This document shows positions 1 through 61,872 of a DNA stretch of 61,872 bases, piece by piece. Within the stretch, counting starts at the first letter, position 1. Every line of letters begins with the position of its first letter. The notes below the pieces were generated by a model. That model had not been told where the DNA came from. It did no database searches and saw only the letters and a list, made by a program, of their open reading frames with translations. Source of the DNA: a virus; IMG/VR virus record IMGVR_UViG_3300032677_000032, positions 1-61,872 of that record, one strand, 5' to 3'. Made by a program: the position numbers and the translations under genes.

Positions 1-383
1 AGTGAAAATAGCAATCCAGCGCGCTCGGCGTCGCTTAGATGATTATATGCATGAATGTTACGTTGTTCATAATAGAATGTTTTTCTGTCTTCTTTGTTCT
101 TCGAAATGTACAAAGACTGATACTGATCAACCACCTCAAGAAACTCTTTTTTGTTTGTTTTGATTTGTTTATAGATGTTAATGATATCTTCGTTATAATC
201 GTTCACAAAGAACTCTGTGTTGGGATATTGATCAAAGATCCACATACAGACTGCACCAGTACCAAAAAACGGATCGACAAACCTATCAAACTTACTTCCT
301 GGCCAGAAGTCTGATCCATACTTCGATTTCATTTTAGTCTTAGCACCAGCCCAACGAAAAAGTGGCTTCAAATCTTTCATCAT
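1..383 (-). CDS. dam: Dam-like DNA adenine methylase, D12 class (3' part cut off)
   Basis: N-terminal ~127 residues of a D12-class N6-adenine DNA methyltransferase; the C-terminal part, including the expected DPPY motif, lies beyond the window edge. Visible motifs are PLFRWAGAKTKM near residue 6 (the N-terminal W-x-G-x-K signature) and VDPFFGTGAV (the F-x-G-x-G AdoMet-binding loop). The start chosen is the ATG at 383, which overlaps the stop of the upstream nuclease gene as ATGA and has GGAGAT just upstream; the next codon is also ATG. Translational coupling to the EcoRI-like gene suggests that the two act together. Family assignment is firm; the target site (GATC in the family) is inference. 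Confidence 0.88.
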   Translation of the reverse strand, partial: MMKDLKPLFRWAGAKTKMKSKYGSDFWPGSKFDRFVDPFFGTGAVCMWIFDQYPNTEFFVNDYNEDIINIYKQIKTNKKEFLEVVDQYQSLYISKNKEDRKTFYYEQRNIHAYNHLSDAERAGLLFS

Positions 384-880
384 ATCTCCAATAGTGATAG
401 TGTTTTATCCATAATAGAAACGATTTCATCTAAAGTAAAACCGTGCTCGGACATATGAAACTTAAAGTTTTTAGGATACATAATAGTATACTGAGAGGCC
501 AATCTGCCTAATGGTCCATGTGGTACAACACCAGAGCCAGAACAAAACGTTACGTATTTGACATTCTGAGATTGCCATTTCGCAAAGTCTGCGTTTTTAA
601 CCCATCGCTCTTGAGCGTTTCCTCGCATGTCTTGTTTCTTTGCTTCGAATACTGCTACGAGTGTACCATCACTATTATACCAAGCACCACCATCTGGAGC
701 AAAACCCATAACTTTATCTGTTTTGAATATCTCTATCTTCTTTTGCTTGCTCATACGTTTCACACACTTCAGGTGTGGATGATTCTTGGCAACGATATCG
801 ATAGCAAGCTTACATGTATTGTCTAGAGACTTAGACAGAGTATCAAAAGCTGTAGTACCAACTTGTATGCCTCGACTCAT
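380..880 (-). CDS. EcoRI-like PD-(D/E)XK restriction endonuclease
   Basis: A 166-residue protein whose centre closely resembles the EcoRI catalytic and recognition region. It has PDGG at residues 62-65 (EcoRI Asp91 region), FEAKKQ at 78-83 (EcoRI Glu111/Lys113, AEAKHQ) and GNAQERWVKN at 87-96, matching the EcoRI GNAIERSHKN segment that carries Asn141, Glu144 and Arg145. A hydrophobic strand with YVTF and GSG follows, as in EcoRI. It is shorter than EcoRI (277 residues), mainly by missing N- and C-terminal material. It is the first gene after an early promoter and overlaps the Dam-like gene by 4 bases. Likely role: cutting unmethylated (host or rival) DNA while phage DNA is protected. The fold is assigned from memory of EcoRI; the recognition site is unknown. 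Confidence 0.72.
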   Translation of the reverse strand: MSRGIQVGTTAFDTLSKSLDNTCKLAIDIVAKNHPHLKCVKRMSKQKKIEIFKTDKVMGFAPDGGAWYNSDGTLVAVFEAKKQDMRGNAQERWVKNADFAKWQSQNVKYVTFCSGSGVVPHGPLGRLASQYTIMYPKNFKFHMSEHGFTLDEIVSIMDKTLSLLEI

Positions 881-916
881 ATCGAATCACCTTATATCTC
901 ATTTACTACATTACTG

Positions 917-944
917 ATAATATCAGAGTTGGAGATAATGTCAA
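917..944 (-). promoter_or_regulatory. Early sigma70-type promoter of the nuclease/methylase pair
   Basis: TTGACA (944-939), 16-base spacer, TATTAT (922-917). The spacer carries ATCTC and the leader carries GAGATA, an inverted repeat flanking the -10 box. Nearly identical to the element at 48768-48795. Confidence 0.8.
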
Positions 945-1627
945 GTGGTTTTTTGAGGTACCTCGCCTGGTTGCTGAGATTTAATCCATTGCTGACCGAC
1001 TCGATTTTTCACTGGACCTGTAGCGATCTTGCGAATCGTTTTGTGAACACCGTGGAGAAGATCCTCGCTGGCATTATTGTTATCAACAATATGCATGTTC
1101 TCATTACCGAAGTGATGCTGAAAGTGGCCGATGTTGTCCTGGACTTGATTCCACATACGTTCAACGTGATGTGATGGCAATGATCGTTCACGCTCCATAT
1201 TGCGCTGCTGAGCCACTGGAAGCGAGGTATTGACGAACACCATATGTGTATCGTATCCCTGATTGCGTAGCGCCTCCGACTGCGCCTTGATCTTGGCCGC
1301 ATCTTTCCCAGTACCATCGATTACCATACCCAGCTTACCTTGTTGATATAGCTTCTGGCGCTTGTTGGTGAGGTCTTTTGCTTTTGCTCTGACTACATCA
1401 CGTTCTGCTGTTTCATGTTCAGGCATAGTTGGATCCAAGCCATGTTCTTTCATGCCCTTCTCAAACAGATCATCTGAGTTGACCATTTTGAAGCCTAAAC
1501 CGCCCATGGTTTTCTTTGTCACATAAGATTTGCCAGAACCAGGACCACCAGCAAGAAAGATTGCTTTTAGTTTTGCTGGATCATTAACGCCTTCTTCAAG
1601 GTCAACAAAGTCATTGAAACGTAGCAT
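941..1627 (-). CDS. P-loop kinase (zeta-toxin-like), probable packaged protein
   Basis: A 228-residue protein with a Walker A motif, GGPGSGKS, near residue 27, followed by NSDDLFE and VIDGTG, the layout of zeta-toxin/PNK-type small-molecule or nucleic-acid kinases. RERS in the second half could be the phosphate-binding arginine region. The N-terminus MLRFNDFVDLEE matches the T4 capsid targeting pattern and ends in L-E-E, the kind of site cut by the T4 prohead protease gp21. It follows two other late genes with the same type of N-terminus. The C-terminus reaches into the early promoter at 917-944. Substrate unknown; packaging is inferred from the N-terminal peptide. Confidence 0.72.
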   Translation of the reverse strand: MLRFNDFVDLEEGVNDPAKLKAIFLAGGPGSGKSYVTKKTMGGLGFKMVNSDDLFEKGMKEHGLDPTMPEHETAERDVVRAKAKDLTNKRQKLYQQGKLGMVIDGTGKDAAKIKAQSEALRNQGYDTHMVFVNTSLPVAQQRNMERERSLPSHHVERMWNQVQDNIGHFQHHFGNENMHIVDNNNASEDLLHGVHKTIRKIATGPVKNRVGQQWIKSQQPGEVPQKTT

Positions 1628-1641
1628 GGAAAATCCTATTG

Positions 1642-2169
1642 TTATGCTGTTGTAAACTTTTTGCCAGTACCAGCAGTACGCCCTGGCTTTAATGGCTTCT
1701 CGGTGTTCTTTTGACGTAACTCTGTCTGACCAGGCTGTTCTGGTTTGTTATAAGCCACGCGACCAATCGAAACTCTTTTCTTGAATCCAGGATAACCAGT
1801 CTTGTTGGTACCAATCAATCTGGCACTGCTCCTGTTCGGGTTGTGGTGCATGATAGCATCTTGCCCATAGTGTCTAGCGTGTGCTGACATATCACGCACC
1901 AGATGCTTTCCATGATCAGATCCTTCGCCTTTTGCATAGACTTGATACGAAGATTCTTTATCACCTTCCCAATGACCAGCAGCTTTGCGGTAGCTATAGC
2001 CTTGCTTTTTTAGTTTTGATTCTAAATCTGCATTACGCTTGTTGCGTTCTTCAGCCGACTGATTAGGTCTCTCTGTTGACATGGTAACAAAGTGTCTGCC
2101 AGATTGAGACATTTTGTGTACTCTAGCAAGGGGATTACCTTCTGTCAAGAAAGCATTAAACGATAGCAT
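1642..2169 (-). CDS. Probable packaged virion protein (DUF3293-like)
   Basis: 175 residues, basic. The N-terminus MLSFNAFLTE fits the capsid targeting consensus with an L-T-E cleavage site. The body (STERPNQSAEERNKRN, then KKQGYSYRKAAGHW and a KESSY segment) recalls DUF3293 proteins, which have an asparagine/arginine-rich helix followed by G-x-W and E-S motifs. The C-terminal 40 residues are Pro/Lys/Thr rich and probably disordered. A late promoter lies 19 bases upstream. Enzymatic function unknown. Confidence 0.68.
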   Translation of the reverse strand: MLSFNAFLTEGNPLARVHKMSQSGRHFVTMSTERPNQSAEERNKRNADLESKLKKQGYSYRKAAGHWEGDKESSYQVYAKGEGSDHGKHLVRDMSAHARHYGQDAIMHHNPNRSSARLIGTNKTGYPGFKKRVSIGRVAYNKPEQPGQTELRQKNTEKPLKPGRTAGTGKKFTTA

Positions 2170-2187
2170 GAAAACTCCTGTTTTTTA

Positions 2188-2195
2188 TATTTATA
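2188..2195 (-). promoter_or_regulatory. T4-type late promoter
   Basis: Exact TATAAATA on the minus strand, 18 bases before the ATG at 2169. Exact match to the T4 late consensus read by gp55; gp55 itself is not in the window. Confidence 0.7.
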
Positions 2196-2807
2196 TTATT
2201 TCTTATGCATGACAGCCATGGTCTGCTTCTGCTTCATTAGATCATCATAATCTTTTTCATAAGATTTTGATACAGAATCAGGAGATGCTTTCCAGTCGTT
2301 TCTGAGATTATAAACATCACGATCAGTGACATAGTTCTCATCATCTTTAGGATCAAGATGAACTGCTTCATCAGACTTAGGATCATATGCATGAACGTTA
2401 ATGCTAGGATGCTTGGATGCTTTGTCCCAAACACGTCTAGCGCCATGGGATTGATTCCCTGACGCTAGTATTTTATTGTGATTTAAGATTAGATGTTGAT
2501 ATAGGTGTTCAGCACCTAAGGAGTCTTTGTTTGCATCTAGAAAGTCTACATGCTCTGCACCTTTGGTTCTATACTTTTTAGTAGATAGTGCTATGTTAAC
2601 TTTGTTTGTTTTAGGGTCAACGACATAGTATGTGTTTTCTTTTGTGGACAATGGTTTTTGATATACGTGATGGCCATTCTTAAGGATTCCAATACGTTTG
2701 GCCTTTTTAGGTACATCTTTACCAAGTTCATCATGAAAAACATCGCCTACATTGACGCCATTTTGCATGACTTCTTGTAGACTTCTAATGTCTTTAAACC
2801 GAATCAT
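2196..2807 (-). CDS. Probable packaged virion protein, function unknown
   Basis: 203 residues. N-terminus MIRFKDIRSLQE fits the capsid targeting pattern and ends in L-Q-E. A central segment with SGNQSHGARRVWDKASKH resembles a motif (S-x-x-Q-S-x-G-A-x-x-x-W) seen in uncharacterised phage proteins. The C-terminal third is rich in Asp and Lys. A late promoter lies 26 bases upstream. No enzymatic family recognised. Confidence 0.65.
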   Translation of the reverse strand: MIRFKDIRSLQEVMQNGVNVGDVFHDELGKDVPKKAKRIGILKNGHHVYQKPLSTKENTYYVVDPKTNKVNIALSTKKYRTKGAEHVDFLDANKDSLGAEHLYQHLILNHNKILASGNQSHGARRVWDKASKHPSINVHAYDPKSDEAVHLDPKDDENYVTDRDVYNLRNDWKASPDSVSKSYEKDYDDLMKQKQTMAVMHKK

Positions 2808-2833
2808 GGAAACTCCTAAACATTGTTTAGAAG

Positions 2834-2841
2834 TATTTATA
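2834..2841 (-). promoter_or_regulatory. Late promoter, minus arm of a bidirectional pair
   Basis: TATAAATA on the minus strand, 26 bases before the ATG at 2807. It overlaps the plus-strand TATAAATA at 2840-2847 by two bases, forming one palindromic bidirectional late promoter. Confidence 0.72.
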
Positions 2842-2847
2842 TAAATA
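2840..2847 (+). promoter_or_regulatory. Late promoter of the homing endonuclease at 2906
   Basis: TATAAATA on the plus strand, three bases before the conserved leader hairpin. Confidence 0.75.
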
Positions 2848-2850
2848 GAT

Positions 2851-2880
2851 GTGGTTCACGATGTTGACGCATCTAACCAC
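2851..2880 (+). ncRNA. Conserved 5' leader hairpin, copy 1
   Basis: Outer stem GTGGTT/AACCAC (2851-2856 with 2875-2880), 3x1 internal loop CAC/T, inner stem GATG/CATC (2860-2863 with 2870-2873), six-base loop. Followed by the conserved spacer and AGGAG RBS. Four more copies (11944, 25274, 33144, 61797) keep the fold with different stem bases, which supports a selected RNA structure. Confidence 0.75.
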
Positions 2881-2905
2881 ACTATCGCTAAACAGGAGCA
2901 ACAGC

Positions 2906-3574
2906 ATGTCTATTTATCTCTATGTCAAACAATGTCCCCACTGTGGGCTAAAGTATTTTGGTAAAACAGAACAAGATCCATATACTTACAACGGATCAGG
3001 AAAGATGTGGATTCCACACATCAAGAAACACAAAGTCACACCAAAAACAATAGAACTATATGAGTTTTCTGATAAAGAGGAAGCAAAAAAGTTTGCTATA
3101 AACTTTTCTAAAGAAAACAGAATAGTAGAATCTAAAGAGTGGTTCAATCTTGTTATAGAACAGTGTGACGGTGGAGACACCTCGGCTTCTCCAGCATTTC
3201 AACGATGGATTGATCAGATAGACATGGCTGGTGAAAAAAATCCTATGTATGGTAGATCAGCAATAACTGAACAAAATCTTCGTTGGTATACTAACGGTGA
3301 GAACAATCTATATCTTCCTGTCGGCACAGAGATGTTGGGTTATCGCCGAGGAAGAACTATAAAACATAGAAAACCACATACACAAGAACATAAAGACAAA
3401 ATATCTAAAGCAAATACGGGAAAGAAAAGTGTAAATCAAAAAACGTGCATATCACCTGATGGAAATATATACGAATCTATCACACAAGCCGCAAACGCAC
3501 ATTCAATGACTGTATCGGCGTTCAGACATAAAATCGAACATAAAGAAAAACATTTGGGTTGGATTATTGTTTGA
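2906..3574 (+). CDS. GIY-YIG homing endonuclease
   Basis: 222 residues. The N-terminal GIY-YIG domain starts YLYVKQCPHCGLKYFGKT (degenerate GIY plus a KYFGKT form of YIG). The first ~90 residues are close to those of the gene at 12000. A DNA-binding tail follows: a WYTNG repeat unit, a NUMOD3-like HTQEHKDKISKANTGKK segment and a NUMOD1-like CISPDGNIYESITQAAN segment. The start is the ATG with AGGAG 9 bases upstream. The gene runs against the local operon and its last 11 bases overlap the 3' end of the HAD gene. Expected role: cutting DNA at a neighbouring locus in rival phage genomes to spread itself. Confidence 0.88.
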   Translation: MSIYLYVKQCPHCGLKYFGKTEQDPYTYNGSGKMWIPHIKKHKVTPKTIELYEFSDKEEAKKFAINFSKENRIVESKEWFNLVIEQCDGGDTSASPAFQRWIDQIDMAGEKNPMYGRSAITEQNLRWYTNGENNLYLPVGTEMLGYRRGRTIKHRKPHTQEHKDKISKANTGKKSVNQKTCISPDGNIYESITQAANAHSMTVSAFRHKIEHKEKHLGWIIV

Positions 3575-4127
3575 CAATCTTATAAATGTCTTTCCAGTAT
3601 TTTACCAAGACGGCTTTGCCTTTATAATCATGACTGTGTTCGTGTTCAACCAAAATACCTTTTAGACCAAGACTATCGCACAAATCGACGTTCTCTGGTT
3701 TGTCCTCGATGAAGTATATTCCGCTGCCCTTATAGGGAGCAAGTGCTTCATCTTTATCTGCGCCACATTCCAGGCAGACGACACTTTCAATCGCTTCGCC
3801 GAAGTACCGCTTCAGGTTTTGTTCACGAAGCCGAGCAGCGGCAGGATCCAGACTCAAGCTGGTAATGACGCGAATCTGTACGCCATGTTCTTCATAGAGT
3901 TTGCGAACGTATTTCACAGCATCCCGAAGAGGAGGCAGAAAGCCACATGCCGCACTTTCGTTGAAATCACGAACAAGTTGTTTGCTTACGACCTTTTCGA
4001 TTCCATAGCGAAGATCAATGCCATAGGCATCGCTCCGAACGCGCTTGAACCCTTTGCGCTGCATCCACTGGTCGAAACCAAACTCCCAGTCTAGTAGCAC
4101 ACCGTCGCAATCGCTCAAAATCAACAT
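3564..4127 (-). CDS. HAD-superfamily phosphatase
   Basis: 187 residues. HAD motif I is DCDGVLLDW at residue 6 (both catalytic Asp present), motif II is VITS, and motif III/IV is FIEDKPENVDL. The layout resembles 5'(3')-deoxyribonucleotidases and other small phage HAD enzymes. A dedicated early promoter lies just upstream. It may dephosphorylate nucleotides; the substrate cannot be read from the sequence. The last 11 bases overlap the convergent homing endonuclease gene. Confidence 0.82.
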   Translation of the reverse strand: MLILSDCDGVLLDWEFGFDQWMQRKGFKRVRSDAYGIDLRYGIEKVVSKQLVRDFNESAACGFLPPLRDAVKYVRKLYEEHGVQIRVITSLSLDPAAARLREQNLKRYFGEAIESVVCLECGADKDEALAPYKGSGIYFIEDKPENVDLCDSLGLKGILVEHEHSHDYKGKAVLVKYWKDIYKIVKQ

Positions 4128-4158
4128 TTCATTCCCAATCTCACTCGCTACATTTCTT

Positions 4159-4186
4159 ACTATATATGATTCGATTTAAATGTCAA
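4159..4186 (-). promoter_or_regulatory. Early promoter
   Basis: TTGACA (4186-4181), 16-base spacer containing CGAATCA, TATAGT (4164-4159). Drives the HAD gene at 4127. Confidence 0.75.
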
Positions 4187-4908
4187 GCAGCAATGCGCAA
4201 AACATTGCCGCCAGGACCATTGATCGGGCGAGAAAGATTGACACGATCACCAGCAGACTGACCGCTGCGATATGCTGCACCATCACGAATAGTGGTACCA
4301 CCATAGTTCTTCTTAAGACGCAAGCCAAGTTCACGATATGCCTGATTGACAACCTGATTCTTCAGAACAATCAAAGCATTGCTGCCGCCTCGTGCAGCTT
4401 TTTCTTCGCCGTTCATCTGAGCCTTCATTTCGTTCAGACGACGACCAATACGCATTGCCATACCAGTGGTAAACGAACTGGTAGCACCTTTCTTGCTATA
4501 TGCTCCCTTATATTCAGGAGTCTTCTTGAACTTTGCCAGTTCAGTTGCCATAGCCGACAGGATAATATCATAAAGATACTTCACCATCAGCAGATCACTT
4601 TCTTGACCAAAGAAGCAATACTTCAGAGTAGCACCACGATTGGTCCACACCTTACAATCGGTAAAGCCAGCGATATCCGAGAGAGCGTAATAGACGCCGT
4701 TGCGGACCTTGCTGCCAATATCAATCTTCAAAGTGTCACAAACTTCATCACGAAGTTCGACCTCGTTCATGGACAGATTATATTGCGAGAGCAACTTACC
4801 CACCATGTTGATTGCGGTAAGTGCTTCTTCTTCCGAGCAGCCATTCTTGACGGTCTTAGCCGAGAGAGCGCGAATACGAGCCTTGATCTTGCTTTGGATA
4901 TCAGTCAT
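4183..4908 (-). CDS. DUF2786-domain protein
   Basis: 241 residues. The N-terminal ~50 residues (KIKARIRALSAKTVKNGCSE, then EEALTAINMVGKLLSQYNL) match the DUF2786 pattern: a K-I-x-x-L helix, an E-E-A-x-x-A helix and a Y-N-L end. A second domain follows with a Gly-rich basic C-terminus. The family is common in phages and thought to be nucleic-acid associated, but no activity is established. It has its own early promoter; the C-terminus runs into the next promoter. Confidence 0.8.
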   Translation of the reverse strand: MTDIQSKIKARIRALSAKTVKNGCSEEEALTAINMVGKLLSQYNLSMNEVELRDEVCDTLKIDIGSKVRNGVYYALSDIAGFTDCKVWTNRGATLKYCFFGQESDLLMVKYLYDIILSAMATELAKFKKTPEYKGAYSKKGATSSFTTGMAMRIGRRLNEMKAQMNGEEKAARGGSNALIVLKNQVVNQAYRELGLRLKKNYGGTTIRDGAAYRSGQSAGDRVNLSRPINGPGGNVLRIAA

Positions 4909-4941
4909 AACGAATCATTCCTTCTCACTGTCTATATTTTC

Positions 4942-4969
4942 ATCATAAACGAATCGGGATAAATGTCAA
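4942..4969 (-). promoter_or_regulatory. Early promoter
   Basis: TTGACA (4969-4964), 16-base spacer, TATGAT (4947-4942). GATTCGTT occurs in the spacer and again just before the ATG at 4908. Confidence 0.75.
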
Positions 4970-4975
4970 GCGATC

Positions 4976-5191
4976 TTATCGCTCCAGAATGACATAATCA
5001 CCAAAGTGACGATCAAAAACTTCCAGAAGGTTTTCGTAATCACCTTCCATCATTTCCGAAACAATAGCTTTACCATCAAGCCCGAGTTGCTTTGCATACT
5101 GGCGGGCATAACCCATGAGGACAAATGCGTTACCTTCAGGACCACTCAGGTCGATAACGATTTCAGACTTGGGTTGCTTCTCACGAATCAT
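4976..5191 (-). CDS. Small conserved phage protein
   Basis: 71 residues, acidic, with a hydrophobic core and a Gly/Met/Ala helix (GYARQYAKQLGLDGK). AAGGAT lies 6 bases before the ATG. First of two small genes upstream of the promoter at 4942. No family recognised. Confidence 0.7.
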   Translation of the reverse strand: MIREKQPKSEIVIDLSGPEGNAFVLMGYARQYAKQLGLDGKAIVSEMMEGDYENLLEVFDRHFGDYVILER

Positions 5192-5206
5192 AACGTATCC
5201 TTTCGA

Positions 5207-5329
5207 TTAATATTCAAGTTGTGCGCCAGGAGGTGGAAGTTCTGGATAATACCAATCGGGAACCAAAGCCCGCACCCAGACGCAATCAGATAGACGCTTT
5301 ATCCAAACAAAATGATAACCTTCCATCAT
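5207..5329 (-). CDS. Small protein, 40 residues
   Basis: Begins MMEGYHFVWIKRL and ends in a Pro-rich tail (PELPPPGAQ). The start overlaps the upstream stop as ATGA. Rich in Trp and Tyr. Function unknown; supported by tight operon placement. Confidence 0.6.
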   Translation of the reverse strand: MMEGYHFVWIKRLSDCVWVRALVPDWYYPELPPPGAQLEY

Positions 5330-5553
5330 GAAGAAACTTTTTCGTGAACCATCGCGATGTGCTTACACTTACCACGAAAGTTGAAACCAATGCAATCACA
5401 TACCCAACCACGTTCGACCATGGTTGTGTTATATTGCTTGCCTTTAGAGTTTACGTATGGCCAGGTGAAGCCAACCAGATGGTGTTTCTCACTGAAGTTA
5501 ATACCATCAAGAGCAAGAGGTGTCCGATAGGGGCTAACACCAGGAACAAACAT
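5326..5553 (-). CDS. Small SWIM-type zinc-finger-like protein
   Basis: 75 residues from the ATG at 5553 (an upstream in-frame TTG at 5571 is less likely). The C-terminal half has WVCDCIGFNFRGKCKHI, a C-x-C...C-x-H arrangement like a SWIM zinc finger, which binds DNA or protein. Sits in an operon of small early genes. Confidence 0.7.
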   Translation of the reverse strand: MFVPGVSPYRTPLALDGINFSEKHHLVGFTWPYVNSKGKQYNTTMVERGWVCDCIGFNFRGKCKHIAMVHEKVSS

Positions 5554-5555
5554 GA

Positions 5556-5738
5556 TTAACGTTCCGCACAAGCAACAAAATCGTCCAAAAGATATTGGAG
5601 CCGATCAAGCTTGATCTGCAACCCGGCAATCCTTTCGCCAGTCAATCCTTCACGCTCTGCGGCTCGGAGAGTAGAATCCATTCCAGCGACCAACTTGCGC
5701 ATCGCACCAATCAGGATTTGTTCATCATCATAAAACAT
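5556..5738 (-). CDS. Small helical protein
   Basis: 60 residues starting MFYDDEQILIGAMRKL; the ATG at 5738 has GGAGA 9 bases upstream. Predominantly helical, Leu/Arg rich. Lies between two small early genes. Unknown function. Confidence 0.65.
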   Translation of the reverse strand: MFYDDEQILIGAMRKLVAGMDSTLRAAEREGLTGERIAGLQIKLDRLQYLLDDFVACAER

Positions 5739-5750
5739 AATCAAATCTCC

Positions 5751-6107
5751 TTACGCAGCCAACTTGTAGGGTTGATCCCACTTACCAGCATGAACATACG
5801 AGTACCAACCCACATCAAAGTAGTCGGTCATAATATCGCTGTTATCATGATTGCCGTCGTTCATAGCAACACGAAGTTCCTTCAAGAACTGAAGTTCCTT
5901 GCCTTGATAGTTGCTTTCCAGATGATAAAAGTGCATCTGACTATAACCGTCTTCATTCTGAGCGAACTTCAGAGGACCTTCTTTCAAGGTCAGAATCAGA
6001 GTGCTGTGATGGCGAACCGACAGACTACCCTTCATATTGTACTTCTTGAGGATTGCCTTGACCTTGGGAGCGATAGCAGCTTTCTTTTCCTGAGACATGT
6101 AAGCCAT
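5751..6107 (-). CDS. Conserved phage protein (LPD29-like)
   Basis: 118 residues. The order of elements (a Lys-rich helix, GSLSVRHHSTL, then LKEGPLKF and a DIMTDYFDVGW segment) resembles LPD29-type domains, which have F-S-V-R followed by a D/E-G-P turn and a Tyr-Asp segment near the end. Widespread in large phages with no known activity. Own early promoter. Confidence 0.7.
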   Translation of the reverse strand: MAYMSQEKKAAIAPKVKAILKKYNMKGSLSVRHHSTLILTLKEGPLKFAQNEDGYSQMHFYHLESNYQGKELQFLKELRVAMNDGNHDNSDIMTDYFDVGWYSYVHAGKWDQPYKLAA

Positions 6108-6140
6108 AACGAATCAACCCTTCTCTCTGTCTACTTTCTG

Positions 6141-6169
6141 ATAATAACTGATTCGCGATAAAATGTCAA
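6141..6169 (-). promoter_or_regulatory. Early promoter
   Basis: TTGACA (6169-6164), 17-base spacer with CGAATCA, TATTAT (6146-6141); TGATTCG recurs just before the ATG at 6107, making a bracket around the -10 box. Confidence 0.82.
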
Positions 6170-6172
6170 GTT

Positions 6173-6472
6173 TTATTTTTGATAAGAACGATGATCTTTG
6201 ATGTGCCACTTTTCGATGATGTAACGGTCGTTATCAATCTCATCAACGACGATATACGCGACACCCTTTTTGACCAGAGCCATGCGAACCTGATCGCCTT
6301 CAGGACCAACGAACACCAAATGAGGATAGACAACATTACGACCAGTCTTGAGGTCGGGATGGAGAACCATCTCAGGGTTCATCTTGTACTCGAATGGGCG
6401 ACCATATTCCTTTTCGCGAAAATAACCAACGACCGTATCCCACATTCCTTTTTTCACCGCTGCAAAAGCCAT
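6173..6472 (-). CDS. Small conserved phage protein
   Basis: 99 residues, beta-rich by appearance, with VGPEGDQVRMALVKKGVAYI in the centre. Preceded by its own early promoter; GGAG is present upstream of the ATG. No family recognised. Confidence 0.7.
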   Translation of the reverse strand: MAFAAVKKGMWDTVVGYFREKEYGRPFEYKMNPEMVLHPDLKTGRNVVYPHLVFVGPEGDQVRMALVKKGVAYIVVDEIDNDRYIIEKWHIKDHRSYQK

Positions 6473-6505
6473 ATCGAATCACTCCAAATCACTGACTACT
6501 CTTTA

Positions 6506-6533
6506 ACCATAGACGATTCGGGATAAATGTCAA
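6506..6533 (-). promoter_or_regulatory. Early promoter
   Basis: TTGACA (6533-6528), 16-base spacer with CGAATCG, TATGGT (6511-6506); GATTCG recurs before the ATG at 6472. Confidence 0.75.
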
Positions 6534-6537
6534 GCGG

Positions 6538-6936
6538 TCATCGCCTCATTTTAGAAATATCTTCCGCGTCTTCCTGACTGAAGACAGGTACCAGATTGCT
6601 CTTATGCATCGTGGCGATGCCGAGCAGCTTGTCGCCCGTATATGTGTTAGGCGCTTTGGCAAACGTCACACCGATGCCATCACCAGTCTCATACTTGGGC
6701 GCATTGCGAACGTATGTGGAAGCTTCCATACCAGTCTTAACGGTCTTTGTTTTGTATGCGGCATTGCCTTGTCGATATGCAACATACTCTTGGAACGTCT
6801 TGGTTTTTGATCCAAGCCGCTTCATCTGCTTGTTATAGTCTACCCAATCTTGAGCATACTTTGCAGTGTTTAGTTGCGGCTTACGCTTCTTAGTTGAGTT
6901 TGTGGTATAAGCAGGACCTAGGAGATGCATTGTCAT
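6538..6936 (-). CDS. Conserved T4-superfamily hypothetical protein
   Basis: 132 residues from the internal ATG at 6936 (MTMHLLGPAYTT), which starts just before the upstream gene's stop region; a longer GTG frame overlaps that gene and is unlikely. Features: STKKRKP near the start, a Lys/Tyr-rich helix with FQEYVAYRQG, and a C-terminus with GDKLLGIATMHKSN. Similar short proteins are common in T4-like marine phages, with no known role. Confidence 0.7.
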   Translation of the reverse strand: MTMHLLGPAYTTNSTKKRKPQLNTAKYAQDWVDYNKQMKRLGSKTKTFQEYVAYRQGNAAYKTKTVKTGMEASTYVRNAPKYETGDGIGVTFAKAPNTYTGDKLLGIATMHKSNLVPVFSQEDAEDISKMRR

Positions 6937-6937
6937 A

Positions 6938-7156
6938 TTAAGCAGCCATTCCTTTATATTCTTCCCAGATGATTCGTAATGCAGACTGTCCATCGTATCC
7001 GCATTCACCAACGAGAAGATCGAAATAATCATCAATCTTTGCAGCGTCATCGCCAGGCTGAAAATAGATGGTCCAGCCCGTTTCCGTTTCAGCAAGAACA
7101 ATACCACCAGCCCAATCGTGGGTGAAAGTATATCCGCGACCGTACTTGTCTGCCAT
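6938..7156 (-). CDS. Small conserved protein
   Basis: 72 residues, acidic, with alternating hydrophobics (GGIVLAETETGWTIYFQPGD) suggesting a beta fold, then a helix. The upstream region has GGAGA. Co-directional with its neighbours; unknown function. Confidence 0.65.
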   Translation of the reverse strand: MADKYGRGYTFTHDWAGGIVLAETETGWTIYFQPGDDAAKIDDYFDLLVGECGYDGQSALRIIWEEYKGMAA

Positions 7157-7167
7157 ATTAAATCTCC

Positions 7168-7335
7168 TCAGCGATAAATGTTGCGCTTGGGTTCAACTTC
7201 AAACTCTTCTCGGCCGACGGTGCACCGATTGCCAGTCACTTCTTCATAGATCATGACTTCTTCCATCAGATTTCCAAGGTCAACACCTTTAGCAATGAAA
7301 GTCCCATTGTGATTACGAGCAACAAACATTTTCAT
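7168..7335 (-). CDS. Small early protein
   Basis: 55 residues from the ATG at 7335 (MKMFVARNHNG); an in-frame GTG 18 bases earlier is possible. GAGAGAG lies upstream as RBS. First gene after the promoter at 7367. Unknown function. Confidence 0.62.
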   Translation of the reverse strand: MKMFVARNHNGTFIAKGVDLGNLMEEVMIYEEVTGNRCTVGREEFEVEPKRNIYR

Positions 7336-7366
7336 GATTCGAATCTCTCTCACTGACTACTTTCTC

Positions 7367-7394
7367 AATGTACACGATTCGCCAAAAATGTCAA
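7367..7394 (-). promoter_or_regulatory. Early promoter
   Basis: TTGACA (7394-7389), 16-base spacer with CGAATCG, TACATT (7372-7367); GATTCGAATC lies in the leader. Confidence 0.75.
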
Positions 7395-7398
7395 CCAC

Positions 7399-7434
7399 AA
7401 AAAATGCCCCCGAAGCCGAAACTCCGAGGGCATT
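7399..7434 (-). terminator. Rho-independent terminator of the outer membrane protein gene
   Basis: Minus-strand hairpin with arms AATGCCCTCGGAG and CTTCGGGGGCATT (G-U pairs included), followed by a run of T. Separates the barrel gene from the next early promoter. Confidence 0.85.
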
Positions 7435-7460
7435 CTCACTGGGGTGTGGTCTTCTATTTA

Positions 7461-7934
7461 TTAGAAGCGGAGAGTGACCGTACCAGCCGCACCATTGTTC
7501 TTGACTGCGCCAAGATCGGTGTGGGTGTACTGAGCACCAACCGAAACATGACCAATGACGTTAACGTCAAGACCTGCGGTAGCGCGAAGACCCTGGAGAT
7601 TGTGTGCTTCTAGATCACGGAGGTTGTCATAACCTAGACCAGCATACACTAGAGTATGTGGAGTTACTTCATAGCCAAGACGACCACCAACGTTAACATC
7701 GGTGCGGTCAAATACGTTGTCTAGACCAGCTTCAACGCCTACGGTAACAGGACCAACAAGCTTACTATCATAACCAGCTTCAACACCATAAGTGAATGAA
7801 CGGTTTGATGGGATTGCAGTGATGTCCTGATAGCCGACAACGCCAGTTACACGAGGGCCGACAAAGCTGTCTGCCATTGCAGGAGTAGCAGCAACAGCGG
7901 TAAGAGCCGCGAGGGCAAACATAAGATTCTTCAT
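7461..7934 (-). CDS. Outer membrane beta-barrel protein with signal peptide
   Basis: 157 residues. A Sec signal peptide (MKNLMFALAALTAVAATPAMA, cut before Asp-Ser) is followed by alternating strands, several ending in aromatic residues (FTYGVEAGYDS, TLVYAGLGYDN, VSVGAQYTHTDL). The protein ends VTLRF; a terminal Phe is the usual signal for barrel insertion. Length and pattern fit an 8-strand OmpA/OMP_b-brl-type barrel. It is a single-gene unit with its own terminator, and a 14-base perfect palindrome (7960-7973) lies upstream. Such a protein is uncommon in a lytic T4-like phage; it could alter host surface receptors or block superinfection (inference). Probably acquired from a bacterial host. 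Confidence 0.85.
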   Translation of the reverse strand: MKNLMFALAALTAVAATPAMADSFVGPRVTGVVGYQDITAIPSNRSFTYGVEAGYDSKLVGPVTVGVEAGLDNVFDRTDVNVGGRLGYEVTPHTLVYAGLGYDNLRDLEAHNLQGLRATAGLDVNVIGHVSVGAQYTHTDLGAVKNNGAAGTVTLRF

Positions 7935-7959
7935 TCAGTATTCTCCATTAAAATAAAAC

Positions 7960-7973
7960 AATGTTATAACATT
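7960..7973. promoter_or_regulatory. Perfect 14-base palindrome upstream of the barrel gene
   Basis: AATGTTATAACATT, 26 bases before the ATG at 7934. It could be an operator or overlap the -10 region; no clear consensus promoter could be placed with confidence. Confidence 0.45.
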
Positions 7974-8009
7974 TGACAGTCGTTTAAGGTACAACTGACA
8001 GAACCTATC

Positions 8010-8429
8010 TCATTTATAGATTGCTTTTATGTGAACAGCAGTAAATCTGGCAGATAACCACTGGTTATAATAGTCATCTGACAGCAATGCATCTGTCTCT
8101 AAAATCATTTTAGTTTCATAATATGAAGCGGAAGACTTATTGTGACATAGACGTACTATCTCTCTAGAGAAGTTTTCTTTGCCTAGTTCTTCGACATCCG
8201 CTTTGAGTAAAGGAGAAGAACCATAATAGGTCTTCCAATCGCTAGGCTTGCGAATCTTCTTCTTCTTACCCTTTATAGTCTTATAGCCAGCAGAAGTCAA
8301 GTATTTTCTGCCAAGATATTTTCGACCAGTAACTTTGTTTGTGATCAGATAAACAAATGCAAAATGACCATCAGCCTGTGCATCAGTAAAGGGTTCCCCA
8401 TCGTAGATCCATGGATTTTCATAATCCAT
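8010..8429 (-). CDS. GIY-YIG domain protein
   Basis: 139 residues. FVYLITNKVTGRKYLGRKYL at residues 25-44 is a GIY-YIG signature (VYLI and KYLGRK). Unlike the plus-strand endonucleases it is codirectional with its operon and lacks the conserved leader. YYGSSPLLKADVEELG and a C-terminal Glu (YYETKMI) agree with the fold. It could be a free-standing homing or repair endonuclease. Confidence 0.75.
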   Translation of the reverse strand: MDYENPWIYDGEPFTDAQADGHFAFVYLITNKVTGRKYLGRKYLTSAGYKTIKGKKKKIRKPSDWKTYYGSSPLLKADVEELGKENFSREIVRLCHNKSSASYYETKMILETDALLSDDYYNQWLSARFTAVHIKAIYK

Positions 8430-8591
8430 TTAACTATCGAACTCTTCATCTTCGTCGTCTACTTCTTCTGGTGTGAACTGGCTATCAGCATCAACGCCAC
8501 AAAATGGACAAAACTCAACTTGTATGCCTGGTTCTTTACTAATCAACTTGTATTCTGTTTCACAGACAGAACATTCGATCCAATCAATCAT
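8430..8591 (-). CDS. Small zinc-ribbon protein
   Basis: 53 residues, beginning MIDWIECSVCETEY and containing FCPFCG; two C-x-x-C knuckles ~20 residues apart form a rubredoxin/zinc-ribbon-like unit. Acidic C-terminus. Its stop TAA directly abuts the ATG of the GIY-YIG gene. Confidence 0.7.
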   Translation of the reverse strand: MIDWIECSVCETEYKLISKEPGIQVEFCPFCGVDADSQFTPEEVDDEDEEFDS

Positions 8592-9057
8592 TTTGTTTAC
8601 TCCGTTTTTTCACGAACTTGGAGAAGTCCTTTTCGTCTTCGTAGGGCGTGAGGTCTAGATTTGGTGGTGATAACTTGAGGTTTTCATGATCAAGTTTCTT
8701 GACGTATTTATCAACAAACTTATCGTATGCTCTCCAGTTTAGCCCATCCCCAACAACTGCATCATGCTCTACTGCTAACGCAATGTGATGGGCTTCTTGG
8801 TATCGAAGCCCAAACACATCTATCAAGGCCTTCTCCACTCTTTCGTGAACAAGGAGGTATTTTGTGATATCTGTACCATTAAAGTCAACATTCATGTGTC
8901 TATCAATGTAGATGTCTTTACTGTCTTTGGAATAACCAGCAACATAAGGAACATCATACTTGTTAATGATCTTCACGGTCCTACCAATCTCTTTTTGAAA
9001 GGCAGGATCGTGAAGCATTGTATGGACACGAAAACTATGAACTTTAGGTAGGGCCAT
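8584..9057 (-). CDS. Conserved phage protein with HERVE motif
   Basis: 157 residues. KYLLVHERVEKALIDVFG at the centre and YQEAHHIALAVEHDAV after it give an H-E-x-x-E plus downstream His/Glu pattern, which might bind metal, but the usual zincin HExxH is not present. The C-terminus is charged. Overlaps the start of the downstream zinc-ribbon gene. Function unknown. Confidence 0.65.
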   Translation of the reverse strand: MALPKVHSFRVHTMLHDPAFQKEIGRTVKIINKYDVPYVAGYSKDSKDIYIDRHMNVDFNGTDITKYLLVHERVEKALIDVFGLRYQEAHHIALAVEHDAVVGDGLNWRAYDKFVDKYVKKLDHENLKLSPPNLDLTPYEDEKDFSKFVKKRSKQND

Positions 9058-9730
9058 TAATCAATCCAGATAAGTCTTGAAGGGTTTTGATGGAGTCATC
9101 TCTGTGGCAGACTTCGACATACTTATCAATGTCGGTAGACCACTGTTCTCCATCCCACCATTCAAAACCTTTGAACTGTGACTTGTAGATACCAATATTT
9201 CCATAGCCAGAACCAATGTAAAGATGATAATATCCCATCTTCTTGGCTAACTCTACTTCATATGCCACTAAGTGGCGTGAGATAGAAGCTTTTGGTTCTG
9301 AATAGTCCCATGCGGTAAACTGTGTTTCAAGCCCACCGTCATAAGTTGTCATCTTAGAAAATGCAACCAAGTCTCCTGCATTGTTATGCACAAGAATCCA
9401 TGTTGCACGATCTAGATCGATTTCTATTGTATAAATGTCATCGAGGTTACGTCTGGCTGTAAACATACCGAATACGGTACCAACGTCTGACATATCCTCA
9501 ATCGTTTCAACGTGGGTTACTTTATAACCCTTTAGTGGTTTAGTTTTCTTATCGAATAGATTGCAGTCGATGCGGACAGAACGTGAGTTATACCACTTTC
9601 TATCGTTAATCAACCAACCTTGTTCGAGGGCGTCCACTTCACGCGAGTTTTCCAGGTCTAGTTCTAAATCGTAAACTTGTAAATCGTATTGCGAAACATT
9701 ACCAAAGATAGGGTGTATCTTGGTCTTCAT
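9044..9730 (-). CDS. GNAT-like protein (aminoacyl-transferase type fold)
   Basis: 228 residues. The C-terminal half (SRHLVAYEVELAKKMGYYHL, then YIGSGYGNIGIYKSQFKGF and EWWDGEQW) resembles the C-terminal GNAT part of ATE1-type arginyl-tRNA-protein transferases and related phage proteins: a long helix, Y-x-G-x-G-Y and K-x-x-F-x-G-F/W. Lies directly downstream of a RimI-like GNAT gene. Acceptor substrate unknown. Confidence 0.6.
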   Translation of the reverse strand: MKTKIHPIFGNVSQYDLQVYDLELDLENSREVDALEQGWLINDRKWYNSRSVRIDCNLFDKKTKPLKGYKVTHVETIEDMSDVGTVFGMFTARRNLDDIYTIEIDLDRATWILVHNNAGDLVAFSKMTTYDGGLETQFTAWDYSEPKASISRHLVAYEVELAKKMGYYHLYIGSGYGNIGIYKSQFKGFEWWDGEQWSTDIDKYVEVCHRDDSIKTLQDLSGLINGPT

Positions 9731-9739
9731 TTCTGGGTA

Positions 9740-10189
9740 TTAGCTCCTTACGAGTTTGTATGCATTACCTCCATCATCGTAAAAGCCAAGGACCAACTCA
9801 ATAATAGTAAAACCGTATGCATTATATAAAGACAGAGCCACATCGTTCTCTACTCTACAGTGTAAAGTGAGAGGGGACCATGGTATAGTCTTATTATCGA
9901 TATAGTGTTGTAAAAGCAGTTTAGAGTATCCTTGCCCGCGGTATTGTGGGGCAATCTCTAAAGTTTCTAGATATTCAGATTGATCTTGATCGTCATCATA
10001 GACATAACTTATATAGAAGCCTGCTATATCATCATTGATCTGAAGAACATTGACATTACAACCAAATGATTGGTAGTCTTCAAGTTCATCAATCGTAATC
10101 GTGTCTGTTTCAAATGAGGCTTTCTCTATCTCTATCATTCTAGGATAGTCAGCCTCGGTTGCTTCACGTATACTTATATAAGTTGTCAT
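9740..10189 (-). CDS. GNAT N-acetyltransferase
   Basis: 149 residues with typical GNAT order: IREATEADYPRMIEIEKASF at the N-terminus, IAGFYISYV in the middle, then LEIAPQYRGQGYSKLLLQH (the acetyl-CoA-binding Q/R-x-x-G-x-G/A loop) and HCRVENDVALSLYNAYGF. RimI-like. Its start overlaps the nrdB stop by 4 bases, so it is translated with the reductase operon. Substrate unknown. Confidence 0.88.
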   Translation of the reverse strand: MTTYISIREATEADYPRMIEIEKASFETDTITIDELEDYQSFGCNVNVLQINDDIAGFYISYVYDDDQDQSEYLETLEIAPQYRGQGYSKLLLQHYIDNKTIPWSPLTLHCRVENDVALSLYNAYGFTIIELVLGFYDDGGNAYKLVRS

Positions 10190-11283
10190 AGGGTAAAGTT
10201 AGAAAATGTCGTGTCCGTGATATCTTTTTTCACGCCACCAGAAACATAACTGGTAATCTCTGTTTCCTGGGGTGCTACTTGTACATCAGAACCACTAATC
10301 CATTTAGTAGTCCATGGTAGAGGATTAGGTCCTGACTTACCTGGAAGACCGATATTGCTCATACGCTTTGCTGCAATGTGATCTACATAGTCACACAGCA
10401 GTTGTTCATTTAGACCAATCATCGACCCCTGATGAAAGAGATAGCGTGCCCACCCCTTTTCTTGATCGATGACTCGGTGAAAGATAGCAGCACATTCATC
10501 CCGTGTCTCTTCCCGTATTCTCGCAAAGTCTTCATCCTCTTTCGGTAGTATCTTGAGGAGATTTTGAGTTGAGGCAAGATGAACGTTCTCGTCTCTGGCA
10601 ATGAGTTTAATGATCTTAGCATTGCCTTCCATTTTCTTGACTTCAGCAAATGCCCAAGAGCAGGCGAATGAGACATAGAATCTAACTCCTTCTAGAGCAT
10701 TGACAGCATTGAGACATAACCATAATGCTTTCTTGTGATCATATCGATACTTTGGCGTATAACCATATTGCGATTCTGGACAACCAAGTGTATTGTTTAG
10801 AGTAATCAAATCATCATAATACTTGCTGATATCCTCGGCACAGTCTAAGATTTCTGGGATGTCGAGCATCTCATCGAATACTCTACTTGGATCACTGTAT
10901 ACATTGCGAATGATGTGAGTGTACGATCTACTATGAATCGTCTCACTGAAAGCCCAAGTTTGGATCCAGGTCTCCAACTCTGGTAGCGAACACACAGGGA
11001 GGAAAGCAAGCGAAGGAGCCCGACCTTGTACAGAATCAAGTAGAATCTGACGCTTAAGGTTCGAGGTAAAAATGTGTTTCTCATGGTCATTTAGTGCCTT
11101 GAAGTCTTTGCCATCGCGAGACAGATCAACTTCTTCTGGTCGCCAGAAGAAACCGAGTTGTTTATCAGTTAGTTTTTCAAAGATTGGATAGCGTTGTTTG
11201 TCATATCTAGCGATGTTTACATTCTCACCAAAGAAGCAAGTCTGTTGTGTTGCGTCAAATCTGTTGTTATTAAAAACTGACAT
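10186..11283 (-). CDS. nrdB: Ribonucleotide reductase class Ia, small subunit
   Basis: 365 residues. Provides the di-iron tyrosyl radical for reduction of ribonucleotides. Metal-ligand segments are visible: WAFSETIHSRSYTHII (Glu, His and the radical Tyr) and ARDENVHLAS (Glu, His). The length fits NrdB. The C-terminus ends TFSNFTL, the tail that docks into NrdA. It lies ~1.3 kb downstream of nrdA with an exonuclease and a homing endonuclease gene in between. Confidence 0.97.
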   Translation of the reverse strand: MSVFNNNRFDATQQTCFFGENVNIARYDKQRYPIFEKLTDKQLGFFWRPEEVDLSRDGKDFKALNDHEKHIFTSNLKRQILLDSVQGRAPSLAFLPVCSLPELETWIQTWAFSETIHSRSYTHIIRNVYSDPSRVFDEMLDIPEILDCAEDISKYYDDLITLNNTLGCPESQYGYTPKYRYDHKKALWLCLNAVNALEGVRFYVSFACSWAFAEVKKMEGNAKIIKLIARDENVHLASTQNLLKILPKEDEDFARIREETRDECAAIFHRVIDQEKGWARYLFHQGSMIGLNEQLLCDYVDHIAAKRMSNIGLPGKSGPNPLPWTTKWISGSDVQVAPQETEITSYVSGGVKKDITDTTFSNFTL

Positions 11284-11458
11284 CGCTTTCGTCTATCCAT
11301 TCTACTTGATTTGCAGGAAAAGTTTGTCGCCAAACATGAGTTTCATCTTTTAAAACAAAGTCAATTTTGGTGGAGTTTGAATAGTTCTTAGCTTCAACCA
11401 CCTCGTAGACTTTGCCGTTCTCTTCCCATTTGTTATTATTTATTCGAATATATAGCAT
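11270..11458 (-). CDS. Small protein upstream of nrdB
   Basis: 62 residues, MLYIRINNNKWEENGKVYEV at the start, ending IDESDVSF. The last 14 bases overlap the nrdB start. Beta-rich appearance. Unknown function. Confidence 0.65.
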   Translation of the reverse strand: MLYIRINNNKWEENGKVYEVVEAKNYSNSTKIDFVLKDETHVWRQTFPANQVEWIDESDVSF

Positions 11459-11460
11459 AA

Positions 11461-11913
11461 CTAGACACTTTCAAACATGTGCTTTAGTGCAGAAGCATCC
11501 CACCAAGCATTGTGTCGAATAGCACCAGGTAGTGTAGTTGGATAAGCATCAACGCGCACCATATCAAAGATGATCCTAGGAACGGCAATCATCTCACCTG
11601 GACCAGTGATCATTGCCTGACAAAGATACTTGATGTCATCTGGCCAATCTGTAGTAATCACAGGGCATGGATCATCTCCGAAGAACTCTTTGATCATATG
11701 TGCGCCGCGATTGTCCAATAGAGAAGCAACTTGCATCTTAACGCCTTTGGGTACATTAATAATGACGGGCATAACATTTATAGCAACCCATGGATCAATC
11801 TCTTGGATTGTCTCATATTTGATATATAGGCTATGCCCGTCTTCACGTACCAAAGCTAGACTAAGTAGCTGCCCTCCGAAGCCGTTATATTCACAATCGA
11901 GCCAGTAACGCAT
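11461..11913 (-). CDS. DEDD-type 3'-5' exonuclease-like protein
   Basis: 150 residues from the ATG at 11913 (MRYWLDCEYNGFGGQLLSLA); the open frame extends 27 codons further into the endonuclease leader, but the internal ATG has the better RBS (AGGAG). D-x-E near the start, TDWPDD in the middle and RHNAWWDASALK at the end give the D-E-D-H/D pattern of RNase H-fold exonucleases (RNase T/Rv2179c-like). Probably acts on RNA or DNA ends during infection. Confidence 0.75.
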   Translation of the reverse strand: MRYWLDCEYNGFGGQLLSLALVREDGHSLYIKYETIQEIDPWVAINVMPVIINVPKGVKMQVASLLDNRGAHMIKEFFGDDPCPVITTDWPDDIKYLCQAMITGPGEMIAVPRIIFDMVRVDAYPTTLPGAIRHNAWWDASALKHMFESV

Positions 11914-11931
11914 AATATAAAAACTCCTTTG

Positions 11932-11939
11932 TATAAATA
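11932..11939 (+). promoter_or_regulatory. Late promoter of the homing endonuclease at 12000
   Basis: TATAAATA, four bases before the leader hairpin. Confidence 0.75.
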
Positions 11940-11943
11940 AGAT

Positions 11944-11973
11944 GTGACTCGCGATATTCCAGTATCCAGCCAC
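11944..11973 (+). ncRNA. Conserved 5' leader hairpin, copy 2
   Basis: Outer stem GTGACT/AGCCAC (one A-C mismatch), internal loop CGC/C, inner stem GATA/TATC, loop TTCCAG. Inner stem differs from copy 1 by a compensated G-C to A-T change. Confidence 0.72.
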
Positions 11974-11999
11974 ACTAACGCTAAACAGGAGCATCAGCT

Positions 12000-12701
12000 A
12001 TGACTATTTATCTATATGTCAAACAATGTCCCCACTGTGGTCTAAAGTATTTCGGTAAGACCGTTAGCAAAGATCCTTACAAATATAAAGGATCTGGCAC
12101 CATCTGGATGAGGCATATCAAGAAACATAATGTAGTTCCTTATACCATAGAAATGTACACATTTCAAGATAAAAATGAAGCAATAAACTTCGCTCTGTCT
12201 TTTTCCAAAGAACACAATATAGTTGAATCTAACGAGTGGGCAAATCTTGTCACAGAAAGAATCGACGGTGGATTTGAGCCAGGTAAACCACATACGCTAG
12301 AACATAGACTAAAAATAAGCAAAGGACTTTCAGGTAGAGTCCCCACAAAACAACACACCGACAATATCTGGATAACAAGAAAATCTCGTTACAAGAATGG
12401 TGTGACTGATGAGACCAGACAGCTAAGAAAGTCGTTATTTTCTGGATCAAAGAATCCAATGGCACAGAACTGGACATTACATTATAAAGATGGTCACCAA
12501 GTTCAAATCGATTGTCTAAAAACTTGGGCACTCAACAATGGATACAAATACAACACTTTATATATGAGGTGGTATAATCAAGACAAAGCTTTTCGTGATG
12601 GATTCAATATCACCAAAGATCAAATCTTACAGGAAGAGCAATCATCATCGGCCGAATCTTCAACGTCGATTTCTCCAGCGCCATCTGCTGTATTAAAATA
12701 G
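12000..12701 (+). CDS. GIY-YIG homing endonuclease overlapping the nrdA 3' end
   Basis: 233 residues. The N-terminal GIY-YIG domain (YLYVKQCPHCGLKYFGKT) is nearly the same as in the gene at 2906 over ~85 residues; the tail differs, with NUMOD3-like HTLEHRLKISKGLSG and a C-terminal helix-turn-helix-like WALNNGYKYNTLYMRWYN. The last ~27 codons (Ser/Ala/Pro-rich) are antisense to the end of nrdA, including the redox-Cys tail. Placement next to nrdA suggests it protects or targets that locus. AGGAGCATCAGCT precedes the ATG. Confidence 0.88.
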   Translation: MTIYLYVKQCPHCGLKYFGKTVSKDPYKYKGSGTIWMRHIKKHNVVPYTIEMYTFQDKNEAINFALSFSKEHNIVESNEWANLVTERIDGGFEPGKPHTLEHRLKISKGLSGRVPTKQHTDNIWITRKSRYKNGVTDETRQLRKSLFSGSKNPMAQNWTLHYKDGHQVQIDCLKTWALNNGYKYNTLYMRWYNQDKAFRDGFNITKDQILQEEQSSSAESSTSISPAPSAVLK

Positions 12702-14875
12702 TATAGGTTTTTGCCTCCGAGTTTATAAAACATCAGCAAGTGCCCGATCATCTCTGATAGAGGAATCTTACCCTCTGGATAGTGAACTGGATTGTAGGAG
12801 GTGTTCACGGAGATAGCTTGATCAACAAACTTCTGTAGAACTGCCATGATCTTCAGATAACCCTCTGGTGACTTCTGGTCCCATAGCAACTCATACTTAT
12901 TCTTTAGTTTCTTGATATCAGGAACAACCTGCTTTAGAACACCATCTTTACTCTGCTTGATTGATACCAACGCACGAGGAGGCTCAATACCATTCGTTGA
13001 GTTACTAATCTGTGCAGAAGTTTCAGCAGGCATTAATGCCATCAAAGTTGAGTTACGAATGCCGTATGAAGTAGCATAACGACGAACATAATCCCAATCC
13101 ATATGATACACAGGTCCAGCCAGATCATCAACATCTTTCTTATAAGTGTCGATAGGAAGAATTGCTTGGCTGTATTTTGTTTCGTTTGTTTTGCCGCAAG
13201 GTCCAAACTCAAAAGCAAGATCAACAGAAGCCTTGATTAAGTAATAGGACCAAGCTTCAGCAAAACGATGCACAAGGTCAAGATCAGGATTAGAATAGGT
13301 TGATCCGTTCTTAGCGAGCCAATATGCAAAATTAATGATACCAACGCCAAGAGGCCGACGATTTCTAGTACCCTTTCGCGCTGCTTTAACAGGATAGTCT
13401 TGATAGTCAAGCAGAGCATCCAAAGCGCGGACAGCAATCGTGCAAGGCCGCTCGAAGTCTTCTGGTGATTTGATTTTACCCCAGTTGATCGCGGCAAGTG
13501 TGCATAATGATATTTCACCTTCTTCATCATTGATATCTTTCAGTGGTGTTGTAGGTAGTGTAATCTCACAACAAAGATTGCTCATCTTAACAGGAGCAGC
13601 ATGTTTGATAAACGAACCATGATCATTGGCATGGTCAACGTTCATCAGATAGATTCGTCCTGTATCTTTTCGCTCTTGCATGAAGGCTGAGAATAGATCA
13701 ATCGCAGGGACGGACTTCTTTCTGATTTTTGGATTGCGTTCGTATTTCTCATAGAGACTACGGAATTTATCAACATCCGTGAAGAAACATTTGTAGAGAT
13801 CCGGCACATCAGAAGGCGAGAAGAGCGTGATTGTACCACCAGATAGAAGTCTTTCATACATCACCTTGTTGAACTGGACACCATAGTCCATATGCCGAAT
13901 GCGATTGTCTTCTGTGCCCTTGTTATTTTTAAGAACTAAAAGGTCTTCTACTTCAAGATGCCAAAGAGGATAGTAGATGGTTGCTGCACCACCTCTTACG
14001 CCGCCTTGCGAACACGACTTAACAGCACTCTGAAAATGCTTCCAAAATGGCACAACGCCAGTATGAACAGCGTCGCCACCGCGAATGGGAGAGCCAATAG
14101 CCCTAATGAGGCCACCACCAATTCCGATTCCAGCCTTCTGAGAAACGTACTTAACGATTGCAGAGGAAGTAGCGTTGATAGAATCGAGAGAATCATCCGA
14201 CTCAATAAGCACGCAAGAACTAAACTGACGCTGAGGAGAACGAACTCCAGCCATAATAGGAGTAGGCAAGCTAATATCAAATGTAGAGATAGCATCGTAT
14301 AGTTCCTTTACCCACTTGATACGGTCTGTTTTATAGTTTTGAAACAATGTCATGGCGATCAACATGAATGCCATCTGAGGCGTTTCGTAGAACTGACCAG
14401 TAACACGATTCTTGATTAGATACTTACCACGAAACTGCTCCATTGCAGCATAGGTAAGAAGATTGTCACGATCATGGTCGATATAATCACCAAGTTCTGC
14501 CCATTCATCCCAAGAATACACCTTTGAAAGATTTCTATCATAATAACCTAGACTTTCAACTCTATCATGATGTTGCAATAAAGGCTTGGGATCATATCGA
14601 CCATAAACTTCCTTACGCAACTGATAGTTGATTAGACGACCAGCAACGTATTGGTAGTTAGGTGTTTCTTCAGAGATAAGATCAGCCGCGGCTTTGATCA
14701 GCGTTTCTTGAATGTCTTTGGATGTGATGCCATTGTGAAACTGAATCTTTGTTTTGATTTCAAGTTCTGATACAGATACACCAGAAAGCCCTTCACACGC
14801 AAACTGACATACACGATGGAACTTGTTTAGGTCTAGAGGTTCTTTACTACCATCGCGTTTAGAAACATGGATCAT
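12620..14875 (-). CDS. nrdA: Ribonucleotide reductase class Ia, large subunit
   Basis: 751 residues. Reduces ribonucleoside diphosphates with NrdB and thioredoxin/glutaredoxin. Seen: an N-terminal ATP-cone-like region, FSSCVL (active-site Cys), NLCCEITLPT (the N-x-C-x-E catalytic set), LCTLAAINWG (second redox Cys) and a C-terminal CSSCKI redox pair. Length is typical. The 3' end is overlapped by the convergent homing endonuclease gene for 82 bases. Supplies dNTPs for phage replication together with ThyX, glutaredoxin and the dCMP-type deaminase. Confidence 0.97.
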   Translation of the reverse strand: MIHVSKRDGSKEPLDLNKFHRVCQFACEGLSGVSVSELEIKTKIQFHNGITSKDIQETLIKAAADLISEETPNYQYVAGRLINYQLRKEVYGRYDPKPLLQHHDRVESLGYYDRNLSKVYSWDEWAELGDYIDHDRDNLLTYAAMEQFRGKYLIKNRVTGQFYETPQMAFMLIAMTLFQNYKTDRIKWVKELYDAISTFDISLPTPIMAGVRSPQRQFSSCVLIESDDSLDSINATSSAIVKYVSQKAGIGIGGGLIRAIGSPIRGGDAVHTGVVPFWKHFQSAVKSCSQGGVRGGAATIYYPLWHLEVEDLLVLKNNKGTEDNRIRHMDYGVQFNKVMYERLLSGGTITLFSPSDVPDLYKCFFTDVDKFRSLYEKYERNPKIRKKSVPAIDLFSAFMQERKDTGRIYLMNVDHANDHGSFIKHAAPVKMSNLCCEITLPTTPLKDINDEEGEISLCTLAAINWGKIKSPEDFERPCTIAVRALDALLDYQDYPVKAARKGTRNRRPLGVGIINFAYWLAKNGSTYSNPDLDLVHRFAEAWSYYLIKASVDLAFEFGPCGKTNETKYSQAILPIDTYKKDVDDLAGPVYHMDWDYVRRYATSYGIRNSTLMALMPAETSAQISNSTNGIEPPRALVSIKQSKDGVLKQVVPDIKKLKNKYELLWDQKSPEGYLKIMAVLQKFVDQAISVNTSYNPVHYPEGKIPLSEMIGHLLMFYKLGGKNLYYFNTADGAGEIDVEDSADDDCSSCKI

Positions 14876-14881
14876 GCATTA

Positions 14882-15094
14882 TTACCTATTAAATGAATAT
14901 TGTTGACTGTTCGCTGTAATGTTCAAAGTGTCCCAGTTTTGTACTCCTAGAGTCGAAACTCCAAGAGTATTACCTCTGAAGTAGTTGGCAACATCATTCA
15001 TTTCTTCTTGAATGTCAATGCCTGATGTTTGACCTGTAGTAGTACCTATCTGTGTACCATTCGCTAGAAATACTGCTGAGTAACTTACTGACAT
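14882..15094 (-). CDS. Small hypothetical protein upstream of nrdA
   Basis: 70 residues, Thr/Gly/Asn rich (GTQIGTTTGQTSGIDIQEEM), ending with a Gln/Asn-rich tail. Composition recalls small virion proteins. It fits between the PD-(D/E)XK gene and nrdA without gaps. Confidence 0.6.
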   Translation of the reverse strand: MSVSYSAVFLANGTQIGTTTGQTSGIDIQEEMNDVANYFRGNTLGVSTLGVQNWDTLNITANSQQYSFNR

Positions 15095-15105
15095 TACTTA
15101 TTCTC

Positions 15106-15573
15106 CTACATACGCTTGTATTCAGAATGTGAGTATTTCATCAACTCACGCTTTTCTTTTTCACTGAGTATGTATACTTCTTCCACCGCAGGTTGATCAA
15201 ATGGAATACCAATCATATCAACACCAAACTTGGTTGTATACCTGAAACTATTAAAGTTTTTTGGATCAATCCTGAAGATTTTGCCGTTGTGTTTATAACT
15301 CGTATTGATCAATGCAGGTGATGTGACAACATAGAGGTCATCAACAGAACTACATTTCTTTAACTGACTTGGTCGGAAAGAAACACAGTTGCGCATTACG
15401 TATGGCTGCTCTGTCTTAACTTCTACTAGACGTTCACCATCGACTGTCATATCTTTTTGACGATCATAGTTGTCTAGAGACAACTCAACCACATGACCAG
15501 TACGACTCAACCAGTTAGAAACAATATTTTCACCAATCTTGCCTAGTATCACAATTCGTTCATTATGTGTCAT
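15106..15573 (-). CDS. PD-(D/E)XK nuclease-like protein
   Basis: 155 residues. IGENIVSNWLSRTGHVVELS is a helix plus strand typical of the fold. It is followed by RQKDMTVDGERLVEVKTEQ, where D...E-V-K is the catalytic signature. Similar proteins in phages are DNA endonucleases or resolvase-like enzymes. Its start overlaps the thyX stop. The role could be recombination or host DNA breakdown. Confidence 0.7.
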   Translation of the reverse strand: MTHNERIVILGKIGENIVSNWLSRTGHVVELSLDNYDRQKDMTVDGERLVEVKTEQPYVMRNCVSFRPSQLKKCSSVDDLYVVTSPALINTSYKHNGKIFRIDPKNFNSFRYTTKFGVDMIGIPFDQPAVEEVYILSEKEKRELMKYSHSEYKRM

Positions 15574-16234
15574 TCTTCATTGCCTCCAAAATAGCAGGGA
15601 ATCGCTCACCAATGATTTCCCAGCACTGTTCTGCTACGATACGATGTTCCTTCTGTGTTGCTTTGTCCATGCGAATCTGACAGTAGTGGACCCAACTACG
15701 AAGCGAACCAGACATGATCATAACAGACTCGGTAAGCCCTTCTGGTAGAACAGCACGAGCCTGTTCTTTAGCAATACCATTTTCGATTGCCCATTTGTAT
15801 GCGCGTATAGCATCTGACCTGATTGATCTTTGCCAATCTTCCCATTCATTAGATAGTTCAATGTCATCCACATCAACACTATTCTGACGGTTCTTAGGAT
15901 CCTGCAAACGCGCTTCGCGAGTAACGAACTTCAAGTCCTTAGTAGGATCAGCATATCGCTGGCTATACTCTTGAAACGAGAACGAACGATGGCGAAGAAT
16001 CTGTCGGGCAATGTCGCGTGTGGTCTTAATCTCCATTGAGATATGGACCATTTCAAATGGGCTAAAGTGCTTATGTGTAATCAGATACTTCAGCAGCTTT
16101 GGTGCAGTCTCTGTGTTGTTCTGATTTGATGGATTCGATACACGGGCACACCATGCCACTAGTTCGGATGCATCTGTACAACCAGTATACTCATAATCAG
16201 GCTGAGTAATGCCTACAAGATTAACGCTGCTCAT
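15563..16234 (-). CDS. thyX: Flavin-dependent thymidylate synthase
   Basis: 223 residues. Methylates dUMP to dTMP using FAD, NADPH and methylene-tetrahydrofolate. The ThyX signature RHRSFSFQEYSQRY is present near residue 80, and the C-terminal part has the substrate-binding SGSLRSWVHYCQIR and AQCWEI. ThyX rather than ThyA is common in cyanophages and in T4-like phages of alphaproteobacteria. The start overlaps the stop of a small membrane-protein gene. Confidence 0.96.
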   Translation of the reverse strand: MSSVNLVGITQPDYEYTGCTDASELVAWCARVSNPSNQNNTETAPKLLKYLITHKHFSPFEMVHISMEIKTTRDIARQILRHRSFSFQEYSQRYADPTKDLKFVTREARLQDPKNRQNSVDVDDIELSNEWEDWQRSIRSDAIRAYKWAIENGIAKEQARAVLPEGLTESVMIMSGSLRSWVHYCQIRMDKATQKEHRIVAEQCWEIIGERFPAILEAMKNDT

Positions 16235-16356
16235 TTATAAATCCCATCCTTTAAAGCATACATCATAATAGCGCCAAACACTGTAAAAAAACCCCCAATC
16301 ATTCCGAGAGGAACACCAATAAGCCACATCAACCAAATAGGAATAGTAATAGTCAT
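16231..16356 (-). CDS. Small membrane protein, 41 residues
   Basis: Starts MTITIPIWLMWLIGVPLGMI; one or two transmembrane segments with Gly-Gly-Phe-Phe in the middle. Overlaps the upstream gene and thyX by ATGA junctions, so it is firmly in the operon although very short. Unknown role. Confidence 0.72.
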   Translation of the reverse strand: MTITIPIWLMWLIGVPLGMIGGFFTVFGAIMMYALKDGIYK

Positions 16357-16502
16357 TCCTTATCATCCTCCATAATGTTCTTGTAATATGCATCAGGCAA
16401 TGAGTAGTATTCTACTACTGCTTCCATGCTTGCGAACGAAATGCGACCATTATCATCAACTATGACTTTACCGTCATTGTAAAGTCCTGGATACACACTC
16501 AT
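16353..16502 (-). CDS. Small acidic protein, 49 residues
   Basis: Starts MSVYPGLYNDGKVIVDDNGR; the start overlaps the primase stop (ATGA) and the stop overlaps the next start. Acidic C-terminus (MEDDKE). Unknown function. Confidence 0.7.
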   Translation of the reverse strand: MSVYPGLYNDGKVIVDDNGRISFASMEAVVEYYSLPDAYYKNIMEDDKE

Positions 16503-17521
16503 ACTTTCTTCCATTTCATAAGTTCAACACGAGCCTCTAGCCCGCTAAATGTTCGCTTCTCTAGGACGATTGTGATGTGTTCAACATCTGCTCCATTCAG
16601 AATCATGTCATTGATATCTTTGCCCTTGAACGTATCGTCCCATATCATTACACTATAACCCTTATCGATCATTTTGTCAAGACGTTTTACGATTTCTTTA
16701 TTGCGAGGCTCATTATCAAGAACGTAAACAACGTCCACAAAGGATTGATCCAGAGTAACATCAGCACCGCCCATAGCAAGACTATTTGCCACAAAAAGTG
16801 AGTCGAGTGGTCCTTCAAAGCAGTATACCCTTTTGTTTTTATCAACAGTGTCAAGACCAAAGATTTTTGGCCTGTCATCCAGCATGATAGTTATATAGCG
16901 TAGATTTGACTTTGGATTAAAACTTCTACCCTGATAGCCAAACATGTTTCCGTCTTCATCAAGAAACGGAATGATCAGTCTAGGCTCATCTTGTTTCGTA
17001 TCCAGCTTATCTGGAATCATGCTGTTAGTCCACTCCGCAAACTTGGTGCAGTAGAACAACTTTGCATGATGTTTGTTTTCGATCTTCCTAGAGAGTATAT
17101 ACTTCTTAGCAGGATGATCGTATGTCAGTTGAGATATCTTCTTCAACTTACGTAGAGGTGAACCAGACTTTAGAAAAGCTGGTGGTGTAAACCTAGCGAT
17201 ATCTTGTTTTGGTGGTTCTTTAGGGCGCATCTTCGCGCTGTCTTTGAACTTCTCCACGATATACTCTTGGTGTAGAGTAGTATCGATTTGCTTTAGAAAG
17301 TTGGAGAAGCCATGGGCAAGACCACAGTTGTAACACTTGAAGTATGTCTTGCCCTTGTGCTGAAACAGATAGGCACGGGCTTTGTATTTGTTCTTCTGCG
17401 AATCACCACAGAATGGGCATCTAAAGTTAGATACGTATGGTGAAGACTTCTTTACTTTAAAACGTTCTAGCCTGTTGGATAGAAGATTACAATACATAAC
17501 ATCTAGGTACAAGTCACTCAT
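16499..17521 (-). CDS. DNA primase, gp61 type
   Basis: 340 residues from the ATG at 17521 (MSDLYLDVMY), which has TAGGA 6 bases upstream; an in-frame ATG at 17536 is possible. The N-terminal zinc finger is CPFCGDSQ ... KCYNCG (residues ~35-65), and the Toprim core has YCFEGPLDSLFVAN and later VLDNEP and WDD. Synthesises RNA primers with the gp41-type helicase at 54021. A strong early promoter lies upstream. Confidence 0.93.
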   Translation of the reverse strand: MSDLYLDVMYCNLLSNRLERFKVKKSSPYVSNFRCPFCGDSQKNKYKARAYLFQHKGKTYFKCYNCGLAHGFSNFLKQIDTTLHQEYIVEKFKDSAKMRPKEPPKQDIARFTPPAFLKSGSPLRKLKKISQLTYDHPAKKYILSRKIENKHHAKLFYCTKFAEWTNSMIPDKLDTKQDEPRLIIPFLDEDGNMFGYQGRSFNPKSNLRYITIMLDDRPKIFGLDTVDKNKRVYCFEGPLDSLFVANSLAMGGADVTLDQSFVDVVYVLDNEPRNKEIVKRLDKMIDKGYSVMIWDDTFKGKDINDMILNGADVEHITIVLEKRTFSGLEARVELMKWKKV

Positions 17522-17552
17522 ATTCATCCTATACATCTGAATCTACAGTTGT

Positions 17553-17581
17553 ATAATACGCCAACCGTAGACCAATGTCAA
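17553..17581 (-). promoter_or_regulatory. Early promoter of the primase operon
   Basis: TTGACA (17581-17576), 17-base spacer, TATTAT (17558-17553). Consensus-like; the spacer lacks the CGAATC arm seen in the small-gene promoters. Confidence 0.85.
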
Positions 17582-17588
17582 GGGTTTT

Positions 17589-17939
17589 TTAGAGAAAAGG
17601 TGCCATAAATGGAATGAGTCCCATTTTGAAAAGAATAAAGCAAGCTATAACGCCTGTGGCAGTAAAGTACCACTTGTGTAGGTCTTGCTTGGTCTTGATT
17701 CCGTTTAACTCAGAATGCAGAGTATCGATTCGTTTGTTGGTTTCTTGGTGAAGAGAATAAAGGTCTTCGTCTGCTAGTGCATGTTGACCAAGTTTATGTT
17801 CATGTACAGCAAGCATTTCTTTTAATGAAATAGAAATATCTGTGAGTTTTTCCATAGTAACATCGATCTTATCGCAATAGCTTGACACTTGCGACACATC
17901 ACGTTCTAGTATGGCAACTTTAGTTTCTAAGTCTGACAT
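17589..17939 (-). CDS. Coiled-coil membrane protein, holin-like candidate
   Basis: 116 residues. A long heptad-like helix (DLETKVAILERDVSQVSSY onward) is followed by a C-terminal hydrophobic segment (YFTATGVIACFILFKMGLIP). This order, coiled coil then membrane anchor, resembles XhlA-type proteins. It sits next to the spanin pair, so a lysis role is plausible but unproven. Confidence 0.68.
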   Translation of the reverse strand: MSDLETKVAILERDVSQVSSYCDKIDVTMEKLTDISISLKEMLAVHEHKLGQHALADEDLYSLHQETNKRIDTLHSELNGIKTKQDLHKWYFTATGVIACFILFKMGLIPFMAPFL

Positions 17940-17949
17940 TGTATTCCTC

Positions 17950-18219
17950 TTATTTGCAGTGAGTCTGAACCCAGTCTATCAATGACGAATGATCAACATT
18001 AAGGTCATTATATGCTTGGATATCATCTAACCACAAATCGATCACTTGTTTTTCTGTTAACTTTGTTTGTGTTACCTTTGGCAAGTCACCGTGTTTTGCT
18101 GTGAAAGCAACAGGTGGATTGCAAGGATTAGTTACTATTACTGGTGGTCGTGCGGGCGCCGTTAAGCACGCCGATAACGGTAGCATCAACATCGCAGCTA
18201 GGAATGTCTTGTACTTCAT
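17950..18219 (-). CDS. Outer-membrane spanin lipoprotein (Rz1-like)
   Basis: 89 residues from the ATG at 18219 (MKYKTFLAAMLMLPLSAC). A lipoprotein signal with lipobox LSAC is followed by the Pro-rich stretch (APARPPVI) characteristic of Rz1. The start lies inside the Rz-like gene in another frame, the lambda Rz/Rz1 arrangement, with an overlap of 92 bases. Longer than lambda Rz1 (60). Acts at the last step of lysis by bridging outer and inner membranes. Confidence 0.82.
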   Translation of the reverse strand: MKYKTFLAAMLMLPLSACLTAPARPPVIVTNPCNPPVAFTAKHGDLPKVTQTKLTEKQVIDLWLDDIQAYNDLNVDHSSLIDWVQTHCK

Positions 18220-18535
18220 GATCAACCACCTGTTTTGCCTGTATAACTTTTTGAACGATAATCTGCTTCTTGGTCTGTGCGGCCGCTAAAGCAGTTTGTT
18301 CGTCTGAAAGTTGTTTCTTCAAGTTATTTATTTGTATCGTTTGAGCATCTACCGTCGATTGGATCACAGCAGCATTGCATTGTGCCTTAGCTGCGTTGTA
18401 TCCTTTATCATAAACATAGTTGTATCCAAGTACACCAATCAAGAGAGCAATACCATATGGGGCCAAAGACGTAAGAATACCAGAAGGTGAAAATCCCTTA
18501 ACTGTACTCCAAAGATTTGACACAAAGTTAAGCAC
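18128..18535 (-). CDS. Inner-membrane spanin (Rz-like)
   Basis: 135 residues. A transmembrane segment near residues 25-43 (APYGIALLIGVLGYNYVY) is followed by a periplasmic coiled coil (Gln/Ala/Lys-rich, residues 60-110). Together with the embedded lipoprotein gene it forms a two-component spanin. Start ATG overlaps the upstream small gene's 3' end. Confidence 0.82.
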   Translation of the reverse strand: MLNFVSNLWSTVKGFSPSGILTSLAPYGIALLIGVLGYNYVYDKGYNAAKAQCNAAVIQSTVDAQTIQINNLKKQLSDEQTALAAAQTKKQIIVQKVIQAKQVVDHEVQDIPSCDVDATVIGVLNGARTTTSNSN

Positions 18536-18779
18536 CGAATCCGCCCATGTTTACTCCACCCATTACACGTCTTTGCATCTGTGATGGACCTTTAGCGTAT
18601 TCTTTCTGGCGATCAGCTTCTTTTTCTTGGTAGGTTTTTTGCTTTTTCCTGTACACTGGAGGCGATGCTGGCTTTCCTGTGTTGGGATCTATCACACTAG
18701 CAAGACCTGCGTCCACCACCGCTGGTGCCGCACCAGAAGTCTCGTTTAGATCGCTTCTGAAATCTCTAAACTTTTTCAT
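18528..18779 (-). CDS. Probable packaged small protein
   Basis: 83 residues from the ATG at 18779 (TAATG overlap with the upstream stop). The N-terminus MKKFRDFRSDLNE fits the capsid targeting pattern, ending in L-N-E. The rest is basic and Gly/Met-rich at the end (RRVMGGVNMGGFGA). No known domain. Confidence 0.65.
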   Translation of the reverse strand: MKKFRDFRSDLNETSGAAPAVVDAGLASVIDPNTGKPASPPVYRKKQKTYQEKEADRQKEYAKGPSQMQRRVMGGVNMGGFGA

Positions 18780-19162
18780 TAGCAGTGCCACCTTCTTAGA
18801 GACATTGCTTTGCGTGTTGGGCGCCCCTTGTCGTCTTTCATAGGACCAGGCATGCCGCTCATTCGCGCACAGAATGACTTTCTGCGCTTGGCTGCTTTAC
18901 CTTCTGGATTTAGTTCGCTTGGCTTCTTTGTAACGGCAGTATGAATGCCAAAGTGTTTAGCGCCCTTTGCTGTCAATCCAGCACCAGATTCGGTAGAGCG
19001 ATAGTATCCCTTAGAGTCTGCGCCGCGCTCTACAAGAACATCTTCCTTGACGGGGACACAGTTAGGAACTTCTTTGCCATTCTTTTTCTTTTTGCCCACC
19101 ATCTGATAACCCTTCCAGCAAGGATCATCTTTCATTTCACAAAAAGATGCAAAGCTTTCCAT
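18779..19162 (-). CDS. DUF6321-like virion-associated protein
   Basis: 127 residues. DPCWKGYQMVGKKKKNGKEV then PNCVPVKE is a tag-like segment found in many T4-like marine phage proteins. It is followed by GYYRSTESGAGLTAKG and KAAKRRKSFCARMSG, the DUF6321 core with conserved Cys and basic cluster. The N-terminus MESFASFCE is a weak version of the capsid targeting peptide. Probably an internal head protein. Confidence 0.7.
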   Translation of the reverse strand: MESFASFCEMKDDPCWKGYQMVGKKKKNGKEVPNCVPVKEDVLVERGADSKGYYRSTESGAGLTAKGAKHFGIHTAVTKKPSELNPEGKAAKRRKSFCARMSGMPGPMKDDKGRPTRKAMSLRRWHC

Positions 19163-19446
19163 TATTCGTCGCCTGTTTCTTTGCCTGACATCATATAGTC
19201 AGCAGCAGCGTCTAACATGCCAGAGCCTTTAGCAATCTTTGTTTGTACCCAAGCAGGAAGATCACCTTCGCCTTTGAGCATCTTCAATAGATTTTCACAA
19301 GCGCGCTTTGCTGTTTCAAGTTCTGTACGAGCCATTTGGTACTCAACATCTTCCTTGACTTCTTTACTGCAACCACACTTCATTTCTTGACATGCTTTGC
19401 ATGGCTTCTTTTTGACTTCTTCTTGAAGTTCTCTTAAGCTTTTCAT
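19162..19446 (-). CDS. Probable packaged protein with Cys motif
   Basis: 94 residues. Starts MKSLRELQEE (capsid targeting-like, L-Q-E site). CKACQEMKCGC follows, possibly metal-binding, then a helix with TELETAKRACENLLKMLK and the segment DLPAWVQTKIAKGSGMLDAA, which recurs in T4-like virion proteins. Abuts the upstream gene with an ATGA-type overlap. Confidence 0.68.
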   Translation of the reverse strand: MKSLRELQEEVKKKPCKACQEMKCGCSKEVKEDVEYQMARTELETAKRACENLLKMLKGEGDLPAWVQTKIAKGSGMLDAAADYMMSGKETGDE

Positions 19447-19835
19447 ATTGACTCTAGCCTCTTCTTGATGTATATATCAGACTCAATGTCTGTGTTTTTA
19501 ATGTTTATACCTTGTAGCCCGATATTCACAACATGATCTGGCATATAGTTTAGAAGTTCAAGGAAGGGCTTCAACATTTCTTTGTATTCGTATAACTTGA
19601 AGAACAACATACGAGTGGCTGGTACTAAACCGAACACATTATAGATGACGATAATATGATTCAGTATCAGCCGCTCCCTCAAATCACCATTTTCAGAATA
19701 GATGTTGAATAGTCTTTTCAGATACTTGAATCTCTTCAAGTCATCATAAAACTCCACAGTGTCATAACATTGTGCATTTTCATAATGTTTAGCTGAATAT
19801 AATAAAAAGTTTGTTTCATCAAGTTTTTCATGCAT
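19443..19835 (-). CDS. Conserved T4-superfamily protein (DUF7207-like)
   Basis: 130 residues from the ATG at 19835 (MHEKLDETNFLLYSAKHYEN), just after the tail-fibre gene's stop. The core contains DDLKRFKYLKRLFNIY and ERLILNHIIVIYNVFG, a strongly conserved pattern in T4-like phages. Location among virion genes suggests a structural or assembly role. Activity not known. Confidence 0.75.
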   Translation of the reverse strand: MHEKLDETNFLLYSAKHYENAQCYDTVEFYDDLKRFKYLKRLFNIYSENGDLRERLILNHIIVIYNVFGLVPATRMLFFKLYEYKEMLKPFLELLNYMPDHVVNIGLQGINIKNTDIESDIYIKKRLESI

Positions 19836-19848
19836 TATAAAAAAATCA

Positions 19849-20757
19849 TTAAGCCGAGGTAATCGTTTGCCAAGCTGCTCCAGTATACAGACATAGTTTT
19901 GATAATGTTGTATCAAAAACAACAGTACCCGCAGCAGGTGTTAGTGCAGTCTTTTGTGTTGTTGTCATATTTGGGAAGCGAACGCCAGCAGTGGTTGATT
20001 GCACATCAAGAATAGTGCTTGTGCCTGGTGTTGTTGTTCCAATGGCAACTTTACCCGTCGATGTGATACGCATACGTTCATTGGCGGCTAGAGTACCACC
20101 AGTAAAGAAGTTGATGTAGTTTGTGCCACCACCATAAGATGCGGTACCGATTGAAAGATTTGTATTGCCTGTATATAGATATCCATCAGATGGACCATTG
20201 ATAGTCCAGAATGATTCGCTGAATGTGGAACTACTGATACCCATATCAATGAAGTTGTTTCCAACTAGACCGTTATTATCATAAGCAGCAAAGTCGGATG
20301 ATGCATTGACACCATTGTTGGCATTGGTGATGACGATATCAACAGAACTATTAGAACTACCAAAACCAGCAAGTGCGGATGGTGTACCAGCAACGTTTAG
20401 CCCACCGATCTGTACGTTTGCAGAAGTGTTGCCAATGTAAGTTGCGGTTGAGTTTGCTAAGAAGAAAGAACCAACAGTATAAGAGGATGCATTGACTACG
20501 CCAGCATATGTTGGTAGATATGATGCGATATTTGCACCAAGGGTGGAGTTTAGCTGATAAGAAGCAGCAGCAACTCCACCTAGATAACTTGCATTGTTTG
20601 AACTATAATAAGCAGTTTGTGCTAACAACACACTAGGAGTAATAGAATATGTCGTATTGGTACCGGCAGTATTCTGTACAATGATCATCAAGTCCTGTGT
20701 AGGATTTGTTGTCGTTGCAACAGGTAGTTGTGTAATCTTAATCGGACCATTTGACAT
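19849..20757 (-). CDS. Tail-fibre-like structural protein
   Basis: 302 residues from the ATG at 20757. The N-terminus (MSNGPIKITQLPVATTT) is a common fibre start. The middle is Ser/Asn/Ala/Gly-rich repetitive sequence, and the end has MRITSTGKVAIGTTTPG and VRFPNMTTTQKTALTPAAGT, a C-terminal fibre motif seen in many phages. Likely part of a receptor-binding or head-decoration fibre. Confidence 0.8.
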   Translation of the reverse strand: MSNGPIKITQLPVATTTNPTQDLMIIVQNTAGTNTTYSITPSVLLAQTAYYSSNNASYLGGVAAASYQLNSTLGANIASYLPTYAGVVNASSYTVGSFFLANSTATYIGNTSANVQIGGLNVAGTPSALAGFGSSNSSVDIVITNANNGVNASSDFAAYDNNGLVGNNFIDMGISSSTFSESFWTINGPSDGYLYTGNTNLSIGTASYGGGTNYINFFTGGTLAANERMRITSTGKVAIGTTTPGTSTILDVQSTTAGVRFPNMTTTQKTALTPAAGTVVFDTTLSKLCLYTGAAWQTITSA

Positions 20758-20793
20758 ATTCAAAACCCTAGTGTGTTGTTGTTATACTATTAC

Positions 20794-22836
20794 TTATGAG
20801 TTAGGGAATGTACCATTATCAGCAGCGTTTTCAGATACATATGGTGAAGTACCAGTTAGAGCAACTAGTGTTTCAACGTATGTACGACCAGAACGACCAC
20901 CAAGTGTCACGTTGACTGGTGCACCTGAAGATGCTGCACCAAATGAACCAGCAAACGTAATGCCTGTACCTGTACCTGTACCACCGCTCGAATTTGAGTA
21001 AGTGAATACTAGGTTAGCAGTTGTTAGACCGTTTGTGAACAATCCTGGGTTTGTGATCGTGATGTTTGAGTTTGCAACTGAAGTTGATGTTAGGTTTGCA
21101 GTAGCAGCAACAATCTGACCAGATGATGCCATAGAAGCACTAGCAACGTTGACGCTGTTGGTTACGACATATGTTCCAGCACCACCAGCAGTACCTGATA
21201 GCTGTGCAAGGATCTGTGTACCTGTAGCAACGCCTGTACCAGTGATGATATTGCCGACTGTGATCGTACCTGTTACTGATGATGCAGTTAGGATACCATT
21301 AGCAATAACACCAGTGAATGATGCGAGAGCAAAAGTAGCAGTGACAGTAACTTTGTCGCCAACAACATAGCCTGAAGGCGTACCGGTTGCTGTAACGTTA
21401 GCAACGTGTAGCTGATGCTGATAGGTTAGTGAAGCAACTGAAGTGTTGGTGAAACCAGCACCTGGATAAGCAAGTGCAACAGAAGCGATGTTAGCGCCTG
21501 AACCAGCAGCACCAGCGTTAGTTGTGATAATGCCGAGAGCATTAGCAGAACCACCAGATACGATGACTGTTTCGCCGTTAGCATAACCTGAAGTTGAAGT
21601 TGAGTTAACAGTGAATGTAGCAACTGGACCTGAACCGTAACGAACTTCTGTCCAACCAGCATGTTGGCTGTGGCCAAATACTGTTTGTTCATATGTTGAG
21701 AAGTTTACAGTGTTGCCAGTAGAAGAACCAGTCGCATAAGCGTTTGATGATAGTGTAACTGTAGTAGCGTTGACTGCAACAACCTTAGGAAGAACAGTTG
21801 ACATTGTAACAGTAGCACCAGAAGCGCCGTTTGAGATTGAGTTACCGCTTAGAACGTAGTTACCGATACCGTTTGTGGCAGTTGATGAAACAACATAAGT
21901 GCCGTTTGCGATACCAAGAGTTGCGTTAGCAAGTAGTTCTTGACCAACAGCAAGTACTGGACCAGTGAATGCAGTAACGTTTAGAATGTTACCGTTTGAA
22001 CCGATTGTACCATTTGAAATGGTGCCAGTGATTGTTGCAGTGTTTGTTGAAGTTGTACCATAAAGTGTTGGTAGTGTTGGTAGGTTATTACCAGAAGCAA
22101 CCATACCTGGTGCAATCTTTGAGAAGAAGAATGTTGCTGATGCGTTTGTTAGTGGTGATACGCCACTTAGTAGAACAGCCGATGAGTTGATTACGTTAGC
22201 AACAGCAGCGTATGCGCCAGTGTTTGACCAAACGGGTGAACCGCCAGTCGTATTAGCAGCAGTACCATAGATTGCCATACCAGGAGCGATGTTTGAGGTC
22301 GATGTTAGATTGATCATGATCGCGTTACCCTGTGAAAGGGTGCCTGTCTGTGTATTTGCAAATGCTGGAGTTGGGTTGGTTAGAACGTTATTGCCAGCAA
22401 TGGTGTTTGCAGTTACAGTAACATAGTTTGGAATATTCAACATATTGAATACGCCAAGTGCTTGATTGTTCTGGAATGCATTTGGTGTAGTGTTGTTGTA
22501 TAGGTTATAACCAGTTACGTGGTTATATTCAAAAGTAATATTTGCACTAGCAGCAGTTGTACCTGAAAATGTCTGTGACATTTGAACTGCGGTTGAGTTG
22601 ATGATACCTGTAACGATAGCACCAGATGATAGGTTAGCCAGCACAGTGTTTGAAATGACTAGCTGATTGACTGTAACACCTACAGTTGATGCCATTGAAG
22701 AGATGACATTACTACCTTGAGTAAATGTTCCAGTTGTAGTGACGTTAGCTTGCTGTGCATAAGCTTTATCTTTTGCAGTAATGCCATAAAACTTTGGTGC
22801 AGAGTTAGCTTGATCTGTTGATTTCCATAAAGACAT
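20794..22836 (-). CDS. Large repetitive virion structural protein
   Basis: 680 residues. N-terminus MSLWKSTDQANSAPKFYG is the start of a family of T4-like virion proteins. The remainder is low-complexity Thr/Ser/Val/Gly/Asn sequence with repeated beta units such as GTYVVS and GTGVATGTQI, and a C-terminus with VTLGGRSGRTYVETLVA. Probably a surface decoration or fibre protein enlarged by repeat expansion. Confidence 0.78.
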   Translation of the reverse strand: MSLWKSTDQANSAPKFYGITAKDKAYAQQANVTTTGTFTQGSNVISSMASTVGVTVNQLVISNTVLANLSSGAIVTGIINSTAVQMSQTFSGTTAASANITFEYNHVTGYNLYNNTTPNAFQNNQALGVFNMLNIPNYVTVTANTIAGNNVLTNPTPAFANTQTGTLSQGNAIMINLTSTSNIAPGMAIYGTAANTTGGSPVWSNTGAYAAVANVINSSAVLLSGVSPLTNASATFFFSKIAPGMVASGNNLPTLPTLYGTTSTNTATITGTISNGTIGSNGNILNVTAFTGPVLAVGQELLANATLGIANGTYVVSSTATNGIGNYVLSGNSISNGASGATVTMSTVLPKVVAVNATTVTLSSNAYATGSSTGNTVNFSTYEQTVFGHSQHAGWTEVRYGSGPVATFTVNSTSTSGYANGETVIVSGGSANALGIITTNAGAAGSGANIASVALAYPGAGFTNTSVASLTYQHQLHVANVTATGTPSGYVVGDKVTVTATFALASFTGVIANGILTASSVTGTITVGNIITGTGVATGTQILAQLSGTAGGAGTYVVTNSVNVASASMASSGQIVAATANLTSTSVANSNITITNPGLFTNGLTTANLVFTYSNSSGGTGTGTGITFAGSFGAASSGAPVNVTLGGRSGRTYVETLVALTGTSPYVSENAADNGTFPNS

Positions 22837-22874
22837 TCGTATTCTCCTTGCGAGTTCTTTTTCTGATTATTTAT

Positions 22875-23075
22875 CTATTTATGCAAATGAAACATGCTTG
22901 AAACGTAGTCAGATGGCTTCTCAACAAAGTCTGGGATTTGCACCACAGCAACATTAGCCGTTACTTTCACAACAGGAGGAGCCGATACCTTCAGATGCAC
23001 CTCTTCTTGGTGTTTGATCTGAGGTACGGCTTCCTGCTTATTCGTGATAATGATATTATGTGCTATAATAGGCAC
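22875..23075 (-). CDS. Small hypothetical protein (GTG start)
   Basis: 66 residues, GTG start immediately after the polyprotein stop, with AAGGA upstream. Val/Pro/His-rich (KVSAPPVVKVTANVAVVQIP). Real gene is likely but not certain. Confidence 0.5.
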   Translation of the reverse strand: MPIIAHNIIITNKQEAVPQIKHQEEVHLKVSAPPVVKVTANVAVVQIPDFVEKPSDYVSSMFHLHK

Positions 23076-25205
23076 TTATTTATCCTTGAATAGACCTGGA
23101 TTGTTTCTACGAAATGTTTCTTCTTCAGCGATCTTCTTTAGATTCTGATTTTGTGACATGATATCACGAACAGCAGATTCGACAGCATGATAGCGCGAAG
23201 CAGCAGTGTAAGGTGTTACTACTGATTCGCGGATGGTTTCTTCTTTACTGAAAGACTTATTCATTGCAACTTCGGCATCTTTGGCAAACTTCTTTGCACC
23301 GATTGGAGTTGCTGTTTTATCTTTAGCACGATCTTGTCCTGCACGATCAAACTTGGTTTCTGGAGATTTGTCCATTTCTTCTAGTTCGGTTTCTTCTTTG
23401 GTTGAAATCTTTTTATAACGATCTGCCGCTCTTGCTGATCTACCGCCTTCAGCTTTTTCTTTTTCGTGGCTGTCGTTTGGTGTTCCATCATAAAACTTTT
23501 TAGGAGTATTTTTTAGCAAGTTTGCATTGAACTTTTCGTCCTTAGCGCGTTCACCAGCTTCATTCTTACCAAGACCAGGAACATATTTACGTAATGTTCT
23601 TGATTGGCCCATTTTGCGGACAATATCCATATTGTTTTCGTCAAGATCGGCAAGTTCATTCTCAACTAGACGATCAATATCTGACTCGTCAAAGATACCT
23701 TCTTCAAGTGCATCTGCAAACTGGTCCATCAACTCTTCCTTACGAAGCATCTTGAAGTCCTCAGCGTCTAGCTTATCATTGTGATTCTTGTCAAGCTTCT
23801 TCTGCTTGCCGATTAGCTTCTTTTCTTCTAGTTCGGCTTCTTCTTTGGCGGTAACTTTCTTTTTGAGTTTATTGCCAATCTCACCAATCTTGTTGATGCC
23901 TTTAGCAAGTGCAGTACCAGCAGTACCACCTGCAACAGCGCCACCAGCAGCACCTAGAGTTGCTCCGCCTTTGATGGCCATTGGATCATGATGTACATGC
24001 GGCGCCGCAGCCATACCACCAGCAACTGCACCTAGTGCGCCGCCTGCTAGTGCGCCTTTAATGCCCCATTTTGTAGGATCCAACTTTTCATCAAGTGTAC
24101 GGAACTTGTTTGATGAACTTACACCCCAAAGTGGCGCTTTTGTTTCTTCGGACATTACTTCTTCCCCTAATGCTGATTTGTGTTCTTCATGTGATTTACG
24201 AATCTTGGCTTGAAATGCTTCTTTATCCGCAGGCTTTGGTAGACTATTATAGTGATCTAATGTCTTTGATGCCATAGAGCCTGAAACGTGATGTGTCTTA
24301 CCATTCTCATACTTGATGTCTTGACCACCAGTCTGATTGGTAGAAGCTTGTCTTAGTCTGTTGATGATGTGTTCTGATGGCGCATGTTGCTCTGGCGGTA
24401 GGACACCATTCTTGCGAAGTCTGCGAATGCGATCCATATGCTCTGGATTGTCATGATACAACTTTTCTTTATTGTTAGGATTGACAGTGTAGCCAAGATC
24501 CTTCTTTGGTCGACCACGTGCTTCGTCTAGTTCTACTTCTTCTGCCATTTCTTTATCCATTACTTTTGATTTCTTTAAAACATCCAGAATAAGAGGAGCC
24601 TTCAATGCATTGTGGCGAGGAACAACAAGTCTCTGTGTTGATCTTGGATGAACATATACTTCATGATCGCCAGAACCACCACTTGACTTTGGTGTCCAGC
24701 CTTTCTTCTTGATGTGTGAAACTAGCGCACGACGATCCATATTAGCACCAGCCATTTCGTCTAGTTCAGTTTCTTCTTTCTTGATGTTATTTTTAGAAGA
24801 TTTCACTTTTGTGATATTTTCAATATCAGAGATTGTAAACTTTCCTGGACCATCAGTTCTGGCTGGAAATAAAGACATGAAATCTTTCTTTGGCTTTTCT
24901 TCATCGACCTGCTCAATATCTTCTGAAATGCCAGCATGACGCATAGCAGAATCTTTAAACTCTGCACCAAACGTCTTTACCTTACCGTGCTTGTTCATTG
25001 CATCCCAAGCATTTGGATTTGTCTTGCTCTTTCTCACATATGGTGTGTTGTTTGATTCTTCAACTTCTTCACCGTGAACCTTATAAGATGCAGCAACAGC
25101 CTGTTTCACTCGCTCGGCCTTACTCTTGCCCGCGAACTTTGGATTCTTTGATTTCACAAAGTCATGAATGATTTCAGATGTTGGTGTATCTTTATTGATT
25201 GGCAT
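23076..25205 (-). CDS. Putative packaged polyprotein with HicA-like segment
   Basis: 709 residues, highly charged. Acidic linkers E-E-x-E-L-(D/E)-E recur at residues ~145-150, 223-228, 456-461 and 605-610; each holds an L-x-E site of the kind cut by T4 gp21 protease. Between the first two lies a ~75-residue unit (RRALVSHIKKKGWTPKSSGG then GDHEVYVHP and RLVVPRHNALKAP) that resembles HicA mRNA interferases. Then come an AT-hook-like RGRPKK (230), a glycine-zipper stretch (384-435), an EF-hand-like DKNHNDKLDAED (472-483) and further basic segments. A late promoter lies 27 bases upstream. Proposed: internal head protein matured into several peptides delivered with the DNA. Cleavage and HicA activity are inference. 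Confidence 0.68.
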   Translation of the reverse strand: MPINKDTPTSEIIHDFVKSKNPKFAGKSKAERVKQAVAASYKVHGEEVEESNNTPYVRKSKTNPNAWDAMNKHGKVKTFGAEFKDSAMRHAGISEDIEQVDEEKPKKDFMSLFPARTDGPGKFTISDIENITKVKSSKNNIKKEETELDEMAGANMDRRALVSHIKKKGWTPKSSGGSGDHEVYVHPRSTQRLVVPRHNALKAPLILDVLKKSKVMDKEMAEEVELDEARGRPKKDLGYTVNPNNKEKLYHDNPEHMDRIRRLRKNGVLPPEQHAPSEHIINRLRQASTNQTGGQDIKYENGKTHHVSGSMASKTLDHYNSLPKPADKEAFQAKIRKSHEEHKSALGEEVMSEETKAPLWGVSSSNKFRTLDEKLDPTKWGIKGALAGGALGAVAGGMAAAPHVHHDPMAIKGGATLGAAGGAVAGGTAGTALAKGINKIGEIGNKLKKKVTAKEEAELEEKKLIGKQKKLDKNHNDKLDAEDFKMLRKEELMDQFADALEEGIFDESDIDRLVENELADLDENNMDIVRKMGQSRTLRKYVPGLGKNEAGERAKDEKFNANLLKNTPKKFYDGTPNDSHEKEKAEGGRSARAADRYKKISTKEETELEEMDKSPETKFDRAGQDRAKDKTATPIGAKKFAKDAEVAMNKSFSKEETIRESVVTPYTAASRYHAVESAVRDIMSQNQNLKKIAEEETFRRNNPGLFKDK

Positions 25206-25232
25206 CGGGCGCTCCTACAGGATTCTTTTCTG

Positions 25233-25240
25233 TATTTATA
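25233..25240 (-). promoter_or_regulatory. Late promoter of the polyprotein gene
   Basis: TATAAATA on the minus strand, 27 bases upstream of the ATG at 25205. Confidence 0.75.
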
Positions 25241-25260
25241 AAAACTGATTACATCACTTA

Positions 25261-25268
25261 TATAAGTA
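25261..25268 (+). promoter_or_regulatory. Late promoter (variant) of the HNH endonuclease
   Basis: TATAAGTA, one base off consensus, five bases before the leader hairpin. Confidence 0.65.
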
Positions 25269-25273
25269 TTGAT

Positions 25274-25304
25274 GTCTGTCACGATACTGGAAATATCCAC
25301 AGAC
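25274..25304 (+). ncRNA. Conserved 5' leader hairpin, copy 3
   Basis: Outer stem GTCTGT/ACAGAC, internal loop CAC/C, inner stem GATA/TATC, loop CTGGAAA. The outer stem differs from copies 1, 4 and 5 by paired changes. Confidence 0.75.
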
Positions 25305-25329
25305 TCTAACGCTTATAAGGAGCATCAGC

Positions 25330-25992
25330 ATGAATATTTATCGCAGAATCTGGACTCGTCATTTCGGTCCCATTCCTAAAGATGAGAATGGTAGATCATA
25401 CGAGATTCATCATATAGACGGCAATCGTAAGAACAACGATATTTCCAACTTAGTTTGCATAACGATACAAGAACACTATAACATACATTATTCTCAAAAC
25501 GATTGGGCAGCCTGTTTACGTATCTCACAGAGAATGTCCATTAGTGCAGAAGAAAAGTCTAACTTGGCCAAGCTTGTTCAAACAAAAAGGCTTGAAGATG
25601 GTACACATCCTTTTTTGGATAAAGAAAATCATAAAAGATGGAATAAAGAAAAGATTCAAAATGGAACACACAACTTTTTAGGTGGTGAAGTTCAAAGAAA
25701 ACGTATAGAAGAAGGAACTCACCACTTTCTAGGAAGCGATATAAACAACAAAAGAGTAGAAGAAGGCACACATCCATTTCTAGGTGGTGAAATACAGAGA
25801 CAATCTAATAAAAAAAGAGTAGAAAATGGAACACACCATTTATTGGGTGGTGAAATGAACCGTAAAAGATTCAAAGATGGAACTCATCCGTTTCTGAAGA
25901 AAAAAGAATGTCCTCATTGTTTAAACTATCTCGATCCTGGTAACTTTGCAAAACATCATGGCGATAAGTGTAAAATGAAGATCAGATCGTAG
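25330..25992 (+). CDS. HNH homing endonuclease with repeat tail
   Basis: 220 residues. N-terminal HNH: RSYEIHHIDGNRKNNDISNL, with HH, N and the downstream H of EHYNIHY. Residues ~85-200 are about seven units of ~16 residues with the core K-R-x-E-x-G-T-H-x-F-L-G-G, probably a modular DNA-binding array. A C-terminal CPHCLNYLDPGNFAKHH...C zinc-finger-like unit ends the protein. Uses the same leader as the GIY-YIG genes. Its last 11 bases overlap the Dps-like gene. Confidence 0.88.
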   Translation: MNIYRRIWTRHFGPIPKDENGRSYEIHHIDGNRKNNDISNLVCITIQEHYNIHYSQNDWAACLRISQRMSISAEEKSNLAKLVQTKRLEDGTHPFLDKENHKRWNKEKIQNGTHNFLGGEVQRKRIEEGTHHFLGSDINNKRVEEGTHPFLGGEIQRQSNKKRVENGTHHLLGGEMNRKRFKDGTHPFLKKKECPHCLNYLDPGNFAKHHGDKCKMKIRS

Positions 25993-26422
25993 ATATGGTT
26001 GCCTTTAACATCCAAGATAGTTTATTGTGTTTGTCAACCAAATCTTGAAGGAAGTTGCTGATTCCTATTTCACCAGCAAGTTCAGCCGCATGATATGCAG
26101 TTTCTAGAGATTGTGTAAGTATTAGATTATCTTCGTGCAGTGTTTCAAACATTCTTTGGCTAGAAGGAACAGTAAGTGCATCATCAATATTAGTTAACTC
26201 TATAAACCGAGTAAAGGATGCTGGTGTGTATTCGTTTAGTGTTCTGATCTTTTCACCGATAGAATCAAACTCTTCGAATACTTGAGTGTATATCTTTTCT
26301 AGAAATGTGTGATATTCATAGAAGTTGTTTCCTATTACATTAAAGTGATAGTTGTGTGACTTTAAATAAAACGCAAAAGCATCTGCTAATGCTACTTTCA
26401 AAGAATCTATCAGTGTTGTCAT
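25982..26422 (-). CDS. Dps-like ferritin-fold protein
   Basis: 146 residues. KSHNYHFNVIGNNFYEYHTF, then the helix QVFEEFDSIGEKIR, matches the Dps helix A/B pattern with ferroxidase-type His, His, Asp and Glu. VDKHNKLSWMLKA near the end is the Dps end motif. Dps proteins bind iron and DNA and protect against oxidants. It is co-oriented with capsid genes, so it may be packaged, but it has no capsid targeting peptide. Confidence 0.82.
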   Translation of the reverse strand: MTTLIDSLKVALADAFAFYLKSHNYHFNVIGNNFYEYHTFLEKIYTQVFEEFDSIGEKIRTLNEYTPASFTRFIELTNIDDALTVPSSQRMFETLHEDNLILTQSLETAYHAAELAGEIGISNFLQDLVDKHNKLSWMLKATISTI

Positions 26423-26805
26423 TGTTGTTCCTTTACATATCTGCCGTCGGGTGTTTTGGTTACTTTACCATCTTTGATAGAAACCCAACCGATAATCGAG
26501 TAGCCTCTTTCTTTCCAGTCGGGTGCTTGCGAAAGTAGGGTCTTATTATATATGACGACAAACTGTTTAACGTGTGCTTGTTGGTAGTCTCTATAAGAGA
26601 GAACATATGCACGATCATCTGGATTGGTTTGCTCTGAAGCCATCTTCGAAGCCGCATTGAATGCGCCGTTTCTGTCATTGTACATAAGAGAAGGATTCTT
26701 TAACACATCCTGTTTAGGTTGTGGTTGCCCTTGCTGGCCTTGTGGACCAGCAGGAATAGAAGCAACTTCACTTTCCTCGATGATGTATCCTAGATATGTT
26801 TTCAT
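26419..26805 (-). CDS. Packaged protein with T4 IPIII-like N-terminus
   Basis: 128 residues. The N-terminus MKTYLGYIIEE is the closest match in the window to the capsid targeting peptide of T4 internal protein III (MKTYQEFIAE), with I-I-E as the likely cut site. A Gln/Pro/Gly linker follows, then a compact domain (AYVLSYRDYQQAHVKQFVVI). A late promoter lies 18 bases upstream. Function of the mature domain unknown. Confidence 0.72.
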   Translation of the reverse strand: MKTYLGYIIEESEVASIPAGPQGQQGQPQPKQDVLKNPSLMYNDRNGAFNAASKMASEQTNPDDRAYVLSYRDYQQAHVKQFVVIYNKTLLSQAPDWKERGYSIIGWVSIKDGKVTKTPDGRYVKEQQ

Positions 26806-26823
26806 TACATTTCCTGTTTCTAT

Positions 26824-26831
26824 TATTTATA
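26824..26831 (-). promoter_or_regulatory. Late promoter
   Basis: TATAAATA, 18 bases before the ATG at 26805. Confidence 0.75.
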
Positions 26832-26838
26832 CTTCTAG

Positions 26839-26928
26839 TTAGGCATACTGAATACGTATAGCAGGAACATATACCGTATTTGAAATACCTGGAAGTGTAT
26901 TGGTAACTAAAGAAGTTTTTGCTCTTTC
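26839..26928 (-). pseudogene. Possible remnant of a structural gene
   Basis: An open stretch without start codon that reads SLVTNTLPGISNTVYVPAIR and ends IQYA-stop. Protein-like composition, similar in style to the C-termini of small virion proteins. It lies between two capsid genes and may be the end of a deleted gene. Confidence 0.35.
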
Positions 26929-26938
26929 TCATTCATTA

Positions 26939-28006
26939 TTAATGCCCTGAACTTCCACTTTTACCAGGTGGTAATGATTTAATAGAACCGTCTGCCATAC
27001 GAATAGGAACTTTTGATGAAAACACTTTCTTGCGTTTCCCTGTGGTTCCAAGTGATACTTCGATTTCCTCTTTGACTGCCTTTTTCTTGGCTTTGCGCTT
27101 CTCATTGCTGATGGCTGAGTCAATCGTCAATGGCTGTCCGATAGTACCAGTATTTATTTCGTCTTGATTTGGGCTTGCATCAGTTGCACCAGAGATGCCA
27201 TCGAAACCCATTTCAGAAAAAAGCGATTCTTTCATCGCCTTGAATGTCTTGGCTTTCTTGTATCCTTTAGAGTTTGCATTCTTTGCTAGTGTATAGTTCT
27301 GACCACCACTAGCAGAAGCACCTGGGTCACCAGCATTCTCTGCTCCCCAACCACCTGAAGTGCCTTCACCGCCAATGCCTTCTTCATCGACATAAGCTTT
27401 TACCAACTTCATGGCTTTGCGGCGCTTCAGTTGCTTTGTGTTATCTTTTGATTCCAAGTCTTTGTCTAGACCAATAGGCTTATCATCTGCACCAGCACGA
27501 TCAAAAGGAATGTTATAGCGGGCACTTTCGTATGGATTTGTAGTCACGCCTGTTGTATCTCCTTGACTTTGACTGTTACCGCCAAAAGTAGCATTCAGCC
27601 CCATGATCTGTTTATCTTTGTAGTTTGGTGCTTTCTTGTACTTCTTTGGCTTCGCTTCTTCGAATGCAAATCTATCTTTAGATCCTGCATTCTGTGGATT
27701 ATGTGGTTTTGCAGGATTAGTTCTAGAACGAGCGGCATTGACAAAGTTCTGTTTATGAATCTTTAAAGCATGTTGTTGATCTTTAAGATGTTTTTCCACA
27801 GCATCAGCTTTAGTTGGTTGTGCGCCGTATGGACGATCTGCTCGAATATCTGTACCTGTTATTTTCTTTTTAATAGAACGCTCTTGTTTAGTTGCTGCCA
27901 TCGCAGGTTCAGAAACGCGAGGTTTGCTTTGAAAGCCAGGATTATTACCAACAGAACCAGTCTTCAGAACATGAGGTAGCTTAGGCTTGAATGCTCTTGG
28001 ATCCAT
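26939..28006 (-). CDS. Basic virion-associated protein
   Basis: 355 residues, rich in Lys, Gly, Ser and Asn, without clear globular core. Starts MDPRAFKPKLPHVLKTG. Blocks include KKYKKAPNYKDKQIMGLN, a Gly/Ser/Ala stretch near 230 and a C-terminal KKAVKEEIEVSLGTTGKRKK. Lies in the packaged-protein block, with an adjacent start/stop to the cytidylyltransferase-fold gene. Probably an internal head or DNA-condensing protein. Confidence 0.65.
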   Translation of the reverse strand: MDPRAFKPKLPHVLKTGSVGNNPGFQSKPRVSEPAMAATKQERSIKKKITGTDIRADRPYGAQPTKADAVEKHLKDQQHALKIHKQNFVNAARSRTNPAKPHNPQNAGSKDRFAFEEAKPKKYKKAPNYKDKQIMGLNATFGGNSQSQGDTTGVTTNPYESARYNIPFDRAGADDKPIGLDKDLESKDNTKQLKRRKAMKLVKAYVDEEGIGGEGTSGGWGAENAGDPGASASGGQNYTLAKNANSKGYKKAKTFKAMKESLFSEMGFDGISGATDASPNQDEINTGTIGQPLTIDSAISNEKRKAKKKAVKEEIEVSLGTTGKRKKVFSSKVPIRMADGSIKSLPPGKSGSSGH

Positions 28007-28008
28007 GA

Positions 28009-28827
28009 TTAATACTTTCTTCTATGTACCAAGCATCCTGTTCTACCACAGATATCACAGTCTTCCATGCTTTCTTTGAGACCCTTCTTGCCTTTACCCG
28101 CAGCCATACCTTCGCGAACGTCATTATACATTTTCGTTCTTTGTTCTGGCTTCATTGCAGATGGCGCACCAGCTTCAAACTCTTTCTGGCGACCAGCACC
28201 AGCGTGGGCGCGCATGACCGATGCAGAGATACCTGCAACGCCTTCAGCGTCTGGATCGCGATCACCAGACGAATGGATAGAGACTTTCTTGAAGTTGTAG
28301 TACCCATGTGGACCATGAATACCGTTGTACTGATCTATTAAACTCTGATATGCAGGAATACGATCAGAACCAGCAACTAGATGTAGATCAGTAACACCAT
28401 TCTCGTGTATTTTTGATAAGTGGTGCATTAGTGTAGGATGCTCTTTATCTGTTACAGAAGTATTCACATCAGGGAAAGCAGCCTTAGCATGTTCTTCCTT
28501 TTGTGCTGGTGTCAATGGGTTCTTCTTTGGATCTTGTGATCGTGTAAGAACCATCGATGATGTGCCACCATTCTTCTTTGCTGTTTTCTTGACAACATCA
28601 TATGCTGCTTCATGCCCAGCATGTGGTGGATTTGCACGACCCCAGAACAGTGTGTGATGCTTGCGAAACATATCAGGATCAGCAGCTTCGGTACGAAGTT
28701 GAACGTCTGGATTGATTAGAATCTGATTTGGCTGAGAACCAGTCATAGTTGCACCAGCTTGAATAGCAGACTGTGTGCCCTTGGCAGCTTCGATTCTCTT
28801 TGTAATCTTATCGTAAAAATCGCCCAT
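28009..28827 (-). CDS. Nucleotidyltransferase of the HxGH (NMNAT-like) family
   Basis: 272 residues. FWGRANPPHAGHEAAYDVV at residue ~60 has the H-A-G-H motif, and HLVAGSDRIP and GISASVMRAH (the I-S-x-S-x-x-R motif) complete the NMN adenylyltransferase-type active site. The first ~50 residues look like a leader ending near TEA, and the C-terminus has CDICGRTGCLVH, a possible zinc knuckle. Could act in NAD synthesis or nucleotide transfer. Sits among packaged-type proteins. Confidence 0.8.
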   Translation of the reverse strand: MGDFYDKITKRIEAAKGTQSAIQAGATMTGSQPNQILINPDVQLRTEAADPDMFRKHHTLFWGRANPPHAGHEAAYDVVKKTAKKNGGTSSMVLTRSQDPKKNPLTPAQKEEHAKAAFPDVNTSVTDKEHPTLMHHLSKIHENGVTDLHLVAGSDRIPAYQSLIDQYNGIHGPHGYYNFKKVSIHSSGDRDPDAEGVAGISASVMRAHAGAGRQKEFEAGAPSAMKPEQRTKMYNDVREGMAAGKGKKGLKESMEDCDICGRTGCLVHRRKY

Positions 28828-28828
28828 G

Positions 28829-29992
28829 TTATGATACCATCTTTGCTAGTTTAGGGGAAGCCTTGAGGATGGCACTTCTTGCACGATTCGCTTGACTGAA
28901 GCCACCTTCACCACGATCAACGATCTTTAGCCCGTTTGAAACGAAACCTTCTGGTCCAGTTTCTTTGCCTTCAATCGCGTGCCCATATCCGCCATGTGCA
29001 GACTTGGCCAATGCTCTTGCTAGAATGTTGGTAGCATTTTGAACGTGCCCATGAATCTTTAGCGACTTACCAAAAGACTTTGCATTCTCTTCAACGTGTT
29101 TCATTGCAGCATCGCGTTCGGCTGTCTTAGCTTCTTTGGTCTTTTGCATCTTAACAGCATCGATTTTCTTTTGATGAGAACGACCAAGATGCTCTTTATA
29201 TCCTTCAACCGTAGGCTCTTCACCAGACGATACTGTTGAGTTGATATAAGTGCGAAGTGGAATCTCGTGACCAGCTAAATGATCATAGGTGTGGTTCTTC
29301 ATTAGCTTTTCAGCGCGGTCTAGATGTGTCAATGCTTGACGCTTTGCAACAGGATCAATGCCATGTTGTTCATCGTGTGATACTAGATGACTCACCATGT
29401 GAACGTCTGGATGCTCTTTAAACTCAGAAAGGTCCGTAACAGGATGTGCTTCCCTGTTCGGACCTGTAAGTTCGCTGTGAATAACTGTAGAGACTTTAGA
29501 GTTGCGAAGCTTTTGCCCCTCTTTCGTGTCTGTTGGTACAGAATATTCGATTGTGTTTGGTTGATGTGAGATACGACCATTTGAGATTGTTCTCATTGAT
29601 GGATCGCTCATATAACCACCCTGCCACTCGCCTGGACGATCAGGTAGGACTTTTGGTAGATGCTCTAGTAGTAGCTTCAGAGGATGAGCAAGATATGGCT
29701 TGTGCCCATGCTGTGTATCGACATCTTCGCTGGTGAAGTTGTAATGCGAACCTTTGCCCTTGTATTTCACACCAACGCGACCGTCAGGCGTCTTTACTAC
29801 TTGATACGACATCTTATCGTCAAGCTTGCGTGAGATTGGAGCAGTTCCTGTTGCTGCACCACGTAGCGTGTCTACCGCATGTTTTGCTGCTTCTGGTCCA
29901 TCGAAAGTTCTGTCTGAAGGATGCTCAATATGCAAAATCCCACCAGCATGTTCGACATCTTCTGATAAGAATGATAGGAAGTTAATCATCAT
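28829..29992 (-). CDS. Packaged DUF6267-like protein, possibly ligase-related
   Basis: 387 residues. The N-terminus (M)MINFLSFLSE fits the capsid targeting consensus (L-S-E). RKLDDKMSYQVVKTPDGRVG and a following KYKGKGSHYN recall the K-x-D-G nucleotidyl-transfer motif region of DUF6267/ligase-like phage proteins, but the Gly is absent (KLDD), so activity is doubtful. The C-terminal part is helical with ARALAKSAHGGYGHAIEG. A late promoter lies 27 bases upstream. Confidence 0.65.
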   Translation of the reverse strand: MMINFLSFLSEDVEHAGGILHIEHPSDRTFDGPEAAKHAVDTLRGAATGTAPISRKLDDKMSYQVVKTPDGRVGVKYKGKGSHYNFTSEDVDTQHGHKPYLAHPLKLLLEHLPKVLPDRPGEWQGGYMSDPSMRTISNGRISHQPNTIEYSVPTDTKEGQKLRNSKVSTVIHSELTGPNREAHPVTDLSEFKEHPDVHMVSHLVSHDEQHGIDPVAKRQALTHLDRAEKLMKNHTYDHLAGHEIPLRTYINSTVSSGEEPTVEGYKEHLGRSHQKKIDAVKMQKTKEAKTAERDAAMKHVEENAKSFGKSLKIHGHVQNATNILARALAKSAHGGYGHAIEGKETGPEGFVSNGLKIVDRGEGGFSQANRARSAILKASPKLAKMVS

Positions 29993-30019
29993 TGCGCCTT
30001 GATTGTTAGTTTGTTGTTG

Positions 30020-30027
30020 TATTTATA
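30020..30027 (-). promoter_or_regulatory. Late promoter
   Basis: TATAAATA, 27 bases before the ATG at 29992. Confidence 0.75.
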
Positions 30028-31347
30028 TTATCTAGGCAACTGGATTTCGTAGTTGATCATACCCTGTTTCGCTTCTATATCATCAATAGCAGCTTTAGAC
30101 CCGATCACCTTGATGATCGAGTTGCCACTATTCACAAACTTGTAATATACTTTACCAGACTTCCATGCATTGATGTCTAGATTTGCCTGCCAGAAGTTCT
30201 TTCCTGCAAGAATATCAAGCATTGCTTGTACCGAAGCACTATCTCGATTCAACTGATCTGCTATTGTACGACAGAAAAACGCTGTAACAGACATCGGCAG
30301 CTTGTCAACGATTTTCTTGTCAACGCCTGGATATTTTCGTATTGCTTCTAAAACAGCAGAAGCATCTTTACTCAACCCATCTACGCTTTTCTTTGTTTTT
30401 AGTTCTGTGAATATCCCATACGTATTTGAGATGTTCAGTTTAAGAACTTTGGTTATGCCATAGTGATAGAGTATTTCTTTAGCACCACGTCTTTGCTCTA
30501 GCATTTGTGATGTGACACCAACACTTCTAGCAGACTCACACATTCCTTTAAGAACACTATTTGGTAGTTTGCTAGAGTATTTTATTGCCTTTGGAAGAAG
30601 GTTAGCAAAGAGTGATGCTTTAGCACCAACACCATACTTGCTTGATATGGGAACAATCTTTCCATCTTGCATCAAAAGAAAACTATCAACACCAGCAAAA
30701 GTGGGATCAACAGGAATACAAAACTCTACAGGAGATCCTTCGTAGATTTTTCTATTAAAACCAGATTCATTTTTGCTAAGTGCCAGAAGTCCTACAATAA
30801 GTTCACCAGCATATTTGCCTAACTGATCGACTTCATTCTGTGCAACTTCACTTGTCCATTTGATTTCTGTGTATTTTTTACTCTTTGCATAGTTTTCAAA
30901 TACGTCTTCAATACCCTCTGACACATTCTTGTTGTCTTTGAGGCCTTTGACTATAGAGGCAATCAATGTATCTGCACTAGTAAAGCTTTTCACTTTTATC
31001 TTTTGGCCAGAGAAGTCTATCTCTTTTGATTGTCCAAGCGATATTAGTGTTTCGGCTCTTACGCTTAACGTTTCTGTTCCAGTGCCTTTTCCACCAGGCT
31101 TTGCTACATAAGATTGATTAACAAATCCCATCTTACTCAAAGCTGATTTTTTATATTCAATCAAATAACGTTGATTGTACTCTTTAGATGCTGGAACATG
31201 TATCTGGTGACCATCTTCTAGAAAGTCAATGGTGTTACCAGACTTATCGTATACAACAATCCTTTCGCCAGATTTTGCTTTAATCTTTGTATCAACAGCA
31301 CCTGATGAAAAGTATTTTTGCCATTTTTCTTGATGATTTGATGACAT
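30028..31347 (-). CDS. Large conserved phage protein with nuclease-like motif
   Basis: 439 residues. The N-terminal third is beta-rich (SGERIVVYDKSGNTIDFLED). In the centre, GVDSFLLMQDGKIVPISSKY gives D...S-S-K spacing like a degenerate PD-(D/E)XK core, followed by GVGAKASLFANLLPKAI. The C-terminal part has LKLNISNTYGIFTELKTKK. Large proteins of this kind occur in marine T4-like phages without known role. The nuclease reading is tentative. Confidence 0.6.
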   Translation of the reverse strand: MSSNHQEKWQKYFSSGAVDTKIKAKSGERIVVYDKSGNTIDFLEDGHQIHVPASKEYNQRYLIEYKKSALSKMGFVNQSYVAKPGGKGTGTETLSVRAETLISLGQSKEIDFSGQKIKVKSFTSADTLIASIVKGLKDNKNVSEGIEDVFENYAKSKKYTEIKWTSEVAQNEVDQLGKYAGELIVGLLALSKNESGFNRKIYEGSPVEFCIPVDPTFAGVDSFLLMQDGKIVPISSKYGVGAKASLFANLLPKAIKYSSKLPNSVLKGMCESARSVGVTSQMLEQRRGAKEILYHYGITKVLKLNISNTYGIFTELKTKKSVDGLSKDASAVLEAIRKYPGVDKKIVDKLPMSVTAFFCRTIADQLNRDSASVQAMLDILAGKNFWQANLDINAWKSGKVYYKFVNSGNSIIKVIGSKAAIDDIEAKQGMINYEIQLPR

Positions 31348-31378
31348 TGATGGATCCTAGACATAAGTTTCTGTCTAC

Positions 31379-31915
31379 TTATGACATCCAATCTGGTGCA
31401 TCACGCTTAGTCCACTTGTGAAGATTTGCCTTACCAATCTTGTAGTATTCGCGATAGTTCAATACAGGATCATCTGACACTTTGTATTCGTCTGGCATAC
31501 AGCAAGGCATTGGAGTCCAGTCCCATTCTTTCAACTTGTAAGGCGGAGACTGCAACTGATAACCAAGCTTTTCGATTGTCGAATGCTTCTTGCCGTAACG
31601 ATAAGTGTACTCATCACCAAGAGCAAACATGTGATCAACAAGCCAGTTGTAGTTTTCAACCGAAGTTCTAGCCCACACAGCAGAAGGGTGATTGATATGA
31701 CTAGCAGAATACAAAACATCTTGACGACCATCATTCAATCGCCAACGCTTTGCTTTACGACCAGTTTTAGATTCACCAACATACTCATCACCGTCAAGAA
31801 TGCGATGTGCAGTAGACAACAGTTGTGCCGTCTCAACGATCATCTTGACCACATGACGATCAACCATCCATTCCGCGCATTGCTGTGCAGACTCATCGAT
31901 ATAAAAGATATTCAC
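31379..31915 (-). CDS. Conserved phage protein, ~178 residues
   Basis: GTG start directly after the stop of the upstream membrane-protein gene (TAAGTG), AGGTC upstream. The N-terminus MNIFYIDESAQQCAEWMVDR then HVVKMIVETAQLLSTAHR and INHPSAVWARTSVENYNWL match a phage protein family that is frequent in large phages and has no known function. Confidence 0.75.
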   Translation of the reverse strand: MNIFYIDESAQQCAEWMVDRHVVKMIVETAQLLSTAHRILDGDEYVGESKTGRKAKRWRLNDGRQDVLYSASHINHPSAVWARTSVENYNWLVDHMFALGDEYTYRYGKKHSTIEKLGYQLQSPPYKLKEWDWTPMPCCMPDEYKVSDDPVLNYREYYKIGKANLHKWTKRDAPDWMS

Positions 31916-32092
31916 TTACAGAGACCTTTCGTACATCTTGTATACGCAATATGTAACACAAAAAAAACAAACTGTCAAGAGAAAAGGCAGGGCGATATCA
32001 GGATATTGTAAAACTGCGAAAAACAAAGCAACAAGACATCCCACAAATGCATAAAGCTTTACGACCGCAAGCGCTGCTTTCTTATTAATCAT
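31916..32092 (-). CDS. Small membrane protein, 58 residues
   Basis: Two hydrophobic segments (VVKLYAFVGCLVALFFAVLQ and LPFLLTVCFFCVTYCVY). Its ATG lies within the end of the upstream small gene and its stop abuts the next GTG. Unknown role. Confidence 0.68.
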   Translation of the reverse strand: MINKKAALAVVKLYAFVGCLVALFFAVLQYPDIALPFLLTVCFFCVTYCVYKMYERSL

Positions 32093-32261
32093 AAACTGGT
32101 GGTTCCTCGCCTACTTCTGCATTACGACAACAGTATTTGTGAATCTTCTCTTCATCGTATTCTGGACACCAAGTTTTAAAGTATAGTCGCCAGCGATTAT
32201 AAAGTGCCTTCTCTTGTGAGGTTGGCTTACGCACATGCAACATTTCTGACCAGTCAATCAT
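32085..32261 (-). CDS. Small protein of the MIDWSEM family, copy A
   Basis: 58 residues starting MIDWSEMLHVRKPT with RWRLYFKTW. Closely related to the protein at 35541-35708 (same MIDWSEM and RKPT blocks). Cys pair near the end (YCCRN). Unknown function. Confidence 0.7.
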   Translation of the reverse strand: MIDWSEMLHVRKPTSQEKALYNRWRLYFKTWCPEYDEEKIHKYCCRNAEVGEEPPVYD

Positions 32262-32288
32262 TAGTTTGGTCCACTTTCATCGTTATGT

Positions 32289-32465
32289 TTAGTATGGAAT
32301 AAACTCATCAGTAGGTAAACCAACGGGCGAATCAACAGAATAGATACCACCGAATGACATGCTACCAATAGCATCCCATGCTTCTTCAACAGTATTACAC
32401 TCTGTTCTTTCAGTACCCTTGAAGGAATGTGTCACCACAACGTAGTTTGGCTTCTTTTCGTTCAT
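32289..32465 (-). CDS. Small protein, 58 residues
   Basis: Starts MNEKKPNYVVVTHSFKG; mixed alpha/beta appearance. Preceded by the short repeat GTGGGCCTAACTGATG. Unknown function. Confidence 0.65.
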   Translation of the reverse strand: MNEKKPNYVVVTHSFKGTERTECNTVEEAWDAIGSMSFGGIYSVDSPVGLPTDEFIPY

Positions 32466-32487
32466 CAGTTAGGCCCACTTCCTGTTA

Positions 32488-32703
32488 TTAGAACAATTCG
32501 CGAAGTGCTTTAAACTCTGTTTTGAGTTGTTGTATTTTTGCATCAGCACCGTCTTTGCGAACATAGTTAAGAAAATGCTGAAACTGGTTTTGCACATCAG
32601 GTTCGTCAAAGTCCACAATATAGACATACTCAACTTCATCGCCATATGCACATTTGGTATAGTAAATACCCTTCTGTGTATTAATAAAATAATGTTGAGA
32701 CAT
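32488..32703 (-). CDS. Small protein, 71 residues
   Basis: Starts MSQHYFINTQKGIYYTKCAY; acidic middle and helical end. Preceded by the short repeat GTGGACCTAACTGATG. Unknown function. Confidence 0.68.
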   Translation of the reverse strand: MSQHYFINTQKGIYYTKCAYGDEVEYVYIVDFDEPDVQNQFQHFLNYVRKDGADAKIQQLKTEFKALRELF

Positions 32704-32846
32704 CAGTTAGGTCCACTTCCATTACCCCAAGCCCTAGCAACAGGTGCATAACCAGTATCAGCCCAACGCTTCTGAATACGTGCTTCCACTTCTTCAAAAG
32801 ACAGCGGTTCATAGTTGGTGTGTTCAATCATAAATATTGACCGCAT
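32703..32846 (-). CDS. Small protein resembling the phosphoesterase tail
   Basis: 47 residues; AAGGA upstream of the ATG at 32846. IEHTNYEPLSFEEVEARIQ matches the C-terminal VEHTDFTPLSFEEVEQRIA of the metallophosphoesterase encoded at 33899. It looks like a duplicated tail kept as its own gene. Confidence 0.65.
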   Translation of the reverse strand: MRSIFMIEHTNYEPLSFEEVEARIQKRWADTGYAPVARAWGNGSGPN

Positions 32847-32848
32847 AA

Positions 32849-33067
32849 TCAATCCTTTTGTATATACGGACACCAAGCAGGAGTCGTGCTTGAAATACCA
32901 TGATACGCAGAAATATGTTTTGGTGGATCAATCGCATGGCAAACTGCATTAGTTCCTGAATCACGCTCACCGTCTGGGTACTCAACCCAATATTTTGTTT
33001 TCAGAAACTCACACCCGCGACAAATGTAGGAAACACTTACAATCTTTTCAGGACCATTTTGGCTCAT
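32849..33067 (-). CDS. Small Cys-containing protein
   Basis: 72 residues from the ATG at 33067 (MSQNGPEKIVSVSYI). CRGC, then a His/Cys (VCHAI) and WCPY could form a metal site. First gene after the promoter at 33094. Confidence 0.68.
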   Translation of the reverse strand: MSQNGPEKIVSVSYICRGCEFLKTKYWVEYPDGERDSGTNAVCHAIDPPKHISAYHGISSTTPAWCPYIQKD

Positions 33068-33093
33068 ATTACGCCTCTGTTGTTGTATGTTTA

Positions 33094-33122
33094 ATACTAT
33101 CAAATATTATTGGGAATGTCAA
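33094..33122 (-). promoter_or_regulatory. Early promoter
   Basis: TTGACA (33122-33117), 17-base spacer, TAGTAT (33099-33094). Divergent from the homing endonuclease promoter at 33131, nine bases away. Confidence 0.75.
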
Positions 33123-33130
33123 TAGAAAAG

Positions 33131-33138
33131 TATAAATA
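33131..33138 (+). promoter_or_regulatory. Late promoter of the homing endonuclease at 33200
   Basis: TATAAATA, five bases before the leader hairpin. Confidence 0.75.
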
Positions 33139-33143
33139 AGAAT

Positions 33144-33174
33144 GTAGGTCGCGATGTTGGTTGCATCCACCTAC
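33144..33174 (+). ncRNA. Conserved 5' leader hairpin, copy 4
   Basis: Outer stem GTAGGT/ACCTAC, internal loop CGC/C, inner stem GATG/CATC, loop TTGGTTG. Confidence 0.77.
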
Positions 33175-33199
33175 TCTAACGCTTGCAAGGAGCATCAGT

Positions 33200-33943
33200 A
33201 TGACTATTTATTCACATGGGTATATCCCATACACTTATTACATCAAATGGACCAGAACTGGGGTCTGGTATTATGGCGTTGAATATGCATCGGTAACTAA
33301 AACCGCAAACCCAAACAATCTATGGACAACATATTTCACTTCATCAAATGCCGTTGCAGAATATAGAAGACTCAATGGCGAACCAGATATTATTAAAGTG
33401 ACGAAAACCTTTTATAATCAAGAAGAAGCATTATTGTGGGAGACCAGATTCTTGCAGAAAGTTAATGCCAGACATCATACATTGTCGCTAAACGGACATA
33501 ACTCTGATGGACTTACTTTTAAGAACAAAATAGTATCAGAAAAAACAAGAAAATCACAATCAGAAACCCGTAAACTACATAAATGGTGGACCGATGGAAC
33601 TAAATCTTGGTTTTGTCAGAATCGACCCAATGACAAATGTTATGAGGGGCGAGGTCCTTTTAATAACAATGGTGCTCAGATCGGCGGTTTCTTGAGTAGA
33701 AATAAAAAGTGGTACACAAACGGTATAACTTCCGTGTTTATTTTACCAACCGAAGTGCCTGATGGATTCTATGAAGGCAGAAAAATAGGTAAAATAAACA
33801 CAAAAGCGACACGTTCTAACAAAAGATGGTATAATGATGGCATAAAAACCTACTTCATATTACCAGAAGACGCATTGTCTCATTATTCAACAGGTAGATT
33901 AAAACGAAGTAATATCAACTCCACCACCATAGTTGATAACTGA
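33200..33943 (+). CDS. GIY-YIG (Seg-like) homing endonuclease
   Basis: 247 residues. YTYYIKWTRTGVWYYGVEYA is a GIY-YIG signature of the SegB/I-TevI-like type; LWTTYFTSSNAV and EEALLWETRFLQ follow as in Seg proteins. The C-terminal half has three units with W-x-(T/N)(D/N)G and F-I-L-P...Y-x-G-R, probably DNA-binding repeats. It is not closely related to the GIY-YIG genes at 2906 and 12000 but uses the same leader. The last 45 bases overlap the phosphoesterase gene. Confidence 0.82.
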   Translation: MTIYSHGYIPYTYYIKWTRTGVWYYGVEYASVTKTANPNNLWTTYFTSSNAVAEYRRLNGEPDIIKVTKTFYNQEEALLWETRFLQKVNARHHTLSLNGHNSDGLTFKNKIVSEKTRKSQSETRKLHKWWTDGTKSWFCQNRPNDKCYEGRGPFNNNGAQIGGFLSRNKKWYTNGITSVFILPTEVPDGFYEGRKIGKINTKATRSNKRWYNDGIKTYFILPEDALSHYSTGRLKRSNINSTTIVDN

Positions 33944-34480
33944 TCCAGTCCGTTCAAAGGATTCTTTATTGGCAGCAATCCTCTGTTCAACCTCTTCAAA
34001 CGACAGCGGTGTAAAGTCGGTGTGTTCTACACAAACTGTCAGGTATCGCGGTGAGTTAATATAGTTTGCGTGAAGATGCCCAGAAACATTACACACGAAC
34101 CTATCAGATACACACTTTTCAAAAAGTGGGATATGGCTCAGAATGAACTGATCCACAAACACCCGAACGCCATACAGAGTATCAAAGCCAACATCACGGT
34201 AATCCTGATTCTTAAAGATATCATGATTGCCGAGAATCAAACGCTTCTTACCGTTCAGACGCTTGACATGATGCAAAGACTTGCGATTGATCACCACATC
34301 GCCCAGATGATACACCGTGTCATTAGGACCGACTTTAGCGTTCCAACGCTCTACCATCGCTTCATCCATTTCCTCAGTGGAAGTGAACGGGCGCAGCGGA
34401 TCGCCGTTTGGTAGCTTGAACTTTTCCCACGAGTTGGTGTGACCAAAATGTGTGTCAGAGATTACAAAACGATTGGACAT
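33899..34480 (-). CDS. Calcineurin-like metallophosphoesterase
   Basis: 193 residues. All signature motifs are present: SDTHFGH (D-x-H), LGDVV (GD), LGNHD (GNHD), LSHIPL and SGHLHANY (GH-x-H). Small single-domain type, as in phage and bacterial nucleotide or nucleic-acid phosphodiesterases. The 3' end is overlapped by a homing endonuclease gene. A fragment of its tail exists separately at 32703. Confidence 0.92.
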   Translation of the reverse strand: MSNRFVISDTHFGHTNSWEKFKLPNGDPLRPFTSTEEMDEAMVERWNAKVGPNDTVYHLGDVVINRKSLHHVKRLNGKKRLILGNHDIFKNQDYRDVGFDTLYGVRVFVDQFILSHIPLFEKCVSDRFVCNVSGHLHANYINSPRYLTVCVEHTDFTPLSFEEVEQRIAANKESFERTGSVINYGGGVDITSF

Positions 34481-34489
34481 ATTTTATAC

Positions 34490-34651
34490 TCAATGAATAA
34501 GGTGATAGTTGTTTATCACAACAAGTCCGCCAGAAACAGACAGAATCAGAAACAGAATCTTGAGGCTCAAGTTAAACAAATCTCCTCGACGCCAAATGAT
34601 GAACATAAAAATATTGACGATAACTGAGGCGATAAGATAGAAATCAAACAT
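34490..34651 (-). CDS. Small membrane protein, 53 residues
   Basis: MFDFYLIASVIVNIFMFIIW then a short polar loop and a second hydrophobic segment (ILFLILSVSGGLVVI). GGAGA upstream; first gene after the promoter at 34676. Confidence 0.7.
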   Translation of the reverse strand: MFDFYLIASVIVNIFMFIIWRRGDLFNLSLKILFLILSVSGGLVVINNYHLIH

Positions 34652-34675
34652 TGTCAGTCTCCTTGTTACTCATTC

Positions 34676-34704
34676 CTTATAACTCAGATCCGAAAAAATG
34701 TCAA
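34676..34704 (-). promoter_or_regulatory. Early promoter
   Basis: TTGACA (34704-34699), 17-base spacer, TATAAG (34681-34676). Confidence 0.75.
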
Positions 34705-35186
34705 GAAGAAATATTGATTTTTGAAAATCCCTCAGACAATGTTGGCTGTTGCATAGATTGTGCCATGCTGTCAAGAACACTTTGAGGAATGGTTTTGCCA
34801 GGGCGACTGTTCAACCTACGTTCCCATTCTTCTTTCTCAGGAGTAGGAAACACAACCGCTTCAATCTCATAACCATGATTAGGATGAAAGTTCTTAAGAC
34901 GATCAAAGAACTTCTTACGAGATTTGGGATTCAGATTGGTGCGATCAATGATAATGGGATAATGATTACCGTCAACAAAACGATCAAAATCTTCCCACAT
35001 CACACGTTCTGCTACTTTGATATACTTATTGAAAACACCATTATATGTGTTGTTTTCATGATCTGCCATATATTGAATAATATTGTCAGTAGAACAAACC
35101 CAACATTGCCCCTGAAACTCTTTCTCAATCCAAGTGGACTTGCCAGAAGCAGGAACACCAACGAGCATGATAATACGCTTAGTCAT
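34701..35186 (-). CDS. Polynucleotide-kinase-like P-loop kinase
   Basis: 161 residues from the ATG at 35186 (MTKRIIMLVGVPASGKSTW); upstream in-frame ATGs at 35204 and 35198 lie inside the previous gene. Walker A GVPASGKST, then STDNIIQYMA, IIIDRTNLNPKSRKKF and RLNSRPGKTIP give the order of the 5'-kinase domain of T4 PseT. No phosphatase domain is attached. With the RNA ligase at 35701 it probably repairs cleaved tRNAs. Overlaps the upstream gene's stop. Confidence 0.85.
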   Translation of the reverse strand: MTKRIIMLVGVPASGKSTWIEKEFQGQCWVCSTDNIIQYMADHENNTYNGVFNKYIKVAERVMWEDFDRFVDGNHYPIIIDRTNLNPKSRKKFFDRLKNFHPNHGYEIEAVVFPTPEKEEWERRLNSRPGKTIPQSVLDSMAQSMQQPTLSEGFSKINISS

Positions 35187-35409
35187 CTTGTTTGTCATAA
35201 CCATCTTCTACTGTGTATCCTAGTTTGCGAAAAGAACTGACAATCCAACCTTCTTGAGTGCGCTGTTCAGCAGCAATGATAGCCCATTCTTCAGAATCGA
35301 AATCTTCTGCCCATGCACCGTCAAAGGTGAAGTAATCATTACGATTAATGTTAGTCCAATGGTAACCGCCAGAGTTTTCATCATCTTCAGCAAGAATAAA
35401 CTTACCCAT
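35179..35409 (-). CDS. Small acidic protein
   Basis: 76 residues from the ATG at 35409 (MGKFILAEDDENSGGYHWTN), GGAG upstream. Trp/Asp-rich. Unknown function. Confidence 0.67.
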   Translation of the reverse strand: MGKFILAEDDENSGGYHWTNINRNDYFTFDGAWAEDFDSEEWAIIAAEQRTQEGWIVSSFRKLGYTVEDGYDKQDD

Positions 35410-35551
35410 CTTTGTTCTCCAACCGTTTTGTGATGGCAGCAATCACATCATCAAGACATTCGTGAGAATCCGTACCGTCTAACTTAAGCATTGCCTTTGC
35501 CCAATCAAGATCATCAAGCGCCATTTCCAAAAGTTCTCTATCAGTAGGCAT
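35402..35551 (-). CDS. Small helical protein, 49 residues
   Basis: Starts MPTDRELLEMALDDLDWAK; its 3' end overlaps the next start. Unknown function. Confidence 0.65.
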   Translation of the reverse strand: MPTDRELLEMALDDLDWAKAMLKLDGTDSHECLDDVIAAITKRLENKDG

Positions 35552-35708
35552 CAGGATTCATTCCTCTTTCTGTATACTCACCAGCACGTTTATGGATTTC
35601 ATCCAATGTAAGACGGGAATTTTTGAGATATGCGACCCACCGTCTATACCTTGCATTCTCTTTTAGAGTTGGCTTTCTGATGGATCGCATTTCACTCCAG
35701 TCAATCAT
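35541..35708 (-). CDS. Small protein of the MIDWSEM family, copy B
   Basis: 55 residues, MIDWSEMRSIRKPTLKENAR then RRWVAYLK. Paralogue of the protein at 32085. Its start overlaps the stop of the RNA ligase gene. Confidence 0.7.
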   Translation of the reverse strand: MIDWSEMRSIRKPTLKENARYRRWVAYLKNSRLTLDEIHKRAGEYTERGMNPDAY

Positions 35709-36951
35709 TGTAAGTCAATCCAGGAAACCAAGCATCACGAATCGCTTCATACTTTGCCGTTTTGGTCAAGTTGTTGCGGATCGTATTGCGAACGTCTTCG
35801 CCAATCTTCAGACCACTGATAATGTCGTTATCAAAGTTCTTGAAAATAATAGGACGCATGAAAGCATCAACACCAACACTGTGCTTCGGATCGATTGCAA
35901 ACGTTTTACGATCAATACCACGCTCACGGATATATTCCAGCTTCATACCAATCAGCCTTACGCGACTGGCAATATCAAAATGAATATTGCTCTCAAACTG
36001 AGTCAGCCGATCACGATCTTCGGCAGGCAGATGAGCCTTGATGTCATCCAGCTTATCGTCCAGAATCAGTTCAACGATGTTACGATCTTGCAGGATAGCT
36101 TCCTTCGCCTTGTGAATCTGGAGATACCAATGGCACTTCAGCTTCAACATATGACCATCATCAAAACGAACCACGAACCCTTCAAGGTCTTCCAGATCAC
36201 GAACGTATTCAAGGAAAGCCTTCATATCAGTCTGTTCACCATAGTTAGTGAACTCAAATGCACGAACGACAGGGATATCCCAATCTTCAACATGCAATCG
36301 GTTGATACGACCATCACCGAACAGTTTGATATATTCGCCAGTATGCATATCACGAAGAGCGGTGAGGATCAGTTGATCTTCCTTGTAGTCTAAAACAATG
36401 CGCTGCTTACGCGAACACCATTCAAAGATCGGAGTTACACCGTTGGCAATGCAGGAAGTAGCAAAACGCTCATACTGAGGATTGTTCTTTACAAACTCCT
36501 CAACAGGCTTTGCCACATCGGTAGCACCCATCTTCGTGCCCCAGATCATCTGACCATTCACAATGAACGGTGCTATCATTGATCCGTCTAGCTTCTCAAG
36601 GATAGCATGAGGACGCGAAAGATCAATGACATGATCCTGCGTCTCCTCACGCTCGTTCACATTGAAGAACTTATGGAACGGACGACGAATGATATCACCA
36701 GTTTCAGTATCAAAGATGATACCACGACATTCACGACGAATGGCAGCGTTATAGTCACGCTGCTCAAATACACCCGAAGCCTGATCATATGGATCAGCGT
36801 CGATCATCACATCAGGAAACGTATCGGACATCATCACGTTGTAGTTGATGACCGTGTAGCCTTCCTTCGCAGCCACAACGAACTCGTCACGACCTTCAAT
36901 GGCAGGCAACACATCAGAGATGTTGGTGATGTGAGGAAACTCATAGTTCAT
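35701..36951 (-). CDS. rnlA: T4 RNA ligase 1 family protein
   Basis: 416 residues. ATP-dependent ligase acting on RNA ends, in T4 used to reseal anticodon-nicked tRNA. Nucleotidyltransferase motifs in order: ECRGIIFD before the active site, EKLDGSM (motif I, K-x-D-G), IFEWCS (III), LEGFVVRF (IV) and LKLKCHWY (V). The length fits T4 Rnl1 (374) with a modest C-terminal extension. Works with the kinase at 34701 and the phage tRNAs. Confidence 0.93.
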   Translation of the reverse strand: MNYEFPHITNISDVLPAIEGRDEFVVAAKEGYTVINYNVMMSDTFPDVMIDADPYDQASGVFEQRDYNAAIRRECRGIIFDTETGDIIRRPFHKFFNVNEREETQDHVIDLSRPHAILEKLDGSMIAPFIVNGQMIWGTKMGATDVAKPVEEFVKNNPQYERFATSCIANGVTPIFEWCSRKQRIVLDYKEDQLILTALRDMHTGEYIKLFGDGRINRLHVEDWDIPVVRAFEFTNYGEQTDMKAFLEYVRDLEDLEGFVVRFDDGHMLKLKCHWYLQIHKAKEAILQDRNIVELILDDKLDDIKAHLPAEDRDRLTQFESNIHFDIASRVRLIGMKLEYIRERGIDRKTFAIDPKHSVGVDAFMRPIIFKNFDNDIISGLKIGEDVRNTIRNNLTKTAKYEAIRDAWFPGLTYND

Positions 36952-36962
36952 TGTTCAATCTT

Positions 36963-37016
36963 TCACTCTGCTACATTCTTACCATACGCATCTTCATACA
37001 CATCAGGATCAATCAT
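36963..37016 (-). CDS. Possible 17-residue micro-ORF
   Basis: MIDPDVYEDAYGKNVAE with GAGG five bases upstream, between the SH3-like gene and the ligase. The DNA also resembles the leader half of an early-promoter cassette without its -35, so it may be a decayed cassette rather than a gene. Confidence 0.3.
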   Translation of the reverse strand: MIDPDVYEDAYGKNVAE

Positions 37017-37022
37017 AAAGCC

Positions 37023-37217
37023 TCACTTATACAGTTCAAGAGGATCAACAACCGTCAGTTCTTCTTTGACATACAGCCAGAAGGGATCAGGAAAGGGCGG
37101 GGCGTGTTCACGACCGAAGAACACTTTGATCAACTTGCCATCGACATCGGCGACAACGCCAACGCGATCCTTGTTGGGCCAAATGCACGAGCGGACCGAA
37201 TCACCAACTTTAATCAT
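37023..37217 (-). CDS. Small SH3/KOW-like protein
   Basis: 64 residues from the ATG at 37217 (MIKVGDSVRSCIWPNKDRVG). The start V-G-D-x-V followed by G-V-V-A-D-V-D-G-K resembles KOW/SH3-type small barrels. GGGAG lies upstream within an inverted-repeat arm. Confidence 0.7.
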   Translation of the reverse strand: MIKVGDSVRSCIWPNKDRVGVVADVDGKLIKVFFGREHAPPFPDPFWLYVKEELTVVDPLELYK

Positions 37218-37248
37218 AAAAAATCTCCCTTTCGCTCTCTGATAACTC

Positions 37249-37276
37249 ATCATAGCAAAAGGGAGATAAATGTCAA
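37249..37276 (-). promoter_or_regulatory. Early promoter with long inverted repeat
   Basis: TTGACA (37276-37271), 16-base spacer, TATGAT (37254-37249). ATCTCCCTTTTGC in the spacer pairs with GCGAAAGGGAGAT in the leader (12 of 13), bracketing the -10 box; the arm differs from the CGAATC type. Confidence 0.82.
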
Positions 37277-37295
37277 CCAGTTTTTTCAGAAAAAA

Positions 37296-37610
37296 TCAGA
37301 TATCGTCCAGATCGATAGCCTTGATGCCAGGATACTCGATATGGTTGATCTGTTGAAACTTACGTTCATCTTGCCATGCGTCTCGGAGATAATCGTTATC
37401 TTCATCGAAGACCTTCAGATATTCTTCAGGTGTGACTTCATGGCCACTGGAGATAACCTCACCAATATGATATTGTGACATTTCACGCCAGTCATCATCA
37501 TAGAATGATGTCTTAAGGGCAACTTCATTCTTAGCATCTTCAAGAGTATGTGCTTCTACCGCATAACGCATACGATGTGAAGAAACAGTTTCAATAATAA
37601 AGATTGCCAT
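37296..37610 (-). CDS. Small protein, 104 residues
   Basis: Starts MAIFIIETVSSHRMRYAVEA, with a DAKNEVALK helix and acidic C-terminus ending IDLDDI. Unknown function. Confidence 0.68.
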   Translation of the reverse strand: MAIFIIETVSSHRMRYAVEAHTLEDAKNEVALKTSFYDDDWREMSQYHIGEVISSGHEVTPEEYLKVFDEDNDYLRDAWQDERKFQQINHIEYPGIKAIDLDDI

Positions 37611-37612
37611 GA

Positions 37613-37840
37613 TTAATCCTTACTCCAATCTTTACTCACACTCGCACGAGTAACAAGAAGCGATACTAGAATGGAGATGCCCCATGCTTGGATCCAACCA
37701 ATAGGTCGCAAAATAGTCATAGCAGGAACAAGATCAGCATTCCATAGCCACATAACAGGCCATGACATCAACAGACCATAAGCACAACCGAGAACGATAG
37801 TGCCAAAAACAGTAAACAAACCAATAATAAACTTATCCAT
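37613..37840 (-). CDS. Small membrane protein
   Basis: 75 residues from the ATG at 37840 (MDKFIIGLFTVFGTIVLGCA), with GGAAGG upstream. Two or three hydrophobic segments. Unknown role. Confidence 0.68.
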   Translation of the reverse strand: MDKFIIGLFTVFGTIVLGCAYGLLMSWPVMWLWNADLVPAMTILRPIGWIQAWGISILVSLLVTRASVSKDWSKD

Positions 37841-37845
37841 AATCA

Positions 37846-38379
37846 TTACCTTCCATAAAAAACAGTTTTAGCGTTTGTTGTATTTGTAAACAGATACCAA
37901 GCACAGTTGTCTTTCCCGCTTGTCTTACTTCCCTCAATCCACTTTACACGACCCACAGATACAACCATTTCGCAGCGTTTCATCAGCGCGGATGATTGCT
38001 TGGTGTGCATCCAGTCTGCATCAAACAGCAACCAAGTGGGAAGTTGATTGCTGAAGTGTTCAATCATGGGATGAAGAATCTTGCGATTCCAAGGTGGATT
38101 GGTGATGATGTAATCTATATTCCATCCATAATATACTGGATTGAACTGAATGTCAAGAGCATTTGACTGTAGAATCCACTTTTCTTGTGGTTCAATGTCC
38201 CATGCTTCAATACAAGTATGATTATAATAACTAAGATGATCAATCAATCTACCATCGCCGGCGCATGGTTCATAGAAGTTAGAATACTTCTTCAGATGTG
38301 GCAACAGAGGCAGAACGGCTTTCATCGGAGTAGGATAGAAGTCACGTTCTACTCTGTCAAAGTCACTTCGTTTACCCAT
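37846..38379 (-). CDS. DNA methyltransferase-like protein
   Basis: 177 residues from the ATG at 38379 (TAATG overlap). DFYPTP, then FYEPCAGDGRL (AdoMet loop) and IITNPPWN (catalytic N-P-P-W) are the N6-adenine or amino-methylase signature. Small, without an evident target-recognition domain. It could modify phage DNA or RNA; a second methylase besides the Dam-like one at position 1. Confidence 0.82.
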   Translation of the reverse strand: MGKRSDFDRVERDFYPTPMKAVLPLLPHLKKYSNFYEPCAGDGRLIDHLSYYNHTCIEAWDIEPQEKWILQSNALDIQFNPVYYGWNIDYIITNPPWNRKILHPMIEHFSNQLPTWLLFDADWMHTKQSSALMKRCEMVVSVGRVKWIEGSKTSGKDNCAWYLFTNTTNAKTVFYGR

Positions 38380-38768
38380 TATAGCCACTCATAACCTTCG
38401 TCCTCTAATGTATAACAAACATGCTTGATATCAAACGCTGCAATAGCGCGCATACAGCCTTCACACGGCTTAGCCAATCCCTGAGTGATCATAGGTTTCT
38501 TGCTATGTGTCCACTTACACCGATAGATGTAGAGTTTGGATTTAGCCACGGTATCAGCATCATGCCTACGCAGTGCGTTAGCGATTGCATCTATTTCTGC
38601 ATGAAGATATATAGCTTCTTCATGTTTTGCATATCTGCCTTGAAGTGGATGCGTTTTGTTCTTGTTAGTGCCAATCGCGATGATTTCGTTTTTGTAAACG
38701 AGAGCAGCGGCTATCTTGGCCCTAGCAAACGGTTCCGAGGCTTCAGCAACCTTGCTGAGGACCTTCAT
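38379..38768 (-). CDS. Deoxycytidylate-deaminase-family protein
   Basis: About 129 residues from the ATG at 38768 (MKVLSKVAEASEPF); in-frame ATGs at 38777 and 38789 are possible. HAEIDAIANAL (zinc His and catalytic Glu) and KPCEGCMRAI (two zinc Cys) identify the family. A nearby GKYAKHEEA-like segment (GRYAKHEEAIY) is unusual. Probably converts dCMP to dUMP for ThyX, but other substrates are possible. The 5' end overlaps a small upstream gene in another frame. Confidence 0.82.
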   Translation of the reverse strand: MKVLSKVAEASEPFARAKIAAALVYKNEIIAIGTNKNKTHPLQGRYAKHEEAIYLHAEIDAIANALRRHDADTVAKSKLYIYRCKWTHSKKPMITQGLAKPCEGCMRAIAAFDIKHVCYTLEDEGYEWL

Positions 38769-38907
38769 AATCTTCATCGAAATCTTCATCGAGAATCAAC
38801 ACCCAACCGCGAATAGGATCATAATATGTAATATTGTCAAGTAGATCATATACTTCTGAGAAGTGTGTTAGTGCTTCAAAGGATGAGAATGATTTTTCCG
38901 TTTCCAT
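38743..38907 (-). CDS. Small acidic protein, 54 residues
   Basis: Starts METEKSFSSFEALTHFSEVY, ends EGPQQGC. TGATG overlap with the upstream gene and overlap with the deaminase start. Unknown function. Confidence 0.62.
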   Translation of the reverse strand: METEKSFSSFEALTHFSEVYDLLDNITYYDPIRGWVLILDEDFDEDYEGPQQGC

Positions 38908-39308
38908 CAAGCAACACTCCAATCATAGTCATCTTGTGTCATGACAGTTTCATTACCATCATACTCATCAATACGATACAGAGTACCAGCAGGAAGTTCT
39001 TCGATCAGCAACTTGGCGTAAGTACCATTAGCATCATCACCAAGTTCTTCTACAACCTGAACCAAAGCAGGATCGGTACGACTAATACTAAGGTCGCTGA
39101 AAGTTAGTTCATTCGAACGGCGGTAGTTATGTTCTTTACGGCATTCCTCATAGATACGATCATATTCTTCCCAAGGAACAGTAGCATACGAATAACCCCA
39201 GCTACGATGATCGTACAGAGTGATTCCCTTGATTTCAGCATAACGCATAACAGCCTCATGCGATAGACCGAAACCACCATAGGAAGAGTTGTAAACAATC
39301 TTAGTCAT
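38907..39308 (-). CDS. Conserved phage protein, 133 residues
   Basis: Starts MTKIVYNSSYGGFGLSHEAV (ATG at 39308; the longer frame overlaps the previous gene). This Y-N-x-x-Y-G-G-F-G-L-S start is frequent in large-phage and giant-virus proteins of unknown function. MRYAEIKG and a Tyr/Trp-rich region follow. Confidence 0.72.
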   Translation of the reverse strand: MTKIVYNSSYGGFGLSHEAVMRYAEIKGITLYDHRSWGYSYATVPWEEYDRIYEECRKEHNYRRSNELTFSDLSISRTDPALVQVVEELGDDANGTYAKLLIEELPAGTLYRIDEYDGNETVMTQDDYDWSVA

Positions 39309-39309
39309 T

Positions 39310-39546
39310 TCACTTAGCCTTTCGGATGAGACGCGCAACGTCTTTGTCAAGAAAATCACCAGTAGTGTACCAAACACGCGATGCAACGCAGTCAGTGATA
39401 TCCAGAGCGCATATGTCAGCGTTCGGGCATGTATCGCAGGGAATATCGCGAACGTTCTCTGGAGTGTTTAGGATCATCTTGGAAGCAGTGCAGACACCGT
39501 TCATGAAAGATGTGTCTGTTGAAACTGAAAAATAATCTGCGTTCAT
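39310..39546 (-). CDS. Small Cys-rich protein
   Basis: 78 residues with CDTCPNADICALDITDC, a possible metal-binding cluster. GGAGA upstream; own early promoter. Confidence 0.7.
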   Translation of the reverse strand: MNADYFSVSTDTSFMNGVCTASKMILNTPENVRDIPCDTCPNADICALDITDCVASRVWYTTGDFLDKDVARLIRKAK

Positions 39547-39571
39547 GACAATCTCCGTTTTCTATTATGTA

Positions 39572-39600
39572 TACCTAGCACGATTCGCGATTAATGTCAA
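39572..39600 (-). promoter_or_regulatory. Early promoter
   Basis: TTGACA (39600-39595), 17-base spacer with CGAATCG, weak -10 TAGGTA (39577-39572). Same spacer end (GTGCTAGGT) as the promoter at 53254. Confidence 0.65.
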
Positions 39601-39794
39601 CCGTATTTTCGATCTGACTCACCATAAAAGCCAGCATCATATTCGTTAATCTGCTCTGGGGTCATATCAGACTTTTCCACAAGAGGTGATGCATACGTAG
39701 CTTTTTCATAAAAGTGTGGCTTGTAGGGGCGACCATAATAGGCATCAGCACTACCACGATCATAAGGACCACCGTGACGATGATTAAAAGACAT
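39597..39794 (-). CDS. Small conserved phage protein
   Basis: 65 residues: HGGPYDRGSADAYYGRPYKP is a pattern that recurs in large-phage small proteins. Tyr/Gly/Pro-rich. Unknown function. Confidence 0.7.
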   Translation of the reverse strand: MSFNHRHGGPYDRGSADAYYGRPYKPHFYEKATYASPLVEKSDMTPEQINEYDAGFYGESDRKYG

Positions 39795-40159
39795 TATTCG
39801 CCCTCCACAAGCTTGAAGCCGAACGTATCAACCTCAAAAACTTCACCATCAATGATCATACGGTCACCGACCATAGACGAGCGATGACCCCACTTTTTGC
39901 CATTTTCACCATCAAGAGGCTTTACAACAATCACATGAGGATTGAAATCGGGATTCTCATAAAGTTCGCCCTTATGATCGATCATTCGTTCCATCGACCA
40001 GGAACCACCGATGTTCTGAGTGTGACGATAGGCATATTCCAGAGCGTCTTGTACTCCCATATTATCAAACATGTAGCTTGACAGATCAATCGTAGCCATA
40101 TGCTCAAACCAACGATTGCCGAGACCGTCGCGATCAAAATGAAGAACTTGAACTTCCAT
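39794..40159 (-). CDS. Small protein, 121 residues
   Basis: Starts MEVQVLHFDRDGLGNRWFEH; DALEYAYRHTQN helix in the middle; ends FKLVEGE. Own early promoter; one-base overlap with the next gene. Unknown function. Confidence 0.68.
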   Translation of the reverse strand: MEVQVLHFDRDGLGNRWFEHMATIDLSSYMFDNMGVQDALEYAYRHTQNIGGSWSMERMIDHKGELYENPDFNPHVIVVKPLDGENGKKWGHRSSMVGDRMIIDGEVFEVDTFGFKLVEGE

Positions 40160-40192
40160 AACGAATCACCTTTTCTCTCTGTCTACTTTCTG

Positions 40193-40221
40193 ACAATAGA
40201 CGATTCGCGATAAAATGTCAA
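40193..40221 (-). promoter_or_regulatory. Early promoter
   Basis: TTGACA (40221-40216), 17-base spacer with CGAATCG, TATTGT (40198-40193); GATTCG recurs before the ATG at 40159. Confidence 0.8.
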
Positions 40222-40233
40222 GCTAGATTCGTC

Positions 40234-40422
40234 TCACACCTCTACGTTTTTGTAAACTATATGATTTGGTCCATGCTCACCATAGACACATCTAGCGATT
40301 CGTTTTGCGTCTTTGAATGACTTTGCGTTCAGCCCGATATAGTCGATATCGGTTTCACGGCCTGATTCTTCTGTTATAAAAATCAGAAAATAGCGTTTCT
40401 TAAACTTTGGTGATTTGTCCAC
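40234..40422 (-). CDS. Small protein with GTG start
   Basis: 62 residues, MDKSPKFKKRYFLIFITEES. GTG start inside the 3' end of the nuclease gene. Basic. Unknown function. Confidence 0.55.
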   Translation of the reverse strand: MDKSPKFKKRYFLIFITEESGRETDIDYIGLNAKSFKDAKRIARCVYGEHGPNHIVYKNVEV

Positions 40423-41101
40423 GAGTTAATCCGTGATAATCGTAGTATGTGTTGATGACATTGACTGCTTTTCCAATCCACTGGTTTCTTCTTTGGATGA
40501 ACAACTGAGGTTCGCTGTTCTCTACTGCAATGATAACAACAAGATTATTCACAGGTACACCAGTTAGTTCTTCATACATGACCGCATAGATGGCCATCTG
40601 CATGAAGTATGTATCAATCCACTCCTCTTTCTTAGGTTTATCTGATGTCTTGAAGTCGATGATAGACCTACGGTCATCAAAGTCTGCAATAACGTCAGCA
40701 GTTCCAGCAACTCCAAGATGATTGGAGTACATCTGCAACTCAACACCAAGAACATTGTCAATACGATCAATAAACTTTTGAATGGATGTAAACAAAAACA
40801 ATGCAAACGGATCTACTTTGTCTTTGTCAATCTCTTTATTGTGTAGATAATCTTCACAGATAGCATGAACTTTGGTACCACGACTAGAAGTTCTTCTCAA
40901 AACCTTTTGAACTTCTTCTTCACCTAGCCGCTTACGCCATTCTGCTAGTTGAGGCTTCTTATACCACCCTAGGACAGTGGTTACAGAAGGAACTTTAGAA
41001 CCATCGGGGAGACGATAAAGTCTCCCCGTGTTCTCATCACCATCAATCCTATCAATACCAGGCAGTGTTGTCGTGTTGTGTTTGAACTTTTTTTGTATCA
41101 C
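40400..41101 (-). CDS. RecB/Cas4-like PD-(D/E)XK exonuclease
   Basis: About 233 residues. The start is uncertain: no ATG near the phoH end, GTG at 41101 preferred. SVTTVLGWYKKPQLAEWRKR and SSRGTKVHAICEDYL (the His of motif I) are followed by GVAGTADVIADFDD and SIIDFKTSDKPK (catalytic D...D-x-K), then the QMAIYAVMYEEL helix (Q-x-x-x-Y). This is the RecB-family order. Likely a DNA processing enzyme in recombination or host DNA degradation. Confidence 0.85.
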   Translation of the reverse strand: MIQKKFKHNTTTLPGIDRIDGDENTGRLYRLPDGSKVPSVTTVLGWYKKPQLAEWRKRLGEEEVQKVLRRTSSRGTKVHAICEDYLHNKEIDKDKVDPFALFLFTSIQKFIDRIDNVLGVELQMYSNHLGVAGTADVIADFDDRRSIIDFKTSDKPKKEEWIDTYFMQMAIYAVMYEELTGVPVNNLVVIIAVENSEPQLFIQRRNQWIGKAVNVINTYYDYHGLTRGQITKV

Positions 41102-41846
41102 GAAAATAACCAATCTCTTGTAGTTCTGCTAGAATAAACTCACGGACAAATCCAGAACGAACAATATCGTCCACATCAAACTCAACTTTTCGGATAGAAG
41201 GAATCTTATCTAAAACTCTCATCATAGATTTTAAACCAGACTCTTCATTATAACGAGAACTTGTCAAGTCATCTTGATTGATGTCACCGCATACGATAAC
41301 TTTAGCATTTTCGCCAATACGTGTCAAGACTGTTTTAAGTTCGTTATAACCTAGATTCTGACATTCATCTAGAATCACAATAGCGTTGTCGATGGTTGTA
41401 CCACGAAGGAATGATGTTGATTCGAACTCAACAATGCCTTTTTGTTTTAGGATGCTGTATGCGTCTCCACGCTTGAATAACTTTGCACAGATGGAGATAT
41501 ATGGCGCCTCAAAGACTTCCATCTTCTGAGCCGCGGTGCCAGGCAAGAAGCCGATGGACTTAGATGATTGTGCGCTTCTAATAATGACTACTTTACGAGG
41601 TTTGTTTAAGTCTTCCATTACCTCTTCAAGAGCAAGATAAAGACTGATGAATGATTTGCCAGAACCAGGAACTCCGTGGAGCAAAAGGTTCTTGCCATCA
41701 TCATAGTATTCGAACGACCTGCGTTGGTTGTCTGTAGCAGGTGTGATTTGAGATAAGTGTAGTTTCAGTTTATCTTCTGTGGTTCTCTCTTTGCTTTGTC
41801 TACTCTGTCTATTACGGTCTCGCTTTTCCGCTCTTGTCGTAGCCAT
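41052..41846 (-). CDS. phoH: PhoH-like ATPase
   Basis: 264 residues. LLHGVPGSGKSFISL (Walker A), AIVILDECQNLG (Walker B) and GDINQDDL (sensor) define the PhoH/ribosome-quality-type helicase family, widespread in marine T4-like phages. Basic N-terminal 35 residues. The role in phage infection is not known. The 3' end overlaps the nuclease gene. Confidence 0.93.
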   Translation of the reverse strand: MATTRAEKRDRNRQSRQSKERTTEDKLKLHLSQITPATDNQRRSFEYYDDGKNLLLHGVPGSGKSFISLYLALEEVMEDLNKPRKVVIIRSAQSSKSIGFLPGTAAQKMEVFEAPYISICAKLFKRGDAYSILKQKGIVEFESTSFLRGTTIDNAIVILDECQNLGYNELKTVLTRIGENAKVIVCGDINQDDLTSSRYNEESGLKSMMRVLDKIPSIRKVEFDVDDIVRSGFVREFILAELQEIGYFRDTKKVQTQHDNTAWY

Positions 41847-41866
41847 AAGACTCCTTAATCGTTTTT

Positions 41867-41894
41867 ACGTTAAGTCACCGGCACATTATGTCAA
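41867..41894 (-). promoter_or_regulatory. Probable early promoter of phoH
   Basis: TTGACA (41894-41889), 16-base spacer, weak -10 TAACGT (41872-41867). Lies at the 3' end of the upstream gene. Confidence 0.45.
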
Positions 41895-42197
41895 AGCACC
41901 ACCAAGCTTCTTTTTTACTTTGTTGACAGCTTCGCGGGTCTTTGTTTCTTTAACACTCTTAGAGCCATGTTTCTCTGCGAGGGGAGAAAATGGATTAGCA
42001 GCGGCGATTCGACTTAGAACATCGTTCATTCCACTGTCTGTTTTTACACGATCACCAGTACCACCTACGAGCATAGGCATATGAAATACTTGCTGAATGT
42101 GTGGATTGTCTTGGAGAAACTGCTTGTGTGATGCATAAGACCACAACTCGTCCCACGTTTCTTGTGTTTCAGGAATGAGGTATTGGTACATTGGCAT
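41886..42197 (-). CDS. Conserved T4-superfamily protein (FmdB-like start)
   Basis: 103 residues. MPMYQYLIPETQETWDELWS resembles the start of FmdB-like regulatory proteins but lacks the Cys pairs. The rest includes MPMLVGGTGDRVKTDSGMND, a region common to T4-like phage homologues. Unknown function. Confidence 0.68.
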   Translation of the reverse strand: MPMYQYLIPETQETWDELWSYASHKQFLQDNPHIQQVFHMPMLVGGTGDRVKTDSGMNDVLSRIAAANPFSPLAEKHGSKSVKETKTREAVNKVKKKLGGALT

Positions 42198-42226
42198 GTA
42201 GTTACTCCTTACGATTACTTATAAAA

Positions 42227-42595
42227 TCAGTCAATCTTGCGTTCTATTGTTTGACAGTGAATCTTTTTAGGATTAAAATACTTGACGAAGATTTCTTTGA
42301 CTGTTTCTTCAGAATATTCTTTACAAGAGAAAATGTCCATGTAACAACTATTACGATCTACTGGACAGAAATGTGCTGATATGTTTGAATCTTGAAGAAG
42401 TTGATATATTGAATATCCTACTTTATTGGGATCATTTGTATTACACCAAACGATGTTTAGATCACCTATTTTTACCATTTCTATGGCATTCAATACATCA
42501 TCAATAAAGTTTTGAAAAACAACAACATCGTTTATAGCCGAAGAATCACATTCTCCAGCATCAATCATTGTTATCCATCCCCAAGGCTTACTCAT
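42227..42595 (-). CDS. S-adenosylmethionine decarboxylase-like protein
   Basis: 122 residues. IYQLLQDSNISAHFCPVDRN and MDIFSCKEYS align with the SpeD core E-S-H-x-S-x-H-T-W-P-E ... D-x-F-x-C. The Ser expected to become the pyruvoyl group, the processing His and the catalytic Cys are kept, while Glu before Ser is Asp. AdoMet decarboxylase makes the aminopropyl donor for spermidine. Autoprocessing at Asp-Ser is inference. Confidence 0.78.
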   Translation of the reverse strand: MSKPWGWITMIDAGECDSSAINDVVVFQNFIDDVLNAIEMVKIGDLNIVWCNTNDPNKVGYSIYQLLQDSNISAHFCPVDRNSCYMDIFSCKEYSEETVKEIFVKYFNPKKIHCQTIERKID

Positions 42596-42763
42596 TTACT
42601 CATCGTCTTCCATTTCTAATAGTTGGTCAATATCAAGTGTCCTGATCGCTCTATTTAGACGTTTTTGTTTCTTGTGTTCCCGATACTCTCGCAACTGAGA
42701 AGTATTGTTCACTTCGTCTTCTTCGTACCAGTCCTTGAACTTCATGACCTTCTTCTTATGCAT
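42596..42763 (-). CDS. Small charged protein, 55 residues
   Basis: Starts MHKKKVMKFKDWYEEDEVNN; a basic middle (EHKKQKRLNR) and acidic end. Overlaps the upstream gene's 3' end. Similar charged small proteins flank DUF6433 genes in T4-like phages. Unknown function. Confidence 0.65.
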   Translation of the reverse strand: MHKKKVMKFKDWYEEDEVNNTSQLREYREHKKQKRLNRAIRTLDIDQLLEMEDDE

Positions 42764-43256
42764 TTACGTTTTCTTTCTTAGGGCGCCCGCGACCTCGTTT
42801 GACTGGGGCTGGTTCTGCTACTGTTGTATCTGCTTCCTGCTTAGGTGGAAGCAAAAGTGTGAATACACTACGAACGAGTTGTTCATCGATGTTTACATAT
42901 GGAAGATTGCGGTCCTTGACTGCCAAGATAAGTTTAGCATCAGCAGGATCAAGTGCTTCCAAAAAGTTTACGAACAATGCTTCACGCTTTGCCTTCGAGA
43001 TGTTTGGATTTTCTGGCCCAACCCAAAGATACATCTTGCGGAAAGTGTTATAGAGCATTGCTTGCTGATCTAGAAACTGACATGGCTTGTATGGAGGTGC
43101 ACCTTCTGGTAGAAGCCAGCGAACACCAGGATGATATGTCATCTTTAGGATTTCCATAAACGTAGGATTGTTTACGTTTGCGGCTAGCATACTACGACGC
43201 TTTTCGTAATCTGGTTCAGCGTCAATCTTATTCAAAATCTCTGAGATACCTAACAT
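42756..43256 (-). CDS. DUF6433-like conserved T4-superfamily protein
   Basis: 166 residues. MLGISEILNKIDAEPDYEKR, a VRWLLPEGAPPYKP segment and LFVNFLEALDPADAKLILAV match a conserved T4-like family. The C-terminus ends with GRGRPKKEN, an AT-hook-like DNA-binding tail. Possibly replication- or transcription-associated; no proven function. Confidence 0.75.
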   Translation of the reverse strand: MLGISEILNKIDAEPDYEKRRSMLAANVNNPTFMEILKMTYHPGVRWLLPEGAPPYKPCQFLDQQAMLYNTFRKMYLWVGPENPNISKAKREALFVNFLEALDPADAKLILAVKDRNLPYVNIDEQLVRSVFTLLLPPKQEADTTVAEPAPVKRGRGRPKKENVNA

Positions 43257-43269
43257 TGTTTATTCCCTA

Positions 43270-43413
43270 TCATTTCTTTCTTCGAGGAGTCTTTCCACTC
43301 CAACCTGTAATAGACCATTTACCGCTCAAACTTTTTGTGTATGTGCGAGTTGAGCCGCTTTTTGTTGTTTTAACTTTACTGATCTTTGGTGGCCCAACTC
43401 TTTTTCTTACCAT
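43270..43413 (-). CDS. Small basic protein, 47 residues
   Basis: MVRKRVGPPKISKVKTTKSG at the start, ends KTPRRKK. Overlaps the RNase H stop (TAATG). Strongly basic, perhaps nucleic-acid binding. Confidence 0.65.
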   Translation of the reverse strand: MVRKRVGPPKISKVKTTKSGSTRTYTKSLSGKWSITGWSGKTPRRKK

Positions 43414-44258
43414 TAAAAATCACCTACACATTCCAAAAGGTTCTTCAAACGATTTTCTACAAAATAGTTGAACAGTTTGCTACGATCTTTCTTCTGAGTA
43501 TTGTACTGTTCCAGAACTTGCTCTGAGATTTCAGTAGGAATACAATCAAGATCGATCAACTGTTGATTGCGCTTATAGTTACGCAGCATGGTTTCATTGC
43601 AGAACTGTTCAGGTTCTTGAAGAATCCAAGAAGACAGCTTCTTAGCAGACACAGGAGACTGCCGAATGCCCATAACGAACACATTATCAGCCGATAGAAA
43701 GTTGGGAATGCCATCAGACACATCACCCTTCATGATATGTTCTTTGAGGAACAAGTCAGGATTGGTACAAGTAATGTACTTCTTGAGGACAGGGCTATAT
43801 TGCTTGACGTTAGGATACTTCTGCAACTGACCAAAGTCTTTATCGCCAGACAGCACCAAAATGTTTTCACGCAAATGATACTCTTTGACAAGAGTAGCGA
43901 TAACATCATCAGCTTCAGCGTGTTCTACCTGAATGACTTTGTAAGGAAAGAAGTCCTTGATTTCTTGACGAATCTTGTTGAGTGTTTCAAACACTGCATT
44001 CCAGTCAAGTTCAGAAGCATCGCGTTCCTTCTTGCGATTAGCTTTGTAATAAGGATAAACTTGCTTGCGCCAGTAGTTCTTGTCATCACAAGCAATGACC
44101 ATCTCACCAAACTCGGCAGTAAACTTTACCTTGTGTGCGCGTAGAGCGTTCAACACCATGTGTCGAATGATATCTTCTTCGATCTTGACATTTTTATGGT
44201 TACCGATCTGGACCATAAGAGTCGAAATCATGACTTGTGACAAATCTAGGATAATCAT
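43413..44258 (-). CDS. rnh: T4-type RNase H (FEN family 5' nuclease)
   Basis: 281 residues. Removes RNA primers during lagging-strand synthesis. Motifs of the family: MIILDLSQVMI (first Asp), VIACDDKNYWRKQVYPYYKA (Asp, Arg, Tyr, Lys), VEHAEADDVIATL (E-A-D-D) and VLSGDKDFGQL (G-D-x-D). DVSDGIPNFLS is the helix-hairpin region. Length close to T4 RNase H (305). Confidence 0.93.
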   Translation of the reverse strand: MIILDLSQVMISTLMVQIGNHKNVKIEEDIIRHMVLNALRAHKVKFTAEFGEMVIACDDKNYWRKQVYPYYKANRKKERDASELDWNAVFETLNKIRQEIKDFFPYKVIQVEHAEADDVIATLVKEYHLRENILVLSGDKDFGQLQKYPNVKQYSPVLKKYITCTNPDLFLKEHIMKGDVSDGIPNFLSADNVFVMGIRQSPVSAKKLSSWILQEPEQFCNETMLRNYKRNQQLIDLDCIPTEISEQVLEQYNTQKKDRSKLFNYFVENRLKNLLECVGDF

Positions 44259-44288
44259 GTTAGGTTGTTCTCACGTTGTTATGATCTA

Positions 44289-44317
44289 TATATACAACAT
44301 TTTTAGATCATTGTAAA
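44289..44317 (-). promoter_or_regulatory. Early promoter of rnh
   Basis: TTTACA (44317-44312), 17-base spacer, TATATA (44294-44289). Confidence 0.7.
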
Positions 44318-44320
44318 GAG

Positions 44321-44689
44321 TTATTCGTCAAAATATTCTTCATCGATGTCTGGAAAGTCAATCAACTGTTCTGCTGCTTGTTGCAGCCCATGATTGACTC
44401 CCATACTCTTGAGGATCAATGACCGTAGGGATTCGATGACTAGTGCAACATCTTTGCTGAAGTCATCGTCATCAAAGTTGAACCCTAGCATACCAATCTT
44501 ATAGAACAACTCTTCGGTCATCTCATCCGTCACGAAATGAACAAACTCTATTTTGTTTAGAAGAGCCTGCTCTCTCATCTCTTCAAGATGATCTTGGGTA
44601 AAGTTTGTTCTATTTTTCAACGGGAACTGAATGATGTTTGAACGTATCTCAACAGAAACATTAGTAGAAATAGCTGTGTTGGTATTCAC
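44321..44689 (-). CDS. Conserved protein, 122 residues (GTG start)
   Basis: GTG start with GGAGA 6 bases upstream. MTEELFYKIGMLGFNFDDDD and VIESLRSLILKSMG are conserved-looking helices; similar proteins lie near RNase H in marine T4-like phages. Acidic C-terminus. Unknown function. Confidence 0.7.
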   Translation of the reverse strand: MNTNTAISTNVSVEIRSNIIQFPLKNRTNFTQDHLEEMREQALLNKIEFVHFVTDEMTEELFYKIGMLGFNFDDDDFSKDVALVIESLRSLILKSMGVNHGLQQAAEQLIDFPDIDEEYFDE

Positions 44690-44708
44690 ACAAGTCTCCT
44701 CTCTACCA

Positions 44709-45668
44709 TTACTTATTTTTTAGAGATTCTAGAAGACCCGACCATTCCATTGCTTTAGTGTTCCAGTTGTATGTACGATCTGCTTGGATTTTCTGTAGAT
44801 AAAGATCCTGTGCAATCAAGTCTCTTTGATTACGCATAACGTTGATACCCTGTGAAAGAACCTGATAGAATGAGTTTGCATGATGATTCTTATCTTCGCT
44901 CCACTGATACATCCATGTCAAGCCCATAGAAGTTTCTGGTAGTGCTGCTAGATTAGGATGAATGCAGAGTAGACCAGCAGACATGGCTTCGATCAAACAG
45001 AGACAGGAGGTTTCTTTCCAGATTGAAGGATATGCAAAGATGTCTGCGTTCAACAATGCGCTGCGCAACTCTTCGTTGCTTACAGAGCCGTGATAGTTAA
45101 TCTGTGGATGCTGGCGACAGACTTCAAACAGGTCTTCATACTGTTGATCGCGTTGTTCCCAACCATACAACTTGAATGATGAATAGACATCCAATGTGAT
45201 GTTAGGATCGTTCTCGGCTAGCTTGATGAAGACTGGTACCAGAATATCTAGACCACGATGTGGAGTAGGTGTGTAGATCAATCGGATCTTTTTATCATCT
45301 ACAGTCTTTGCTGTAGTGTCGATAGGTTCAATAGAGTTTTTAATGACAACAGAATCGCTATATGGTACACCACGAACGTTGTTGTATTGTTCCATCTGCC
45401 AGTTTGAAACGAAAACAAACTTATCAAACTTCTTACGATACATTGGATCAGATAGTCGCGACGACTCTGGATCTTCTGGTAGATCGTGACAGTAGTAAAT
45501 CTTCGTCTTGGTTTCGTCTAGTTCACGAGCGCGTGAGAAAACAATCTGTGTGTCTTCTAGAAGTTCACGAGGAACACCACCCGCATATAGACGTTCTTGT
45601 AGTAGTTCTGTACCACCCTTTGAGTTCTTGTTTAACTCATTACGTTCCATTAGGTCATGATTGCTCAT
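44709..45668 (-). CDS. Glycosyltransferase, GT-B fold (GT4 type)
   Basis: 319 residues. RLIYTPTPHRGLDILVPVF (start of the C-terminal Rossmann domain), YHGSVSNEELRSALLNADIF, then YPSIWKETSCLCLIEAMSAG (E-x7-E nucleotide-sugar binding motif) are GT4 hallmarks. The N-terminal part has KGGTELLQERL. Could glucosylate phage DNA or a surface/virion component. Its start overlaps the small membrane gene upstream. Confidence 0.9.
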   Translation of the reverse strand: MSNHDLMERNELNKNSKGGTELLQERLYAGGVPRELLEDTQIVFSRARELDETKTKIYYCHDLPEDPESSRLSDPMYRKKFDKFVFVSNWQMEQYNNVRGVPYSDSVVIKNSIEPIDTTAKTVDDKKIRLIYTPTPHRGLDILVPVFIKLAENDPNITLDVYSSFKLYGWEQRDQQYEDLFEVCRQHPQINYHGSVSNEELRSALLNADIFAYPSIWKETSCLCLIEAMSAGLLCIHPNLAALPETSMGLTWMYQWSEDKNHHANSFYQVLSQGINVMRNQRDLIAQDLYLQKIQADRTYNWNTKAMEWSGLLESLKNK

Positions 45669-45834
45669 TTGGTTCCACCGCTTCCATTTCTTCTGTTAGT
45701 TTTTGATGATAAAGTTCATAGGTTTCTATCATCAGCGCAAACACTGCGAGGCTGCTAATACGTGCAGCAATGTTGACCACTATCCACTTTGCGATAACTG
45801 CTCGGATATATTCCCAGCGTGTTAGTTCGTTCAT
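45655..45834 (-). CDS. Small membrane protein, 59 residues
   Basis: MNELTRWEYIRAVIAKWIVV then a hydrophobic segment (NIAARISSLAVFALMIETY) and a polar tail. Overlaps both neighbours. May help localise the glycosyltransferase (speculative). Confidence 0.65.
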   Translation of the reverse strand: MNELTRWEYIRAVIAKWIVVNIAARISSLAVFALMIETYELYHQKLTEEMEAVEPNEQS

Positions 45835-46115
45835 TATACAAAAAACCCTACACTGAAATCAACAACAGAATCTTTGCGGAATGATCGCCAGCCACTGTTC
45901 TCTAGATCCCATACTGAAATGACATCTGGATTTGATTTACGAGTTTGAGATTGTTCATCAAGATTCTGTTCTGGTAGAATCTCTGGAGAAAGAGTGCAAA
46001 GCATTTTACGTACTGTTCCGTCCTTCTTTGTGAAGTTGACTTGACAGATGTTATGCTTTAGATCATCCAAGAAGGACGTTGGTAGATTCGTTTTTGATTC
46101 GTTCATTGAGTTCAT
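45834..46115 (-). CDS. Small SH3-like protein (DUF2693-like)
   Basis: 93 residues from the ATG at 46115 (GGAGGG upstream), starting inside the glutaredoxin gene. NICQVNFTKKDGTVRKMLCT and VISVWDLENSGWRSFRKDSV match a T4-like family of small proteins (DUF2693/WYL-like strand pattern). Unknown role. Confidence 0.72.
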   Translation of the reverse strand: MNSMNESKTNLPTSFLDDLKHNICQVNFTKKDGTVRKMLCTLSPEILPEQNLDEQSQTRKSNPDVISVWDLENSGWRSFRKDSVVDFSVGFFV

Positions 46116-46308
46116 TATACCCTCCAATGTATGTTTCATTATAAAAAATCTGTGGTACTGTGCGCGCATGTGGCACTTCAGTTAGTAGACGATTCTTTGT
46201 TTCTTCGTCTGTGATATCCATTTCAACGAATGGAATGGACTTTGATGTGAGAAGATTTTTGGCTGCTGTACAGTTTGAGCATCCTGGCTTTGAGTATACT
46301 TTATACAT
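46063..46308 (-). CDS. grx: Glutaredoxin
   Basis: 81 residues from the ATG at 46308 (MYKVYSKPGCSNCTAAKNLL). C-S-N-C active site, RTVPQIFYN (cis-Pro loop) and YIGGYNEL (G-G) are diagnostic. Likely the electron donor for NrdA/NrdB, like T4 NrdC. Confidence 0.93.
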   Translation of the reverse strand: MYKVYSKPGCSNCTAAKNLLTSKSIPFVEMDITDEETKNRLLTEVPHARTVPQIFYNETYIGGYNELNERIKNESTNVLLG

Positions 46309-46339
46309 AGTCGATCCTGTATGTTTTGTCAAGAGATAA

Positions 46340-46361
46340 AGGGGCAGCCGAAGCCACCCCT
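46340..46361 (-). terminator. Probable terminator after the SleB-type hydrolase gene
   Basis: Minus-strand hairpin AGGGGTGGC-TTCG-GCTGCCCCT (two G-U pairs), then TTATCTCTT. Located just after the SleB gene's stop. Confidence 0.65.
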
Positions 46362-46369
46362 AAATCTAT

Positions 46370-46819
46370 TTATGCGATTTTATAGAATATGTGATGACCT
46401 ATCGTCACAACTCTCTTGTACTTCCAATGTGGATTTACATAGTTTGCATGATAGAAGATTGCGCCATTAATGTTGTCTCCTACATGTCCGTAGTAAACAG
46501 AACGAGCAACTTGCTTATTCTTTTCATATAGGTCTTGATATACAATCTTAGGATGGTGATGAATCCAGCTAAACTGGTGTTTCATAGCAATAACCTCACA
46601 TGGAGTTTTAGCATAGCCTTGTTTTACACGATTCATTATTACATTTGCAACTGCAACCTGACCATTTAGTGGCTCACCACGGGCTTCAAAATAGATTGTC
46701 TGTGCTACGCATTCTAGTTGCGCTTGATCGTGTTTTGGTGTTTGTGCCATTGCTTGTGGTATTACAACCAACAGTGCGAGAGTGGCAATCGCCTTGAAGA
46801 TTTTATTTAGGTAAGACAT
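46370..46819 (-). CDS. SleB/CwlJ-type cell wall hydrolase, secreted
   Basis: 149 residues. Signal peptide-like start (KAIATLALLVVIPQAMAQ), then the hydrolase_2 core: CVAQTIYFEARGEPLNGQVA (catalytic Glu in Y-F-E-A-R-G-E), VANVIMNRVKQ and HQFSW. Domain typical of bacterial SleB and of phages of alphaproteobacteria. Probably cleaves peptidoglycan from the periplasm, in addition to the M15 endolysin. It follows a 480-base non-coding stretch containing a late promoter and has its own terminator. Confidence 0.88.
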   Translation of the reverse strand: MSYLNKIFKAIATLALLVVIPQAMAQTPKHDQAQLECVAQTIYFEARGEPLNGQVAVANVIMNRVKQGYAKTPCEVIAMKHQFSWIHHHPKIVYQDLYEKNKQVARSVYYGHVGDNINGAIFYHANYVNPHWKYKRVVTIGHHIFYKIA

Positions 46820-47300
46820 TTCTTCCCTCTTAGGTTCGAAGACCTAGGCGACAACTGAAAGTCTTATAGGGTATCTCAACCCGTACAGACAGCTATGCTA
46901 TGAGAAGATACAAAGTAAATGTATATGGTATCTTCTACATCCATTTCCCTCTTACTGGAAATGCAAGATCGTCGTTGTTTCGTTTGAATCATATCGATAG
47001 TATAACGTGATACTGTAGATATAATGCTTACTAGCCATCGCAGACTTGAAGCGTTGTAAGAGTACAATGGAAGTAGAACTTCCAATGGTATTTATATGAG
47101 ACATATTCTAGACCGTGCCTAGGTTGATCGCGAATACGTCTGCGCTTCCATCTCGGCGCAGATTGACACTTACTCCTCATCCCTGAAGCAGTTATCGGAT
47201 AGTCCTCTTTGGTGCGCTTATGGTGGATTCCATCCAGAGGCGTAAGAGGATCAGAAAACCCATACGTATGTAACAGAGGAATGGGTCATATTGTCTTTAC
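46820..47300 (-). other. 480-base region without convincing protein gene; possible structured leader or ncRNA
   Basis: No credible ORF on either strand. Contains a late promoter (47089-47096) for the hydrolase gene and several hairpins: TGGAAGT/ACTTCCA just after the promoter, GAAGATAC/GTATCTTC near 46920, CTGCGC/GCGCAG near 47140 and CCTCTT/AAGAGG near 47205-47250. No canonical tRNA was found in it. Confidence 0.55.
47089..47096 (-). promoter_or_regulatory. Late promoter
   Basis: TATAAATA on the minus strand, 270 bases before the SleB-type gene. Confidence 0.65.
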
Positions 47301-47606
47301 TTATACACTAGTTTTACGAGGTTGTCTAGTCTTTTTTGGAGCAGAAGGTGCAGATGGCTCTGGTGCTACCTTTGGTGCCCTAGGCTTACGCGGTGGCTTG
47401 GGCTTATCTGGCTGCTTGCTGCGATGTAGAATGATGATACCCTTAGATCGCAGTTCACGAATAATCTTACCATGATCCATTAAAAGCTTGTTAAGTGCTT
47501 CCTTATCAACAGGAGCATTAGGAGCCTTGCGCTTCAGATACTTGTCCACAGATTCGTGAATACCATGAAACTCTTCATCTGTGCAATCTAGATATATTGC
47601 GGCCAT
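47301..47606 (-). CDS. Small protein with Pro/Lys-rich tail
   Basis: 101 residues. MAAIYLDCTDEEFHGIHESV at the start, LMDHGKIIRELRSKGIIIL in the middle, and a KPPRKPRAPKVAPEPSAP tail that is probably disordered and nucleic-acid binding. Confidence 0.68.
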   Translation of the reverse strand: MAAIYLDCTDEEFHGIHESVDKYLKRKAPNAPVDKEALNKLLMDHGKIIRELRSKGIIILHRSKQPDKPKPPRKPRAPKVAPEPSAPSAPKKTRQPRKTSV

Positions 47607-47608
47607 GA

Positions 47609-47776
47609 TTACAGCCTTCCACTGATATCAATGATGTCATAGCGATCATAATGGTATGCATCTTGCAGACACACATCAATATACTTTTGTGCCTCTTCCA
47701 AAGTCTCAAACGACTTAAGGAAGTTATCTTCTGAAGGATAATAACGATCCCAGCCTAGTACCCAAAATACTTTCAT
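47609..47776 (-). CDS. Small protein, 55 residues
   Basis: MKVFWVLGWDRYYPSEDNFL, ATG at 47776 with GGTGAG upstream. Mixed alpha/beta. Unknown function. Confidence 0.65.
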   Translation of the reverse strand: MKVFWVLGWDRYYPSEDNFLKSFETLEEAQKYIDVCLQDAYHYDRYDIIDISGRL

Positions 47777-47784
47777 ATTCATTC

Positions 47785-47889
47785 TCACCAAAACTTGGCA
47801 ACAAAGTGCCAGATAACACCGATAATGATGCCCCAGAATGCAACATTCGCGAGAAACGTAAACAGCACCATTTTATAAAACGTATTCAT
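47785..47889 (-). CDS. Small membrane protein, 34 residues
   Basis: MNTFYKMVLFTFLANVAFWG then a hydrophobic end; one transmembrane helix. Its stop overlaps the following gene region. Short but well placed. Confidence 0.55.
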   Translation of the reverse strand: MNTFYKMVLFTFLANVAFWGIIIGVIWHFVAKFW

Positions 47890-47891
47890 AA

Positions 47892-48104
47892 TCAAAACTC
47901 CAAAACATTAGAGGTACGACGAGTGATTTCAGAGAAGACAGTAATCTTTCCTTTATGCCCTGCTATTTTGTAATGAGTGCGCTGTTCAAGTTCAAACAGA
48001 AGATCAGCATATTCTTCTTCATCATGCACAACTTCATCAAACAGAAAATACGTGTAGCCATCATGATCAGGCACCGTACTAATAGTTACAACAGCAGTAA
48101 ACAT
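47892..48104 (-). CDS. Small acidic protein, 70 residues
   Basis: MFTAVVTISTVPDHDGYTYF, ATG at 48104 with GGGAG upstream. Asp/Glu-rich helix then strand. Unknown function. Confidence 0.67.
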   Translation of the reverse strand: MFTAVVTISTVPDHDGYTYFLFDEVVHDEEEYADLLFELEQRTHYKIAGHKGKITVFSEITRRTSNVLEF

Positions 48105-48106
48105 AA

Positions 48107-48301
48107 TCAAAACTCCCAAATCTTGACGCCACGACGAATCAGTTCCTTTGCGATCAACTTTTGCATTCGATCAGCCTGTTTGACAAGGCGATCACTCAGC
48201 TTGTCACGGTTGCATTCGGAGAGGAAAAAGAGAGCCGCTTCAAGATCATCCGATGACTGAAAACGAATCACGATGGGGGCAAAGAGTTGCTTAAGATTCA
48301 T
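48107..48301 (-). CDS. Small helical protein, 64 residues
   Basis: MNLKQLFAPIVIRFQSSDDL; Arg/Lys-rich helices. First gene after the promoter at 48337. Confidence 0.66.
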   Translation of the reverse strand: MNLKQLFAPIVIRFQSSDDLEAALFFLSECNRDKLSDRLVKQADRMQKLIAKELIRRGVKIWEF

Positions 48302-48336
48302 ATTGATTGCTCCACAAACTCACTGACTACATTCTT

Positions 48337-48364
48337 ACCATACATGATTCGCTAAAAATGTCAA
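48337..48364 (-). promoter_or_regulatory. Early promoter
   Basis: TTGACA (48364-48359), 16-base spacer with CGAATCA, TATGGT (48342-48337). Confidence 0.75.
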
Positions 48365-48570
48365 GCGGAAAGTTTCACTTCACGGCCACCATAAGGAAAC
48401 TGCTGGCGCCAATATTCTTCTGACATTTCGTTCACAGCGCCTTGCTTGTATTCAGCATAGACCTTATCAAATCGGTTTTGTGAAACATAAGCCATCCACT
48501 TGATCTTGTGATATACACCAGATTCAACTTCGATTGGTGTGTCAAACATATATACATCATATACACGCAT
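48361..48570 (-). CDS. Small protein, 69 residues
   Basis: MRVYDVYMFDTPIEVESGVY; ATG at 48570 (an earlier TTG is unlikely). Contains YVSQNRFDKVYAEYKQGAVN. Unknown function. Confidence 0.66.
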   Translation of the reverse strand: MRVYDVYMFDTPIEVESGVYHKIKWMAYVSQNRFDKVYAEYKQGAVNEMSEEYWRQQFPYGGREVKLSA

Positions 48571-48572
48571 GA

Positions 48573-48731
48573 TCAATAATCCTCAGCATAAAGAGTTACA
48601 ACTTTGTAATGCTTGAAAATATAAGCAGATTCGACCTTCAGGTCTTTTTGATGGGTCTTAAGGACGCGAATCTCAATCTCAGCATCAGGATCGGCTTTCT
48701 TCAGTTCTTCGATCAACTCAGAAGCAGTCAT
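48573..48731 (-). CDS. Small protein, 52 residues
   Basis: MTASELIEELKKADPDAEIE, like the start of many phage proteins with an L-x-x-L-x-x-x-P-D-A-x-V helix. GGAG upstream within the promoter's inverted-repeat arm. Confidence 0.68.
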   Translation of the reverse strand: MTASELIEELKKADPDAEIEIRVLKTHQKDLKVESAYIFKHYKVVTLYAEDY

Positions 48732-48767
48732 ATCGAATCTCCTTATATCTCACTGACTACATTACTG

Positions 48768-48795
48768 ATAATATCAGAGTTGGAGATAATGTCAA
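48768..48795 (-). promoter_or_regulatory. Early promoter
   Basis: TTGACA (48795-48790), 16-base spacer with ATCTCC, TATTAT (48773-48768); GGAGAT lies in the leader next to the start codon. Confidence 0.8.
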
Positions 48796-49466
48796 GAGGG
48801 AAATGTGTATCCCACCAAAGATTCTAACTCTGATAAAGATTTTTCTACCACCACAGATCCTTCAGCGTTGTCCGCCATATAAACTTTGATAGAGCGATCT
48901 TTGAGATAGACAACTTTGTAATACGCCGATGGAACGGGAATCCTACGTTCTCCAATACAAGTAGATGGATCAGTATAGATTGCACCAGTCACCACGTATT
49001 GCGTCTCCATCCCTCTCACCATCGCTTCCAGTTCTTTCCAGATAATCCTGTTTACATCTGGTAGTTGTGGTGTCATGTTGGTCATTAGAAATGTGTCACG
49101 CATCTGGACTTCGTTTCCAGCGTCAGCAGCGGGTGTTAGATGCCCGCGATCATATCCACTGTCTGTATAGTCATCTGGTGTTGGTGACCGTTTCAGGCGA
49201 GGATCAGAGCAGAATGCGTCGTCTCTTTCCACGTGGTCATGTGGTGGCTGTGTCACTTCAGCAGATAGAATCGTTCTCATATTCTTTTCATCATAAAGAA
49301 CGAGATAGAACGAGTTGCAAAGCACTGTGGTACCAGGCACGACAATAGCCTGACCGTAAGGCCAGACTTGATTTGCAGGTAACGATGGAGGTAGCTTCCG
49401 CTTTGCTAGAAAAGAAAATGCAGCGGAAGCTAACATCCTAGGGATAGATAGCAACCGCTGCATCAT
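48792..49466 (-). CDS. Secreted DNA/RNA non-specific endonuclease (NucA type)
   Basis: 224 residues. The N-terminus (MMQRLLSIPRMLASAAFSFL) looks like a signal peptide or membrane anchor. YDRGHLTPAAD is the D-R-G-H active site of the beta-beta-alpha metal nucleases, and a following N-x-x-P-Q (MTNMTPQLPDVNRIIW) supplies the metal-binding Asn. Export suggests action in the periplasm, for example on incoming DNA of other phages (inference). Confidence 0.87.
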   Translation of the reverse strand: MMQRLLSIPRMLASAAFSFLAKRKLPPSLPANQVWPYGQAIVVPGTTVLCNSFYLVLYDEKNMRTILSAEVTQPPHDHVERDDAFCSDPRLKRSPTPDDYTDSGYDRGHLTPAADAGNEVQMRDTFLMTNMTPQLPDVNRIIWKELEAMVRGMETQYVVTGAIYTDPSTCIGERRIPVPSAYYKVVYLKDRSIKVYMADNAEGSVVVEKSLSELESLVGYTFPS

Positions 49467-49503
49467 TATTTCCTTGAGTGTTAGATTACACTCTATTTAT
49501 TAT

Positions 49504-49773
49504 TTAGTCTTCTTGAGCCTGTGTTACGTTCGAACTACGCTTGTAGTTGCCCCAATATTCATTGGCACGAACACGGATATTCAGCATGTTTGTCTGGTTC
49601 TTATTAGGATTGACAATGGTAATCCAAGGATTACGACCAGCACGCCATGCTTTAACAAGATCAAGTTCATGTGTTAGTGTGCAACGATCACGCTTCACAA
49701 GCTTTGAAGTTGCTTTTGAAACGTTTGAGTGAATACCTTTTGAGACCTTAGTCTTACGTGTACTAACTGCCAT
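49504..49773 (-). CDS. Small basic protein, 89 residues
   Basis: MAVSTRKTKVSKGIHSNVSK; basic, with LVKAWRAGRNPWITIVNPNK in the middle. Located before tRNA-Gly. Unknown function, perhaps RNA or DNA binding. Confidence 0.68.
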   Translation of the reverse strand: MAVSTRKTKVSKGIHSNVSKATSKLVKRDRCTLTHELDLVKAWRAGRNPWITIVNPNKNQTNMLNIRVRANEYWGNYKRSSNVTQAQED

Positions 49774-49792
49774 TATTTACCTTTCATGATGT

Positions 49793-49866
49793 TGGAGCAG
49801 CATATCGGACTCAAACCGATCTCTTTAGCTTGGAAGGCTAAGGCACAATCTCTATACCAATGCTGC
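49793..49866 (-). tRNA. tRNA-Gly (TCC), CCA encoded
   Basis: 7-bp acceptor GCAGCAT/ATGCTGC, D stem GGTA/TGCC, anticodon stem TTAGC/GCTAA with loop CTTCCAA (anticodon TCC), T stem ATCGG/CCGAT, discriminator T, CCA. Confidence 0.92.
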
Positions 49867-50097
49867 TTAGGGGAGCATGTCCACGAAGCGTCCGGTCTTC
49901 TGACCAACTGCGCGGACACGATTCTTGGGATATCTCTTTTTGGTATACTCTAATGCACGAGCAATAGACTGCGCACGATTAGGAACACCGCCTTCAACTC
50001 TACGCCAGCTATCATCAACACCTAGAACTTCAATCTGAATGTTCTCTGGTGTCTCTGTTGTCGATTCTTTGAAAGCTTTGAATATTTTCATTTTCAT
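49867..50097 (-). CDS. Small protein, 76 residues
   Basis: MKMKIFKAFKESTTETPENI; later basic (ALEYTKKRYPKNRVRAVG). Lies between tRNA-Pro and tRNA-Gly and its stop abuts tRNA-Gly. Unknown function. Confidence 0.67.
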   Translation of the reverse strand: MKMKIFKAFKESTTETPENIQIEVLGVDDSWRRVEGGVPNRAQSIARALEYTKKRYPKNRVRAVGQKTGRFVDMLP

Positions 50098-50117
50098 GCT
50101 CTTATTTATATGGAATG

Positions 50118-50194
50118 GTCTACCATGAGAGATTTGAACTCCCGATCTCCTGGCCCCAAACCAGGCGGATTACCAGACTTTCCTAATGGTAGAC
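50118..50194 (-). tRNA. tRNA-Pro (TGG)
   Basis: Acceptor GTCTACC/GGTAGAC, anticodon stem CCTGG/CCAGG with loop TTTGGGG (anticodon TGG), T loop TTCAAAT. CCA appears not to be fully encoded. Confidence 0.9.
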
Positions 50195-50213
50195 AATAAA
50201 CTTTATTCGTGAC

Positions 50214-50349
50214 TGAAAATCAGGTGACCCAACCCGTTAGCCGTATGCTCCATTAACTATTTAGATGAACAATGAACGTTCAAGTTCTGGTCCTGATTTT
50301 CATACCATCTAGCGCCTTACGTCTAGTTCGTAATAGATCATTGTTCATC
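50214..50349 (-). ncRNA. Two interleaved 11-bp helices between tRNA genes (pseudoknot-like)
   Basis: Perfect 11-base inverted repeats, GATGAACAATG (minus, 50349-50339) with CATTGTTCATC (50274-50264), and TGAAAATCAGG (50302-50292) with CCTGATTTTCA (50224-50214). The arms alternate A1-A2-B1-B2, the order of an H-type pseudoknot. Neither pair folds into a canonical tRNA cloverleaf that I could find. Could be a processing signal, an ncRNA or decayed tRNA genes. Confidence 0.5.
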
Positions 50350-50358
50350 AAAATAGTC

Positions 50359-50432
50359 TGGTGCCGATAAGAAGAATCGAACTCCTGTCAGAGGGTTACA
50401 AATCCACTGTATTACCACTATACTATATCGGC
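50359..50432 (-). tRNA. tRNA-Thr (TGT), CCA encoded
   Basis: Acceptor GCCGATA/TATCGGC, discriminator A, CCA; anticodon loop TTTGTAA (TGT); T stem AGGAG/CTTCT with TTCGATT. The anticodon stem has mismatches. Confidence 0.85.
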
Positions 50433-50433
50433 A

Positions 50434-51060
50434 TTAAACTTTCGTTGTGCGTACCGTAGTCTCACCAGTGTCATCGTTATGACTTACGTGATGAGCATTG
50501 AAGTTAACACCAGGATGTTGTTGCTTCAATGAAAGAAACTGTGCTAGATTGTCTTTAGAATCATCATAGAGATGGACGTTTTTATATCCATTCTGATTAA
50601 TGAGATTGTGTACAATATCACGTTTTCTTACGGCAGGATCACCAGGCTTATTACCAGCCCTGCGAACATGCACTTTATTTATATCTACTCCATACTTCTT
50701 CATAAACTCGGCAAACTTTGGCTGATCGTCAAAGTCTGCGCGAGCAGTTAGTATCTCAACCTTACCGCCATTATTATGAATGGCTTTCATCTTAGCAAGC
50801 ATCTTACGAATAGGTTTACCCGTTTGATGCAACTTGCTAGATGATCTAAAGTCAGAGAAGTCATATGAATGACCTGGATCTAACTTATGCGTATTGAACT
50901 GTTGATTACTTAAAGACTTCACTCGCTTGCCATGTTCATCGTTTACATGAATAGCGAGTGAACCTGGATCGTGAGTAAACAAAGTTTCATCCATGTCAAA
51001 GGCATGGAGTGTGTTTTGTGACTCGACAATGAAGTTTTTAAAGTTCGTTACGTTGTTCAT
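50434..51060 (-). CDS. HAD-family hydrolase with capsid targeting-like N-terminus
   Basis: 208 residues. MNNVTNFKNFIVE ends in I-V-E, a gp21-type site. HAD motifs: FDMDETLFTH (both Asp), EILTAR and HLYDDSKDNLAQF. The insertion between motifs I and II is large. Probably a phosphatase delivered with the virion; substrate unknown. Lies directly before tRNA-Thr. Confidence 0.78.
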   Translation of the reverse strand: MNNVTNFKNFIVESQNTLHAFDMDETLFTHDPGSLAIHVNDEHGKRVKSLSNQQFNTHKLDPGHSYDFSDFRSSSKLHQTGKPIRKMLAKMKAIHNNGGKVEILTARADFDDQPKFAEFMKKYGVDINKVHVRRAGNKPGDPAVRKRDIVHNLINQNGYKNVHLYDDSKDNLAQFLSLKQQHPGVNFNAHHVSHNDDTGETTVRTTKV

Positions 51061-51087
51061 GTTCTACTTATAAAACATGTTTATGTA

Positions 51088-51438
51088 TCAAGTATTGCTT
51101 GCAAGAAACTTTTCAATACGCAAGGCGATTGCTTCATCTGGATCTTGAGAATAATGAATAATAGCAGCCTGTGCAAGCTTTAGAAGTTTGATAATGTCAT
51201 CTTGCACTGTCTCTTTTACCAACTCGATTTCATCTTTAAAGATATAAACCGAAAGGTCATGATTACCAAAATAACCAGAATCAAACTGTACCCGCCAATA
51301 TATCCCATCAGTTTGTCCATATGGATCGATTTTTTCAGTGACAGTACCCAGACTACCGACATCAAGTCCATTATCAGGTTCGTCAATATAGCCCCGTGCC
51401 GAACTGGTAAGCTTAACTCGATCACCAACATTAAACAT
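51088..51438 (-). CDS. SH3/KOW-like protein with helical tail
   Basis: 116 residues from the ATG at 51438 (MFNVGDRVKLTSSARGYIDE), GGAGA upstream. The V-G-D-R-V-K start and later VGSLGTVTEKID form an SH3-type barrel; the C-terminal third is helical. Early promoter upstream. Confidence 0.7.
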   Translation of the reverse strand: MFNVGDRVKLTSSARGYIDEPDNGLDVGSLGTVTEKIDPYGQTDGIYWRVQFDSGYFGNHDLSVYIFKDEIELVKETVQDDIIKLLKLAQAAIIHYSQDPDEAIALRIEKFLASNT

Positions 51439-51488
51439 AATCAATCTCCATTTTGTATCAGAGAGAAGCTTTGTCTCTCTATATTCCC

Positions 51489-51516
51489 ATCATAGCTGAT
51501 TCGTGGAATAAGTCAA
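51489..51516 (-). promoter_or_regulatory. Early promoter
   Basis: TTGACT (51516-51511), 16-base spacer with CGAATCA, TATGAT (51494-51489). Confidence 0.75.
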
Positions 51517-52073
51517 GCAGTTTTGAGCCATTTCATAATGTTTTCAGGTGCAGTCTCGCCGTATGGATCATCATCGACATTGTGACCAAAGCCAGGTTCA
51601 ATGAACCACTTTTCGATCTTGCCGTTGTTTACCACTACAGCATAACGCCAGGAACGTGTGCCAAAGCCAAGATTTTCCTTATTCACTAGCATCGACATAC
51701 CAAGAGTAAATGTACCAGAACCGTCTGGAATGACCTTGACCTTCTGAAGCTGTTGTGACTTGGCCCAAGCGTTCATTACAAAGGCATCATTGACTGAGAT
51801 GCAATATACATCATCAATGCCTAGTGCCTTGAAGTCTTTATAGTTTTCTTCGAAACCAGGAAGCTGATATGTCGAACAAGTAGGTGTAAAGGCACCAGGA
51901 AGAGAAAATAGAACTACGCGCTTGTTTGCAAAATAGTCAAACGAAGTCCTTTTTTCCCAACGATAAGGATTTGGTCCTTCAATCGAATCGTCACGCACAC
52001 GAGTCTTGAATACTACGTTTGGAACGACTTCTGGTAGATACTCTTCGGGATCATACTGATGTGTCTGGTACAT
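51513..52073 (-). CDS. Peroxiredoxin (Prx5/AhpE-like)
   Basis: 186 residues. LFSLPGAFTPTCSTYQLPGF has the Prx P-x-x-x-T/S-x-x-C active site, and later GFGTRSWRYAVVVNNGKIEK is the Prx5 type. Reduces peroxides with thioredoxin or glutaredoxin. An N-terminal ~40-residue extension precedes the domain. An antioxidant enzyme in a phage, alongside Dps-like and Hsp20 proteins, points to stress protection. Confidence 0.9.
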   Translation of the reverse strand: MYQTHQYDPEEYLPEVVPNVVFKTRVRDDSIEGPNPYRWEKRTSFDYFANKRVVLFSLPGAFTPTCSTYQLPGFEENYKDFKALGIDDVYCISVNDAFVMNAWAKSQQLQKVKVIPDGSGTFTLGMSMLVNKENLGFGTRSWRYAVVVNNGKIEKWFIEPGFGHNVDDDPYGETAPENIMKWLKTA

Positions 52074-52076
52074 ATT

Positions 52077-52475
52077 TTATCCTTTCATAATACGTTCACG
52101 TAGCCCAGAAGAACTATAGTTATGTTCGCGTCTGTTATAATAAATCTCAATGCCTGGCATATATTTGCCAGTAAAAGTTTTAGACTCATACTCTTCTCCT
52201 ACAAACCGAATATCAATCTTCTGGGTGAGTAGAAGATTATATAGGTCACCTTCAGTGGAGTATGGAATGATTTTGTCTACATATTTACAGGCATTTAACT
52301 GTGACCAACGTTCATATACATCTTGAACTGGCTTATTCTTTTCTGGACGATCAATCGTAGGATCAGTCTGAAGTGCTGCGATAAGAAAATCACAGTGTTC
52401 TTTAGCTTCTTCAAGCATAAGAACATGACCCGAATGAAACAGATCAAAGCAGGAACATGTAATACCAATCTTCAT
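52077..52475 (-). CDS. Cytidylyltransferase-family protein (TagD-like)
   Basis: 132 residues. GITCSCFDLFHSGHVLMLEE (H-S-G-H) and EHNYSSSGLRERI (the S-S-x-x-R-x-R/K motif) define a glycerol-3-phosphate/choline-type cytidylyltransferase. YERWSQLNACKYVDKIIP fits the family. Common in T4-like marine phages. Product may feed modification of sugars or lipids; unknown here. Confidence 0.88.
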   Translation of the reverse strand: MKIGITCSCFDLFHSGHVLMLEEAKEHCDFLIAALQTDPTIDRPEKNKPVQDVYERWSQLNACKYVDKIIPYSTEGDLYNLLLTQKIDIRFVGEEYESKTFTGKYMPGIEIYYNRREHNYSSSGLRERIMKG

Positions 52476-52493
52476 AACAATCCTTTATTTCAC

Positions 52494-52655
52494 TTAGACC
52501 TTTTCAGTGTCATCAATTACCACTTCAAGACAGACATTATCTCTGCCATAGATTAGGTCCAGACTTTCAGCAAGCTTTAAAGCAGCTTTATAATCTTCGA
52601 CCAGACATTCAACAACCATTTCGTAATCTGCGTTCAATGCGTATACGTGAAACAT
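52494..52655 (-). CDS. Small protein, 53 residues
   Basis: MFHVYALNADYEMVVECLVE, alpha/beta appearance, acidic end. Unknown function. Confidence 0.63.
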   Translation of the reverse strand: MFHVYALNADYEMVVECLVEDYKAALKLAESLDLIYGRDNVCLEVVIDDTEKV

Positions 52656-52673
52656 GGTAGTTTCCTTTTTAAA

Positions 52674-52750
52674 TGGCTCCCTAGATAGGATTCGAACCTA
52701 TAACGACAAGATTAACAGTCTTGTGCCCCTACCGATAGGGCCCCTAGGGA
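52674..52750 (-). tRNA. tRNA-Asn (GTT), CCA encoded
   Basis: Acceptor TCCCTAG/CTAGGGA, discriminator G, CCA; anticodon stem CAAGA/TCTTG with loop CTGTTAA (GTT); T arm with GTTCGAATC. Confidence 0.95.
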
Positions 52751-52758
52751 ATATAACT

Positions 52759-53229
52759 CTACTTATAACGTTCGTTGATGAACGCAAACCACTTGTGATA
52801 GAGCCCGACTTCTTTGCCGTAAGCTTCTACCTCCCAAGGCGAATCAAAATAGTTATCTTCATTGCGCTTAGGTTTCCAGATTTCGCCGTGCCATTTGCTG
52901 GTCATCTTTAGCTTGCCTCTAGACACAACCACAATGCCGCTTTTCAGTTCATTCTTAGCGTGTTGCTTAACATGAACCATTTCGTGCGCTAGAGTTTTAA
53001 TCATATCTTCTATCTTCTGGCGCTTCAGGCGAATCGTGAACCACCGTGGATTCCTCGTGCCTTCTTCGTCTACACATTCACCATGAACGTCTAGATTCGT
53101 TTCAATCTCCAGATCAATAGAGAGTTTGCGAACCATGCGAGGGTCCATCAACTGACGGGCAAAAAACTCTGCTGCTTCGGTGAGTTCCTCAGCTTTGCGC
53201 GCATTGATACCTGATACGTGAACTTCCAT
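52759..53229 (-). CDS. SprT-like zinc metallopeptidase
   Basis: 156 residues. TLAHEMVHVKQHAKNEL contains H-E-x-x-H; KWHGEIWKPKRNED and SPWEVEAYGKE provide the downstream Glu region. SprT/Spartan-like proteins act on DNA-protein crosslinks; phage versions are uncharacterised. Own promoter at 53254. Confidence 0.82.
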   Translation of the reverse strand: MEVHVSGINARKAEELTEAAEFFARQLMDPRMVRKLSIDLEIETNLDVHGECVDEEGTRNPRWFTIRLKRQKIEDMIKTLAHEMVHVKQHAKNELKSGIVVVSRGKLKMTSKWHGEIWKPKRNEDNYFDSPWEVEAYGKEVGLYHKWFAFINERYK

Positions 53230-53253
53230 TTCATCTCCATCCTCTATGATCTG

Positions 53254-53282
53254 AACCTAGCACGATTCGAGATAAATGTCAA
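53254..53282 (-). promoter_or_regulatory. Early promoter
   Basis: TTGACA (53282-53277), 17-base spacer with CGAATCG, TAGGTT (53259-53254). Confidence 0.7.
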
Positions 53283-53288
53283 GAGATA

Positions 53289-53480
53289 TCAGAAGCGTTC
53301 AGGACCGCCACAGATGCCGACCGCAAAGGGATACCAAGCGGTAATCGCAGCAATGGCAACGAACGGAATAGCGATGAAAAACTTAATCAACGCAATGGGA
53401 TGCATAAAACTAACGAGTTCCTTGAACCCAAAGAGTTCTAGGGCAACCAGAGCGAATGCAATAGCAAAAATCTTAATCAT
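53289..53480 (-). CDS. Small membrane protein, 63 residues
   Basis: MIKIFAIAFALVALELFGFK then a second hydrophobic segment (IALIKFFIAIPFVAIAAITA). Early promoter upstream. Unknown role, possibly host membrane takeover. Confidence 0.7.
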   Translation of the reverse strand: MIKIFAIAFALVALELFGFKELVSFMHPIALIKFFIAIPFVAIAAITAWYPFAVGICGGPERF

Positions 53481-53512
53481 AACGAATCACCTTTCTCACT
53501 AACTACATTCTC

Positions 53513-53540
53513 AACATAGCTGATTCTGAAAAAATGTCAA
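53513..53540 (-). promoter_or_regulatory. Early promoter
   Basis: TTGACA (53540-53535), 16-base spacer with GAATCA, TATGTT (53518-53513); TGATTCG lies before the ATG at 53480. Confidence 0.8.
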
Positions 53541-53544
53541 GTGG

Positions 53545-53781
53545 TTAATTTGGCAACCGAAGGCCTTCAGGATTGATAGGCTCAAGGGTCTTGAACCCCC
53601 ATTCGACACGACCATCTTCGAGGCGAGGAAGTTCTTGATCTTTCTTCCACTTGAGCCAACCGTTTCCGTAACCGTTGAACCCCCAGTGGCGAGAGAACCA
53701 CTGACCATCCTCGCGGACAGCAGCATGAATGTGACGGCCGTAGGAGTCATGCCCCATGAACGCTTCGATTGCCTTTGCCAT
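53545..53781 (-). CDS. Small Trp/Gly-rich protein
   Basis: 78 residues, MAKAIEAFMGHDSYGRHIHA; SRHWGFNGYGNGWLKWKKDQ in the middle. The frame and RBS (AAGGAA) support this over the alternative frame at the same place. Unknown function. Confidence 0.68.
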   Translation of the reverse strand: MAKAIEAFMGHDSYGRHIHAAVREDGQWFSRHWGFNGYGNGWLKWKKDQELPRLEDGRVEWGFKTLEPINPEGLRLPN

Positions 53782-53814
53782 AACGAATCATTCCTTCTCA
53801 CTGACTACATTCTC

Positions 53815-53842
53815 AATATAGCTGATTCGTGGAAAATGTCAA
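53815..53842 (-). promoter_or_regulatory. Early promoter, clearest inverted repeat
   Basis: TTGACA (53842-53837), 16-base spacer, TATATT (53820-53815). ACGAATCA in the spacer and TGATTCGT just before the ATG are perfect 8-base inverted arms. Confidence 0.85.
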
Positions 53843-54024
53843 TCGATAATGTCAGCTTTGTGGCAAAAAAATGCAGGGGTGGCTCCATTGAAACCACCTC
53901 CTGAGTTTAAGAAACGACACATAGATTTCACCTTGTCTTCCTCGGCTGAGGAATAGATGGTAAACCCAGTGGTTGTCTCAAAAATGTGGTACTTACCATC
54001 GAACGTTCTGATTCTGTATATCAA
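53839..54024 (-). CDS. Small protein with TTG start
   Basis: 61 residues, MIYRIRTFDGKYHIFETTTG; TTG start overlaps the helicase stop. Contains Cys in the second half. Unknown function. Confidence 0.55.
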   Translation of the reverse strand: MIYRIRTFDGKYHIFETTTGFTIYSSAEEDKVKSMCRFLNSGGGFNGATPAFFCHKADIID

Positions 54025-55466
54025 GTCATTCTCAATCCGCTAAAATCTTTACGACCGGCAGCCTTAGTCATCCACTTCATATTGTCTTCTTCGTTAGCAC
54101 GAATACCGACCTGAGTGTTGTCCATTACCGGCTTGTCCTGATACTTATCTTTCTTAGGACCTTCTAGAATATTCTCTTGCTCAGAATCATCCACATCATG
54201 AAAACGCATCTTAGACTTGTTTACACCGATAACGAACCTCTTGTTTTCATTGATATCGCTATAGCGGTTCTTCAACTGCTTGACAAGGATCTGGTTCATT
54301 TCAGCCAGTTCATCTGTTACCATCAGAGCAAACATGAAGTCTACTGTTGCAGGCAAGCCAAATGATTCAGAGGTGTTGTCTAGCCCAAGATCAGAAGAGT
54401 TATAACCATCACGATTTGACTGTGTAGCCGTGATGATTGGTAGATCAAACTCAACCGCAAGACCACGTAGTTCTTCGGCAATCGACTTGATGTACATATA
54501 ACTATTTACAGAACCACCCATCTTCATACGTGTAGACGCACAGATGTTTAGATAGTCAATATAGATCACATCTGGCTTGAAGTTCTTCTTAATACGAAGT
54601 TCTTGCAATAGATGCCGGAAGTGTGCAGCACCAGCAGATGATGTTGGATACTCCTTGATAATCAACTTGCCTTGTGTTGACGACTTGATTCGATTGATCT
54701 TCTTATTGAAAGAATCTTTCGGTAGATCACGAAGTTCGTCCATCGTGATATTCATCAAGTTGGCGTCAATACGTTCTGCAATACGCTCTTCAGACATTTC
54801 CATGGTGATATAGAGAACGTTCTTGCCCATGTCCAGATGATTTGCTGCACAGTGAGTCATAAACATCGTCTTACCAACGCCTGTGGACGCTAGAATACAA
54901 GACAACGTTTTCTTAGATACACCACCCTTAGTAATCTTATTGAAATACTTTAGGTCGAACTCTAGCTTCTCTTCCTTCAGATGGTAGAAGTCATACCGCT
55001 GTTCAGCATCACCAAGAAAGTCATGCCCGATGTTTGTATCAAAAGAGACTGCCAGAGCCTCAGTTAGAATCTCTGGCAATGCTCCTTTACCGCGTTTGTC
55101 ATCTTTGCCATCAATGATCTTGATGGAGTCCATGATTGCATTATAGACGGCTCGTTCTTGACAGAACTTCTCCGTTTCGTTAAACAACCAATCAATGGAC
55201 GTAGCCAAGTCTGCATTGAATGTCTGTACAGTATCTTTGCAGATTGAATACTCATCTTCACTAATATTTGTGAGAGACAAGATTTCAGACTGCAAAGCTT
55301 CCTTTGTAGGCACCCTGTAATAAGTCTTGACATACTTGTCAATAAGTCCAAACACGATCTTGTTAGGCCGTGTTTGGAAGTATTCGGTCTTCAGGAATGG
55401 GATCACCTTTCTGCAATATTCTTCATTATAAAGTAGATGTGAAAAGATTACCTGTTCTTCAATCAC
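54021..55466 (-). CDS. Replicative DNA helicase, gp41/DnaB family
   Basis: 481 residues, GTG start overlapping the small upstream gene as GTGA. The RecA-like core has LSCILASTGVGKTMFMTH (Walker A), NVLYITMEMSEERIAERI, PDVIYIDYLNIC (Walker B) and TATQSNRDGYN (motif 4). Unwinds DNA at the fork together with the gp61-type primase at 16499. Confidence 0.95.
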   Translation of the reverse strand: MIEEQVIFSHLLYNEEYCRKVIPFLKTEYFQTRPNKIVFGLIDKYVKTYYRVPTKEALQSEILSLTNISEDEYSICKDTVQTFNADLATSIDWLFNETEKFCQERAVYNAIMDSIKIIDGKDDKRGKGALPEILTEALAVSFDTNIGHDFLGDAEQRYDFYHLKEEKLEFDLKYFNKITKGGVSKKTLSCILASTGVGKTMFMTHCAANHLDMGKNVLYITMEMSEERIAERIDANLMNITMDELRDLPKDSFNKKINRIKSSTQGKLIIKEYPTSSAGAAHFRHLLQELRIKKNFKPDVIYIDYLNICASTRMKMGGSVNSYMYIKSIAEELRGLAVEFDLPIITATQSNRDGYNSSDLGLDNTSESFGLPATVDFMFALMVTDELAEMNQILVKQLKNRYSDINENKRFVIGVNKSKMRFHDVDDSEQENILEGPKKDKYQDKPVMDNTQVGIRANEEDNMKWMTKAAGRKDFSGLRMT

Positions 55467-55615
55467 TTAACATCCTCCTGATAGTCAATAAGTCTCATGA
55501 ACTCTTGACGCTTTTTATAGTGCCAACCCATCTTGCTAATCCAACCAGTGCCTGGATTAGATCCTTGTTCATTCAAATATTCTTTGAACTTAACTTCAAA
55601 CTCTTCTTTAGTCAA
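55463..55615 (-). CDS. Small protein between uvsX and helicase genes
   Basis: 50 residues with TTG start overlapping the uvsX stop: MTKEEFEVKFKEYLNEQGSN, ends YQEDVK. The stop overlaps the helicase start (GTGA). A small gene sits at a similar spot in many T4-like genomes. Unknown function. Confidence 0.6.
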   Translation of the reverse strand: MTKEEFEVKFKEYLNEQGSNPGTGWISKMGWHYKKRQEFMRLIDYQEDVK

Positions 55616-56673
55616 TCCGCTTCTCCGTAGATATCCGAGATATCTTCATTAGATACCATATCTTCCTGTGCAAGTCTATAGTTATCCTCAATATACTTGC
55701 GGAAAGATTTTGATTTCAAAACAGGAAGCCAGAAATCTTTGGTGTCTGTATCTGCACGGCGATAGTTCTTTGGTAGAACTTCGCCAGTTTCCATGTCAAC
55801 TTGCTGATACCAACCGTTCTTTGGCTTAATCACATGACCAGAATCTAGAGCAACATCTAGTAGACCAGACCATGTTGAGATACCACCTTCAAAACGAACT
55901 TCAATAGGAATCTTGGACTTTTCACGAACATGGCGTGACTTTTCAACATTGATGATGAAGTTGTAACCAGTGACTTCGGTGCCATCTTTCTCTTGTTGAC
56001 GACCAATGATGAAGATTGTATCAGCAGAATAATAGATACCAGTACCACCAGATACGACGGCCTTTGAGTACATTTCCTGTGTCTGGTATGTGTGATTCAC
56101 AACGACCATTGGAATGTCTTTGATGTTTAGATGTGGCGTAATCATACGAAACACAGACTTGATCTGCTTCGCCCGTGACATATCTGCAACAGACTTGCCA
56201 TCCTTGGCATCATCAACTTCTTTCTTAGAAGCCAAGTTACCAACAGAGTCAACAAAGATGATTACCTTGTCGCCACGAGAAATCACTTCAAGTTGCTGCA
56301 TAACATCAAACTTGAACTGTTCAACGTCGGTGATTGGACTATGAATAACACGAGTAGTATCAATGCCAATGGTTTCAAAATACTTCTTACCAGCACCAAA
56401 CTCCGAGTCGTAAAAGAGACAGATAGCTTCAGGATATTTGTCAAGGTACGCTTTGACTTCTAGAAGACAGAAGAATGACTTGAAGTGCTTTGATGGACCA
56501 CACCAGAGAGTTAGACCTGGTGTAATACCACCGTCTAGACTACCTGATAGTGCAACATTGAGCATGGGAATGGAAGTCTGAATCATGTCCTTCTTATTAA
56601 AGAACTTGGAATCCGATAGCACATCTGCTTCCTTGATTGTGCTTGCTTTACGTAGTTTGTCTAGAATGCTCAT
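55612..56673 (-). CDS. uvsX: UvsX/RecA-like recombinase
   Basis: 353 residues from the ATG at 56673 (MSILDKLRKASTIKEAD), AAGGAG upstream; a GTG frame extension is not needed. LTLWCGPSKHFKSFF is the UvsX-type Walker A; KVIIFVDSVGN is Walker B; VVNHTYQTQEMYSKAVVSGG covers loop L1/L2. Promotes strand exchange for recombination-dependent replication. Confidence 0.95.
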   Translation of the reverse strand: MSILDKLRKASTIKEADVLSDSKFFNKKDMIQTSIPMLNVALSGSLDGGITPGLTLWCGPSKHFKSFFCLLEVKAYLDKYPEAICLFYDSEFGAGKKYFETIGIDTTRVIHSPITDVEQFKFDVMQQLEVISRGDKVIIFVDSVGNLASKKEVDDAKDGKSVADMSRAKQIKSVFRMITPHLNIKDIPMVVVNHTYQTQEMYSKAVVSGGTGIYYSADTIFIIGRQQEKDGTEVTGYNFIINVEKSRHVREKSKIPIEVRFEGGISTWSGLLDVALDSGHVIKPKNGWYQQVDMETGEVLPKNYRRADTDTKDFWLPVLKSKSFRKYIEDNYRLAQEDMVSNEDISDIYGEAD

Positions 56674-56715
56674 ATAATCTCCTTGGTTTAAACCAGTATT
56701 CACTGTATCACAAAA

Positions 56716-56967
56716 TCACTTCTTAGGCAATGTTTTTCCAGCGATCTTGTATAGTTTCTTGCGAAACTCTTCAATCTTTGCAGCACGATTTGGCCAATGG
56801 ATGACATCTTTGTCTGCATCCTTGGCTAGATTGTCTAGTAGTGGTGTGATTGCTGCTAGTAGCTTGTCAATCGTTTGATCGTTCTTTGTTGTCTTAGAGA
56901 CAATAATCGGTGCTGCAATATCTTCCGATGTGGTCGATGTGAAGCCAAAATCAAAATCTTCGTCCAT
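56716..56967 (-). CDS. Small acidic protein between polymerase and uvsX
   Basis: 83 residues from the ATG at 56967 (TAATG overlap with polymerase). MDEDFDFGFTSTTSEDIAAP then helix IDKLLAAITPLLDNLAKDA and WPNRAAKIEEFRKKL. A conserved neighbour of gp43/uvsX in marine T4-like phages. Unknown function, perhaps replication-associated. Confidence 0.78.
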   Translation of the reverse strand: MDEDFDFGFTSTTSEDIAAPIIVSKTTKNDQTIDKLLAAITPLLDNLAKDADKDVIHWPNRAAKIEEFRKKLYKIAGKTLPKK

Positions 56968-59474
56968 TAGCTGAAAAAGTCCTCTAGTGTTGCGATCTTC
57001 TCTGACTTCCAACCAATCACATCCAGAATGCCCTGTAGTGGTGCAATGAACGCTTTATCAAACTGCATTGGATAGTCGATGTACTTCTCCAAATCAAACT
57101 CTGATGGCAACTCAGATGGACAGGAGATGACATTTGTTCTAGCGGGATTAGGTGTTTTCATGTAACAGAACTTCACCTTATCACCGTTTGTTATCTGCTC
57201 GTATTTATTACCTAGTCCATGACGCTCTAGCATACGATTGTACAGAATACTGCCACGAACATGAATAGGAGTACCAGAAGCATACGTTTCAATGTCTTTG
57301 GTTTCATACTTGTCTAGATCACTGACACCACGAGGGAATGCCACTTCCTCAAAAGGCAACTGTGTAAACATTTTACGAAAATCTGCGATGAACGTTTGCA
57401 GTGTCGTTTCACTTTCGTTCATGACAAGATTTAATGCCTTCTTAATATTATCACGACAAGATTGTGGTGTTGATGATTTGACCGCTTCAATGCCAGACAT
57501 CTTTAGCTTTGCCGAATCGTATGCAACCCCTTCTTGATTCCAGACGTTTAGAATGTATCGCTTCTTTGCTGTCCAGATGGCTTTATCGGCAATAGCTTCA
57601 CGCTTCATGAACATCTTTTGTGCATATGCATTCATCCGAACAGATAGTTCCAGATATGCTTTATCGATGAATGGTTCAATCTTACTAAGGCAAAACTTAT
57701 CTAGAACTTCAACGATCTTCTTTGTGTCCGTTTCATCTGGCATGATCTTGTCGACCAGAGGTGCTAGTGTCACATAGATAGAATCTGTATCTGATGCAAT
57801 GATATAATCATAGTCTGTCGTACCACATAGCTTGTTCAAGTATTCATTCATACGATCAGCAATCCAGCGGATGGAAAGCTGGCCAGACATAGTAATAGCT
57901 TCAGCGTGGTTGATGTCATACCAACGGAAGTATTTGTTGCCAAGTGCGCCATAAGCGGAGTTTAGCTGAATCTTCTTCGCCATCTGTAGGTTGTTGAGCC
58001 GTGCAATCTCTTTAGCAAGCTTAGGATCTTTGGTCTTTTCATACATCTTCTTGGCTTCGATCATCTGCTTCTTATAGACAACACGATCATCATACATCTT
58101 GGCCATGATAGCACCAAGAAAGCCCTGCTTGTCTTTGCGATATACACAACCATTGGCTGCATAAGAGTATTCAGAGCCTTGCAACCCAGTGTCTCTAACT
58201 CTCAACAGTTGATCGATGCTTAAGAAGTCCCACATCTTTTCAACAAACGTCTCGGGTGAGATGTTGTATTGTTGAATCAAATGTGGGTACAGAGAGTTAA
58301 GGTCGAATGAAACCATCCAACGATGCATACCTGTTTTTGGATCTTTAACATAACCACCAACAAGACTATCATCACTACGACCAGATTTCTTCTGATTGCC
58401 TACAACGATATTTCGTTGCATCAGATAGTTGTGGATGATTACGTCCCACTGGCGCACAGATGCTAGTGTATCCTGATAGTTTACCTTTGCGTCATAAGCA
58501 ATAGCAAACACCAGTTCAATCAGTTTCATCTTATCTTCTAGCCGATCAACGATATGAACGTCATGAATGTTGTATTCAACGTAAAGCTGAAAGTTTCTTT
58601 CATACAAATCTTGTAGACTTGTGTAACCTTGTGCTTTATAGTCTAGCTTCTGGTCACCAAGTTCGACCTTGGCAATATGATCCAAACGATAGGATTCCTG
58701 TGATGTGTATGTAAACTTCTTGTAAAGTGCCATCCAGTCAAGTACAGTGATGCCCATCATGTAGTATGATGTCATCTTACGTCCCTTGATTTCAACATCA
58801 TACTCGCGAAGCATTTGCCATGGGCTAAGACGCTTCGCAGCATCTTCTCCTAGAATCATCCGAATGCGACCAACAAGATAGGGAACGTCAAAAAACTCTA
58901 CGTTCCAACCAGTCAGCACATCTGGGCTATAATCATAGGAGTTCCAGATATCTAGAAACTTCTGAAACAGTTGGTATTCATTTTTGCATTTGTAGTAGGT
59001 GATGTTGTCTTCGTGTGGTGTATAATCTCCACAACCAAACACCGCTTTCTTACCATTGCGCGAAATGGTAATAGCAGTCACTTCATTTGGAGTTGTTTGA
59101 ATGGCAGTAGCAATATCTACATCGCCAACCACAGTTTCGATATCAAGACTGACAACAGAGATTGCAGAAGGATCGTACTTGATTTCACCTGGAAATGTGT
59201 CATACATGAATGGATAGATGAAATGGGTCATGCCATAGATTGGCATTCCATCGATGTTTTCATATTTTTTCTGAAACTCTTTTGCATCATCAACCGAATC
59301 GAAGTCGATCTTACCCACAGGAGAACCATGGATGTTTTTATACTTCGTATGTTCTGTTGTAGGAATAAACAGATATGGCTTATAGTTGACAACTTGCTTT
59401 ACTTGTTTGCCGTTTTGAATGCCGCGTACATACATCTTGCCGCGCTGCATGAATGTGTTTGTGTAATAATCCAT
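56967..59474 (-). CDS. 43: DNA polymerase, family B (gp43)
   Basis: 835 residues. N-terminal 3'-5' exonuclease: SLDIETVVGDVD (Exo I), DVLTGWNVEFFDVPYL (Exo II) and YNIHDVHIVDRLED (Exo III). Polymerase: FDLNSLYPHLIQ (motif A), KKIQLNSAYGALGN (motif B) and IIASDTDSIYV (motif C). A C-terminal PIP-like LEDFFS could bind the clamp. Its own early promoter lies at 59509. Length slightly below T4 gp43 (898). Confidence 0.98.
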   Translation of the reverse strand: MDYYTNTFMQRGKMYVRGIQNGKQVKQVVNYKPYLFIPTTEHTKYKNIHGSPVGKIDFDSVDDAKEFQKKYENIDGMPIYGMTHFIYPFMYDTFPGEIKYDPSAISVVSLDIETVVGDVDIATAIQTTPNEVTAITISRNGKKAVFGCGDYTPHEDNITYYKCKNEYQLFQKFLDIWNSYDYSPDVLTGWNVEFFDVPYLVGRIRMILGEDAAKRLSPWQMLREYDVEIKGRKMTSYYMMGITVLDWMALYKKFTYTSQESYRLDHIAKVELGDQKLDYKAQGYTSLQDLYERNFQLYVEYNIHDVHIVDRLEDKMKLIELVFAIAYDAKVNYQDTLASVRQWDVIIHNYLMQRNIVVGNQKKSGRSDDSLVGGYVKDPKTGMHRWMVSFDLNSLYPHLIQQYNISPETFVEKMWDFLSIDQLLRVRDTGLQGSEYSYAANGCVYRKDKQGFLGAIMAKMYDDRVVYKKQMIEAKKMYEKTKDPKLAKEIARLNNLQMAKKIQLNSAYGALGNKYFRWYDINHAEAITMSGQLSIRWIADRMNEYLNKLCGTTDYDYIIASDTDSIYVTLAPLVDKIMPDETDTKKIVEVLDKFCLSKIEPFIDKAYLELSVRMNAYAQKMFMKREAIADKAIWTAKKRYILNVWNQEGVAYDSAKLKMSGIEAVKSSTPQSCRDNIKKALNLVMNESETTLQTFIADFRKMFTQLPFEEVAFPRGVSDLDKYETKDIETYASGTPIHVRGSILYNRMLERHGLGNKYEQITNGDKVKFCYMKTPNPARTNVISCPSELPSEFDLEKYIDYPMQFDKAFIAPLQGILDVIGWKSEKIATLEDFFS

Positions 59475-59508
59475 ATCACCTCAACTGTTTAGAATCTCTC
59501 AATGGCTC

Positions 59509-59537
59509 ATCTTACACCAAAGCGAGAGATTAGTAAA
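59509..59537 (-). promoter_or_regulatory. Early promoter of the polymerase operon
   Basis: TTTACT (59537-59532), 17-base spacer, TAAGAT (59514-59509). AATCTCTC (59531-59524) pairs with GAGAGATT (59500-59493), again bracketing the -10 box with a different arm sequence. Confidence 0.75.
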
Positions 59538-60276
59538 CAGATAAATGTCGATCTTGCATTTTTATCAGATATTCGTTTAGCTTATCAATGTAGCCCATAT
59601 TACGTAACTCCTTAAAGAGGAGGTTCTCAACAGAAAGTTCACCAGATTTGTGAATACCAGAAGAACGCATATTGCGGATCTTGATCTTGAGGCGCTTAAT
59701 GTCCTCGCTATGGTCACCAGTCTTTGTGAGAACATCTTCGATCTGTTTGATTAGATGTTCAAGTCTATTCTTAAAGCCTGTGTCATTGTGAAAGTCACCT
59801 GGCTTCTCTTTTCTTGGCTTGAACAGCCACTTGTCTTGCATTAGAGAGTAGACACCACGATTTGCTTTAGGTGACACCAACTTCTCTCTATAACTCTGCG
59901 CATATAGTTCAACAGGATATCCCATGACAGTCAGCGATGGATGTTTGTATCCCCATAAAAGTTTCTTATCATAAAGATAATCATCAAGATACACGCGGTT
60001 GATACCTGGAATCTTTGGAATGTTGATCAGTAGATGAACGTCTAGATCGGAATGTGGTGTATAGTTATAGTTTGCATTGCCACCAGTGAACACGATGTCT
60101 TTGATAGCATCTTCTGGAATATTGGCAAACACAGCAAACATTCTACCAATCAATAGAAGACGTTCTTTGATGTTCTGCTTTAGTTCATCACCATCCCAGA
60201 TAAGAGGATTCAACTCATCATGATACTGAAACGTAAGAGAGATATCTTCTCTTAGAAAGTGACCAAACTTGTGCAT
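59530..60276 (-). CDS. Nucleotidyltransferase (pol beta fold) with capsid targeting-like N-terminus
   Basis: 248 residues from the ATG at 60276 (AAGGA 7 bases upstream; an ATG at 60282 is in frame). MHKFGHFLRE fits the capsid targeting pattern (L-R-E). VFTGGNANYNYTPHSDLDVH is the G-G/S...D-x-D active site of pol-beta nucleotidyltransferases, and YPVELYAQ adds the third acidic residue. Likely adds a nucleotide to RNA, protein or a small molecule. Cotranscribed with the endolysin from a late promoter. Confidence 0.8.
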   Translation of the reverse strand: MHKFGHFLREDISLTFQYHDELNPLIWDGDELKQNIKERLLLIGRMFAVFANIPEDAIKDIVFTGGNANYNYTPHSDLDVHLLINIPKIPGINRVYLDDYLYDKKLLWGYKHPSLTVMGYPVELYAQSYREKLVSPKANRGVYSLMQDKWLFKPRKEKPGDFHNDTGFKNRLEHLIKQIEDVLTKTGDHSEDIKRLKIKIRNMRSSGIHKSGELSVENLLFKELRNMGYIDKLNEYLIKMQDRHLSVY

Positions 60277-60285
60277 TGACATTCC

Positions 60286-60768
60286 TTATAGATTTTGATA
60301 AGGATCATAGTTGGCATCTGGGTACCATGAACCATTGAAGAGTTTGTTTTGATCTTTTACAGAAACAAACTGGACATGATCCATGTCCTTGAATGTATGT
60401 ACTGATTTAGGAGTGCCCCAATCTGCACCAGAGATAAGACCGTGCTTTGTTGCTAGTCTGCAAAGGAACGTATAGTCGCCTTCAAATGAAGGTTGACCAT
60501 TGACCAGCTTTACGATATCACAAGCAAGCCCATAGTGATGTACACCAACATTCTTCAGCTTCGTGGCATGTTGATTGAAGAGTTGTACCTGGCGTTCATC
60601 TGAGCGATAAGTTTCTAGGATCTTTAGTGGTTGACCAGCAGCAGCAGATTCTGCCATAAGTGCCTCGACTTTGGCTTTGAACGCTGGGAATAACAAGTCT
60701 AAAGAGTTTACCATGTTTGTTGTATGAAACAATGGGCTCTTTTGGATTACATCTGTGTAGAAACTCAT
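60286..60768 (-). CDS. Endolysin, M15 L-Ala-D-Glu/D-Ala-D-Ala peptidase family
   Basis: 160 residues. ILETYRSDERQVQLFNQ (Y-R-S), GVHHYGLACDIV (H-x-x-G-x-A-x-D) and KDMDHVQF (D-x-x-H) are the zinc and catalytic residues of VanY/M15 peptidases. No signal peptide, so it needs a holin. Its late promoter and a terminator hairpin lie just upstream. Confidence 0.9.
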   Translation of the reverse strand: MSFYTDVIQKSPLFHTTNMVNSLDLLFPAFKAKVEALMAESAAAGQPLKILETYRSDERQVQLFNQHATKLKNVGVHHYGLACDIVKLVNGQPSFEGDYTFLCRLATKHGLISGADWGTPKSVHTFKDMDHVQFVSVKDQNKLFNGSWYPDANYDPYQNL

Positions 60769-60785
60769 CGCTATAGTCCTTGAAA

Positions 60786-60815
60786 CAAAAAGAGAGGGAC
60801 AATATGCCCCTCTCT
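60786..60815 (-). terminator. Terminator upstream of the endolysin gene
   Basis: Minus-strand hairpin AGAGAGGG/CCCTCTCT with 9-base loop, followed by TTTTTGTTT. Ends transcripts from the Hsp20 side; overlaps the start of the late transcript from 60815-60822. Confidence 0.8.
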
Positions 60816-60822
60816 ATTTATA
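60815..60822 (-). promoter_or_regulatory. Late promoter of the endolysin gene
   Basis: TATAAATA on the minus strand, directly adjoining the terminator hairpin; 46 bases before the ATG. Confidence 0.68.
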
Positions 60823-60824
60823 GA

Positions 60825-60866
60825 TTATCCTAGATAATCCCATTCGTCCTCAGTATATGGCCACAT
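60825..60866 (-). CDS. Possible 13-residue micro-ORF
   Basis: MWPYTEDEWDYLG with GGAGA upstream. Very short, but the Trp/Tyr/acidic pattern resembles micro-ORFs seen in T4-like marine phages. Low certainty. Confidence 0.4.
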   Translation of the reverse strand: MWPYTEDEWDYLG

Positions 60867-60877
60867 AGACAATCTCC

Positions 60878-60973
60878 TTATAGTGCAAGAAGATTATACA
60901 TAGTGATCAAACATAGACCTGCAATGGTAAACCCTGCAACTCTTGATACAGGGACGATGTATTTTTCTAGCAT
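60878..60973 (-). CDS. Small membrane protein, 31 residues
   Basis: MLEKYIVPVSRVAGFTIAGL plus a hydrophobic end; one transmembrane helix. Its start overlaps the Hsp20 stop (TAAATG spacing). Unknown role. Confidence 0.5.
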   Translation of the reverse strand: MLEKYIVPVSRVAGFTIAGLCLITMYNLLAL

Positions 60974-61519
60974 TTATTTTCCTTCTCTTTCAGCCAGATA
61001 TTCTGCGGTAGAAGAAGATTTTTTTGTTGTATGGATATCATGTTTGTCTTGAATGTCAATCTTCTTCGGTTTCTTATGTTCTGGAATGACATACTCCAGA
61101 CCAACGCGAAGAATCCCATTTAGAAGTTCTGCGCCAGTGATTTCAACATGATCAGCAAGTGTGAACTGGCGCGTAAATGGACGCATTGCCAATCCTTGAT
61201 GTAGAAATAGTGGCCAAGTCCATTCGCCTTCTGAATCTTTCTCAGAAGATTCACCTGACTTGACATTGCCCTTAATAGTTAGTTTACCATCAGAGAGTTC
61301 AACGTCAATATCTTCGCGTGCGAAACCCGCAACTGCCACTTCAATGACATACTTGTTTCCATCAATCTTTTTGATGTTGTATGGTGGGTAGTTCGTAGAA
61401 AGCTTTGCTGTCTGCTCTGCCGCTGATGCTAGTTTCTGTACTAGAGGATCAAAGCCAACAAAAAACTTATCTATTTCTGGGGTAAAAGCAAAGCTTGAGC
61501 CGTAAAAAGTGTTAGCCAT
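60974..61519 (-). CDS. hsp20: Hsp20-family small heat shock protein
   Basis: 181 residues from the ATG at 61519 (MANTFYGSSFAFTPEIDKFF), GGAGAA upstream. Alpha-crystallin domain: YPPYNIKKIDGNKYVIEVAV, AGFAREDIDVELSDGKLTIK and LLNGILRVGLEYVIPE (the G-I-L motif). A known cargo of marine T4-like phages; may help fold virion proteins late in infection, in agreement with the late promoter at 61580. Confidence 0.94.
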   Translation of the reverse strand: MANTFYGSSFAFTPEIDKFFVGFDPLVQKLASAAEQTAKLSTNYPPYNIKKIDGNKYVIEVAVAGFAREDIDVELSDGKLTIKGNVKSGESSEKDSEGEWTWPLFLHQGLAMRPFTRQFTLADHVEITGAELLNGILRVGLEYVIPEHKKPKKIDIQDKHDIHTTKKSSSTAEYLAEREGK

Positions 61520-61579
61520 ATTAGTTCTCCTATTTAAGCGAGAGTTGATGTAATGTCTACCCATTTGGCATAGACGAGT

Positions 61580-61587
61580 TATTTATA
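61580..61587 (-). promoter_or_regulatory. Late promoter of hsp20
   Basis: TATAAATA on the minus strand, 60 bases before the ATG at 61519; overlaps the stop codon of the upstream small gene. Confidence 0.7.
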
Positions 61588-61756
61588 AACGTTTCCACTT
61601 ACTGCCGAGAAGAATCCTGGTCTTCATTCTGAACCACCAGGATTTCTCTTCTCTAAACTTTAACACGATTGCATTAGGATCACCAAATACAACCCACTCC
61701 CATATGAAGGGTGGTAGCTTCGGTGTAGGCGTCCATACTGGTTCCCATGGTTGCAT
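61583..61756 (-). CDS. Small Trp/Pro-rich protein
   Basis: 57 residues: MQPWEPVWTPTPKLPPFIWE, then basic (KTRILLGSKWKRL). The coding DNA holds a strong inverted repeat (61607-61644, AATCCTGG/CCAGGATT plus GAGAAG/CTTCTC). Unknown function. Confidence 0.62.
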   Translation of the reverse strand: MQPWEPVWTPTPKLPPFIWEWVVFGDPNAIVLKFREEKSWWFRMKTRILLGSKWKRL

Positions 61757-61783
61757 AATGTATCATCCTGAAAGTTTGTCTTT

Positions 61784-61791
61784 TATAAATA
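61784..61791 (+). promoter_or_regulatory. Late promoter of the plus-strand gene at 61855
   Basis: TATAAATA, five bases before the leader hairpin. Confidence 0.73.
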
Positions 61792-61796
61792 CTAAT

Positions 61797-61830
61797 GTAG
61801 ATCGCGGTGACTTGGCCGAAACCCATCTAC
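61797..61830 (+). ncRNA. Conserved 5' leader hairpin, copy 5 (diverged)
   Basis: Outer stem GTAGAT/ATCTAC, then CGC as in other copies, but the inner part is longer (GGT/ACC pair and a larger loop) and the spacer to the RBS differs. Confidence 0.68.
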
Positions 61831-61854
61831 TCTAGAAACTTGGGAGATTCCAGC

Positions 61855-61872
61855 ATGACTACTTATACACCC
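61855..61872 (+). CDS. Start of a plus-strand gene, probably another homing endonuclease (cut off)
   Basis: Only MTTYTP is visible. Called from the shared leader and a GGGAG RBS; the MT-I/T-Y start resembles MTIY of the genes at 12000 and 33200. Confidence 0.55.

Follow-up and report, generated by a model that had tools for sequence, protein, structure and literature searches.

Two-hairpin elements before homing endonuclease genes of T4-like phages: a fold kept on the opposite strand and its probable role as an antisense RNA

Homing endonuclease genes (HEGs) of unrelated families in one viral genome share a short structured element at their 5' ends, and the question is what this element does and on which strand. 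The window is the whole analysed stretch of 61,872 nt, positions 1 to 61,872 of IMG/VR record IMGVR_UViG_3300032677_000032. The original prediction listed five copies, each a single hairpin in the late plus-strand RNA. All five are present with the stems described (Table 1). The outer stems of copies 1 to 5 are GTGGTT/AACCAC, GTGACT/AGCCAC, GTCTGT/ACAGAC, GTAGGT/ACCTAC, and GTAGAT/ATCTAC, and the second contains the single A.C mismatch noted earlier. The CRC/Y internal loop and the inner GATR/YATC stem are also found, with a diverged inner part in copy 5. The left-hand motif, TATAAATA in copies 1, 2, 4, and 5 and TATAAGTA in copy 3, lies 3-5 bases before the stem. All five copies match at E 4.2e-12 or less, using a model trained on copies 1-4 or identical rows and not on copy 5. 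A sixth match at 45141-45196, inside a minus-strand ORF, is probably due to chance (E 0.0041, 18 bits; 13.5 bits with model R2).

Table 1. Positions of the five element copies, their flanking motifs, and the genes behind them
Feature	Position	Strand	Basis or remark
Copy 1 late promoter (pIN) of HEG, TATAAATA	2840..2847	+	predicted +1 at 2853; -13 to -6 rule (PMC1524935)
Copy 1 two-hairpin element (H2' then H1' on minus strand)	2849..2905	-	model match and fold
Copy 1 proposed minus-strand late promoter (pOUT), ATAAATA	2911..2917	-	predicted +1 at 2905; motif statistics
Copy 1 homing endonuclease, NUMOD3, phrog_314	2906..3574	+	profile matches
Copy 2 late promoter TATAAATA	11932..11939	+	sequence
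Copy 2 two-hairpin element	11942..11998	-	model match and fold
Copy 2 proposed minus-strand late promoter ATAAATA	12005..12011	-	predicted +1 at 11999, one base before H2 base
Copy 2 homing endonuclease, phrog_314	12000..12701	+	overlaps 3' end of ribonucleotide reductase gene 12620-14875
Copy 3 late promoter TATAAGTA	25261..25268	+	sequence
Copy 3 two-hairpin element	25272..25329	-	model match and fold
Copy 3 proposed minus-strand late promoter ATAAATA	25335..25341	-	predicted +1 at 25329
Copy 3 HNH endonuclease, I-TevIII relative	25330..25992	+	phrog_12324; homologues
Copy 4 late promoter TATAAATA	33131..33138	+	sequence
Copy 4 two-hairpin element	33142..33199	-	model match and fold
Copy 4 proposed minus-strand late promoter ATAAATA	33205..33211	-	predicted +1 at 33199
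Copy 4 HEG-like ORF	33200..33943	+	no Pfam match; 30-residue phrog_10820 (HNH endonuclease) match
Copy 5 late promoter TATAAATA	61784..61791	+	sequence
Copy 5 two-hairpin element, inner part diverged	61795..61854	-	model match and fold
Copy 5 proposed minus-strand late promoter ATAAGTA	61860..61866	-	predicted +1 at 61854
Copy 5 gene start (MTTYTP...), cut off by window end	61855..61872	+	same start continues in L011

Each copy is made up of two adjacent hairpins, H1 and H2. H1 is the hairpin originally described; H2 was missed, and it covers the ribosome-binding site (RBS) that was believed to be left free. Three variable stem pairs are all complementary in 113 of 116 unique relatives, across 25 different triplets, while 1000 shuffles give a mean of 18.7 and a maximum of 30; the relatives were gathered without selection on the pairing of these stems. 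Both helices covary very strongly, with a score of 0.581 against 0.186 for shuffled and at most 0.164 for slid controls, and with 97.7% standard pairs. By this comparison the hairpins of the five copies are real, far beyond chance. Single copies on the plus strand show no unusually stable fold (z -1.41 to +0.16), and the evidence for the element is therefore comparative. The near-invariant bases are GCUG, UAG, CG, and two bulged G of H1'; antisense pairing alone does not account for them, and they suggest a bound protein. A K-turn was rejected by eye, as there are no GA/GA pairs.

Related copies are common in the uncultured viruses of IMG/VR, usually before HEGs of unrelated families, at 1-9 copies per record among records chosen for having one. 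Divergent copies occur in the cultured phages XG4, V45v66, and RHph_I1_18, and 3 of 27 named-phage records match at E < 1e-4, with 15 of the 27 scored under stricter filters. Model R2 was later built with XG4 and V45v66 included, and the R2 scores of these two phages are therefore not independent. The models, with stricter filters, found no copy in T4 or Aeh1. A scan of genome contigs for the ATGTANN form gave 8 matches, none of which (0/8) had the 3' half, and blastn of two single copies against phages returned nothing credible. The element was originally not recognised as a described RNA family, and a search of the window and four loci agrees. With Rfam 15, the window gave only 4 tRNAs at the gathering score, and the four loci gave 4 weak matches at E up to 10, none at the element. 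No description of it was found in the open-licence PMC literature.

Comparison also supports the earlier claim that the element is common to unrelated HEG families and travels with HEGs. Of 115 unique copies, 105 have an ORF of at least 50 aa at the start site. Among these ORFs, 56 are matched by phrog_314 and 42 by phrog_655, two PHROG models of homing endonucleases whose sets overlap, and the Pfam matches among element-linked ORFs are NUMOD3 (33), GIY-YIG (14), HNH (12), and HNH_3 (8). The window genes, listed earlier as GIY-YIG and HNH, are HEG-like by PHROGs, but their families are revised: copies 1 and 2 precede phrog_314 members and copy 3 a relative of I-TevIII with about 42% identity to named phage homologues. 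In 28 records and the window, the element lies directly upstream of 45 of 111 merged phrog_314 loci, which include the phrog_447-like gene of the window and probably others alike; therefore, not every such gene carries the element. That gene, at 8013-8429, was not counted as an example of a HEG lacking the element, since phrog_447 matches it better than phrog_314. In the same records, a phrog_314 match is downstream of 45 of 105 elements (102 model matches, with two weak ones dropped and the 5 window copies added). For HNH_3, the element was seen by eye in 12 of 22 loci.

The hairpin was originally assigned to the late plus-strand RNA, and this assignment is not supported. When 67 sequences are scored at 18 pairs on either strand, standard pairs make up 92.5% of cells on the plus strand vs. 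97.3% on the minus strand. The non-Watson-Crick cells are 67 A.C (G.U on the minus strand), 9 G.U on the plus strand, and 23 others, and one further H2 position is A.C in 67 of 67 sequences. Among 53 clusters at 75% identity, an internal pair of H1 is A.C in 15 and G.U in 0, on 10 stem backgrounds, and two H2 pairs are A.C in 5 and 15 clusters vs. 0 for G.U. The minimum free energy is lower on the minus strand in 111 of 115 copies and higher in 3. H2 alone averages -6.1 kcal/mol on the minus strand vs. -2.3 on the plus, and H1 alone -9.7 vs. -9.2, being lower on the minus strand in 71 of 115. Because A.C on the plus strand is G.U on the minus strand, these pairs and the folding energies make a strong comparative case that the minus strand, opposite the HEG, is the one selected to fold. 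As in cis-encoded antisense RNAs, a conserved fold is located opposite the translation start of the target, with compensatory and G.U evidence over the RBS. The anti-Shine-Dalgarno sequence is mostly unpaired in the minus-strand fold (mean 0.80, 109 copies).

In the model first put forward, the late HEG mRNA carries a 5' hairpin that protects the RNA or is a plus-strand operator for a protein. H1 is nearly as stable on the plus strand and starts near the predicted plus-strand start, and the near-invariant internal-loop bases resemble a binding site. The model is nonetheless quite unlikely: on the plus strand G.U is rare, A.C is frequent, and H2 is weak, and the promoter-to-stem distance varies, so that the predicted start often falls within the stem. 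Since H1 is nearly equally stable on both strands, it may have an additional role at the 5' end of the HEG mRNA.

Both ends of the element have motifs of the late-promoter type. The T4-type promoter predicted before the element is confirmed as a sequence motif, with NNNAARTA upstream in 107 of 116 copies; about half of this set was selected for TATAARTA, and copies from a promoter-blind scan show the motif too. It is spelled TATAAATA, NATAAATA, or CTAAATA and lies within 1-3 nt of ATGT in 95 of 116 copies (1, 2, and 3 nt in 30, 16, and 49). The right-hand motif, ATAAATA on the minus strand (TATTTAT on the plus), is inside the first HEG codons. Its conservation is evident from 110 of 115 copies with one of five spellings within 30 nt of CAGC, vs. 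3 of 115 in a control search of the next 30 nt. The gap is exactly 5 nt in 61 and 4-6 nt in 85 of the 115 copies. T4-type late promoters occupy -13 to -6 relative to the start (PMC1524935), and a 5-nt gap therefore places the predicted +1 at the base of H2. Among cultured phages, no right motif was seen in XG4, while V45v66 has TATTTAC ~14 nt away and RHph_I1_18 has TATTTAT ~12 nt away. A conserved Met-x-Ile-Tyr peptide was rejected as the explanation on two grounds. The DNA motif persists when its frame with respect to the start codon changes (89/10/6, n = 105), and the codons used there are biased relative to those elsewhere in the ORFs (p 1e-11 for Ile and 3e-5 for Tyr, both too small because the sequences are related).

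The classical T4 design, where the RBS is sequestered in early read-through sense RNA and a late promoter relieves the block (I-TevI, segB, mobE), is very improbable here. It would fit a late promoter just upstream, a structure over the RBS, and a right motif that could pair with that promoter. Such pairing was rejected as the main reason for the motif, since by eye TATTTAT persists when the promoter is CTAAATA or absent, although in most copies a compensating G would be precluded by an in-frame stop. The stable sense stem of I-TevI-type sequestration is also not found: conserved A.C mismatches destabilize H2 on the plus strand to the average given above, the Shine-Dalgarno sequence is partly open (mean unpaired 0.59), and in 27 of 37 loci the neighbours oppose the HEG, where little sense read-through is expected.

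The element is probably an antisense RNA that holds HEGs in check. The fuller reading, a mobile control module of free-standing HEGs in T4-like phages with convergent late promoters and a repressing antisense RNA, has about an even chance of being right. The HEG would be driven by the left promoter in any of its three spellings. From the sequences, we infer that the right motif is an opposing late-type promoter for an RNA of ~57-60 nt, with the ends and repressive effect described here. The RNA would begin at the H2 base, form the abutting hairpins H2' and H1', and terminate over the HEG promoter, where the sequence has no clear terminator beyond a T-rich stretch that is also the complement of that promoter. 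It would be complementary to the HEG 5' UTR, including the Shine-Dalgarno sequence (its complement mostly unpaired in the H2' loop), usually without the start codon. Pairing with the HEG mRNA would block ribosome entry, as RNA-OUT does for the IS10 transposase. Where leftward host genes are transcribed across the HEG, read-through RNA would have the same hairpins and could also repress the HEG early. A tentative and rather doubtful extension is that the element is a new RNA family and itself an exchangeable antisense "immunity" cassette swapped among GIY-YIG and HNH genes. Each RNA would be specific to its own HEG through stem and loop features that differ among the copies within a phage, with multicopy inhibition and mutual exclusion of like cassettes in co-infection.

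Alternatively, leftward host transcripts could use the minus-strand fold as a 5' leader or processing element, which would protect or restart the left-gene mRNA after insertion of an opposing HEG. T4 HEGs carry promoters for displaced genes, according to PMC2988022. In some loci (e.g., L001, L045) the left gene has its RBS and start codon close behind H1'. Gene direction on both sides is clear in 37 of 105 loci examined, and is leftward on both in 27 and rightward on both in 6. However, fold and motif are kept equally well whichever way the left gene points. The minus-strand fold is favoured in 36 and the motif present in 37 of 39 confident loci with a leftward left neighbour, compared with 19 and 18 of 19 with a rightward one, and both are found in 6/6 loci with rightward genes on both sides. 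By eye, several left genes also have their own TTGACA-type promoter beyond the element. The leader was thus rejected as a general role, and the explanation as a whole is unlikely. Rightward contexts, a minority, could be recent insertions.

A relative without the copy 2 HEG retains half of H1, so the junction lies inside the element. This would suit a DNA-level element, with displaced minus-strand hairpins acting in homing or recombination or marking the cassette border, and single-stranded DNA also tolerates G.T pairs. Such a role is rather improbable, as promoter motifs at both ends and their spacing to start points better fit transcription, and the element is common to unrelated endonucleases.

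An antisense RNA on an HEG would have parallels. In IS10, also a selfish element, one promoter drives the enzyme and an opposing one a 69-nt antisense RNA that covers the translation start; changes in pIN destabilize RNA-OUT, so that its 3' part overlaps the inward promoter (PMC5006887). The element differs in its two hairpins, T4-type late promoters, unrelated enzymes, and a predicted RNA that complements the 5' UTR and usually not the start codon. CfrI of cyanophage S-PM2, another T4-like phage, lies antisense to a homing endonuclease gene that is likewise free-standing, and is the only precedent for such control found in the open-licence PMC literature. It is ~225 nt and psbA-linked (PMC2984593, PMC12197685), and the models, with stricter filters, find no element copy in S-PM2 (NC_006820). 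Other T4-like HEGs likewise combine late promoters with RNA structure: hairpins sequester the RBS of I-TevI, I-TevII, I-TevIII, segB, and mobE, and that of seg43(25) is non-sequestering (PMC2988022, PMC3014915). Those hairpins act on the sense strand, unlike the fold described here. The PeSL cassettes of T4-type phages, which Arbiol reportedly described in 2010, are mobile promoter plus stem-loop modules too; they differ in having early promoters and are not known to be tied to HEGs. The sar RNA of phage P22 has a two-hairpin form. This short RNA (68/69 nt) pairs with ant mRNA, inhibits synthesis, and is listed as trans-acting (PMC12197685); it is one locus of one phage and not a mobile module.

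If the antisense reading is true, the element would define an RNA family that is widespread and so far undescribed, and homing endonucleases would be under a conserved antisense control that follows the logic of bacterial transposons. Cultured phages with copies exist, which makes the system testable. Such control would explain the tameness of HEGs inserted against the direction of transcription, and the control module and the nuclease would evolve as separate, recombining parts.

The element, two adjoining hairpins (H1 and H2) at the start of homing endonuclease genes (HEGs), pairs better when read on the minus strand. Defective pairs on the plus strand are mostly A.C, which become G.U on the minus strand. 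The R/Y pair of H1 is G-C in 63 copies, A-C in 29, A-T in 24 and G-T in 0, and all 67 sequences aligned have A.C at the third position of H2. When the same sequences are compared at 18 pairs (1204 cells), pairing is 92.5% on the plus strand and 97.3% on the minus strand; the non-Watson-Crick cells are 67 A.C, 9 G.U and 23 others. Including the invariant A.C position gives 87.6% and 97.5%, and a minus-strand set, aligned separately with two cultured-phage copies added, reaches 97.7%. The bias of A.C vs G.U survives clustering (15 vs 0 at 75% identity, 10 stem backgrounds). MFE is lower on the minus strand in 111 of 115 copies, and the mean z against mononucleotide shuffles is -2.1 on the minus and -1.5 on the plus strand, a control that ignores the relatedness of copies, with which slid controls and clustering deal only partly. 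The conserved mismatches also weaken H2 in the mRNA. Both observations are most simply explained by a fold that is required on the minus strand and undesired on the plus strand. On the plus strand the Shine-Dalgarno (SD) is open only in part (mean unpaired 0.59).

H1 has the consensus GT-nnn-T, C-R-C, GRTR, loop, YAYC-Y-A-nnn-AC. Its nnn triplet pairs in 113/116 unique copies, with 25 different triplets. H2 begins one base later (CTA-..-SD-..-CAG), followed by C and then usually the start codon. The pair following CTA occurs as A-T, G-C, T-A and C-G, and the 3' arm keeps its position even with the start codon upstream of CAGC (related stretches L003, L087 and L192; by eye). Copies in cultured phages carry compensated changes at pairs invariant elsewhere in the alignment: the second H1 pair in Variovorax phage V45v66, and that pair plus the first H2 pair in Pseudoalteromonas phage vB_Psh_XG4.

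The five hairpins of the original prediction are present in the window as described, and each copy gives two hairpins when the minus strand is folded; in copy 5, H1' (the minus-strand form of H1) is diverged. The window, an IMG/VR virus record, belongs to a T4-like phage whose nearest DNA polymerases, among the matches listed, are cyanophage ones (best 51%). TATAAATA occurs 14 times in the window vs 2.8 expected: 4 on the plus strand, at copies 1, 2, 4 and 5, and 10 on the minus strand. A sixth, weak model match (45141-45196, 18 bits) lies within a minus-strand ORF and is probably chance; a near relative has an equal-scoring match. Elsewhere, 35 bases inside an ORF (19056-19090) are identical to Methylophilales phages Melnitz, the sole megablast match to named phages from window 1-25000, and a 709-aa minus-strand ORF (23076-25205) has a HicA-toxin-like internal stretch at residues about 159-213.

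Further copies came from a viral-contig scan with the promoter and 5' half only, hence blind to 3' pairing, which returned at least 115 stretches. Among the listed stretches are 123 sites; the 3' half of H1 was found by a fixed pattern in 111 (56 distinct sequences across 45 bases) and by eye in L018, while L070 and L080 are half-elements. Split scans gave 28, 7 and 32 partly overlapping stretches, and a promoter-blind scan at least 117. All frequencies given here refer to the copies listed by these scans. Among the matches listed, most promoter-blind sites have a late-promoter-like motif directly upstream (TATAAATA, GATAAATA, ACTAAATA and others), and 9/116 pooled unique copies have none. In the subclass L150, L152, L171 and L206, GTCAACAAAA precedes H1 in place of the late promoter; on the minus strand it reads TTGAC and resembles the -35 box of an early promoter that would serve the left gene, the neighbour upstream of the HEG (both by eye). 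The 3' half of H1 occurs in 0/8 of the matches that one form of the pattern gave in cellular genomes.

In 105/115 unique copies the start codon opens an ORF of 50 or more residues; of the other 10, 3 run past the contig end, and in 7 a stop comes early or the script misplaced the start. These ORFs match phrog_314 (homing endonuclease; 56/105) and phrog_655 (42/105), in overlapping sets, and Pfam NUMOD3 (33), GIY-YIG (14), HNH (12) and HNH_3 (8). The enzymes belong to unrelated families and have one leader in common, as first proposed. Copies number 1-9 per record in 28/28 records (102 matches, E <=0.01), each picked because it has a copy; conversely, when these records are taken together with the window, 45/111 loci matching phrog_314 have the element.

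Within 30 nt after CAGC, 110/115 copies carry TATTTAT or any of four close variants (the right-hand motif), most commonly at exactly 5 nt (61 copies); the following 30 nt yield 3/115. Its sequence is that of the late promoter read on the opposite strand. The motif is spread over all three reading frames counted from the start codon (89/10/6), and codon use there is biased relative to the remainder of the same ORFs. PMC1524935 describes late promoters at -13 to -6, with -13 variable, and PMC2984593 gives the S-PM2 form as NATAAATA. Because of this spacing, minus-strand transcription is predicted to start at the H2 base.

Predicted minus-strand starts in the window and inverted-repeat regions of cyanophage HEGs
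Feature	Position	Strand	Remark
Predicted start, copy 1	2905	-	base of H2
Predicted start, copy 2	11999	-	one base outside H2 base
Predicted start, copy 3	25329	-	base of H2
Predicted start, copy 4	33199	-	base of H2
Predicted start, copy 5	61854	-	base of H2
Inverted-repeat HEG region	L241:680-790		by eye
Inverted-repeat HEG region	L242:700-790		by eye
Inverted-repeat HEG region	L246:730-800		by eye

Were the minus-strand RNA nothing but the leader of the left gene, the element should be lost where that gene runs rightward. Confident left ORFs, assigned and oriented mechanically, are leftward at 39 and rightward at 19 loci (57/115 were not confident). The minus-strand fold is favoured at 36/39 leftward and 19/19 rightward loci, and the motif is present at 37/39 and 18/19. 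Both flanks are clear at 37/105 loci: leftward on both sides at 27 (fold in 26, motif in 25), rightward on both at 6 (fold 6/6, motif 6/6), and mixed at 2 and 2. Read-through RNA from neighbours is therefore expected to carry the element in many cases too.

The relative L070 shows a cassette border. Here 85 nt stand in for window 11969-12689, which holds the copy 2 HEG and the reductase end; half of H1 is left, and the reductase end is complete but different. The stretches compared are L070:1-400 (and L080) and window 11932-12701, and the differing reductase end is the C-terminus of ribonucleotide reductase. Co-conversion when the HEG inserted would account for this, and so would a later loss of the HEG; the junction lies within H1.

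Rfam gave no match, in keeping with the claim that this is not a described RNA family. Among 27 named phage records, 3 match at E < 1e-4 (XG4, V45v66 and Rhizobium phage RHph_I1_18), and no element was found at that threshold in T4, Aeh1, S-PM2, pf16 and others. In XG4 and RHph_I1_18 it precedes an ORF that HEGs from the set match in tblastn, and in V45v66 an ORF that is GIY-YIG-like by eye. In the cyanophages S-SRM01, B23 and Sf-CH5, whose HEGs are from a related family, long inverted repeats flank a late promoter instead, and two of the three also have a terminator-like hairpin (by eye); these leaders look like the classical I-TevI-type design.

We infer that the right-hand motif acts as a promoter and that a minus-strand transcript made from it represses the HEG. 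Such a mechanism would be similar to that of IS10 RNA-OUT, as described in PMC5006887. Among phages, an earlier case of an RNA antisense to a HEG is CfrI, a different element, in the accounts of PMC2984593 and PMC12197685.

Follow-up and report, generated by a model that had tools for sequence, protein, structure and literature searches.

A conserved hairpin RNA of phage tRNA arrays lies beside a truncated tRNA-Glu gene at a viral locus with interleaved inverted repeats

Phage tRNA arrays are already known to hold RNAs of obscure role, namely GOLLD, ROOL and RNAs C and D of T4. The two T4 RNAs (species 1 and 2 RNA, genes rnaC and rnaD) are annotated as stable RNAs and lie beside tRNAs, on the same strand, without being tRNAs themselves; a T arm of the tRNA type is present in RNA C. 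Functional RNAs can also be separated by RNase III processing stems, which in phage and rRNA transcripts are long imperfect helices with an internal mismatch. To our knowledge, such stems share no invariant sequence, and RNase III requires none. GOLLD (RF02032) and ROOL are structured phage RNAs of unknown function that occur near tRNA islands (PMC12286853).

We describe herein a family of hairpins in such arrays, known from sequence alone, one member of which lies in a stretch of viral DNA of 61,872 nucleotides (hereafter, the window). T4 RNA C and D are its nearest known counterparts by setting, and GOLLD and ROOL by company. Like the T4 RNAs, the hairpins are non-tRNA elements beside tRNAs on the same strand, and some of their interiors have a T arm, as RNA C does; unlike the hairpins, RNA C and D are without the GAUGAAC/GUUCUUC closing stem and differ in sequence and fold, and inspection of rnaC and rnaD revealed no stem motif shared with the family. 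RNase III stems resemble the family in being long mismatched helices between functional RNAs, but the family stem has an invariant sequence, and its cleavage is only putative. Several interiors carry T arms or give weak tRNA scores, as might tRNA-like RNAs, whereas the extended stem, the missing CCA and the character of most interiors set the family apart from tRNA genes. With respect to GOLLD, the hairpin is a separate element of ~100 nt outside the Rfam model, and in six phages a member lies on the 3' side of GOLLD at a distance of 7-27 nt.

In the window, intact genes for tRNA-Thr(UGU) (anticodon tgt, 50359-50432) and tRNA-Pro(UGG) (anticodon tgg, 50116-50192) both lie on the - strand, so that the transcribed order is tRNA-Thr, the repeat region and tRNA-Pro, with tRNA-Thr immediately upstream of the hairpin. 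The initial annotation described two perfect 11-base pairs alternating over 136 bases of this gap, with no clear cloverleaf. Both pairs are present, and no tRNA is called inside the region. The first (50214-50224 with 50292-50302) is a perfect 11 bp; the second (50264-50275 with 50338-50349) is a perfect 12 bp rather than 11, within 20-nt arms that are 95% complementary, and the full stem reaches 20 bp if a single mismatch is allowed. The arms of the two pairs are interleaved. When 50193-50358 was shuffled with dinucleotide composition preserved, one inverted repeat of 11 or longer arose in 4 of 2000 shuffles and two in none of 2000. For the 11-nt antisense match, the corresponding chance count was 8 of 5000. 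Comparison with homologues in relatives resolves the region into two independent parts. The proposal of an uncharacterised ncRNA is supported for the hairpin half, which belongs to a conserved family, and that of a degenerate tRNA for the other half, which is a tRNA-Glu remnant; a tRNA-array processing element, also proposed there, is the mechanism that we tentatively prefer for the hairpin. It is very probable that the locus consists of a tRNA-Glu remnant and an RNA element whose family is conserved and unlisted, with the helix that crosses between them being accidental. A promoter and terminator scan gave nothing above chance; the sequence TATAAATA at 50098-50115 (-), between tRNA-Pro and the start of a 76-aa ORF, resembles a T4-type late promoter.

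The remnant, at 50200-50251 (-), corresponds to the 5' half of a gene for tRNA-Glu(UUC), as shown by its alignment to the intact tRNA-Glu of a sister locus (L127:5299-5376), an ARAGORN-called gene with anticodon UUC to whose 5' half it is nearly identical. It retains the 5' strand of the acceptor stem, the D arm and the anticodon arm (anticodon at 50215-50217), while a 29-nt deletion between AAGT repeats has taken the T arm and the 3' acceptor strand. Since that deletion is accompanied by the absence of a complete cloverleaf or any tRNA call at 50200-50251, we regard it as a pseudogene. One arm of the 11-bp pair, CCTGATTTTCA (50214-50224, -), is the anticodon stem-loop of this remnant, and the other, TGAAAATCAGG (50292-50302, -), lies inside the variable interior of the hairpin, where UGAAAA is the complement of UUUUCA in the loop of tRNA-Glu. 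Such a match to a UUC loop is presumably to be expected of all GAA loops that have U33 and A37, anticodon-type GAA and UUC loops being naturally complementary.

Sister loci, defined as IMG/VR loci that encode the flanking proteins of the window, exist in three allelic states. L127 has tRNA-Thr, a short palindrome (ACTATTTTGATGATCAAAATAGT), the intact tRNA-Glu(UUC) and tRNA-Pro, as called by ARAGORN; the window and L121-L123 have the long hairpin and a tRNA-Glu short of 29 nt; and L124-L126 and L128, which are 56 nt shorter than the window, have an unchanged hairpin and have lost tRNA-Glu entirely. The hairpin is thus present where tRNA-Glu is gone. These three states indicate that the 11-bp pair is not a kept feature, and that it joins the anticodon stem-loop of a decaying tRNA-Glu to a separate hairpin. 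At L127:5270-5300, the short perfect palindrome occupies the site of the long hairpin; the right arm has been altered to agree with the left one, a change that template switching in replication would be expected to produce.

The hairpin itself is a 104-nt element (50255-50358, -), assigned to the new family by a 97% identical copy in another virus and by family covariation. Its closing stem pairs ACTATTTTGATGAACAATGA (5' arm, 50338-50357, -) with TCATTGTTCATCTAAATAGT (3' arm, 50256-50275, -), and includes a U.U mismatch (50350 opposite 50263, -) that is conserved across the family. The variable interior (50276-50337, -) is predicted to fold into two small arms, giving a three-way junction; at 58-62 nt it is comparable in size to a tRNA body, and it contains a loop with GAA. 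Neither RF00005 nor ARAGORN matched 50255-50358, the interior gave no tRNA match even at E values up to 10, and among the 4227 families of Rfam 15 nothing came near its gathering score with either the window element or a canonical member, L295. The near-matches mir-1255, snR78, SAM-SAH and MIR5743 were rejected as far below threshold, reflecting long stems or short matches, and homology to tRNA-Glu or tRNA-Phe, which the anticodon-like match might suggest, was discarded because no tRNA model matched. GOLLD (RF02032) is absent from the window.

The core of the hairpin recurs in three further records, one of which, G001 (85,755 bp), carries the 97% identical copy. Where window proteins have detectable homologues in G001, the identity is only about 25-76%, which argues that the hairpin, or the array that holds it, moved horizontally. 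G001 also has 36 tRNAs, the same tRNA-Glu sequence as L127, several related hairpins and a GOLLD RNA (RF02032, 191 bits); the copy of the window hairpin begins 26 nt after the GOLLD match and outside it, and the partners of the 11-bp pair are 15 kb apart. Among named phages, blastn found no credible relative. Two matches in bacterial genomes were dismissed, as they look like chance and, read by eye, appear to fall inside a protein-coding gene; most matches in a scan with only 14 bases, too few for the purpose, were likewise due to chance.

Pattern scans followed by a stem filter yielded 32 distinct members, 85-125 nt long, on 21 virus contigs. A member was defined by a GATGAA...TTC[AT]TC closing stem with one or more U.U mismatches and with pairing in both the inner and the outer stem, and by location on the tRNA strand; the window hairpin fits this definition. 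The closing stem is ~23 bp (consensus GACTTATTAGATGAACACA...TGTGTTCTTCTAATAAGTT) with an invariant core of GATGAA and TTC-TC (GAUGAA and UUC-UC in RNA), and the interior that it encloses is hypervariable. At least one U.U occurs at stem position 9 or 12 in 32 of 32 members, and an A.A on the transcribed strand in none. Across 24 arm pairs, changes on both sides were seen at 12 of 23 base pairs, double-change cells numbered 76 against 25.4 in shuffles, and pairing of the arms stood at 90%, dropping to 39-48% when they were slid. Because the stem filter by which these arms were selected favours pairing, a separate test was made with no pairing requirement. It returned 154 motif matches, 28 within 700 bp of a tRNA and 126 distant. 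Of the former, 27 lie on the tRNA strand, and the inner stem was paired at 4/4 positions in 27 of 27; among the distant matches, 4/4 inner pairs occurred in 12 of 126, and some of the distant matches are real members in other phages, such as L191 and L234. No description of the element was found in the part of the literature that our search covered.

The placement of the hairpins points to a role in the array transcript. For 27 members a downstream tRNA is in view: 18 lie 3-10 nt ahead of it, and the other nine are 60-610 nt away. All six of the scanned family loci that bear GOLLD (G001/L159, L189, L190, L296, L325 and L330) have a member downstream of the GOLLD match, at a distance of either 7 nt or 26-27 nt; since it was for their hairpins that these loci were fetched, the figure describes the position of the hairpin near a GOLLD and not the frequency of hairpins among GOLLDs. 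Four of four GOLLDs from cultured phages (Phaeobacter MD18, DSS3_MAL1, Xanthomonas XacN1 and Vibrio D69) have no such hairpin nearby, and hence the hairpin does not belong to GOLLD proper.

Other structured RNAs were also noted. A second, unrelated-looking type was seen at L190:10251-10414 (-), L259:8760-8918 (-) and L296:1327-1487 (+) (positions on the named strand), with a conserved interior of ~115 nt (GGGTAGCGTGTATGGACGCATGCAC...GGAAGCACC...) and closing stems of 22-24 bp that differ in sequence; in L190 and L296 it directly precedes tRNA-Thr. A third type (L168:11458-11610 and L295:8238-8396) is tRNA-like with a T arm, has a closing stem of 17-21 bp (GTTATGCTATTACTGC/GCAGTAATAGCGTAAC) and sits about 95 nt upstream of tRNA-Glu. 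A phage tmRNA gene (L191:352-757, and also in L179 and L206; ARAGORN tag AHNDNDFAAVRMSA; Rfam tmRNA_permuted) lies about 0.8-1.3 kb upstream of family hairpins.

Our explanation as a whole, that two unrelated things lie side by side and that the hairpin is a processing or insulating element or else a stable RNA, seems to us about evenly balanced between right and wrong. Its mechanistic part taken alone, a hairpin that processes and insulates the tRNA-array transcript, is offered more tentatively. The hairpin would be transcribed together with the array, and a double-strand RNase of the host, for instance RNase III, would bind and cleave its closing helix, or else a different protein would bind there. 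A cut there would separate the upstream RNA (a tRNA or GOLLD) from the downstream pre-tRNA and leave a short 5' leader for RNase P, and, once excised, the hairpin may survive as a stable RNA in the manner of T4 RNA C and D. As the cutting enzyme, RNase III is the natural candidate; yet it needs no invariant sequence, while the GAUGAA/UUC-UC core is invariant, and so this core and the ever-present U.U suggest a more specific binder. Neither a phage-encoded RNase III nor a Ro60/TROVE protein was found in 13 carrier records, many of them fragments. Further points against this mechanism are the nine members at 60-610 nt from the next tRNA and the lack of the full hairpin in L127, where it is therefore dispensable; nor would a bare processing signal require interiors of such length and folding.

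Those interiors could instead be the functional part. The excised hairpin might be a stable tRNA mimic closed by a long stem, acting as a decoy or competitor (for example, of tRNA-cutting defence nucleases or tRNA-binding enzymes), with an interior diversified by an arms race. A clear T arm is visible in about 6 of 32 interiors, ARAGORN calls a tRNA in two, that of L364 scores 18.6 bits against the tRNA model (gathering score, 29), and the tRNA-like size and GAA loop of the window interior, along with the two stable non-tRNA RNAs of the T4 array, fit the idea. Most interiors, however, have no recognisable T arm, that of the window matches no tRNA model, and it is the stem rather than the interior that is conserved, all of which makes the mimic unlikely. 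A general antisense-to-tRNA function of the interiors was rejected, as a match is confined to the window/G001 element and the others gave p values of 0.48-1.0 against shuffles. A broader version of the mimic reading, in which a protein-recognised, invariant U.U stem displays interchangeable tRNA-mimic interiors and spreads horizontally with GOLLD and tRNAs, the products being decoys against host tRNA-targeting defences or cargo or partners of a GOLLD cage, strikes us as decidedly improbable.

Very doubtful, too, is an element that works as DNA, its arms being sites of recombination or mobility, as in hairpin cassettes or MITE-like inverted repeats, and the RNA incidental. Transfer between divergent phages, conserved inverted termini around variable interiors, and a palindrome in L127 of the kind that template switching would leave are all compatible with it; but although both strands were scanned, 27 of the 28 near-tRNA matches are on the tRNA strand, with U.U and never A.A there, compensatory changes occur in the inner and outer stem, the short distance to tRNAs and GOLLD is the same, and no target-site duplication was seen. 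Finally, the pseudoknot or pair of mutually exclusive folds put forward in the initial annotation, for which the rarity of two interleaved repeats in shuffles speaks, is refuted as a conserved feature and scarcely credible, given that four sisters drop the tRNA-Glu half with its 11-bp arm and keep the hairpin unchanged, another keeps tRNA-Glu and drops the hairpin, the G001 partners are far apart, antisense to tRNAs is no family property, and the matching sequence resembles anticodon loops, for which complementarity between GAA and UUC is the rule.

Under the processing and insulating role that we tentatively prefer, a hairpin with an invariant stem, placed next to GOLLD and ahead of tRNAs, is a handle on how the arrays are cut apart. 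The family is also a concrete target for small-RNA sequencing, and its distribution indicates that tRNA arrays swap RNA modules between distantly related phages.
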